Shown in pieces: positions 1 through 40,085 of a DNA stretch of 40,085 bases. The DNA is taken from positions 1 through 40,085 of the forward strand of contig JAAPAO010000319.1 of assembly GCA_013115145.1 (NCBI GenBank). Reading direction: 5' to 3'. Source of the stretch: Perkinsus chesapeaki. Lineage: Eukaryota > Perkinsozoa > Perkinsida > Perkinsidae. The first letter of the stretch is position 1. Every line of letters begins with the position of its first letter. Under the pieces are notes generated by a model. It had not been told where the DNA came from and did no database searches. It saw nothing but the letters and a program-made list of their open reading frames with translations. The position numbers were made by a program, and so were the translations under genes.

Positions 1-110
1 TTATTAGTAATACCTTTATTTATTAGTAATACCTTTATTTATTATTAATACCTTTATTTATTAGTAATACCTTCATTTATTAGTAATACCTTTATTTATT
101 AGTAATACCT
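1..110. repeat. AT-rich 19-bp minisatellite
   Basis: Nearly six head-to-tail copies of a 19-bp unit (TTATTAGTAATACCTTTAT) fill the left edge of the window. Copies differ by single bases, for example GTAA to TTAA in the third copy and TTT to TTC in the fourth. The array is cut by the window edge, so its true length is unknown. Confidence 0.95.
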
Positions 111-869
111 ATTATTTTGTTAGTTTATTTATTATTCTTTTCCTAAAGCTTTTACTGGTATCATTATCTGTAGTGTGTTTTCCTCCTGAACCGGTACTTT
201 GAGAGACGTTGTTTTGCCTGCGGATTTGAACGGGCAAGTTGTCGAAATTTCATCGAGTTCCTCACACTGCAGCTTGCCGCTATCCTGGGAGACCTACTCG
301 CTAGGTGCAGCTCCCCTTGATGATGCTGATGGTTCGATAGAGAATAGAGTCTGTATGCCCTTCCTGGCCGGTTACTGCACATTCGGTAGTATTGGGGGAG
401 GGCACGTACTTTTACATAGGGTCGAGTGAAGTAGGAGCATTTGGAGGGATCTTGGGGTTGCTGGAGGGATAGGAGCGTGTGCTGTGCTTACCAACGTGTG
501 GTAGATCTTTCTGTGGAGCGAATTGTAGAGGTATATTTGTATTTGAAAAGGTATCAAGTTTTACCAATATAGAAAGGTTCGTTGTGCATTGAGAGAGATT
601 TTAGTGAGGGTATATCTACCGGCTGGAAGGAGAAAATCACAAAAGAGACTGCAGAAAAGGTGCAATGCATGACGAGATCGGAATTGATCGAGAGACCATG
701 AAGTTGGCTGTAGTGAAGGAACGTCCTCAAGGAGGAAACTTGAAGCTTTCGTTTCTGTAACTGCTCCTCAGTTCATTTTCTATTGACAATGGTGGCGTGG
801 ATGACTGGTCTGATTTCAAAGATGGATGACAGTTGATGATAATGTATACCCCTGGTCGTTACTTTTCAG
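111..869. other. No confident gene; possible upstream exons of the zinc-finger gene
   Basis: No complete gene could be built here. Around positions 352-390 the plus strand can be read as a cysteine-containing stretch (VCMPFLAGYCTFG) resembling the start of a CCCH finger, but the rest of a finger is not in frame with it. It could be an upstream exon of the gene at 870-1226 or chance. Confidence 0.4.
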
Positions 870-1226
870 GTGATAAATGCTTCAACTGTCATCCGGAGCC
901 TCAGCAAGTCAAAAGGCTTCTGGCAAAATATTCACGGACAAAATGCCGATTTGGAAAGGACTGCAAAACGTAGGGCTTGAAATTCTTCCGAGTGCGATGG
1001 GCGTATCTTTGTGATCAGATCAGGTTGCTTGTATAACCACGGAGAAGAGCCTGTAGCGGGCTGGATGGCCCCGAGTGTTGATGTCGGGAAGGTGGAGGCG
1101 AGGCCAGTACCGAGGAGTCTGCTGTATCAGCAAGCAGCACAACGGCAATATGGGGAGAATAATAGAGTACAGAGAACGGTGGGTTGGGGTGGTGGAAGGC
1201 TGGTAGAGAAAATTGTTGACGATTGA
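870..1226 (+). CDS. Zinc-finger protein with a Nab2/ZC3H14-type CCCH finger (3' exons only)
   Basis: Two exons, 870-969 and 1019-1226 (stop TGA), are separated by a 49-nt GTAGGG...CAG intron. Splicing restores a C-x5-C-x4-C-x3-H motif (CRFGKDCKTSGCLYNH), the spacing of the Nab2/ZC3H14 class of poly(A)-RNA-binding fingers. The first two cysteines lie in the first exon and the last Cys and His in the second. The first exon follows a TTTTCAG acceptor and enters in phase 1, so at least one upstream exon is missing from this model. The C-terminal half is basic and Gly/Arg-rich. A role in RNA binding follows from the finger class; the specific gene is not identified. The finger is the only support, and the N-terminus is unresolved. 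Confidence 0.5.
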
Positions 1227-2580
1227 ATTCGTCAGGGTTATCGAGGAATATCGATTTGACGGGCGGACGACTGTCTCTTAATGGTTGATTATAATATAAG
1301 TATTATATAGCTGCTGTGTCTTGGTTAAACAGGGCTTTTATATAGTGTAGATTTAGGCATATATTTATCGGGGTTTCGGTTTGGAAGAGAGTCTAAGGCT
1401 CTTTTAAAAAAGAAAAATAAATATTCGGATTTGCGGATAAAAGTTTCAACAGCTTGCTGTAGAGGTGCATCCTTATTATAGGTATATGCCAACGGTCCAA
1501 CATATGTGCCTCATACGAGCAATGATGGTGGCAGCAGCTGGGTCGAGGTTCAGTTAGATACTGTTAAGATACCCGATGGTGTTTGGAGGAACCATGAGGA
1601 TGGTACGGCAGCAGCAGCATTCTCTATACAGGACCCGGTGGGTTGGGAAGGAACGTGTTAGATTGCCTTCGGTGTTCGGAGTTGTAGATAGGAGGGCTTC
1701 GGCAAAATGCACTAGTACCTAGCTGAGTGATACAAATGGGGTCCAAAGTGGTCCTGTTCAGCACCTTAACAATGAAATTTAATAAAATTCCATTTTTTCG
1801 ATCTCCTTTTTTCCAAGTGGACGGATTTCAATTTTCAATCCCCTATAAGGGCGGGGTTTCATCTTGATTCAACGAGTGAAGCGTCACGCTTCAAGCGTGA
1901 GGCGTTTAGCATGAAGTCCCACTCAACGCTAAATCCAAGACTTAAGGATCTAACGACCGCACAATCTATTGCGGCATTATCAATTTCGCTTAGTCACTAG
2001 GACCTGGTGAGTGATCTTGAAGATCGCACGTGCGTTTTCTTCACTTTCTTCCGTGTTATTGCCTTTTTGTATCAGATTGAGAGATTCAAATACGTAAATG
2101 CTGACAGGCCGCTGCCCACCGGCCAGGACGGGGACATTGTCATCGACTTGCACTTCCAGTCACTGAAGAGCGTGGAGCAGGCTTTGGATTTCGTAGGTCT
2201 CTTTCGGTCGTGTCCACGGCGCTTTCCAAAGTTTGGAGGCCTCCACGATGCCGCCTTTCGCTGCTTCTGGTTTATTATTTTTACAACGCGAGTTTCGAAA
2301 CGCGTTACCGATCTTTTTCAAATGTTTTTGCTGCTTATAAGTCAACGAGGTGCATCTTACGTTCCTAAATTGACATGCTTGAAACGAGAAGTTTCAGGCG
2401 CTTAATTTCGCACTATGGCGACATCCATGTTTGTCGGTTTGGGTCGTTACTGGTGTGGGTACTCACGTTCCAGAAGGACATCAGCGAAAAGGGGGAGTAT
2501 TGTTCGAGGCGGTGAAGGAAGTGAGTCATATTACATGGTGTTTCAGGAGTACCGTGTTTTGATCGATCAAGTTTTCAACA
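1227..2580. other. Intergenic, no gene recognised
   Basis: Short open frames exist on both strands (for example 2007-2405 plus), but none shows a recognisable family or a convincing splice pattern. A perfect odd-centred palindrome sits at 1877-1893. The last part leads into the tRNA gene. Confidence 0.5.
1877..1893. repeat. 17-nt perfect palindrome with one central base
   Basis: TGAAGCGT-C-ACGCTTCA: 8-bp arms are perfect inverted copies around a single C. It is one of four such odd-centred palindromes in the window (also 10951-10969, 16238-16258 and 25919-25939). Confidence 0.8.
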
Positions 2581-2651
2581 GCGCTCGTAGTGTAACGGTA
2601 TCATACAAGCTTCCCATGCTTGTGACCCGGGTTCGACTCCCGGCGGGCGCA
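2581..2651 (+). tRNA. tRNA-Gly (anticodon CCC)
   Basis: The 71-nt sequence folds as a full cloverleaf. The acceptor stem is GCGCTCG/CGGGCGC with one G-T pair. The D arm has GTG/CAT. The anticodon stem is CAAGC/GCTTG with loop TTCCCAT, giving anticodon CCC (reads GGG, glycine). The T arm is CCGGG-TTCGACT-CCCGG. The discriminator base is A and CCA is not encoded, as in nuclear genes. No intron is present. The internal B box (GGTTCGACTCC) matches the Pol III consensus, and a T-run follows at once. Confidence 0.96.
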
Positions 2652-2652
2652 G

Positions 2653-2657
2653 TTTTT
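2653..2657 (+). terminator. RNA polymerase III T-run terminator
   Basis: Five T residues begin two bases after the tRNA discriminator base, the normal position and form of a Pol III stop. Confidence 0.85.
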
Positions 2658-2903
2658 CACGTTTATTTTTTTTCAATCATACTCTTGTCAGTCCGTTCTG
2701 CACCGCCTCTCCATGAGTGCTCCTTATATTGTGAACCAGATTTTAATAGGAGTAGATGGAAGTGGCAGACCCGGTGCTCTCTGGATAAAAAAGAGTCTCT
2801 ACCGTTAATAATCGTGGATTGCGTTGGTGGCTCTAAGTGATCCAACAACGACACACTCAGACCGTACGAACAGCAGATCCACGACAGCTTATCACTTTGC
2901 CTC

Positions 2904-5900
2904 ATGCATGCAGCGTCACGTCACACTGTTAAACCTCTGAGCGCAGCAGCAGCGCGTGCGAGTACGGGGTCAGCGTCCATTCTAGCGTATTCGGCTCGCG
3001 CGCTGGAAGAAGACGCAGGAGGTGGCCAAGTGTACTTAACCCGACACTCTCACTATTGGCGTCCGATTAAGGGCAGCGTTGGTACGCGTCATGAGGACTT
3101 TATACAGAGTCAGATAACCGCTAAAGGTGACAACGGCAAGTGACTGAGGGAAGTATCCCGATTATCGCATCGGTTACAAAAGTAAATGGGCTTGAAAGCT
3201 GTTTTTGATTCAAGTTCAGACTAGCCTTTGTGCTGTTTTCTGGCAGGCCGTAGAAGCCGGTTCCTATCATGTTCGATCAGGCACAGTCGAGTTGAAGAGT
3301 ACGAGTCTCCCTCCTGGCAGGAAGTACCGTGAATTCATAATGCAAAGTAGCGGTATTGATACAATAGAGGCTGCGAGGCATATCGAAGCGCAATGCGGTC
3401 TCGAAAAAGGTGTTCTTAAAGTGGCAAGAAAACGGCGAAGTGCCTATGGTACGACCGTGCAGTTGCTGTCGGCAGCAGCCGGGCACGAGGCTGACCTTAG
3501 TGGCTTCAAACAGGGCGAAAATGGCATCTACGTTGGGCCGGCTCCCAAGGTGTGGCTGGATGAGGAGAATAGAAAGACCATCGGTCAGCGGTATACTTGT
3601 GTGGTTCGTGGGGTGTCCGCGGGAAGAGATGTTATCGAGGAAAGGATTAACTCTGTTATCAATTCCGGCGTGGCTAATCTATGGGCGCCAGACAAATTCG
3701 GTAAGGCAGAAATACGCACGTACGAGTTGGGTGCGAGGCTCCTGAAGGGCGACTACGGAGGATTTATCCGACTTCTGGTCGGGGCTAACAGACATGAATC
3801 ATCGAGGACATGGGAAGCTTGGAAGGTAGCCAAGATTAGCGGCTTTTCGGTACTCGGTGGGCTACTGGGCCAGAACGTAGAAAGTGTGAGAATACGTGCC
3901 CTATGATCTCACAGTTGTTATTTTCATTCTTGCTTCTCGATAAGGATCGAGGCGGTGGCTTTCCTTTATGTTGGCTCCGACTGGGAGCTCGATACTCTAG
4001 TGTATAGACGATAAGAAGCGAACTGGATCTGCTGCCATTGGACTGCCGTTCGACAGTATATAGTCATCATGACTGATACCGTTCGCCTTCATCAACTCTG
4101 TTTACTATCTATAGCTCTGCGTCCTTTATCCCTTATACTGTTCGAAGTGTAACCATATTGCCTTCGGCTGTGTAGCTGCTAGCTCTCGACTATTCTTGTT
4201 GCGAGCCATTTATTATAAATGATTTATAGGTCTATTCTTTTATTACTGCATTTTCTTTTTCTAGGCCTTCCAGCAAGGAGATCTATCCGCCTGTGCTGTT
4301 GCCTTGCCCACCGATGCCTGTAGAGTCACTACTGCTGTGGTGATGATGCTTAATAAGACTGCCGGAGATGCAGTAAGACCTTCGACCGTTCATTTCTGAG
4401 CCATAGGCGCAGCACTTATACTTATACTTATACACTATATACTTATGATACACTTGATGCATGGTATATGATATGACTTAGTGTCAAATGAAGGCCTTGC
4501 CCAGTTAGTACTCGGTGGAGGGGACGAAATGGCAAGCCCACCGGTCACTGTGCCTGTGGTGTCTGAAATCGCTTACGCAATCTCTTCGCCGGCTTTCGAA
4601 GGGTGGATCATTGCTACTACTGGGATCATGTTCCATAACAAATTGGCAGCAGCCGGCATCATCTCCGTGCATATAATAATGGTCTGTTATCAGCCGTACT
4701 ACGTTCTTCATAATAATTATAATTCTAGACCTACCCGTGGGGCCTTCGAGTTAGGGATGTCTCTCTGGTCAGGAGGCGGCAATGAGAGCTGTGCCATCGT
4801 GGATGAGATGGTCCTTGAAGAAGGCTGTGGATGCCTATGTGTGGAACCAAGTAGCCAAGTTCAGGCTGACGTCTATGCTTACTGACCATGCTGTTGAAGG
4901 TGAGAAGGCACCAGCAACTGCTCCTAGTAGTGCCGGCACCTGTTGTAGAGAAATGATATAGAGGCAGCTCCTATTTCTTATACAGTACGCGTCATCTAGG
5001 AAAGCGCAAACTTGGCGGGCAGTGAAGGAATCAGAAGATAACTCGTTATGGGTGTTGAGAAAATTGCCCGCCAAGTTGGCGCGTTTTTCTAGATGACGCG
5101 TACTGTAGGTCTTCTGCGAAGTTTATAATTGTATTTATATGTTATATCTTGTTCAATTGAAATTCCATTGAACAGGATACGACTTACAGATATAATTTTA
5201 TCATATATTAATAATTTGTATCATAATGATATATAATTATTCGACATCCCACTATCGAATGTCTCAAGTTGTCTTTCCTCAGGCGATTGGGTTCTCCTTG
5301 ACGGAGGTTCTGTGACACGTGTTACCTCCCGTGATGCCAGAGCAAAGACATACCCCATCAGTCGGGTGCTTTTACCCATCAGTCCCGTCTCTGAGGTCAG
5401 TGGTTCCCTGAAGATCGGAACGCTAGTTAGTTGTTATATAATACCTTAAGAGCATCTTAGTGCTATTTATGGAAATAGGTGGTTATAAAGTAGCATAAAC
5501 CAATGCACTTTTTTCTCAACTATCGTTTCGCTGAACTTTGAACCTCAGTAACTCGCCGCACTTTTGGATTAGCAGTGCTACTTGCTCGAATGCACGGTGA
5601 GGTGTGGCTTGGGATATGACCGTGCCATTTGCAGCGTAAGACATAGTTCACCTCAGACGGAGCCGCAAGATTATCCTCTCAACGCAGCCGCGTTCGCCTA
5701 CACAAAAGCCAGGGAAAATCTGGGCCTCAATGACTCAGATTTGAAGGAGGCGATTTCACTCGTAGGAGAGTTGTTCTAGTCGTGTTGGCACTCGGAGAGG
5801 CTTAGATGGGCAAAGTCGACGAAGGCGAAGAGAAGCCGCTTTTGTATCGGCCGCTGGTGGCCTTTCCTACCGAGGTTCAGTGGGATCTAGTTACGTGCCC

Positions 5901-6246
5901 AGTTGGCCAGTCAGTTGTTACGACAGATGCTGTCAGGAACGGCTTAGCAGGTGAGGACGGGATTGCGGTTGCTTATGATGCGATAGGTCCCCGGATCAAA
6001 TCTTGGGTGGTGTGTTTTAGATCACGATTTATCGAATGATGAGCGTCATAGTGTCTCTGGTGGCAGAAAGCGAGGGCCGAGATCGGAGACATGTCTGAGG
6101 CTTAGGTGAGCTCTTGGATGGGGGGGGTCGAATCGACTACGATCACAGCAAAAGTTGGTATGAACCGTTTTAGCAGAATCACTATTGCCGCGAGTGCACC
6201 TGATGAAAAGTTACCAGCTCAGCGGCTCCCATACAGTACGATATAG
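2904..6246 (+). CDS. TruD/PUS7-family tRNA pseudouridine synthase homologue
   Basis: Model of nine exons: 2904-3139, 3225-3825, 4265-4372, 4773-4899, 5283-5395, 5657-5761, 5806-5950, 6021-6105, 6174-6246 (about 530 aa). Family landmarks run across the splices in order: the N-terminal EDF motif (GTRHEDFIQSQITAKG), the helix ending in TTVQLLS, a TYELGARLLKGDY block, the WNQVAKFRL segment (equivalent to the QSxxWN helix of PUS7), GDWVLLDGG, YPISRVLLP and LLYRPLVAFPTEVQW. PUS7 enzymes isomerise uridine to pseudouridine in tRNA and mRNA. Oddly, the segment where the catalytic GTKDRRA-type motif should lie reads VARKRRSAYGTTVQ and has no aspartate. The first junction (3139/3225) and the last exon are the least certain; the expected YATM-type C-terminal motif is not clearly seen. 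The first ~40 residues are Ala/Ser/Arg-rich and could be an organelle-targeting leader. The intron 4900-5282 contains a MITE. Confidence 0.82.
4981..5107. mobile_element. MITE-like inverted-repeat element (Tc1/mariner type) in a PUS7 intron
   Basis: Arms of about 40 bp (4983-5021 and 5065-5105) are near-perfect inverted copies around a 43-bp centre. The outer 20 bases (CAGTACGCGTCATCTAG and onward) match exactly in inverse orientation, and the inner CTTGGCGGGCA also pairs. The element is flanked on both sides by TA, as expected for TA target-site duplication. Terminal CAGT together with a TA duplication is typical of Tc1/mariner elements. It is too small to encode a transposase. It lies wholly inside the 4900-5282 intron of the PUS7 homologue, in which splicing would remove it. 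Confidence 0.78.
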
Positions 6247-6877
6247 AGCGAGATTTCGGTAGTCCAAAGTAGAGGGACGTTGTTATTGTGTACCATGCAG
6301 TTAGCAAGGACTTTAGAGGACGATGCGTTGTTCCGCCAACTTCCTTCGCCGCTTCTTAGGAGCATGTGCACTACGCGGAATCTAAGGGTGCAATTTCGTA
6401 TGTGTGCCCAGTTTCCCAGCTACAGTGTTAACCGAACCTTTCTGGGGTAATTGTTTCAATACCATTCGAAGAGAAACATGCGACTTGGACCAGACCACGA
6501 TCATCATGCTCTACCTCATCACCCGGGTCTACTTTCAAGCGTCGCCATCATGGCAAGACAATTGACAGTAGCGTTGTTATCGTGATCAATCAATATTGTA
6601 TGGGGGCTCTCCCAACATCTACATTCAGGTTCACTCTAGAGAAGGCTCATGACTGCGGCGGTCGGATGGTGCTGAGAGAAATCCTACAGCGTCCGATCCA
6701 CGAGTTCATGCCAGCATCTTTGGCACGTCAAGACTTGCTATTTTAATATCATGTTTCCGTTCAAATAGTTTCCAGGCGCGCGACGTTTTGCAGTGTTCCT
6801 CGCAAGATGGGATTCTCCAGCAGCTCTACATGTCCCCTACATCGAGCTCATCATCGCTGAGGAAAACAGTTGCCACC
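6247..6877. other. Intergenic between the PUS7 homologue and cysteine synthase
   Basis: No gene is seen. The stretch ends in the context TGCCACCATGG at the cysteine synthase start, which resembles a Kozak initiation context. Confidence 0.5.
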
Positions 6878-9800
6878 ATGGCGGCGATCGGCGGCCTTAG
6901 TGTAGCGGCTTTCGCCTTTGCACGAAGTCGACGGCTATCTCGAGGTGAGGACATCTAGCGACAAGGAGAGGATAAGTTTGGTCCACGAGCTTCAAAAACA
7001 CAGCTAGGTGCTTGGTCTATATCGTCGATGATCTCATGCTGCACGCTTGGGCGCACGGAGCGCCCAATCGTGATTATATCGCCGCATTAGAGTTTTATAA
7101 TTGTTAGGCTATTATAAATAGATCCGCAAGTATATAAATATATATCCGTTCATCACCAAGCTCATAATAAGAACCCCACTCCTTTATAACTTATACACTG
7201 CATGCCGAATTCTTATCGATGACGGTTTTTCACGTCTTAAGATTCAAATATCAATCCTTATGTTCTCGGCACGTTGTCAGCACAGTTCCTATTAATGCGC
7301 ATACCTGATTTGATCGGCCTTTTCGCACGTATACAGGCCATGATTTTCTGACACCTCTAGCTTTTACTGTATAGTTATTTCGCAGGTAATCGATCGAAGA
7401 AAGAATCGGGTGGCTGGTGGGCCCTAGTTGGCAATACTCCTCTCATAAGAATAGACTCAATTTCGGAGTTACTCGGTGAGCAGCGGAGCGAAGCGTTTCA
7501 TGTTTCCACATTTTCTCATGTCAGGTTGTGAAGTTTACGCAAAGTGCGAGTTTGTGAATCCTGGCGGATCGGTAAAGGACCGAGTAGCCAAAATGATAGT
7601 ATCAGATGCCGAAGATAAGGGCCTGTTGAAGCCAGGGGGGACTATATATGAGGGCACCAGTGGCAGTACTGGCATTAGTCTCACGTAAGGGCCGCTGGAT
7701 AGACTATTTTCTGGACGCAGCCATTTTACGGACCCATTTGGTAGCGAAATGTATGAGGCTGATAGGCAACTATATGATGACGAACATTTTCTCGATACGA
7801 GTTTTTCAATGAGCAGCATAGAGCAACTTGAGGAGAAAATTGAATAGTCTGTTTTACTTGAATCGATCGACCGTATTGGAATGTGAACCTAACCGTTAAT
7901 CGACCTTCGGGTATGATGGAAAAATATACCTTGTTAGGAAATGGGAAGCTCGCAATTTGTCACTGGTGCATACGCTGGAGACCAAGGCAAAATTTCAGAG
8001 GAAATCTTACAAAATTCTGGCCTTTTTTCCGCATCTGCCAACACTTTTCGCAGCAATTTCGTGAGTAAATTTCAGGGCGGAATCGAGGAGGGGTGACAGA
8101 TATTCTAGTACGGTTTTCAGTGGTGCAGTTCTGAAGGCGAATTCTCTTGGTTTTAGGATGGCTGGCCTGGCCCGCGGGTACAAGACAGTTATCTTCATGC
8201 CAGACGATCAAGGTAAGGAGAAATCAGAGATGATAGAGACACTGGGAGGGGAGGTAAGCCAGGGAAGAAGTTCATACCGCTCTCCTGTTAAACTACCCAA
8301 GATCTCATCAAGTTGGTCTCGTGGACCACTGGGCTTCCCCGAGCTTAGCGCCTATATTCCATTCACGCTCTCTCCGTGTGCGCAGTTACACCCTTTGCCG
8401 ATATCTCAGGACTCGCTGATTGACTAAGAAAATGGTCGGTTCATTATCCTTCTTCATAGGTCCACCTATGTCGCCCTGTTTCCATAGTTGACCCTGAGCA
8501 TATGTGCAAGCTAGCAGAGCAAGCAGCCGAGAGGGACCCTGGCGGATTCTATGCTGGTGAGGCGAAATAACAGAGCGCGCGTGGCACGGCTCATTTAGAT
8601 CAATTCGAAAACGAGTCTAATTTCCGGGCGCATTTCCTCGGCACTGGCAAGGAGATCCTTGAGCAGACTAAGGGGAAAGTTGAGGGTAGGCCAATTCTTG
8701 CAATGAGGGAGATATTTTTTCTATTAGTGTTTGTGACCGCTGCTGGCACTGGCGGTACGTTGGCCGGTACGGCGGCCAGACTGAAGACAGAGCTTGGTGA
8801 AGACAACGTAACGGTGATCCTTGCCGATCCACCAGGTGAGGCTGCTGAGGCTAGAGACATGTGTAGCTCGTTTCGTGCAGGATCGGCCTTGGCTCGTCGC
8901 ATCAATACTGGTGTGTTATTTAATGAGAAGGATAAGGAAGGTTATCGAGTCAGACATCCATTCGATACTGTCACGGAAGGCATTGGTCTCGGACGACTCA
9001 CACATAACTTCACACTAGGTCAGATTAGTACTCGAGAACGCAAGGGCTGCATTAACGGACATTGTACGGTGGCAGCAGTCACTTCATGGCGTACTCATAC
9101 TGGGGCCTTTGAAAACTACGATTAAGGAATTTCGATTCGATTGCGGAACTGCTTTCACACGTAGAATGCGATCCTACAATCGCTTATGAAGCCCGGAGTT
9201 GATTTGATGAACATGACGGCTATCATATTGCAGCTTGTGTTCAGGCCTTCCCTTCATCGACTGTGCTGTGTCTATATCGGACGCAGAAGCTGTTCGAATG
9301 TCTCGATGGCTCTTGGCTAAAGATGGCCTTTTCGTGGGCAGCAGTGGCAGTCTTAATGTTGCTGCTGTTGTTAAAGCGTAAGCCATTTGCTTTAGTCAAT
9401 TGTTGTTGTCGATTTTAAACAAGGCTCTCTTAAGTGAGGAATTCCTGCACTGTAGTGGCCCGCTATCATCACGTATACAGTATCTAGTGTAGCCTAAGGG
9501 TAGTTGCTTTCGAAAGCAAGAGGGTGTGAGCGACTTGATACCCCAACGCCGAGAACAGCTAAGACAACTCGTTCCATGTTTTGAGAGGGGTTAATACCTG
9601 TCCTTTCAACCTTGATCCAAATGCCGGTGTGAAGGTATGCAGAATCAAATGTACTGGTAAACTGTTTTCCATAGTGTTTCCGCGAAATCGAATGAACATT
9701 GGCTTCTTTGAGAATCTTAGGTCGCCTGCTGTTAGATACAAAAAGGGTTACATCAAGCCAGGCCAGAGAGTTGTGACCATCATGTGCGACAGTGGAATGA

Positions 9801-9910
9801 GGCATCTATCCAAGTTCTGGAATAACTCCTATTTGGCATCCTTTGACGGTCTTGTCATTGCTGATGAGGAGAAGGGTCAGACTCCACTGGAGTTTGTTAA
9901 GTCCGACTAA
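6878..9910 (+). CDS. Cysteine synthase / PLP-dependent beta-replacement enzyme (membrane-anchored, YGR012W-like)
   Basis: Ten exons join in phase to 388 aa: 6878-6944, 7386-7475, 7525-7684, 8157-8253, 8460-8556, 8599-8685, 8728-8835, 8881-9018, 9245-9377, 9721-9910. The enzyme class makes cysteine from O-acetyl- or O-phosphoserine and sulfide using PLP. Visible motifs are VGNTPLIRI, the PLP lysine site NPGGSVKDR, the substrate loop EGTSGSTG, the IFMPDDQ strand, the phosphate loop [27 protein letters not shown] and the C-terminal [14 protein letters not shown]. The first ~20 residues are a short hydrophobic segment followed by arginines, like the membrane anchor of yeast YGR012W/MCY1; a mitochondrial site is inference. 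Length agrees with that subfamily (393 aa in yeast). Start chosen at the Kozak-like ATG. The final exon boundaries use some weak donors (GTAGGC, GTCAGA), but the phase is unbroken. Intron 2 carries the GCGGAGCGAAGC 12-mer. Confidence 0.95.
7483..7494 (+). repeat. GCGGAGCGAAGC 12-mer inside cysteine synthase intron 2
   Basis: The 12-mer lies in the 49-nt intron 7476-7524. The same word (on either strand) occurs in three other short introns in this window. It contains GCGAAGC, a sequence known to form a very stable DNA mini-hairpin. Confidence 0.85.
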
Positions 9911-10134
9911 ACGGTTTCTCTTACCAACTTTTCATTGAGTTTCTTCTCTCTCCTCAGGAAGCTTTTCACAATCTACTAGTTCTGTAGTTGCCTCATCCGT
10001 CATAGGCTAAGGGGAAACTAACTCGATGTCTTTAGCTTTCTTGGATCGAAGATTTACCCGCGTACTTGGCGCGCGCGGGCTCCCCGTTAGTTCATTTCAT
10101 TGAGCTTCCAGCATTTTTCGTCATTCCCTAACTA

Positions 10135-11730
10135 ATGTCAGCGCTTTCTCTTATAAGGCTGGTAGATACTCTAAACGCCAATCGCTTTATACTTGCCTCG
10201 AAGTCACCAAGAAGGCTGGGGCTGCTCAAGACCGTTACGGGCAACCGCCTCAATATCGAGGTGCTCGGGTCGACCTTCCCGGAGGACTTGGACAAAAGGT
10301 AAGCAAGGCTAAGCTGAGCTACTGATGATTTTCCCCTCAGCGCTCTGAAACCCGCCCAGTACGTGCTCGAGACTGCTACTGAGAAAAGCAAGGAGGTAAG
10401 AAAATCTGGAGGAGTCTCTCGCTAAACGATTTTCAACTTGAAAAAACTGAAATTTTTCATACTTCATGAAATTTTTCATGCAGTTATTGAATTTCCGCTA
10501 GTTTTCCCTTGTCATTTTTCTGTGTTCCATAATTGCTGTGTATGGGCTGCTTCCTTCCCGTCGAAATCCTTCCATGATTTCGCATGCAGGTAATCGGTCG
10601 CCTAGAGCCTCCAATGGACGGCCACTTCACTATGGTGCTTTCGGCTGACACTGTTGTGGTAAGCTAATTTGCCTGTATTAAACACCTTCGTTTCTTGCAG
10701 GTCGCGAATGGAAAGATTCTAGAGAAGCCAGAGGATCATGCTCACGCCATGGAGATGCTAAAGGCATTACGCGCACAAACGCACGAAGTTATCACCGGTA
10801 GGTTAGCCGTGCTTGTCAGCTCCAGATACGGTTGAATTTTCGCATCGTGAATACGCTACAATATGACCGGTGGATTACAGGTCCTGTGTGAGCGTCAATC
10901 ATATAAGGACCGTTCATATGGGAAGCACTGCGTTCTATATAAAAACTAGCACTTCCTATCATAGGAAGTCTGTTTTCAAAGCAGATGGCTTCCTGGATCA
11001 AACGGTTCAGAAATTTTGGCACCATGAGCTAACGCATTGTTTCATGCGCTCGTACTGCAGGAGGTCCGCAGACTAATATTCGTTGGTATGCCTGGAGAAA
11101 TCTTTGGTGTTGTTTTAGGTGTTTGCGTGAGTTGTAGGTGGTCTGATGGTCGAAGAGATCACCGTCGGTTCACTACCAGCACCAAAGGTGAGGGCATCTC
11201 GTTGAGTGATATGCTACCTCTGTAACATCCTCGAAACTTTCTCCACGAACAAGGCACTCCATGAGCGGAGGGCGCCATTATATGCAAAATCGAATGCCCG
11301 GAATTTTCCTGTTTGCCTGTTAAGCTGTATAAATATTGGCAACCTAGCTACGGTAGGAGAGTTCCTAATATAGTGGTGGTACGGGGAATGTGCTGAGGCG
11401 AAATTGACCCTACCTTTCGCGAACTGCCGCCAAGTCACGTGCACTTCGAAGCTCGCATATTGTTTTTGTTCAGTAACGTTCTCGGCCAACATTACTGATG
11501 AAGACCTTCAGGCGTACGTAGATACCGAAGAGCCGATGGGGAAGGCTGGCAGCTACGGCATCCAGGTGGGGAGGGCCGTCGATTAGCCATCGACAGCCCT
11601 GCTATTTGATTAGGGTATCGGAGGTCTATTGGCGTGCAAGGTTGAAGGGTGCTACTCCAACGTAGTTGGTCTGCCTGTACATGACACTGCCCAGGCCATT
11701 GCCGAGTTACTGTCTACAAGTTCCCAGTGA
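10135..11730 (+). CDS. Maf/YceF/YhdE-family nucleotide pyrophosphatase
   Basis: Seven exons give 220 aa: 10135-10298, 10341-10395, 10590-10658, 10701-10797, 11119-11187, 11474-11565, 11614-11730. The family hydrolyses non-canonical or modified nucleoside triphosphates to monophosphates and is thought to clean the nucleotide pool; in animals it is the N-terminal part of ASMTL. Motifs seen in order: FILASKSPRR near residue 20, SADTVVVANGKILEKP, the HEVITG strand, TDEDLQAYVDTEEPMGKAG, SYGIQGIGG and NVVGLPV. The size is normal for a stand-alone Maf protein, with no methyltransferase domain fused. The longest intron (10798-11118) contains a 19-nt odd-centred palindrome. The ATG was chosen because the conserved first strand follows about 15 residues later. 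It lies 224 bp after cysteine synthase, in the same direction. Confidence 0.94.
10951..10969. repeat. 19-nt perfect palindrome with one central base
   Basis: ACTTCCTAT-C-ATAGGAAGT has 9-bp perfect arms around a single C, inside the fourth intron of the Maf gene. Confidence 0.85.
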
Positions 11731-12086
11731 TCTTCTTGAAGTTTCTAGTGTAACTTCGTTGTCTTGCGCTACCTGATGAAATCTCAGTATTTCATCATTG
11801 ATAGTGTTTAGCGTGACTGATGAAATTCCATAGTTGTGCTATAGAGTTGGTTGCTCACCAGAATAAGCATGAATTAGCATTGGTATTGAATATCAATCGA
11901 AGCTCAGCTGTGCTCATTTCCTTAGCAGCTGGGACCCGAAGTCGCCGGCGGCCCATCTGCCATCCGACGCTCACCAATTTCGTGGCAGTGCCTCGGAAGG
12001 TGTTATCTTCATGTGACTTCCCACGGCTCGCATCTTTATATCATCCACCATCGTTTACATATGGGCTCTTGTCAGTTGACTTTTTA

Positions 12087-13108
12087 ATGCTGAAAAGAAC
12101 ACCTCGGAGCTCGGCCCCATCTCGGGGTTCAGGATCCTCTTCCAGCAAACGTGGTCGTGAGGAAGTTGATCCTGATTTAGTCGCTAAATTTGGGGAGGAG
12201 TTCGGCCCCCGAGACGGCCCGTATAGTATTGCATGCACGAACGAAATCGGGTGAGCTCATTCCACCACGGCGAGGTTAGTGTGCTGTCTCTGCTTCAGAT
12301 CGGCTTGGAAGGCAAATAGTCGAGGTCAGATTGTTCTGGGGAAGAAGGGCAGCCAATGGCACCTTTACATTCGTATGTCCATTAGCGCTGTCCTTTTGTC
12401 TACCATTTTTGCTTTTAACACGGTTTGCCTTTGATACTTGAGCGGCTCATCACTACGATAGCGGTTGGCTTCTCGACCTTCAAACCGTAATAGTACTTAG
12501 TCCAGATTGGGATACTAGGCTCAAGTGGTGCTGGGCGTTCACCAGCACATTCCAGATGCCTCAACGTATGTTACTCTATTAGTCGTGCTTCTTGAGATAC
12601 TCGCATAGGTCGGGAGGTCTACTGAAAATAAATAATATCGAGTCCTCTACGAATTGAACTACCTCTAAGATACTGCCTTTCAGATGAACTGGACACTTCA
12701 GCAGCGGTCGCCAGTCCCTCTCGATCACCCGGTGACACTATGTGCGTTGTAATGCTGGAGCTGGCTGATCGTCCCGGTAGTCTCTGCTCACCGCACTGGC
12801 AGGATCCCCCTCCCTCAGGTTCATTTGTCACCTGTGATCCCTCAGAGGGCACCGTATCATTGACGGATGACGAAAGGCTGTTAGCTTCTGCTTCCTCGAA
12901 GTTCTGGCTGAGAGAGCGAGTGTGGTCGGATGAATGCCAAGATACCTGTACGATCGTCCACCGTTGCGGATCGCCCAAGTCACTTCAGACGTCATCAGCC
13001 CCGTCGGGTATCCAAAAGTCTTTCTTCGACATAGCAACTGGAAGATACGCTGTGATGCTGCTGGCGTCGGCGCAGAATTTGAAGGCGACGCCACATTCCG
13101 ATGTGTAG
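12087..13108 (+). CDS. Hypothetical protein, 3' end unresolved
   Basis: Two exons are well supported by phase: 12087-12250 (Ser/Arg-rich start, then KRGREEVDPDLVAKFG and a DGPYSIAC segment) and 12299-12372 (SRGQIVLGKKGSQWHLYI). The first intron has a clear GTGAGC donor and a TTCAG acceptor. Further exons probably lie in 12515-13108, where one plus-strand frame stays open for about 140 codons to a stop at 13108. I could not choose between alternative joins, so the C-terminus is not known. No family is recognised. A highly basic, Ser-rich N-terminus could suit a nuclear protein, but that is a guess. Confidence 0.4.
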
Positions 13109-13471
13109 CTGGAAAACACTACGCCCATCTATCAGCGCTTTTGCTCTTGTGTAGGTCCTGGTAGCTGCGATAGAGGAGCCTAGTGAGATTGAGTAGGATC
13201 ACTCTTCATCGCTCTCTCGTCCCGAGTTGCTCGTTCTGTTATAATGAATGCGAAAGTGAATCATTTGTTTTGTACAGAAGAATACCGAGTTACTGTAGTT
13301 ATTGTCCAAACTAGTTGAGCGCTACAGTGAATCCCATCTAAAACCTTCGCCTCGATTCCCTACCAAATCTGTCAACGCTGCTGTCTGTGCAACTTGAGAG
13401 AAACCCCCGGCCACTTTTGTCCCAAGCCCAGTTTCTGGCGACACAATTTTTTGTCTCTTCCTCTCTATCAG

Positions 13472-14289
13472 CCTTCTCACGAAAAAGCTGGCCAAGCTGG
13501 CATCCCGTCGTAATTCCTATAAGAAGAAGCTTGTTGAATTGAAGAAGAAGTAAGGCCACAGTCTGCGCGTTAACAGTATAACAGTTGTTATACAGTCCTC
13601 CAAACTAACTTAGAATATCACGTTTTTGTGACCAATCTCTGCCAGATTTGCGACTCTGTGCCCCAAACTCAGTGAGTCTCGTTCTTATATGGCCTTCAAT
13701 ATACCACCCAAGTTTCAGCATCTTACTGGTTATTGAGAACTGAGAGATGTATGTGCCCGTTTATATTCCAACGCCAAAAGTGACTCAGGCGTATCCATTC
13801 TATGCAACTGCCGAAAATGTTTAATGCTGTAATTGTCACTGTATAGTTCATCGGGGCTGGAATGTAACTAGTGTCGAGAGACTCTACAGTCGTTGTCCTA
13901 GTTGAACCGGTTGTTGCGATAAGTAACGTATCATAAGCTCCATTGTGTTACTAGCAGAGGCAGGTATTGGTATTGAAGTCTCGCTCGGAATTTGGACATA
14001 GTAGGGATAGTCTAGCTAGGTCATTTTCGGCGTAGGACTATAAACTCACACACACGCAGAAGTTGAAAAGTCAATGTGAAATGAAAAGGTTTGAGTTCGT
14101 ACCAAGCTGTCGTTCTCAGATTTGAGGAGGCCAAGGAGCTTGTACAGTCGCTCAAAAAGGATATACAATCCACCGAAAAGTACAGCCACATGCCCGTGAA
14201 AGATGATTGCCATTTGTAGGGAGCTTGAGGAGGCGAAGAAGCGAAAGCTCGACGAGAGTACTTCCACTACGGCCTCTACCGTACTGTGA
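13472..14289 (+). CDS. Small Lys/Glu-rich coiled-coil protein (5' end unresolved)
   Basis: Three exons join in phase: 13472-13549, 14120-14179 and 14220-14289 (stop TGA). Introns are 570 nt and 40 nt with GTAAGG and GTACAG donors. The product reads as one continuous charged helix, from KLASRRNSYKKKLVELKKK through FEEAKELVQSLKKDIQSTEK to ELEEAKKRK, ending in a Ser/Thr-rich tail. The unbroken heptad-like pattern across both junctions supports the model. The start codon must lie upstream in an exon I could not define. No family is recognised; a structural or complex-forming helix is the most that can be said. Confidence 0.5.
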
Positions 14290-14546
14290 CGGCCGAGCCC
14301 ACTTGCTGTTTCTAACCAAGTCGCACAGCGGCTTTGCAGAATTCGCGATTGTTGTTGTATTAGTTGTGATGCTCGCCATTTGTTCTTGCCATCTGTGTTG
14401 TCTGACACGGTGAGCGTGTTTGCTTTCGGATGAGCTATCTGCTCATGTCATTGAATGCCCACAGTCTCTTGCCTTTTATGTCTGGGTTGGGTTGCTCGCC
14501 CGATGAGAGAAATGCGTTACCGTCTAGTATCTTGTTATTGAATTAG

Positions 14547-16124
14547 ATGTCATCATCAACCTTTTTGCAGTGGGTATCTCAGCACACAGCAACGGCACTG
14601 AGAAGCCGCGTTAACAAGGCTACTGGTCCGATAGTAGGCGTAGTTGGAAATCAAGCTGCAGACGCCGACAGCATAATATCCGCTGCGGTGAGTATCACTA
14701 TTGCATTCTCTACCTTAGATGTATTTCAGGCTTTGGCGTACATCCGAGATATTGGTGGCAATCGCCGCTACCAGCCCTTCGTACAGTGCGACGAAGAGGA
14801 TCTCTCTCTCAGGCCTGAGGTACGAACTGCACATCCGCGGCGCACTGGACGGTTGTCTCAGGTTGGCCTGCTGTGGACACGTTTCACGAAGTCACCTAAA
14901 GTCGCGCTGCCTTCCACCAAAGCCGGCATACCGTCTGCAGTTGATAGTTGGGTTATTGTCGACCATAACGAGCTCACTTTGAAAGGCTCCAGTGCTCCTG
15001 TTATAAGCATAGTTGACCATCATGTCGATTCTGGAAAGTACTCCTACACTGCACATGACTATCGGTTTACTCGAGCTCGTCTTTAGGTATCCGGAACTCC
15101 GGGGCGAGGCCCGGGTCATAGAGCCAGTCGGCAGCTGTTGCACGCTTGTGGCACGGGAATATCTCGACAGCTCCAAGCCCGAGATGGTTGATGTCCCTTT
15201 ATGCGGCATTCTTCTTGGTGTCATTCTACTGGACACTGTTAACATGAGCACTGAGGCCGCTAAGGTCAGTTACCAGCTCCGAGTCGCGGTTAAGGCACCC
15301 GTGGCTTCAGGCAACAGCGGTTGACTGGGATGTTGTCGAGCGACTCTCCGCAGTGGTCGGCTTCGACGAGCACCAGAGGACGAGCCTCTTTAGAGAGCTT
15401 CAGCAGGCCAAGACCGATCCCAAAATGTGGGAAAGGATGTCACCCCGACAACTTGTAGACTATGATTATAAGTAGGCCACTCTTCGGTTAGTTATTATGC
15501 GAGCGGCACTCAGTGGTTCATCCAGTACAAGCCTTCTTCGAGCGCTATGTTCTAAGCTGGTTTGTTCGGCACGCAGCCCTTGATACAGTTTCGTATCGTT
15601 CCCTTGCCGTTTAAAGTTTATTTTATATAGCTCTTGCCCACCTTGATTGCTGTAGATATTTTGACTCTGGCATCGGCGTAGGCATGAGCAGCTTATTGGT
15701 GCCTCTACGAGATGTAGCACGTGAATGTGTTGATAACATTCGTAGCCGAGGAAGTGATGCTCCAAGGCTCTGGGTAATGCGAAAAATAGTAAGCGGAGCG
15801 AAGCAAGATCGTACGGCAGGTTTTGATGTCCTGCTTCACAAACCCAGCGGGCCACATTTGCAGAGAGCTTCTCGTATGTGTGAAGGAGCCCGAAAAGGAT
15901 GCCGCACTGTTGTCTTCCATTGTGAGCTTCCTCGAGGGAAAGGAGATTCTTCAGCTGAAGAGAATGGATACAGTAAGACACATATTCGCCGCCTCTTCGG
16001 AGAGCCGTCTTCTTGTCAGGAGATTCCCGGAGCGGTGGCGTACCACCAGGGAAATGTTAAAGCCAGCCGAAAGAAGGTGGCTCCAGTTCTCTGCGAGTTC
16101 CTCAATTCCCAATGCAGATGTTGA
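14547..16124 (+). CDS. Prune / exopolyphosphatase (DHH superfamily)
   Basis: Eight exons give 378 aa in phase: 14547-14687, 14730-14819, 14862-15037, 15087-15264, 15311-15471, 15656-15788, 15820-15972, 16020-16124. DHH-superfamily Prune and PPX1 enzymes hydrolyse short polyphosphates or cyclic nucleotides using metal ions. Metal-site motifs are present: VVGNQAADADS (motif I), WVIVDHNEL, SIVDHHVDSG and EPVGSC, then GVILLDTVNM. The C-terminal DHHA2 part is recognisable from FTNPAGHICRELLV and YHQGNVKASRKKVAPVL, which resembles the C-terminal region of animal PRUNE. The second intron (14820-14861, 42 nt, a multiple of three) could be retained without a frameshift. The sixth intron (15789-15819) is only 31 nt and carries the GCGGAGCGAAGC word. 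Start ATG lies 40 codons before motif I. Confidence 0.93.
15793..15804 (+). repeat. GCGGAGCGAAGC 12-mer inside the 31-nt Prune intron
   Basis: The word occupies more than a third of the 31-nt intron 15789-15819 and starts four bases after its GT. It shares 14 bases (GCGGAGCGAAGCAA) with the copy at 37230. Confidence 0.85.
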
Positions 16125-16237
16125 ACGAACACACCCATCCATTGTGTTTAGAGTGATTTCTTACATTATCGGTGTTTGTTATTTGTCAATCTGGGTCACA
16201 TGCGGCCGCAAGTTAGACTGAACACTACGCTCGTCAC

Positions 16238-16258
16238 TATCATAGTGACACTATGATA
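16238..16258. repeat. 21-nt perfect palindrome with one central base
   Basis: TATCATAGTG-A-CACTATGATA has 10-bp perfect arms. The right arm is partly repeated directly at 16281-16291 (GTGACACTATG). It lies about 200 bp upstream of the 1011-codon gene, between it and Prune, so a regulatory role is possible but unproven. Confidence 0.85.
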
Positions 16259-16461
16259 CCCTTGTATCTGTTGAACCCTTGTGACACTATGTTGGGCTTC
16301 CAATCATCTAATGAAAATGCGCTTGTGTGACTTTACTTTTGTGAATGCCATAGTTCATCCATAAAAAGGTCTTCTCTCCCCGATATGGTTTAATACGATC
16401 TTGCATAAGATTCACGTTTACGTTATATTGATAGGGCTCCTTCAGTTGTCGTGTTATCACC

Positions 16462-19400
16462 ATGTTCTCATGGCTAGGTGTACACGACCCGAGGGAGCCT
16501 GTAAATGAAAATGAATCTCGAGTCACTGAAGATCACGCTCTCTCTGACATTGCTCGCTCTGAGCTTTCCGTGGAAGCATCACCTCACCACACTCCCGCCT
16601 GGGTCTCATGGCTCAGGGATCAGACCGGAGCTTCTCCCTCCGCTGAGGAGTTAGAACAAGATGAAGGCTCTTCTTGGGGCATGTCAAGTGACAGCGATTC
16701 TGCCGCGGAAGTTGTTACGGGACAGCCGACGCGATCAAGCATTGTGCCACCATTGAGGTTGGACAAGTTGCCCACGTATGAAGAGGAATCGCCGATGCCA
16801 TCCGAGTCCAACGAAGGGGCTTTGGAGGGAATAGCGGACAAAGTCGTTGGGTGGTTCAGCAAACCTGATGGCAAGAAAGCCTCTGGCGACTCATGGAGCA
16901 TATCGAGCGAAAGCGATCGCGGCATGCAAGAAAACGATAGGGAGCTTCCGATGAGTGATGAACCAGTCAATGATCCTCAACCAGCGGAGAGGAGTGGAGG
17001 TGTCGTGAAGTGGTTCGAAAAGCTAGTCGAGACAGTGACCGATGATCATGATGAGACAAAAGATGGTGAACCTCTTACCGCGCCCGCAGTTCGACCCTCC
17101 GAGGATGACTCGCTGGATGAAGACCCGGACAGCGCCGACAGTGATAAGTCAGCCCCTGCGATAGAGACGTCCGTACCGGAATGGTGGAGCTCGGCAACTG
17201 CCGTCACTAGCAATACAGGAAGCAAATCTTGGGAGAGCCTGTCGGTGATGGTAGGGGATTTCAAGCCACCCTCATTAGATAGTGTTAGCTGGTCTGAGTC
17301 TTCTGATGGAGATATCGAGGATACCCTCAACGAGCCCATCATCCTCGACGCACAAAATGCAGGTGTGACTACCTTGGACGGGCGTACATATGATTATGTT
17401 GGAGACGAGTCGGATGATGTTTTGGTGGTAGCCGACCTGGAGCAGATGAATCGCGTACCAGAATCGGAGGCGAAACAAGAGCCCACGGTAAGGGACCTTG
17501 CGAGATCCTTCGAGGGAACCGCACCAACTGCATCCGAGCTCAACGAAGTCAAACTAAAACCAGCAAAGCCGCAAAAGAAGAGGTCTGCGACAGGGAAAAG
17601 GGGGAGTGAACTGACGGATAGCAAAGAGCAGCGAACAGCCCCTCCAAGGAAGGAAGGGAGGAGCTCTTCTCTACTTGAAGCAATGCAGAATAGAGATAAG
17701 CCTGGGCTTGAAGCAATGCAGAATAGAGATAAGCCTGGGCTTGAAGCAATGCAGAATAAGAATAGTGATCTATCGATTACAGTGGATGGCCAAGTAAAGC
17801 AGGTCACAGAGAGGATTAGTATGAAAAAAGAAACCGCTACGGTTACAGACGGTGCGAGTAGAATAGATGCCACTAGAGAACTCAGTTGGCAGAAAATAAC
17901 TCTACCCAAAGTTAACAATGACGGCGTAGCTGTTGGCATAGATGATATTGTCAGAAAAGAGGAGCCATCGGAAGAGAGGCTTGAGGAAGGTGTCGCATTC
18001 ACCGAGCCGATACTAGTCGACTGTGATCTGATATCAGAAGAAGTACAACGAAGGAAGGGCGAGGATTCGACCATGGTCACCCGGCAACCCGACGATGAAG
18101 TTGATGTTGGCGATCGTCCTCTACTTGATGGAAATGCAAACTTCGAAGTATCATCATCCAAAGAGTTACCATATGAACAAGATGAGGGTGTAGCTACTGA
18201 TAGGGGTAGCATCGGTAGTGAAGAAGAAGTTATTGAGCTGGATGACTATGACGATTGGCGGCACGATCGGCATGCTGGCGAAACGGCAACTGAACTGTCA
18301 CATGTGGAGGGGCTAGGAAAGGATATTTATTCTCTGAACATCGAATCCCAGCAAGAACCAGAAAGCTTTAGTGCAAAGCTAGACTATACTAAAGAGAGCG
18401 ATCATAGCAAGACCAAGCACCGAAACCTTATAAGAGATCTAGAACAGCCGAACGGCCAAGAATGTCGGCTCGTCGAAAGCAATGCCTTAGTGACTAATGA
18501 ACTCTGTGATGGTAACAAATTATCACCGGACCATATGGCCGCGGAAGAAGAGAGCTTCCGTATCGTATATCGCCAAAGCACCGCATCTTTGCAAAGCTTC
18601 GGTAGCGACACGGATAACAGGAGGAATATTGGCATTGCCGATTATAGCCCTAGTCGGCGAAGCGAGTCTTCAATGGGGTCTCATCCAGGAAGCACAGAGA
18701 GTTTAACAAGTCCCGCAACTGTTGTACTAGAGACAGTCTACTCACGTTGCGCTGGCGACACCTCCGAGGTGACCCTGGCCGACTTCTGCCCAGACATCAG
18801 TGCCACTGAGTTCGATGCAGATGAATACGTGAGGAAGATTGAGCACGGACATAGCCCTTGTCCTGCTGAACGGCGCCTCCTTAGACAAGCCTTCCTCAGT
18901 GGCTATGATGATGCACTCCTCGCAGTTGAGAGAGACGAGATCTGTAGCGGCTTTGAAAGGGTTCATGAGGAGCCTTCTGCTGTATTCATCGAACTGAGTG
19001 AGAGAAGGCGACAACGGGAGTCCCGCCGGACGACTATTGGTAGTTTGCAAACAGCGCCCATACAGACGTCTAAACAAAATCGAAGAGCGATAACAGCGAC
19101 CGTTCCTAAACATCGGGAGGAGACTCTTGACACTCCTCAGCGGCATGCATATATAACTGAGGCCATCACACCTACGGCACCCACGGAATACATCGAGCTT
19201 GAGGACTCCCCTCTGAGTGTTACCGAGGTACGGGAGGAGTGCTCAATGAGGATGCCATCCCGGTTCGATGAAGCTAAGATAGAAATAGATGAAGTGCTCA
19301 TGGAGCGTCAAATCGATGGCAAGAGTAGAAAGGAGGCCTCTGGTAAGTATTCGTCTGAGTGTTCTTTTCATTCAGATTTGCACATTGGGTCGGGCGGGTC

Positions 19401-19497
19401 TTTCCTAGACATACCCGTCACCATTCCCTTGAGCCACAGGAAGGTCAATAGCCGGAAGCCTCGTCGACAACGCAGACCTCGCCTTCCATGCCTGTGA
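16462..19497 (+). CDS. Large acidic, probably disordered protein with Trp-containing modules, unknown function
   Basis: A single uninterrupted frame of 1011 codons, the longest in the window and unlike its intron-rich neighbours. The protein is rich in Glu, Asp, Ser and Thr, with no signal peptide, membrane segment or known domain that I can see. The first third shows a degenerate repeated pattern. A tryptophan-pair motif recurs (FSWL near residue 3, AWVSWLRD near 46, VVGWFSK, VVKWFEK, VPEWW). It alternates with SW-x-x-SS-D/E-SD boxes (SSWGMSSDSDS, DSWSISSESDR, VSWSESSDGD). A perfect 11-residue repeat follows near residue 405. The last ~15 residues are strongly basic (SRKPRRQRRPR). A consensus GTAAGT donor at 19342-19347 could end the first exon and replace this basic tail. 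A scaffold or phosphorylated linker role is only a guess. Confidence 0.82.
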   Translation: MFSWLGVHDPREPVNENESRVTEDHALSDIARSELSVEASPHHTPAWVSWLRDQTGASPSAEELEQDEGSSWGMSSDSDSAAEVVTGQPTRSSIVPPLRLDKLPTYEEESPMPSESNEGALEGIADKVVGWFSKPDGKKASGDSWSISSESDRGMQENDRELPMSDEPVNDPQPAERSGGVVKWFEKLVETVTDDHDETKDGEPLTAPAVRPSEDDSLDEDPDSADSDKSAPAIETSVPEWWSSATAVTSNTGSKSWESLSVMVGDFKPPSLDSVSWSESSDGDIEDTLNEPIILDAQNAGVTTLDGRTYDYVGDESDDVLVVADLEQMNRVPESEAKQEPTVRDLARSFEGTAPTASELNEVKLKPAKPQKKRSATGKRGSELTDSKEQRTAPPRKEGRSSSLLEAMQNRDKPGLEAMQNRDKPGLEAMQNKNSDLSITVDGQVKQVTERISMKKETATVTDGASRIDATRELSWQKITLPKVNNDGVAVGIDDIVRKEEPSEERLEEGVAFTEPILVDCDLISEEVQRRKGEDSTMVTRQPDDEVDVGDRPLLDGNANFEVSSSKELPYEQDEGVATDRGSIGSEEEVIELDDYDDWRHDRHAGETATELSHVEGLGKDIYSLNIESQQEPESFSAKLDYTKESDHSKTKHRNLIRDLEQPNGQECRLVESNALVTNELCDGNKLSPDHMAAEEESFRIVYRQSTASLQSFGSDTDNRRNIGIADYSPSRRSESSMGSHPGSTESLTSPATVVLETVYSRCAGDTSEVTLADFCPDISATEFDADEYVRKIEHGHSPCPAERRLLRQAFLSGYDDALLAVERDEICSGFERVHEEPSAVFIELSERRRQRESRRTTIGSLQTAPIQTSKQNRRAITATVPKHREETLDTPQRHAYITEAITPTAPTEYIELEDSPLSVTEVREECSMRMPSRFDEAKIEIDEVLMERQIDGKSRKEASGKYSSECSFHSDLHIGSGGSFLDIPVTIPLSHRKVNSRKPRRQRRPRLPCL
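17674..17758 (+). repeat. 33-bp in-frame tandem repeat
   Basis: Two perfect copies and a third partial copy of a 33-bp unit encode LEAMQNRDKPG repeats inside the 1011-residue protein. The unit length is a multiple of three, so copy-number change would keep the frame. Near-identity of the copies points to recent expansion. Confidence 0.95.
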
Positions 19498-22400
19498 TAT
19501 TTACCAGTGTATCCGTTATTGTGTTAGTCCAGTTGCTGCCAGTATCGGCCTGACTGTCCGACATCATCGAAATATTTACTCGCGGCCTCCGCGATCGCTA
19601 CGAAGTGGTGCGCATTGGCCCTTAGCGGTTGGAATCTCGAGCTTGCTACGATCACTGTCAACTACGTTCCCACACAATTGCAATATAGAATAGCAGCAGC
19701 CGGTTTATGATTTAGGCGTTGCCACGTTACTAGAAAATCGAAGCAGAGATATTCCCTTCTGAATGAGGGAATACTATGGTGATTTATTTAGCCCATCATA
19801 CCACAAGCTTTCTGAACTCGAGTCCCAAAGAATCATGCCTGAGCAGCTTACTCAGTTTGAAACATTGAGTACTGTGAACTAAACATTGGTTCCTTTGATG
19901 ACAAGGTTTCGAGAAATACCGGAGAAGAGACGAGATACCAGCTCCTGGTAACCAGGGCGATACTCAAATCGACGGGTACGATTAAGTGTCTGTCGCATGT
20001 AACATCCAACAGGGTCTCATACCGTCGCTTTCATGTAGCTAAACTTTAGTGACTAAGGTAGTATTATTCGTGGGATTCGACCGACTGACCCACTCATAAT
20101 TGATAATAATTTGTAAAACATGGAGCGATGACCAATTTGTATTGGAGACATTCTCCTTATCAACCCACTTTGGTTCTTCTCAGTACTCAGTACGGAGACT
20201 ACAGCAGCATCAGTGAGCGTCGTGGCCTGGCACAGTATATTCGGGCACTGAAGCGAAAACCGGCTCGTGGAGGCAGCTTTCTGTCATCTACACACATTCC
20301 TCCTATCTTGTTGCATACAAACTCTTTCAAATATGGCCAACGGTACACTCCTTGCTCGCCGACATTCACTGTTGGAAACCCAGCGAAAGGGGGGATGATT
20401 GCGGACGTATCTGGACAGTCACCATGTTCTCCACAACGAGGTTCTCCTTCGATGCTCTGAATTTCATGTATTGCATGGCACGCAATGAACCACGGCGCGG
20501 CGCCACTGGGCTCCAGCCACCAAACGCTGAGGAGGGCCTCGGATACCCTTTTTATAGAACGGTTCAAAGATACTCCCGCTTTCATAACTGGAAGGCTGGT
20601 GGTGTTTCTGGCCGCCTCACTTGTTCCTTCGTTACTGCTCCGATACCTTCATGTGTTGAGGACATCGGTATCCGTGGTTTCGCAACGAATTCGGGTACAC
20701 CTTGACTATAGACAGTGGCGCCTATGGCTCCGAGTGCAGGGCGGAGCCATTCTGGCGGTCGGCCAGAGCTGGCATTCCGAGTGTAGCCATAGCGGGATCA
20801 AGTCACTCGTTTTCTGGTACAAACACAACAGTCAAGGTCTTAGACCAAGAGGGATCAACCATCAGAAAATGCCGGCTTGGTACTATAAAGAGATACCGTC
20901 GGGCACGGGACAATCACATCTACACGAATGAACTTATGAATAGCCTCAAATGGTAGTATTGCTTGAGCGGAATACCATCCCGCGGGAATTCCTTGATTCG
21001 AGGCACATGTTCCTACCGGGACGACGCGGTGGGTAAGTGCTTCCCAGCACCGACCAGTGTCAAGGAGAGCACCGAAATCCCAGTCAAGAAAAGTATACGT
21101 AGCTATTAGCAAAAAAAATCGGACCACCGTGTCACAAGGATGCATACAGGGCAGAAAAGCAGAGCAATTCTGTGTCTCAAGCTCAGTTTGGAGCGCGAAG
21201 TGCGAGGCAGCCAAAGCATTTCTCGCTGCATGAGTAACTGAAATATAGTCTAGCGAACGGTGCCAAGTTTCCTGTGGTGCTCTGGCAGTTACCACTTCAA
21301 TCGCGATTGTCGTCTGAGCATGGCAATAGGTGTGAATCACACCGTGTGATGGTATTGAGATGCAGCAATGGAGCCGGTTCTGTGTGTGTGTCACACGTGT
21401 GTGAGTTTCAAGTCCAACGCTGGATTTGCCTTAATGAGAATATCGATTCTATGTGCATGTTGTAGTATAAGTCATCATTTGCTCCTCGCCATGGAGCTTC
21501 GTAAATTGCGATTCTTAGCTTCGCGGAGCTGTGCCCGCTCCGTCACATCTCTTATTTATCTCTTCCCTCGAACATGTCGAGTTCACACCCCCACAGGTCC
21601 CAGTGCCTTATCGTGGCTTGGGGGCCTATACTGGGATCGAGCTGCCACCCTTCTCTGAGCGAAGCTCTTACATCCACTTAACGAGTGCGATAGAGTGTGG
21701 CTTATGGCTCACGTACTCCCCTTGAGGAGTTGCTCCCTCGTAGCCCTTTCTTATGTCTTTAGCGTTCTTCTTCTGTCTTTAGCATTCTCTAAGTTGCGGC
21801 GACACTGTTACCAACAACTCCGACGTGGTCGACGACAGCCCTGAGGACGCATGCTACGTTATTCTCTTCTTTCCGTGGACATCTCCCAGGGGTTCGCCTT
21901 GCTGTAAACGTGGAGGGCTGGTCAGTGATCACTGGTCATCTTGGTTGAGCTCTACCTCTCATTGCTTTCCCCGGCTGAGATCAAGCGGGCCTGCACATCG
22001 CGGACTGACAGACCGCCGGTGGTCCGGATCAGCTCTATTTCCTCCCCTAAGAACAGCACTCGCAGTGTGCCTACTGTGACTCATCAGTAAATCGTTCTCA
22101 TCATTTCTCTAGGTATCGCAAGTCTGGCGGCTACCTCTAAGGCAGGCGGAGCAAGGGTCACTTTCTGTTGTACGAGTTAGTGGCATTCGTAAGGGTATGG
22201 GCGATTGGCCTATGGCCCGCAATGCCCGGCATAACCTTTGAGTTGAGTTCACAATCAACAATACATCCCTATGGTCTCCAGGAGTCTTCGACAACATATC
22301 TCTGAGCTCCAACTCAAACTGAATCGCCAGAGGGCTTCAGAATGTATCAGGTTGACACTACCAACCGCCCGATTCTTACCGAATCAGCCTGCAGCAAGGC

Positions 22401-22768
22401 ACTTTCCTTATCGATGCCCTACCAACTTAGTGGATTTACCGGTGAGACCTCAAGGAGAAAGAACCCCGACGGTTGTGCCTCAAGTATACAATGTGTAGAT
22501 GTGACCGCCTCCGGCGGTCACATCTACGGTTACTATACCGCCCCTAGGGGCCTGTCAATTCAGTTCCGACAACATCTCGGGCCGGGATTTCCGGCTGGTT
22601 CTAATATTCCATACATCCGCTTACCTTCAGGCTGTACATCTGATATTAATGTTATTTCTGACAATAAGCTTCAATACTACCCGGAAGAGTTGCTGAAAGT
22701 AAAGATATTGAAGGATGGCTGAATCGTTATGGTAGCTTCTGTAGCATGTCTGCATGGTCAGCGGCTAA
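19498..22768. other. Over 3 kb without a gene I can support
   Basis: Several frames of 100-180 codons exist on both strands, overlapping each other and matching no family I recognise. A plus-strand stretch around 20700-20960 reads YTLTIDSGAYGSEC and then a Ser/Thr-rich run, faintly like a retroelement protease, but without supporting neighbours. At 21531-21720 and 22342-22722 proline-rich frames could be exons of a gene ending at 23208; no join kept phase. A strong hairpin is at 22495-22527. Confidence 0.5.
22495..22527. repeat. 15-bp perfect inverted repeat with 3-nt loop
   Basis: GTAGATGTGACCGCC-TCC-GGCGGTCACATCTAC. All 15 pairs match. Thirteen bases on lies a second perfect palindrome, GCCCCTAGGGGC (22540-22551). 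As RNA the first would form a very stable stem-loop. Confidence 0.9.
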
Positions 22769-23208
22769 CCGCCGATATTTCCACCGGATGTCTCAGATGA
22801 GGATGCTGCGAAGCTAATCATAGAGAAGCTGCAATCGGTCCATGACGCTACTGAGCGCAGAGCTTTTCAGATACTTCTTGCTTTAACTTTTCAGCCAGGC
22901 AAGGCAAATGCCAATATCGATCTCCATGCCGCGCAGGTCAGAGAAATTGCGGCTATTGCATTGCACACGCTTGATGCCGTGGCTTCCGAGTTCTTATACT
23001 GTGAGTTCTTCTGGAAATCTATTCCTTGAACCGCTGCAGCTAAGCAACTACCTACAACAACTCTCGTATATGGGAGGCTGGCCCTCAACATCTAACCTAT
23101 GCGTTAGACTGGTGCCGAGCTTTATATGGCAACGTCGATGAAGCTGATAGTGGTTCTGTCACCTCGCCTGCCACTGTGGCAGGCTCTGGCAGTTCCACGG
23201 GTTTCTAA
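22769..23208 (+). CDS. Hypothetical protein, last two exons
   Basis: An open stretch to 23000 joins in phase to 23045-23208 (stop TAA) through a 44-nt GTGAGT...AAG intron. The product is helical and hydrophilic (for example DAAKLIIEKLQSVHDATERR and QVREIAAIALHTLDAVASEF), then SRIWEAGPQHLTYALDWCRA and a Ser/Gly/Thr-rich end. The joined sequence looks coherent, but I recognise no family. The 5' exons are not identified; the frame is closed by a TAA at 22766, so the first exon here begins somewhere after that, perhaps at the acceptor ending at 22796. Confidence 0.45.
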
Positions 23209-24621
23209 TCTATCCTAACTTGGTCAGTGAGAACACACCACAGCACTACATTGCAGGTAATAAGAGACCTAACATCCACACTTAACAGGCCGGACTAAAG
23301 TCTAGTCACTGGCTTTGTCTACGGGAAAGGGGCGTTTGTAGCATGACACACTTGCGTAGGTAATGAGTCTAATCGTCAGCACTGCGCTCGGCTGCCTTCA
23401 GGCGTATGTGCATCGCGATGATTGGGAGATATCTCGTTCCAGGGTACGAACAGTCCATGACGAAGGAATGCTCTGAGGTTACTTCAGACTGCAACAACAA
23501 TTATATTATGCTTAGGGCACTCGCGAGTTCCCTTGCAGTTTGAGGATGCATGGCGGTCGAAGTTAGACTCTACTTCACTCACCCTTCAACGGTATCAAGC
23601 GATGGTCGCAGTGAACATGATTGGTTAGTCGAGTAGGTATGATCTATTAGGAATATTTCATGATTCCCCTTTGACTATGAATCTTCATCTTTGTCTGATA
23701 CCGAATTTCAGCCAGCAACTGTCCTTCGTCCTCTCGGCAACTCTGTCCTACGTCGCGAAGGGTCATTGTTCGAAGCACAATGTCTAACAATGAGTTGAAA
23801 GACGATAAGGGGACAATTGTTGCGATTGAATTTTCAAAAAACTGATATAAGGCTCTTGGCACCGTTTCAAATAACTGCTAGCAAGTGATTCCATTGTGCA
23901 CACGTCTACGTTGCTTAGTTTGAAAAGGGCAACGGTCGGCTCGCGTTCGAATCAAGAGGCTTGATTCTTACTACTGTTCTCTTAGAGTGTTTACTACTTA
24001 CTGGGTTCCCTGAGAAACACTAAGGGAGGCCCTCTGGCCCTTTTACTGTCCTGAAAGCGTGTGTTTCTATTGAGACAAGGACGAGTCTGCTTGCGACGCA
24101 GATGAGTTGCTGGTATCATTAGCTTACGTGCGAGTCAGCATTCAATTCCCATCCACTGTTGAGGAACTGAGTGAATCATTTCTTGCCTTGGAAGACGTGT
24201 AGCAGTGCGATACAAAACTCAAGTCCAAGATTGACACGGAGAACCTACATCACTTCATCTTAGGAACATCTATAGAAAGTTCATCAAGCGTCAGCACTCT
24301 TGCGATCTATGCAGCCTACGGAATGCTGCATACCATTACCAATTGACACATGGGCTCAGTTAGCCAAGAAGTTATAATTCTTAAATGGTAAGTAAGTATT
24401 GGTGGCGCTGAACTGAAGAACCGCTGACGGTCATCACGCGTGACGCAGAGCTCCTCGAAAAAATTATGCGACGAATAAGGATGGTGGTTGAACGATAATG
24501 GTTGTGACGAAGCCTGAACCAATAATATTGCATACAGAGGTGCTAGCTTATCATTGACAACAACTTATGAGCATTCACATAACATTTGTCGGCATGAGCT
24601 GCTGTGTGATGCCTGGTACTG
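23209..24621. other. Intergenic, no gene recognised
   Basis: Only short, unconvincing frames occur on either strand. No repeat array, RNA gene or transposon end was recognised by eye. Confidence 0.5.
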
Positions 24622-27235
24622 CTAGGCGATCCACTTGCTCACAACTGCGGCTATTTTGTCTTCTATATGCCTGACAAAGTCTGTGTCACAACAATGACCA
24701 TAATACGCGGAAAGATAGCAGAAGACAATAGCTGCATCGTGATTGACACGGACATTTACACACTATGTGAAATATCTACAGCTAGTGATGGATAGAGCAT
24801 ATTGCGAATAGTCCAGTACTTACGGGATCTGCACCCGGCACCAAAAGCAATGTGACGCGTCTGACGCGTGAGATACTAAACTTGATAATGTTCACGAGGT
24901 CTTACCTTAATAACTTGAGTCCCCGGTCTTTCTTTAGTGATCCCGCTTGGATACCAAGGATCAGCGACACCATTGATCAATAAGATATTTTTAGCTCCAT
25001 GCAAGTCCTCCCCAACATATTCTCGTAGATGCTTAACGTTGCGACGTATCTTGGCATTCGTAAGCTCGTAAGAAATCCATACAATCTCTCACCTTATCTT
25101 TAGACAGCCCAAATCCTTCCTGACAGACCATCAGCCAAAAAGCGGCCCAATTCGTATTTGTATAGAACGGACATGTCCCTCTTTCGCATGCCGGCAAAAG
25201 CGCCCGATTGCCACATATGTAAAACAGGTCCATTCTCTCTGCACTTCTAACCTTCGAACTCTTCATCCTACCAGACACCAATATCTCCCGTTCGGCGTTC
25301 AACTTTCGCATCCACTTATAGAGTAGCTTACCTATTGATATAAGCTTTGACTTTATCACCTTTACATTCTCCAGGTGGTACGGGGTTATTCGTGTTGAAT
25401 ATGTCAGCCAGCTTATCGAGCGGGGACCCACTGAATGGAGAACACAAAAGCTTTTAAACTCCGACGAATAAAGCTCCTCCTTGCCTCCTGCTCGTGAGTC
25501 TGCCACAGACCTTCTTTATGTTATGGTAATTTGTCGTAAGGGAAGGATCGTTATTCTGTGGGTTCATTCCGAGAAGTGATCCCCCAATCGAGCTGAGAGG
25601 TCAGAGCTCGACAACCCACAGTGCTGCTTACCTGAATATCCGATCGTTCACATCCTCCAGATACCCGTCGCAAAATTGGAATTTCCTTTCGACTCCTCGG
25701 CGACCTTGGATCGTTTCCAAAGCTTGCGCATATTCTTAGTGAGCTTTGGTAAGCTATAATAATAGGTTGCAGTGTATTCGATAACATTCTTCGTAACTTA
25801 CCACATCCACACAGTTTGGACTACCTCCCAGGCGAGCGTTGGACAGTGCCTCCGACACATGAGGGTAGTACCTGGTCAGGATAATAATATATCCATATCG
25901 TGAGTACCATGAGTCGTACTGTATGGACCGTCCATACAGCTTGAAGCCTCGAATCGGATGATTTGAGATACAAGATTAAAAAGCGCATGATAATTGCATG
26001 GTGCAATATACACATGGCTCGCATGTAAGTTATACATTTGGATTATAAGCCAGTTGTGAAGCACGAGGAATTTAGAAGACACTGCTTGTCCAGCACTGCT
26101 GGTTTAAAGTTTGGAACACCGAGACTCAGAGGTTCTCCCGGTAACCCACCTATCATCTATGACCGTGATCTTAAATGGAGTTGAAGATGCGACAGCCCCA
26201 GCGAAGATTTCCGGATGTCTCTGACAGGCCAGAGCGGCTATCATCTGCAGGGACAGTCAAGTTTACATATTTGGCACGTCCGACTCAGACGATTCGAGCT
26301 GTACCCCTGTCAAGCTGCAGCCGAAGAGAACTATCTTTACGCCAGGTACCCTCAACCGTAAGTCGTTACCAAAGCGTACGACATCCTCGACCATCTGTTT
26401 GACTGTCAGCAGCTTCTTGAGTGTTCCGGTGGAATATTCACCCGTGGGAAAACTGGTGCCAGAATATCTGTACTTTAGATTTCAGCAGGACTCTTATAAA
26501 ACTAGAGGCTCGTTTAAGCCTTTCTAACCTATTCTCCATTACAACCATAGCCGCTTTGATTTGGTCCGCTGGCTCAAAAATATCACATATCTGGGCTCTG
26601 TCCAGGCCCACCACGGTGATACGCACAAGGAAGATCTGACAGTAGTTCTCCCACTGGACCAAAACATCAGTCAAACTTACCGGTTTTCTCTTATCGTAAA
26701 AGTCAAAGGATTGTTTATACTGCTGAGCAAATATACCGGCCTCCATACCTAAAAGAAATCCTCATCTTACGCTTTATTTAAAAAGGCTTCGGGGATAACT
26801 TGCCAGCAATCTTGTCCCCCTAGTTGACTGCAAACTGAAATTCTAGAATGGGAGAAATACACTTCATGCGTATCTTTGCGGTAGGCATGGTATAGACACA
26901 CCTTATTTACCATGCTCCGCAGCCTGTAGGGAACCAAAGCTTTTGAAGGTGCGCTTGCCGAAATATCCTATTTCGATTCACCTTTAGAGTGATCAACAAG
27001 TTGTGGATACGATAACTTATCCCAGTGAATCAACTGCAAATTGCTTCCATGCCCCGGAGAACCGTATCTGGCAGATGGGCGATTTGTATTATATAGACCC
27101 TACCGAGCTGTTAGAGAAGCTAGGAAGATGTAATTATATTTTTAGTTCTCACCTGTCCTGGCTGTCCAGGAATGCCGTCGAATTTTGTGAAGCTCCACAC
27201 CAGTTAAGGTAGCCAAGGAGAACAATGGTTATCAT
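24622..27235 (-). CDS. Secreted S28-family serine carboxypeptidase (thymus-specific serine protease/PRCP type)
   Basis: Thirteen minus-strand exons give 424 aa with unbroken phase, in transcript order: 27235-27153, 27067-26982, 26748-26681, 26653-26529, 26467-26305, 26244-26150, 25871-25798, 25734-25632, 25430-25332, 25234-25093, 25031-24906, 24875-24824, 24680-24622. S28 enzymes cleave after proline or trim peptides in lysosomes or outside the cell. The first exon encodes a signal peptide (MITIVLLGYLNWCGASQ). Then come QLVDHSKG (equivalent to the family LDHF motif), ENRYSGTSFP (the HRYYG motif), the nucleophile motif LFGCSLTG with Ser near residue 172, HPEIFAGAVASSTPFK, the disulfide region around PNCVDV, and NGVADPW with the catalytic Asp near 370. 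The catalytic His is probably His396 or His406; the usual GAxH motif is altered. Introns are as short as 27 and 30 nt. Some donors are GTTA or GTAC, so a few borders are tentative. Confidence 0.88.
25919..25939. repeat. 21-nt perfect palindrome with one central base
   Basis: CTGTATGGAC-C-GTCCATACAG has 10-bp perfect arms around a single C, inside the 278-nt intron 25872-26149 of the S28 gene. Confidence 0.85.
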
Positions 27236-27624
27236 GCTTTTGGTCCAGGAGGGGAAACGACTGGGTATTCGACTGGTTCATCAGGCACCAGCGCATGTAC
27301 GTACGCGTGTCTCATAAAAGTGGATAACTTTTGGGTGCCTTGCCAAGTCTGGGCAGTGGCGCGGCGCATACGCGTGAGCGTGTTCTGCCAAGAGTACCTG
27401 CCGATCAGTATTCCTGAACCAAGGCATATTGAGAACACGGCTCGAGTTCGACTGTGCGCAGGTAGAACGTCGCTGAGAATATAAACTTAAATTGCCAGTA
27501 CCGCGGCGATAGCCTCGCCTCAGTGCCCAATCCCAAGACTTTAGTCGTCGTGGCTCATAGGGCTCCATCTGAAGTTTCGCCACTTTGTGGAGCCCTGATT
27601 CCGTAGTCATGGCCTTCGCGATAT
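27232..27624 (-). CDS. Hypothetical protein, 3' exons; stop overlaps the S28 start
   Basis: Three exons join in phase: 27624-27502, 27472-27420 and 27384-27232 (TGA), with introns of 29 and 35 nt. The product is basic and aromatic-rich (EPYEPRRLKSWDWALRRGYR, then ATFYLRTVELEPCSQYAL) and ends PVEYPVVSPPGPKA. No family is recognised. Upstream exons probably lie in 27625-27803, but I could not find a phase-compatible join. The TGA shares two bases with the ATG of the S28 gene (ATGA), which is unusual for two genes on one strand. A wrong 3' exon choice is an alternative explanation. Confidence 0.42.
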
Positions 27625-27803
27625 CTACAGCAGAAGACGAGCATTTTATACTTGGATTTATCATGTCTGGTTACCTTATTGATGGGGGTCGCGCAGCCAC
27701 TGGTAAATAGGCTCCATGCTGTTGTAGACGGCGGCAGGCGCCGCGCCCGCTGAGGAATGACTAGGTGTACATGCGGTCCTTCAAGAAGCAGGTCGCCCTT
27801 CAT

Positions 27804-28965
27804 TGATACTTGGTTTAACGGTTAAACTGACACATCAAGCGCATAAAGTCTCAGCTCTGGTTCTCCCAAAGTTCGGCACTGTACCTACAGAGAATGGAAG
27901 TCCTCTAGATGTATCTAGCTCCTCCACGATATGGTGTGTGCGCGCCACAATTTGATCATGCTGCGCGAAGGTAATGTTAGACACTGATGCTATTGCTCGC
28001 TAATAAGCACGGCACTACTTTAGTCGCCGTCGTATAACTGTGACAGTTATTGTATAGGTATTAAACCGTGTCGTAAAATCGACATTCTTACTAAACTGTT
28101 GTGCTATGATCTTGAGCCATAGGTTCGCCGAAGAAGGATTATAAATAGTCTCGAAAGATCCTATTTCTCCTGGCAGAATTCACTTGCACTGCCAGCGGAC
28201 TGTGAACAACTGCCAAACCCCAATGGCTGCCTCAGAGGGGCGACACCATTTTCATCTCTGGGATTCGAGGTATTCGGTCTTGCCAATCCGCTTCGTTCAA
28301 TCAGACTCTACGAAATGAGCTCAGTAAGGCTATAATAGCCTGGCGGTTCAGTGCTTCTAATCTCCATTCCGAAAGCCTTTTAAATATAGCTTCTTAGTGG
28401 AACTTGCGAACGCCGCACGCATCGACTCACACACTGTTATTTGACCAAGGCCTGTTCTGGACCACAAAAGAAGGCCGAGAGTGTGGTCGATTCGGTTTTC
28501 CTAAACCGAATATTAGCTGTGAGCAATCTTCCTCCGCCCCACAGCAATTAAAGTTGGTATCACGAGGCGGAACATCCAGGCCCGGACAAAAGAGCTGTGC
28601 GTTCAGTGGAGCAGTATCCTGATAAGCTGTAACAACTCACCGTTGTGCTCATCAGCAGAGCATGGGGTGAGACACATCTGAGACGTTCAACGTCTGTACA
28701 GAGCGTTTCTTTGCACCGGCAGGTCGAGCTCAACTTTAAGGCTTTCCTGAAGTGCTATCATGCCCCAGCAGGGATTGAATAACTGATTAAAACCGAACTC
28801 CTCACTATGGACAATAAATAGTGTCCACAATCACATGCATAAATCAGCTCCTAATCGACATGTATTCCGAAAAATGTTGTAACTGTTCGTATTACTTATA
28901 AACTCTTGTAACTCCAGCAAGAATTTCTTATATAGCAAAGATATTTAACGACCAAGAACTCTAGT
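27804..28965. other. Intergenic, no gene recognised
   Basis: No convincing exon was seen. A small perfect hairpin (ATTCGGTTT-TCCT-AAACCGAAT) is at 28490-28511. Confidence 0.5.
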
Positions 28966-30117
28966 CTATGGGAGCACTAAACTCCTAGACCGTTGTCCCG
29001 CGCTGGGTCTATCATCGATAAGTTTTGGGTTTGCCAGAGCGATGCCGATCTGGCGTGCATCCCATTGATAGTGTAAGTTGTAGTGACGAAGCAGGGTGAG
29101 CCCGACTGCAGTGGGGCCGCGAGATTCCTTGATCATAAGGGTGCAGCTGCGGCCCCCTCGCGTTTCGAGGACGTACAGCTCGCTTGGTACTGTTACATTG
29201 ACATCAGTATCGGATTTGCCTCGCAATACAAGCTTGATCGAAGGGAGGTAAACGCGGTCACTACAGCTTTGTAGTTTATGAGACGACGCAGGGCTAAAAT
29301 TCAGTACCAAGTCTCGACCAGCAGCCTTGAGCCTTGCTTGAATGGCCTTGAGTATTGGGGCAATCACCTTAAGGCTGCCGAATAGCGAGTTTGCCCCACT
29401 GTCTATCAATATAGGACGAGACGTGGATGACATCTCTCCCCCCACTTCAACGCCTTTCAGATCAATGGTCCAGGTCTTCGCCCCTACTGTTAGCGGAACT
29501 TGTAGGAATGGCTCTTGATACTCTGTGGTATCCTTTCCACCAATAATAAGCTCACCTTCATCCATGTTTTCTGGCTGAAAGTAAATTGAAAACTCTCTCC
29601 TAGTGATAACACCCTTATCTAGAAGCTGATCTAATAAAGGAGCGTGATCTCCGTCCTCAGGTCGAGGCGCAAGTCCCAGTGTTGCATGAGGGGGTAGCCC
29701 GAAGGTAGAGTAGTGTCTAACTATACCGAAGTCGACCTCTGGAATCTCGTCTCCTCCAAGCGTGAAGGTACCTTTGTGGTAAACCATATCCACGCGAGAC
29801 TTATCTTGGAATACGACCGACGTCCAATAACCTTCGTGAGGTTCAAGCTTGCCATGATAAGAGCCATAAATCAGTTTACCACAGGGTTCGCCATCGCAGA
29901 TTGATTGGTCCGAAAGGACAAAAGTATCACCTGCCCCAGTGTCTATCATAAGATTTAGGTCCTGACCGTCCGCTTGAATCAGTACAGTAATTTCATCGGT
30001 GACCACCTTCCACTTCACAATCCTCCTCGACATTGGTAGGCGCAAAAGTGTACCACCAGAGCTTTCTATACATAGCAACCACAAAGGAAAGAGTCGTTCC
30101 AGTAGTGGTGGTGACAT
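28966..30117 (-). CDS. Pepsin-like aspartic protease (family A1), intron-free
   Basis: One open frame of 383 aa. Both halves of the active site are present: MIDTGAGDTF (Asp near residue 59) and LIDSGANSLF (Asp near 239), each followed by hydrophobic-hydrophobic-Gly elements typical of A1 enzymes. A hydrophobic N-terminus (LFPLWLLCIESSGG) serves as a signal peptide, so the enzyme is probably secreted or vacuolar. Cysteine pairs CDGEPC and the later SCSD/RSCTL segments suit the family's disulfides. No long propeptide separates the signal from the mature domain. It is a paralogue of the next gene upstream (30845-32041), sharing blocks such as NMDEGELIIGG, KLQSCSDR/ELQSCSDR and TLLRLP. Being intron-free among intron-rich genes suggests an origin by retroposition before duplication; this is inference. 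Confidence 0.94.
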   Translation of the reverse strand: MSPPLLERLFPLWLLCIESSGGTLLRLPMSRRIVKWKVVTDEITVLIQADGQDLNLMIDTGAGDTFVLSDQSICDGEPCGKLIYGSYHGKLEPHEGYWTSVVFQDKSRVDMVYHKGTFTLGGDEIPEVDFGIVRHYSTFGLPPHATLGLAPRPEDGDHAPLLDQLLDKGVITRREFSIYFQPENMDEGELIIGGKDTTEYQEPFLQVPLTVGAKTWTIDLKGVEVGGEMSSTSRPILIDSGANSLFGSLKVIAPILKAIQARLKAAGRDLVLNFSPASSHKLQSCSDRVYLPSIKLVLRGKSDTDVNVTVPSELYVLETRGGRSCTLMIKESRGPTAVGLTLLRHYNLHYQWDARQIGIALANPKLIDDRPSAGQRSRSLVLP

Positions 30118-30844
30118 TATATTACTTCAGGCTGTGTTATGCCAAAATGTACGGTACTAAACAATCGCAAGTTGTAGCCAAAGTTAGCCGAAGTTCCAAT
30201 CTCGTGCCGACGAGACGAGACGAGAAAAGGGCTCTGGTGTATTCAGAGGCGCCCGAGACACGCACCGAGAGTGGCTACATGCCGCGTGCTGGCCTCTGGA
30301 GAGGCTCGAACAGGTAAGATAACCTTGAGATATGCTTGGTATAAACGCATGTGGAAAACAATTTGTTTCATGGCACAAAATTGGCTAACAACATTCGACA
30401 TTAAACATTTCTCCCTGAAACTGTTGTGGTATATGATACTGGCTGAACAGAGCCCCTAAGGGATAAAAGACTCGGATTTTGTTGAGTGACGAAGGTCTAT
30501 CTCACTTGTCGAAGCGCTGTGCACGCAATCGAGAGATTGCTGAGGTGCGAAGTTAAGAAACGTGTACAAACGAAGAGCAGGCACGCTCAAAACTTAAGGT
30601 GTACAGAGGACATTGAGCTTGCTATCCATCTTTTCAAGTCTTCCCGAGTAATTACTCGTTTGCCGAAGATCGACGAGCTTCGCGGAGTCGTTGCGCCAAA
30701 AACCGCTGAGTATTGATTCTCACTGAACTCATCGCTTCTCAGTTTGAATTGTCCTAATACCCCAGGAACTGGTCTTTCCAATGTCGCATACGTATTCAGA
30801 ATACGATATTGTTCATTCAGGCTCCATTCTCCTATTTCATGATC
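30118..30844. other. Spacer between the two tandem aspartic protease genes
   Basis: No gene is supported. It contains the GACGAGACGAGACGAG motif (30209-30224) upstream of the protease start and an AGCTTCGCGGAG word (30676-30687) also seen at 21517-21528. Confidence 0.5.
30209..30224. promoter_or_regulatory. GACGA repeat upstream of protease gene, candidate regulatory motif
   Basis: Three GACGA units lie 92 bp upstream of the ATG at 30117. The core GAGACGAGAC recurs 63 bp upstream of the paralogue (32104-32113), and its inverse GTCTCGTCTCGTC lies at 32289-32301. Shared position in front of both paralogues suggests a promoter element or simply conserved flanking sequence. Confidence 0.35.
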
Positions 30845-32041
30845 CTATGCGTCCGGAAAGGTCCGGACCTTCGATGGCTGTGATTTTCTTACTCTTCTCC
30901 TCAACCGCCTAAAAGTGGGTTTTGCTTTTGTCAAAGCGATACCGATCTGACGTTTCTCGGCTTGGTAATGCAAATAATATTGACGAAGCAGACCAAGCCC
31001 GACTACGAACATTCCGGGCAACTCTACGATTAGAATGGAGCATCTCCCACCCCCTGGCCATTCTAAGACGTACAGATCTTTCAGTATCGTCACGTTGACA
31101 GCATCGTCTGATTCCCCTCTCAAGGCAAGGTTGATGGCTGGGAGATAGTCTCGATCACTGCAGCTTTGTAATTCATGATACCCAGAAGGTCTCGATAACA
31201 TATACCGACCAGCAGCATTGAGGCTCGCATTGATGGCTTCGAGTATCGGGCCGGTTACTTCCCGTGGGGCGTAGAGGGAGGTGGCACCGCTATCTATCTC
31301 AGCTGAGTAGGAAGTATAGGGCAAGTTAATATGCTGGCCCGCCACTTCGACCCTCCTCAGATCAACGCTCCATGCATTCGTCCCAACCGTTAGTGGGACG
31401 TGTGCCAATGGTTCTTGGTACCTGGTGGTATCTTCTCCACCAATAATCAGTTCACCCTCATCCATATTTTTGGGTTCAAAGTAAATCGAAAACTTTTTTC
31501 CAGTGATAATGCCTTTATCTACAAGTTGGTCTAATATGGGAACGAAATCGCTATCGTTATCTTCGTCGATATCTTCTGATCTTAGTCTGAGTCCCAGTGA
31601 CGCATGAGGCGGTAGCCCGTTGGTAGAATAGTCTTTTACTATACCGAAGTCAACGTCCGAAACTCTAACTCCACCTAGCTCCAGCTCACCCTTGTGGTGG
31701 ACAATAGACGTGCTGCTATCATCTCCGAAGACAACCTCCGTGGATTCGCGATCGCAAACGGCAAGCTCGCATTGATAGCAGCCAAAAACCGATCCACCAC
31801 AGGGCTTTCCATCGCATCTCGACTGGTTCGATAGGAGAAAAGTCGTGTCTGTCCCAGTGTCCATCATGAGGTTCAATGTCTGGTTGTCGGCTCGAATCGG
31901 CACAATCATTGAGACAGTGAAGATGTTCTCCCATGTAATAAACGTTTGCGAGATTGGCAGCCTCAAGAGTGTGCCATCGATACTCCCTAGGCATAGCAAC
32001 CATAAAGCAGAAAGTTGTTTCTGTCCAGCTGATGGCTTCAT
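30845..32041 (-). CDS. Pepsin-like aspartic protease (family A1), tandem paralogue, intron-free
   Basis: An open frame of 398 aa from the ATG at 32041; the frame stays open 33 codons further up to 32140, but the chosen start aligns with the paralogue and puts the hydrophobic signal segment (LSALWLLCLGSIDG) at the N-terminus. Active-site motifs are MMDTGTDTTFLL (Asp near residue 61) and EIDSGATSLYAP. It shares much of its sequence with the 28966-30117 gene in the same order, including GLPPHASLGL, NMDEGELIIGG and ELQSCSDR. Predicted to be a secreted or vacuolar endopeptidase. Compared with its neighbour it has a short acidic insertion (SEDIDEDNDSD). Confidence 0.93.
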   Translation of the reverse strand: MKPSAGQKQLSALWLLCLGSIDGTLLRLPISQTFITWENIFTVSMIVPIRADNQTLNLMMDTGTDTTFLLSNQSRCDGKPCGGSVFGCYQCELAVCDRESTEVVFGDDSSTSIVHHKGELELGGVRVSDVDFGIVKDYSTNGLPPHASLGLRLRSEDIDEDNDSDFVPILDQLVDKGIITGKKFSIYFEPKNMDEGELIIGGEDTTRYQEPLAHVPLTVGTNAWSVDLRRVEVAGQHINLPYTSYSAEIDSGATSLYAPREVTGPILEAINASLNAAGRYMLSRPSGYHELQSCSDRDYLPAINLALRGESDDAVNVTILKDLYVLEWPGGGRCSILIVELPGMFVVGLGLLRQYYLHYQAEKRQIGIALTKAKPTFRRLRRRVRKSQPSKVRTFPDA

Positions 32042-32103
32042 ACTTGAGCTTCGTGTTGCGCGTGAGTACAAAACACAAATGAACGGCTTTACCTTCCCCC
32101 GAT

Positions 32104-32113
32104 GAGACGAGAC
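32104..32113. promoter_or_regulatory. GAGACGAGAC motif upstream of protease paralogue
   Basis: The ten bases match the core of the repeat at 30209-30224 and lie 63 bp upstream of the ATG at 32041. An inverted longer copy (GTCTCGTCTCGTC) is at 32289-32301. Confidence 0.3.
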
Positions 32114-32656
32114 ATAACACGGCCAGTGACCGTCGGCCACTTGTGCCCTAGGAAAAGACCTTTTCCAGAAGTTTCGCCACCATCCTATTGGGCATGATCA
32201 AAGAAGGACGAGGGCTTGAGCTATGTTCAGGATGGATATTGAACCGAGTCTTTTTTTCGGAGAGTTTCAGGGAAATATCGCAAATCGTGTCTCGTCTCGT
32301 CGGTGACGTGATGGGGACGACCTTTCGCCTCCTTCTCTGCTGGGCTAGTCCCTATACGAACTCCGGATAGCGCGGCCGGGATCTTCGTCATTGAGAAGGT
32401 ATCATATTTATTCGAAAACCAGCGGTTCTTTCCAGTACGTCGCGCCTGGGTGAGTCTTGATACACGCTAGGAGCATGTGAATTAAAAGATCTTCCATTCA
32501 CGTTACCTCTGCGACTTTTCGCGCCATCCAGTCCTTCCGGAGCACAGATAGCACACTTCTTACTCTTACGTACAGATAGCCTATACGGAGCAGCCCGTCT
32601 AAAGACGGGCTCAAGTGAAAGGAAATGTCATCTACAACTTCCCTTTTTTGTAGCTC

Positions 32657-33866
32657 ATGCTCTCATATTCCTATGTCCACTTGTTCCTGGCATTTTCGCC
32701 TATACAAAGCATCTATTATCGGAACTACCACAAAGCTGACGTGTTTTACGATACCACAATGCGCTTTCTGTTCACCTCGTTATGTGAGCAGGCAGTAGGG
32801 ATTCCCTGTCGTGTTGCGGTTGACCGAATCGGTGGGCGAGAGGTGAGCTGGGACACGCACGTCTGTCTACTTTCGGGCCTAAAAGGCTGAGTCAGCTACA
32901 ACATGCCTGCTATGAACATATATCCTGTCTTGCAGCGCGTCGTTGGTTGCCTTTGGATGAAGATCCCTCACGAGTTGGATGGGCCAGAGGAAGAGTTGGT
33001 CAGGGCGCATGTGTACGTAGCATCGCACTGCGGGTTGTTACACTCAACGACTCGTGAAGAGTCCAAGCGCTGACGTCCGATCCGCCCCATCTCGACAGTC
33101 GCGCTATACAACTGAGATCCTCTATCAGGTCAGTTCCGAAAAGGCATGGTGTATTTGGCTCTATACAATATGTAAGCTGTGGGCACCGATATTGTCAAGA
33201 TTAGCAATCTTCGAGGCGTGATTAAGACTTGCCGTTGGCTTCGTATGAACGAATGGCTTCAGGAGTATCGCTCGGTGCAGGACATAATACACTCCCATCT
33301 TCACTAACTGACACGTCGAATTATTATATCGCGCCCCGATCTCGATCGGAGTTAGTACTTCCAAGTTCGTACCTGCTCTTAGGTCGAGGTTGCAGGGCCT
33401 TTCAAGGAAAAAGGGATTGGAGCTGAGCTCGTAAAGTATGCTATCGACTATGTAAGAGTGTTAGCACGCTCAGCGCATATCAACAAGGTGTTTCGCTCGC
33501 TTCAAAACCAAGGTGCGATTTGCCGCTTTTCGAGGATTTAGAAACAACTAATATGGCGGGTTAATCAACGAGTACCCTGGTTATCATATCTAAGATGAAA
33601 GTTCTTTACAGTGCTATTCAACCAGTGTTCGTTTTAGGGCAAGGAGATGTCAGATGTTCTCGCGATCACTTTGCGCACGAACCCAACAGGGTTTATGGCT
33701 CAGAAGTACAAGAAAATGGGATTTATCCAGCTTACTGGTGAGCTTTGCTTGCTCTGGCTTGAACCAGCGACTTGAACCACGAGAGGGAACTCTGGACCAC
33801 TTTGCTTTTTTAGAGGATCGAAGAAACCCACTCGCTCTCTTCGCTTTGTACTATGATCGAAGTTGA
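32657..33866 (+). CDS. GNAT-like N-acetyltransferase (tentative)
   Basis: Six exons join in phase to about 185 aa: 32657-32842, 32936-33010, 33200-33274, 33383-33451, 33638-33737, 33814-33866. GNAT enzymes move an acetyl group from acetyl-CoA to an amine. Supporting signs: RERVVGCLWMKI fits the strand that precedes motif A; VEVAGPFKEKGIGAELVKYA fits motif A, where the acetyl-CoA pyrophosphate loop normally reads R/Q-x-x-G-x-G/A (here KEKGIG); ALRTNP-like LAITLRTNPTGFMAQKYKKM with GF fits motif B. The exact substrate cannot be told. The 33200-33274 exon is the weakest call, and an upstream start is possible because the first ~30 residues look unlike a normal N-terminus. Confidence 0.62.
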
Positions 33867-34234
33867 ATGAACACATGTACTTCATCACACCTTGCTTGTT
33901 CGCTGAGTGTGCAGGTCAATGTGGATCCTTTCAGCCCATTGCTTCCCCATTGCTGTCATTGACCACTTTCAGACTTGAGTTCAAAAGGACCACAACATAT
34001 TCGAAGTGTCTTTGGCCGAAGTCTTGCTAGATTCCTTCACAGTCTCTTTCTCGTGTATAAGGAAATGCTACGACCTTAATCGCACTTTACGAGTTTACTA
34101 ACGCAATGCATGCCATTCGTTATTGTGCAACTTCATTTCAAAAAAACTCAAATCGTGGCGGCGCCGTGCAATGATAAAAATACAAACTTATCAAATATGA
34201 TCATTCACCATCCTGTCGGACATGCAGTTCACAA

Positions 34235-34889
34235 TTACCCTAGTGTGTTTTCGCTGCTGTACGTGACATACCTAGCCACACAGACTTCGGAAGGAACGCA
34301 GACGAGTGCGACGATTACAGGAAACCGTCTTCGTCTTTGAACTTTTCGTAAAGTTCGTTCATCGTGTCGCCTAAACAACAATGTTAAGCCGTTGATGAGA
34401 ACACTCGTATGCCACCTGTTTTAGGGACCACGTTCTTCCCGACGAAAATGTATATTGTCTCATTCGAAGAGTGCTTCACAGTCGATCCTAAACGAGATGA
34501 ATCCTAGCGGGTGCGCAATGGTCCGCCTTGCCTTCGCCGCTCTCGTCAGGCTGCGCGTCCGCGTCGGGCCTGAAAATGCTTTTATGCACAATGTATTTGA
34601 ATTCGCCGCAAAGCATGTTGCCCGGCACTAAGAACTTTTGCTTCTCGATATCAGGCAACTCGGTTCTCTCATGTCTGAATGCATTCAATGATGATGCTCT
34701 GCGACAACACTTCTCAGCAGCCCACTTCTCAGCGATCACAGGGATCCTCTCGGGGTACTTCTGCAGGATTTTCTTAGACTCACTCCTGCGCTTCTCTGAG
34801 ACAGCTAACTGCAGTAAGCATCAAGGTTTCGGTTGCCCACCTAAAGAGTGTTTGTTGCGGTACGAACTAGCTCGTGGCGATGACGACAT
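34235..34889 (-). CDS. ATG8: Autophagy ubiquitin-like protein ATG8
   Basis: Six exons give 140 aa: 34889-34841, 34795-34726, 34674-34532, 34487-34416, 34370-34319, 34271-34235. ATG8 is joined to phosphatidylethanolamine on autophagic or, in apicomplexans, apicoplast membranes. Family signature is clear: SLEKRRSESKKILQKYPERI, PVIAEKHERTELPDIEKQKF, LVPGNMLCGEFKYIVHKSI, ETIYIFVGKN, MNELYEKFKDEDGFLYVTYS and the end SSENTLG. The glycine is the last residue before TAA, so no ATG4 cleavage is needed to expose it, as in apicomplexan ATG8. About 20 extra acidic residues (PDADAQPDESGEG) are inserted after KYIVHKSI. The third intron (34488-34531) begins GC (GCAAGG) rather than GT; it is the only join that keeps phase. 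Other introns are 45-51 nt. Confidence 0.93.
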
Positions 34890-36575
34890 GCCAAAACTAT
34901 CACAACTGTTTTTCTAGTTCGTTATGTGATTGAACAACTCAACAGGTAGGAGTGGTTTATGCGCAAAATTCCTCCTCCCAATCCTCTATGCCTATCCGGG
35001 AGCTGAAGCCGCTACGTGTTGCGTCATCGTCACCAGTCTGTGGCTCTACCACTCCTCCGAAGATAGCAACCCACAACAGAGACCACACGGCCTCGATAAG
35101 TTGGTGAATGCTGTATAAAAGAATCATACGAATATGGTAGTGGGAGCAGCAGCAGTTCGCAGCAATGAGATAAGGGCCCAAGGAAAATCAACATAGAACG
35201 GATGATGACAATCATCACGATGATGAGATCAACAACTTGAGATTACTAAGTAACCACCATGGAGCTCTCACCACGTTAAGAGGTTTCCAGTCGAGGAAAA
35301 GAGTTGGCGTAGTTGGCATCAGCAATGACCCCAACCGCCTTATGAGCCGCTGAGCTTCACGCTCGTAACGACTCGGGCGATGTGGAGGCGGAGCCAGCCA
35401 AAGGATACACCAAAGCTTAGGTAAGACCGGATATGTTATTCTGGGCAAGAATACTTGGGGCGAACCTCTTGGATCTTGCCATGATACAGTATAAGGGAAA
35501 ATACAAGGATAGACGAAATGATGATGACGAAGATTTTCATGATGATGCTAACAACATATTTACTAAGGCAGCAGTAGTAGCAATAGTAGCAGCGGAGGAG
35601 GACTAGTGGACACCGACGATAGCAATTAGTGGTTAAATGAGCACCTTCGGAAGCAGCACCTCACAATCGCTCTGACGAATAGATGAGGGTGGTCCGCTGG
35701 TGCTCAGGGGAATAACGTAGATTTTGGGGTAGTAGATTACGTCCGCACACATGCACACCTTTTCTTGATATTAGCAATAATAATAAATGATAACATCGCC
35801 TCCGTATGGCATAATGGAGGATAATTATAGGCTGTTATTAGGGCCAATTATCGACTACTGGAGGTCATCAGCATTTCAAAGGTAGGCAGCAACCACCGAC
35901 AGGGCGGTGGTGGTGGCGGTAATAACAGCAGCAACAACAGCAATGATTATTACTACGCAGCGATAACTAACTCTTCTTCTTCAACTACTACTAGTAAGAT
36001 GTGACAACTTTGGTGATGAGAAGGCAGCAACAATACATTCGATAAGACGGGCATCGACAACGAGTAGTAGCAGTGGGGGAGGATGGGCAACAAATAGATA
36101 TCAATACAGGTGATGATGCGACAGCTGAGTTCGATACGAACCACGAGCCGCCGCATCGTTCAATAGACATCATCATCATGATAATAATAATAGCCATTTC
36201 GGACTGTACTAATCAGATAATAAGAAGCTCGCCCTCGAGAGCACCTCGTCATTGTCGATAACACCGTATACATTAAACTTAGAAGTACTGACAACCGGTG
36301 TGCTTCATCACTTGTCGAGCACAGTATCTGAAGGAATTCAGTTTAGGGGGCTCTTTCCGGCAATGCTTCTGCTGTTGCTGCAATCCTACATTCCTTCTTC
36401 GACACCGTCCATAATCATCTGTCTGGTGATTGAATGCCAAGCGATAGATCGGGAGCCTGACATCAAGCCAAATTGGAAAATATCAGGCGATTCGTTCACG
36501 AGCGTGGAAGGCATTAACCTCACGGGCGAGATTCTTAAACGTGTAAACAACCCTTGTAGCCTATTATCACGTTGT
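34890..36575. other. Intergenic stretch rich in GAT, AAT and CAG-type trinucleotides
   Basis: No gene is supported. From about 35130 to 36200 the sequence is full of short, impure trinucleotide runs on both strands (for example GATGATGA, GGTGGTGGTGGCGG and CAGCAGCAACAACAGC near 35900, and ATCATCATGATAATAATAATA near 36170). This looks like decayed microsatellite sequence. Confidence 0.55.
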
Positions 36576-38612
36576 TTATATACAACGAACCCAAGAGTAT
36601 AAAGATAATTTCCCCAGCTTCGTGCGATAACCATCGGAAATAAAAGTCTCACCGTCATCAGGCAGAACCTCGCTGGAATCGTCGTCACTGAGGCTCGAGA
36701 GCGAACTCTCGACTGGGGATGGAACACTACGTGGGGTGAGATCGCGGGCAAGCAACCTGAACCGCCGCCGCCATCACTTCCGCATCACCAATCCTCCGAA
36801 CTCTTACCTGGCGTATATAGCGGCGATGAAGCCTCCTACAAAGCCATCACCGGCGCCGATGTCGTCGGAGATGGCAAGAGGGTCCAAATCTCTCACAGTG
36901 TGTGCGAATGCGTCGCATGTATCCGTTAAGTTGCTGCAGCAAATGACCGGGTCGGGACCTGCCGAGCAATGTCTATACGGCAAACCGTATCTGTTGACCT
37001 TGGGTCATGATAGCCCATGCGCCTGGCTTCATGAATGCTGACACGGCCTCTGCGATCTCGCGCGGGCTCATTTTAGATAGACCCGCGATACCTGCGTGAG
37101 AGTGCAGTTCCGCCGAGGTGAATCGAAGGCCTCACCGAGATGCTCGGCAAACGCGGTAAACTCCACCTCGTTCCCGAATATAACGTCACAAGCGTTTTTG
37201 GCCATATACGTCTGAAAGAGAAAAGTTAGGCGGAGCGAAGCAACTCGTTGACTTACGAAATCGTCGTTCTGGCAGGCCCAAGCAGCGCTGAGACCCGCGA
37301 AGAGCTTTGTGTAGCCAGATTTAATCTGTGGATGATTGGGGATGTATCTGAGAGGGCCGGATGGAGACGCGATCTGACGGAAATACGGTATTATTTACTC
37401 TCTGCACGCGTATCCATCCCCGCAAGCGTAAAACGCAGTCGTATAGAGTATTCTGCAGTCAGTAGGAATGCCTGTCAACAACACTGCTCCTCATTTCCAT
37501 CAACTCTGACCACCTACCTCTATCGGGACCAGCTCGGAACTCCGGCGCTACTCCCAAATCCGTAATCATCGTTCCTGAAAACAGTGCCATCCAAAAACAA
37601 CAGCGGAGCGAAGCTCTTTATTACGCTTCTTTTCCTTAAGAAGAGCGCAACATTTGCCAGTACGTCCACCGGGGAACACCTGAGCGCAGTATCCTCCCCG
37701 CCACGAGCACAGTACTGCCGCCGGTGAATCCTACCTCGAAGTCCGTCTCGAGCCCGGCCTCGACGCAGGCCTCGCGCAGTACATTAGCATATTCATCATC
37801 GCCGACACTGCCGACGATCCGAACCGACGTGTTGGCGAAGCTGACGTCCTGCAAAATAAGTAGCGCTCGCCCGGATGATCGATTATTATGCCACGAAACT
37901 TACGTTGTACTCTGGATCGGTCTCGTGGCGGTCAAACCACCACTTGACGCCTCTCAAGGAGTTCATCGCCTGCCCGCCCGCAATGCGCTGAAAGGATGAC
38001 GCTGGTGGGGACGGCGGCGGTGACAGCTGGGAGGCTTACATGAACTGTTAGCTCCCCGTCCCCCAACATTCGCGCAAACAACTTCTTATCTTCGTCGCTT
38101 CCTGAGATAAAATAAAGTGATAAACTATTGTGTTAGGAGTTATAATATAGACTATGAAGGTGAGTATTAATAGTGAAAACAAAGAGGCCTTGCAAAGGGA
38201 AAGATTTAATATGTTTATCAAGCTGATAAATAACAATACCAATTCCCTATTATATTTACCCAGTGGATAAGCTACCAGGGTTATACTATTTTATATTCCT
38301 AATATGAGTACAGAAGAGAGGAAGGAGTGTGATGAAATTGGCAGTAAGCAGTAGTAGGATAATAGTAATACCATCCGTGAGCCTCTGTGTGTTGACTTTC
38401 AAGCCAAAGCCACTAGCGTCATCAACAGTCGCAACCAAGTCGAGAATAGGGTGGTCGTATGATACAACGCTGAATGTTTCAGCTCCACCCAAGGAACAGG
38501 GACACGTCGTCGAGGAGGACATGACTGGAGTAATAGTCCTTGATAATGATGACGCCTCATCATCATCAGCGGCAGCAGCAGCAGCGACGGAGTAGTCGGC
38601 GGCAGCAGCCAT
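36576..38612 (-). CDS. Adenosine kinase-like PfkB carbohydrate kinase
   Basis: Eleven exons give 402 aa in phase: 38612-38372, 38101-38040, 37987-37904, 37848-37735, 37679-37625, 37574-37514, 37347-37257, 37211-37136, 37091-36999, 36958-36808, 36756-36576. Adenosine kinase phosphorylates adenosine to AMP in purine salvage, which matters for parasites unable to make purines. Motifs: YDHPILDLVATVDD near the N-terminus, IAGGQAMNSLRGVKWW, SVRIVGSVGDDEYANVLREA, GGRTGKCCALL, TMITDLGVAPEF, DVIFGNEVEF, WAIMTQG and the anion-hole/catalytic motif DDIGAGDGFVGGF with the base Asp in GAGD. The N-terminus carries polyalanine and Asp runs. The last exon encodes an acidic Ser-rich tail (SSLSSLSDDDSSEV) instead of the usual AGxYAA helix. 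Exon 6's end is tentative. Two introns (37575-37624 and 37212-37256) carry the GCGGAGCGAAGC word in reverse. Confidence 0.9.
37230..37241 (+). repeat. GCGGAGCGAAGC 12-mer inside an adenosine kinase intron
   Basis: Lies in the 45-nt intron 37212-37256 of a minus-strand gene, so the transcript carries the complement GCTTCGCTCCGC. Confidence 0.85.
37603..37614 (+). repeat. GCGGAGCGAAGC 12-mer inside a second adenosine kinase intron
   Basis: Lies in the 50-nt intron 37575-37624, again reversed relative to the transcript. It shares CAGCGGAGCGAAGC (14 bases) with the cysteine synthase intron copy. Confidence 0.85.
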
Positions 38613-38855
38613 ACTAGAGGGGCTATTGGGAAAGAAGGGCTGACACGAATTCAAATGAAAGATGCGACAACCGAAAGATTTTCGAAAAGCTCGCCGAGGA
38701 TCATAGGAATCGACCACGTGTCAGCCCGACTAGCCCCTACCGACCACCGAACCACAACCGTCACTGCGCCAGGAAATTACTCCATGTTCCTTGGGCGTTG
38801 GTAATTACGAAAACAGACTCGCCGAGCTGACACGAAAGCCGTTCCAGAATCCCAC

Positions 38856-39096
38856 CCGTCGTCAGTCGCTGCGTCGCTGGCTCAAGTCCGTAAGTGTTGA
38901 AGTCATCGATCGTTGCCACCAAATCAAGAAGAGGGTGGCACATGCCAACAATGCTGGCGTACTCGTTGGACAGAGCCTCCAAGCGATGCTGAGCAACCGA
39001 GACTCGCTCGTCGTCACAGGTGCTCAGCGTGGATGATGCAATGTCATCATCATCCTTTACTACGACGGGACTTGACGTGGAGGCGATTATCGCCAT
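38856..39096 (-). CDS. Duplicate or alternative first exon of adenosine kinase
   Basis: From an ATG at 39096 to a GTGGGA donor this exon is 241 nt, exactly the length of the adenosine kinase first exon at 38612-38372, and ends in the same phase. Both have HP-x-LDLVAT at residues 54-62 and TQRLT at 75-79 with no gap between them, while the first 45 residues differ. Only about 240 bp separates the two exons, leaving no room for the rest of a second kinase. It is either an alternative first exon spliced to the shared downstream exons, with its own promoter, or a leftover of a partial duplication. Confidence 0.75.
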
Positions 39097-39180
39097 GAGT
39101 TTGGAGGAAAGATGCTGCTCGAAAACGATGGAGGAGGAGAAGGAGAACTCGAGACCAATCGGTAAAATGTTAAATTGTTA

Positions 39181-39681
39181 TCAGACCAAATTATGCTCTC
39201 TCTTCAGCCGCTCGATCTCGGCCTTCTGCCCCTCGGCGTCAAGCTTCTGCTGCAGACGTTTCTGACTGTAATAAAGGCACACAAGGTACCGACCTGACGA
39301 CCACCACGCGCCATCGTTGACAATGCCATCTCGCAAGGATCCCTACCTGCCACGTTGAAGCCGCTGAGATGGTCCACGGCATTCTTGGCATCATATATAT
39401 CGTCGTATATCACAAAGGCTGTCCCCTAAAATATCTCCCAGTGACGAACTACAGCGGTCGACCGGCGGCTACCTTCGTGCCGGGCGCGTTGCCTTTTCGT
39501 ATTTGCCGAATTGAGCCGAATTTGCCAAAGACATCGTAGAGTTCATCGGGCTTGATCTTGTACGGAAGGTTACGAACCTGAAATACGAAACCGTAAGATA
39601 CGCGTATCTTTTACTGGGCAACCTCACATAGATGATCCGATTAACCTCCGGAGGCAGCCGAACTCTTCCGCGAGAGGTCAT
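39181..39681 (-). CDS. SF3B6: Splicing factor 3B subunit 6 (SF3b p14), RRM protein
   Basis: Four exons give 116 aa: 39681-39628, 39577-39473, 39425-39347, 39293-39181. SF3B6/p14 sits in the U2 snRNP SF3b complex and lies near the intron branch-point adenosine. The RRM is complete: RNP2-like [11 protein letters not shown], the helix [23 protein letters not shown]1-like [20 protein letters not shown], then [16 protein letters not shown]. The coiled C-terminal helix ([19 protein letters not shown]) also fits, as does the total length (125 aa in animals). Introns are 46-53 nt with GTGAGG, GTAGCC and GTAGGG donors. A conserved branch-point-site protein is notable in a genome with very short introns. 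Confidence 0.96.
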
Positions 39682-40037
39682 CAGGAGAAAGCCCTACTGG
39701 CCGAAAACTGTCGAGCGAGCCCCGCCCCCAACTCAAAACAGTCGATGCAAGTCCGCGGTGCTCAACGACATATCTCCACAGCGCCAACCAGATGGCATAT
39801 CAATTGACCGGAACCGCGCAGCCTCGATGATGAAGACGGCAGTGGAGGTGAGCCGGAAATATGCATTTGACGTAGAGTGGTGTGGCTCACACCAAGAAGG
39901 AGTCTTCGGGCTGCTAGGTCGCGAATTACAACTCTCAATAGAGAGACGACAATCAACAACGCTTTCGCGAGGTTGACTGAATTGTGGTAGTCACGACGGC
40001 GGGAAAAGATAACAAATAGGTTAGGAGGAGATAGAGC
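39682..40037. other. Intergenic region between SF3B6 and a possible divergent gene
   Basis: No gene is supported. It would contain the promoter of SF3B6 and, if real, that of the plus-strand start at 40038. Confidence 0.4.
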
Positions 40038-40085
40038 ATGGCAACCGGCGAAAAGACGTGTAGGGGCTTCAGGGCGACCGCACCA
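40038..40085 (+). CDS. Possible start of a gene cut by the window edge
   Basis: ATG at 40038 opens a frame (MATGEKTCRGFRATAP) that runs off the window. The context GAGCATGGC is acceptable for initiation, but 16 codons are too few to judge. Confidence 0.2.
   Translation, partial: MATGEKTCRGFRATAP

Follow-up and report, generated by a model that had tools for sequence, protein, structure and literature searches.

The window analysed here, 40,085 nt in length, is one contig of the assembly of Perkinsus chesapeaki, a clam parasite, and carries genes for cysteine synthase, Prune and adenosine kinase whose introns contain the 12-mer GCGGAGCGAAGC. Four exact copies were found in the window (Table 1), against a chance mean of 0.01, and none of 100 shuffled sequences reached this number. 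The first-pass annotation of this DNA had placed every copy inside a short intron, in both orientations relative to the transcript, and both statements proved correct: each host intron is of GT-AG type, with the 12-mer sense in the cysteine synthase and Prune genes and antisense in the adenosine kinase gene. For three of the four introns the borders are backed by proteins, from NCBI for cysteine synthase (the spliced model agrees with FOL47_005766 across the junction) and from P. olseni for the two in adenosine kinase. The spliced Prune peptide returned no Pfam family at E 0.01. A proposed variant of the word at 21656 appeared weaker, since it has two mismatches and the window holds 6 matches with up to two mismatches versus 3.01 expected (this many or more in 5 of 100 shuffles), and the words described as rearranged versions at 21517 and 30676 are present in the sequence.

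Table 1. Copies of the 12-mer and their host introns in the window
Feature	Position	Strand	Details
Cysteine synthase intron 2, long sense form	7476..7524	+	49 nt; donor GTGAG, 12-mer, arm, acceptor CAG
12-mer GCGGAGCGAAGC in cysteine synthase intron 2	7483..7494	+	exact match
32-base long unit, cysteine synthase intron 2	7483..7514	+	12-mer plus arm GTTTCATGTTTCCACATTTT
Prune predicted intron, short sense form	15789..15819	+	31 nt; basis, open frames on both sides only
12-mer GCGGAGCGAAGC in Prune predicted intron	15793..15804	+	exact match
Adenosine kinase intron, short antisense form	37212..37256	-	45 nt; P. olseni protein P0125 continuous, NDDF/TYMAK
12-mer GCGGAGCGAAGC, antisense to adenosine kinase	37230..37241	+	exact match
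Adenosine kinase intron, short antisense form	37575..37624	-	50 nt; P. olseni protein P0125 continuous, KKR/TMITD
12-mer GCGGAGCGAAGC, antisense to adenosine kinase	37603..37614	+	exact match

Genome-wide, the exact 12-mer occurred 781 times versus 2 for the reversed word, and when one mismatch was allowed there were 1432 matches versus 121. Among 104 copies read in their context, 48 carried a 32-base unit, RGCGGAGCGAAGC-GWTTCATGTTTnnCATTTTT, a class whose arms outscore 99.9% of random sequence; the remaining copies retained the 12-mer plus the purine before it. The core is far more constant than the arms. A search with the arm in which the core was left free yielded 63 places, with an exact core in 51, one change in 4 and an unrelated or heavily changed core in 8; the control figure was 6. 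The long unit has a sharp 5′ edge and ends in a T-run, and splice sites flank the conserved unit without being part of it.

The location of the copies was compared with that of background bases by using two gene models, a stricter and a looser one. Under the stricter model, predicted short introns held 5 of 30 and 26 of 74 copies, versus 6.4% and 9.6% of background bases, respectively. Exons held 7 of 30 and 16 of 74 copies versus about 40% of the background, although exon and spacer labels are rough because the models recover few known introns (for cysteine synthase, 2 of 5 with the stricter and 3 of 5 with the looser version). A strong splice pair 36–56 nt apart spanned 30 of 103 copies versus 148 of 3000 random positions; with a splice-plus-coding score, copies stood apart from random positions by a factor of only about two. 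A first version of the gene model, which assigned 104 copies to 70 intergenic, 20 intronic and 14 exonic places, gave way to these two because known genes were missing from it. In the copies read in context, short introns are enriched and exons depleted, but copies also lie outside introns; that no copy lies in an exon or spacer is true of the window and does not extend to the genome.

Word-bearing introns are present in unrelated conserved genes, namely those for cysteine synthase, adenosine kinase (two introns), a PRP4-like kinase and aconitase; long as well as short forms are represented, sense and antisense, as judged from protein matches and reading frames. In 7 of 10 peptides with such introns the Pfam alignment crosses the intron junction. 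These protein matches and open frames suggest that the introns are spliced. A first chimeric protein query matched NCBI proteins for 4 of its 16 segments, and a second one found P. olseni, and no protein labelled as P. chesapeaki, among the best 120 of 1297 matches. Long sense introns measure about 46 nt, of which the unit accounts for 32, whereas in the short form the word contributes only 12 nt. Median lengths of word-bearing introns were 46.5 and 47 nt (two sets of 16) versus 45 nt for 141 others. Long sense introns picked by eye (39–55 nt) would be left with 7–23 nt without the unit, a remainder that is not an independent argument because the models cannot call introns under about 22–26 nt; short-form introns would keep about 35 nt without the 12-mer.

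The 12-mer is also found close to a larger repeat. One 73-base end of this repeat has five junctions, four at the starts of contigs (C1, C511, C802, C805) and one near the end of another (C667), and in each the distance to a following 12-mer is exactly 11 bases. The end itself carries the 12-mer 10 bases inside, and one of the five junctions is nested in a copy of the same end. A sixth 11-base junction involves a different end, with a boundary that we infer. One side of each junction lies within the assembly pieces read, and neither the body of the larger repeat nor a transposase, a second end or a duplication was recovered. The five junctions display insertion at a fixed distance beside a multicopy target, the pattern of Dada-type elements. 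Marks of insertion at the small copies were also sought. In 50 long copies, target-site duplications of 4–6 nt were not above shuffles and none was clear, and 3-nt flank matches were slightly raised (10 versus 6.2; 15 of 300 shuffles as high). Twelve of 48 flank pairs were searched for empty paralogous sites in the same genome, with none found for these 12 copies. Inspection by eye revealed no inverted repeat between one end of the unit and the other, nor any second 12-mer-like end in the profile of the copies, and 126 copies gave no tandem-duplication signal of excision scars at the 11-base point.

We favour, tentatively and with a probability of roughly 0.45, the reading that the 12-mer and its preceding purine form the core of a tiny dispersed repeat of mobile type and most probably serve a larger mobile element as end module and landing mark. 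The larger repeat would be a transposon and the small copies relics of its ends, which may have given rise to introns instead of entering those already present. A unit that came to lie in a gene with a few flanking bases could, in either direction, yield a workable short intron: in sense copies it would stand just after the GT donor with its T-run close before YAG, and long antisense copies could use an AG found just outside the 12-mer. Copies landing in coding exons would mostly be lost. Against a derivation from element ends stands the fact that about half of the copies consist of the 12-mer alone, which decay of the unit fails to explain unless the 12-mer is constrained. A bolder form of the same idea, which we regard as rather unlikely, is a self-spreading landing mark: a transposon with the 12-mer in its end would insert next to further 12-mers, and the 32-base end relics left behind would each be a new mark and, within genes, could act as introns either way; if true, the gain of introns and the targeting of the transposon would be two aspects of a single sequence.

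An ordinary dispersed repeat, tolerated in non-coding DNA, could have entered existing introns or had introns grow around it, and a transposon could use it as a harmless multicopy target. The copies outside introns, the ordinary length of the host introns and the 35 nt or so that short-form introns keep all agree with this explanation, which we consider possible but doubtful: entry of 32 bases should lengthen an intron, yet long sense introns are of normal length and little of them is left without the unit. The steadiness of the core relative to the arms, its occurrence in both orientations, the many copies that are the 12-mer alone and the lack of a clear duplication or of an empty site (12 copies) would suit a protein-binding DNA site with weaker T-rich arms, held by selection, that evolves in place or is spread by drive and for which introns are permitted sites. 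This is improbable in our judgement, as a 32-base unit shared by so many copies and repeat ends 11 bases away look like mobile DNA, and some word-bearing introns interrupt inner domains of proteins, which rules out a motif confined to gene starts.

Still less probable, indeed very improbable, is that the long unit began as the 3′ terminus of an RNA made by polymerase III (U6 snRNA, perhaps) and was then copied into DNA, its terminator T-run becoming the pyrimidine tract of the new intron, with tRNA T-arm pieces that end in a T-run as a sister case. The T-run does close the unit, which resembles the 3′ tail of animal U6. Pieces of the tRNA B box are common (21 in 234 kb), and in 20 of them TTTT followed 12–35 nt downstream in 13 (control, 7.7%), TTT..YAG in 8 (9%) and GTRRG upstream in 6 (11.6%), with an A box in only 2 (1.7%). 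However, the assembly gave no U6 gene (pattern, 0 matches; best Rfam U6 score 23.2 bits versus a cut-off of 44), three weak candidate places had no U6-like appearance, and no Rfam match fell at the unit in 20 loci scanned. Copied tails should have varied starts, whereas the 5′ edge of the unit is sharp, and the short form has no tail. Other routes were rejected: a TIR transposon or MITE for want of an inverted partner by eye and of a clear duplication, a Helitron because only those copies that have A at position −1 (about 57 of 104) would be compatible with its CTRR-like end, and reverse splicing of introns as the sole route because of the antisense copies.

The gain of introns is an old problem, and the word, as the possible tail and landing mark of a mobile element, may show how new introns arise. 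Many tiny introns consist largely of a 32-base unit whose 12-base core is constant; the unit occurs in both directions, and the core also lies beside insertions of the larger repeat. The first-pass annotation had suggested introners or a short repeat preferring introns. Introner identity is partly supported, by copy number, intron enrichment, word-bearing introns in conserved genes and the share of long sense introns that the unit fills. Copies outside introns, splice sites that lie beyond the unit, the lack of a clear duplication or (by eye) of an inverted repeat, and the lack of an empty site for 12 copies speak against a classical introner; support for the other suggestion, a short repeat with a preference for introns, is at least as good. 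One paper, on Amoebophrya, matched when full texts were searched for Perkinsus together with introner, and among the titles listed for the motif letters (30 of 56 and 15 of 30) none dealt with this repeat.

Bacterial DNA-uptake sequences have a very constant short core, occur in both orientations and bear T-rich arms in a subset; the repeat shares these features, by analogy only, and differs in its enrichment in introns. According to excerpts of two reports (PMC9860276, PMC7789003), introner families have median lengths of 30–654 nt and some take their splice sites from the flanks. Like the introners of these excerpts, the present repeat is one sequence across introns of many unrelated genes, with intron lengths (39–67 nt) within the reported family range and splice sites that may derive from the flanks; unlike them, it has a constant 12-base core, lacks both an end-to-end inverted repeat and a clear target-site duplication, and occurs in both orientations and beyond introns. 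As in MITEs (in part, PMC7789003), the repeat is small, multicopy and without coding capacity, but it is far shorter and has neither terminal inverted repeats nor a clear target-site duplication. Dada elements are target-specific DNA transposons, with families in tRNA genes of P. marinus (PMC3706591, in excerpt). The repeat end described above is similar in its 12-mer 10 bases inside and its 11-base distance from the target 12-mer, and differs from the Dada of that excerpt in that its target is a short dispersed repeat rather than an RNA gene and that the element is known from its end alone. The first-pass annotation had pointed to the extra-stable DNA mini-hairpin of GCGAAGC; folding of the unit consensus, with RNA rather than DNA parameters, gave only −1.6 kcal/mol, and its opposite strand −1.3 kcal/mol. 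Finally, the acceptor sequence at locus L012 was CATTTTCAG.

The genome of Perkinsus chesapeaki, a protist that parasitizes clams, was searched in full length (35.4 Mb, 884 contigs) for the 12-mer, which was present in 781 exact copies (406 forward and 375 reverse), compared with 2 matches of the reversed word used as control. Up to one mismatch gave 1432 matches versus 121 for the control, and the longer word GCGAAGCGATTCATG matched 46 genome places versus none. We analyzed the context of 104 distinct exact copies, those at the first 100 genome places in contig order and the 4 in the window. A purine directly preceded the 12-mer in 103 of them, and the sequence after it separated two classes: in 48 copies the arm GWTTCATGTTTnnCATTTTT scored higher than 99.9% of 5000 random pieces (leave-one-out profile, built from copies selected on the first four arm bases), the remaining copies falling mostly within the random range. 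The 12-mer with its arm makes up a 32-base unit (long form); copies devoid of the arm are termed short form. When GWTTCATGTTT was searched with 11 core positions left free, 63 genome places were found (6 for the reversed control), 51 with the exact core, 4 with one change and 8 with an unrelated or heavily changed core. Long units were also observed in tandem, at L126 on contig C100 (about 10-11 bases from the first T-run to the next 12-mer) and at L118 on contig C323 (34 bases start to start).

The first-pass annotation had proposed introner-like elements, or a short repeat preferring introns, from four exact copies at 7483 (cysteine synthase), 15793 (Prune), 37230 and 37603 (adenosine kinase); the window sequence bore out these positions, as well as the location of all four within GT-AG introns of 31-50 nt. 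Three of the four introns had outside support for their borders, provided for cysteine synthase by a P. chesapeaki NCBI model (FOL47_005766) matched by spliced protein search, and for both adenosine kinase introns by a P. olseni protein continuous across both junctions, the Prune intron being read from open reading frames. Of 10 spliced peptides tested from the window and other loci, 7 gave Pfam alignments that continued across the junction, and those of L051, L098 and Prune matched no Pfam family at E 0.01. Within window 7685-8156, the NCBI cysteine synthase model has about 12 residues ahead of MAGL that are absent from the P. olseni protein, and the exon border at 8157 in our own model is consistent with P. 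olseni. Intron 1 of this gene carries the word TTCTGACACCTCTAG (window 7346-7360), also found at L017, L020, L021 and L104.

Introns carrying the 12-mer, with form and orientation relative to the host transcript
Gene or domain	Locus	Form	Orientation	Support
Kinase	L010	long	antisense	Pfam alignment across junction
Ankyrin	L016	long	sense	Pfam across junction; alignment begins only 5 residues before it
Proteasome	L019	long	sense	Pfam across junction, barely above cut-off
AAA	L036	long	sense	Pfam alignment across junction
RNA polymerase Rpb2 domain	L060	short	sense	Pfam alignment across junction
Syf1 repeat	L064	long	antisense	Pfam alignment across junction
Aconitase	L092	short	antisense	Pfam alignment across junction; P. 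olseni protein
PRP4-like kinase	L045	short	antisense	P. olseni protein
	L012	short	antisense	12-mer in NCBI intron (52 nt, unusual GTTGGT donor by our reading of the protein)
Cysteine synthase	window	long	sense	NCBI model
Adenosine kinase	window	short	antisense	P. olseni protein

Placement of the copies was determined with a self-trained gene model, itself weak, in a stricter and a looser version, on 30 copies in 10-kb pieces plus the window and on 74 copies in short pieces. With the stricter version, short introns held 5/30 copies versus 6.4% of background bases (p = 0.04) and 26/74 versus 9.6% (p = 2e-9); with the looser one, 11/30 versus 13.9% (p = 0.0015) and 32/74 versus 17% (p = 1e-7). 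Exons were depleted, with 7/30 and 16/74 copies versus about 40% of bases (stricter) and 8/30 and 20/74 versus about 53% (looser). The stricter version also called 16/30 and 22/74 copies intergenic, versus 45% and 36% of bases. Introns were preferred over exons in these copies, but the restriction to introns seen in the window did not hold in the genome. Of 103 copies, 30 were spanned by a strong donor-acceptor pair with a spacing of 36-56 nt, versus 148 of 3000 random positions, and GTRRG lay within 17 nt before the 12-mer in 25/104 sense and 13/104 antisense cases (0-10 for seven scrambled words). Genome-wide, 38 sense and 28 antisense cases had GTAAG no more than 12 nt away, versus 0 in reversed controls, the expectation from base composition being about 11 per orientation by arithmetic. 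NCBI P. chesapeaki proteins matched 4 of 16 query segments (L022, L021, L011 and L012). As NCBI predictions rather than proof, a single-exon model runs through the 12-mer at L022, and model P0124 at L011 starts (4993) inside an antisense unit, so its first residues may be wrong; at L021 the model stops about 100 nt before the 12-mer.

Regarding whether the unit created introns or entered existing ones, 16 long sense introns chosen by eye had a median length of 46.5 nt (range 39-55), versus a median of 45 nt in 141 further predicted short introns. Entry of 32 bases should lengthen an intron; these medians, an independent comparison, show no lengthening and therefore favour creation for the long form. 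Without the unit 7-23 nt would be left, compared with a 5th percentile of 27 nt in the 141 introns, a comparison that is not independent since that set was restricted to 25-90 nt and the gene model is blind to introns below about 22 nt. For 16 short-form introns chosen by eye (median 47 nt), length decides nothing between creation and entry.

Among 50 long copies, target duplications abutting the 12-mer were no more frequent than in shuffles at lengths of 4-6 nt, and 3-nt flank matches were slightly increased (10 versus 6.2; 15/300 shuffles as high). Shared 4-nt words at any position in both flanks numbered 22 versus 16.9, a count reached by 30/300 shuffles. A genome search for empty sites with 12 flank pairs returned each pair matching itself alone. 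Of seven close same-direction 12-mer pairs in the genome, five share the pattern GCGGAGCGAAGC-GATCGCTACA, eleven differing bases, then GCGGAGCGAAGC. Four of these five junctions are contig starts (C1, C511, C802 and C805) with identical 71-73 bases, and the fifth, on C667, lies 78 bases from the contig end and has a nearly identical repeat end; on C805 the target is itself such a repeat end, the arrangement expected from nesting. The start of a sixth contig, C387 (L099), has 73 bases of different sequence that end in GCTACA, also 11 bases before a 12-mer, with the boundary deduced from the last six bases; by alignment this end was not clearly like the five-junction end (score 3.0; shuffles up to 6.0). 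We read these junctions as insertions of a larger repeat that keeps a constant spacing to the 12-mer and has the 12-mer near one of its own ends; the contig starts may also be assembly breaks inside a repeat. The 12-mer most likely serves as recognition site for a mobile element, being part of both the element end and its targets. The 32-base units would then be short relics of element ends. Inside a gene, a GT and an AG close by would suffice for a relic, with its T-run, to function as an intron; for antisense relics the AG lies just outside the 12-mer (L010 and L064). Both transitions, element to relic and relic to intron, are our inference. The larger repeat has a putative likeness to Dada transposons, read from the junctions; a subterminal repeat has been reported as common to Dada and U6, and five Dada families of P. 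marinus as located in tRNA genes (PMC3706591).

Neither pattern search nor the Rfam model detected a U6 snRNA gene in the assembly, and multicopy small-RNA genes may therefore be absent from it. tRNA B-box (T-arm) words GGTTCGAWYC were frequent (21 in 234 kb), at loci including L012, L016, L026, L027, L028, L044, L064, L078, L089 and L090, and ARAGORN detected 2 tRNA genes among 24 sources scanned. Of 20 B-box words tested, 13 were followed by TTTT, only 2 had an A box and 8 were followed by TTT..YAG, above control; these pieces may form a second family of short intronic sequences. The window itself contains a tRNA-Gly gene (anticodon ccc) at 2581-2651.
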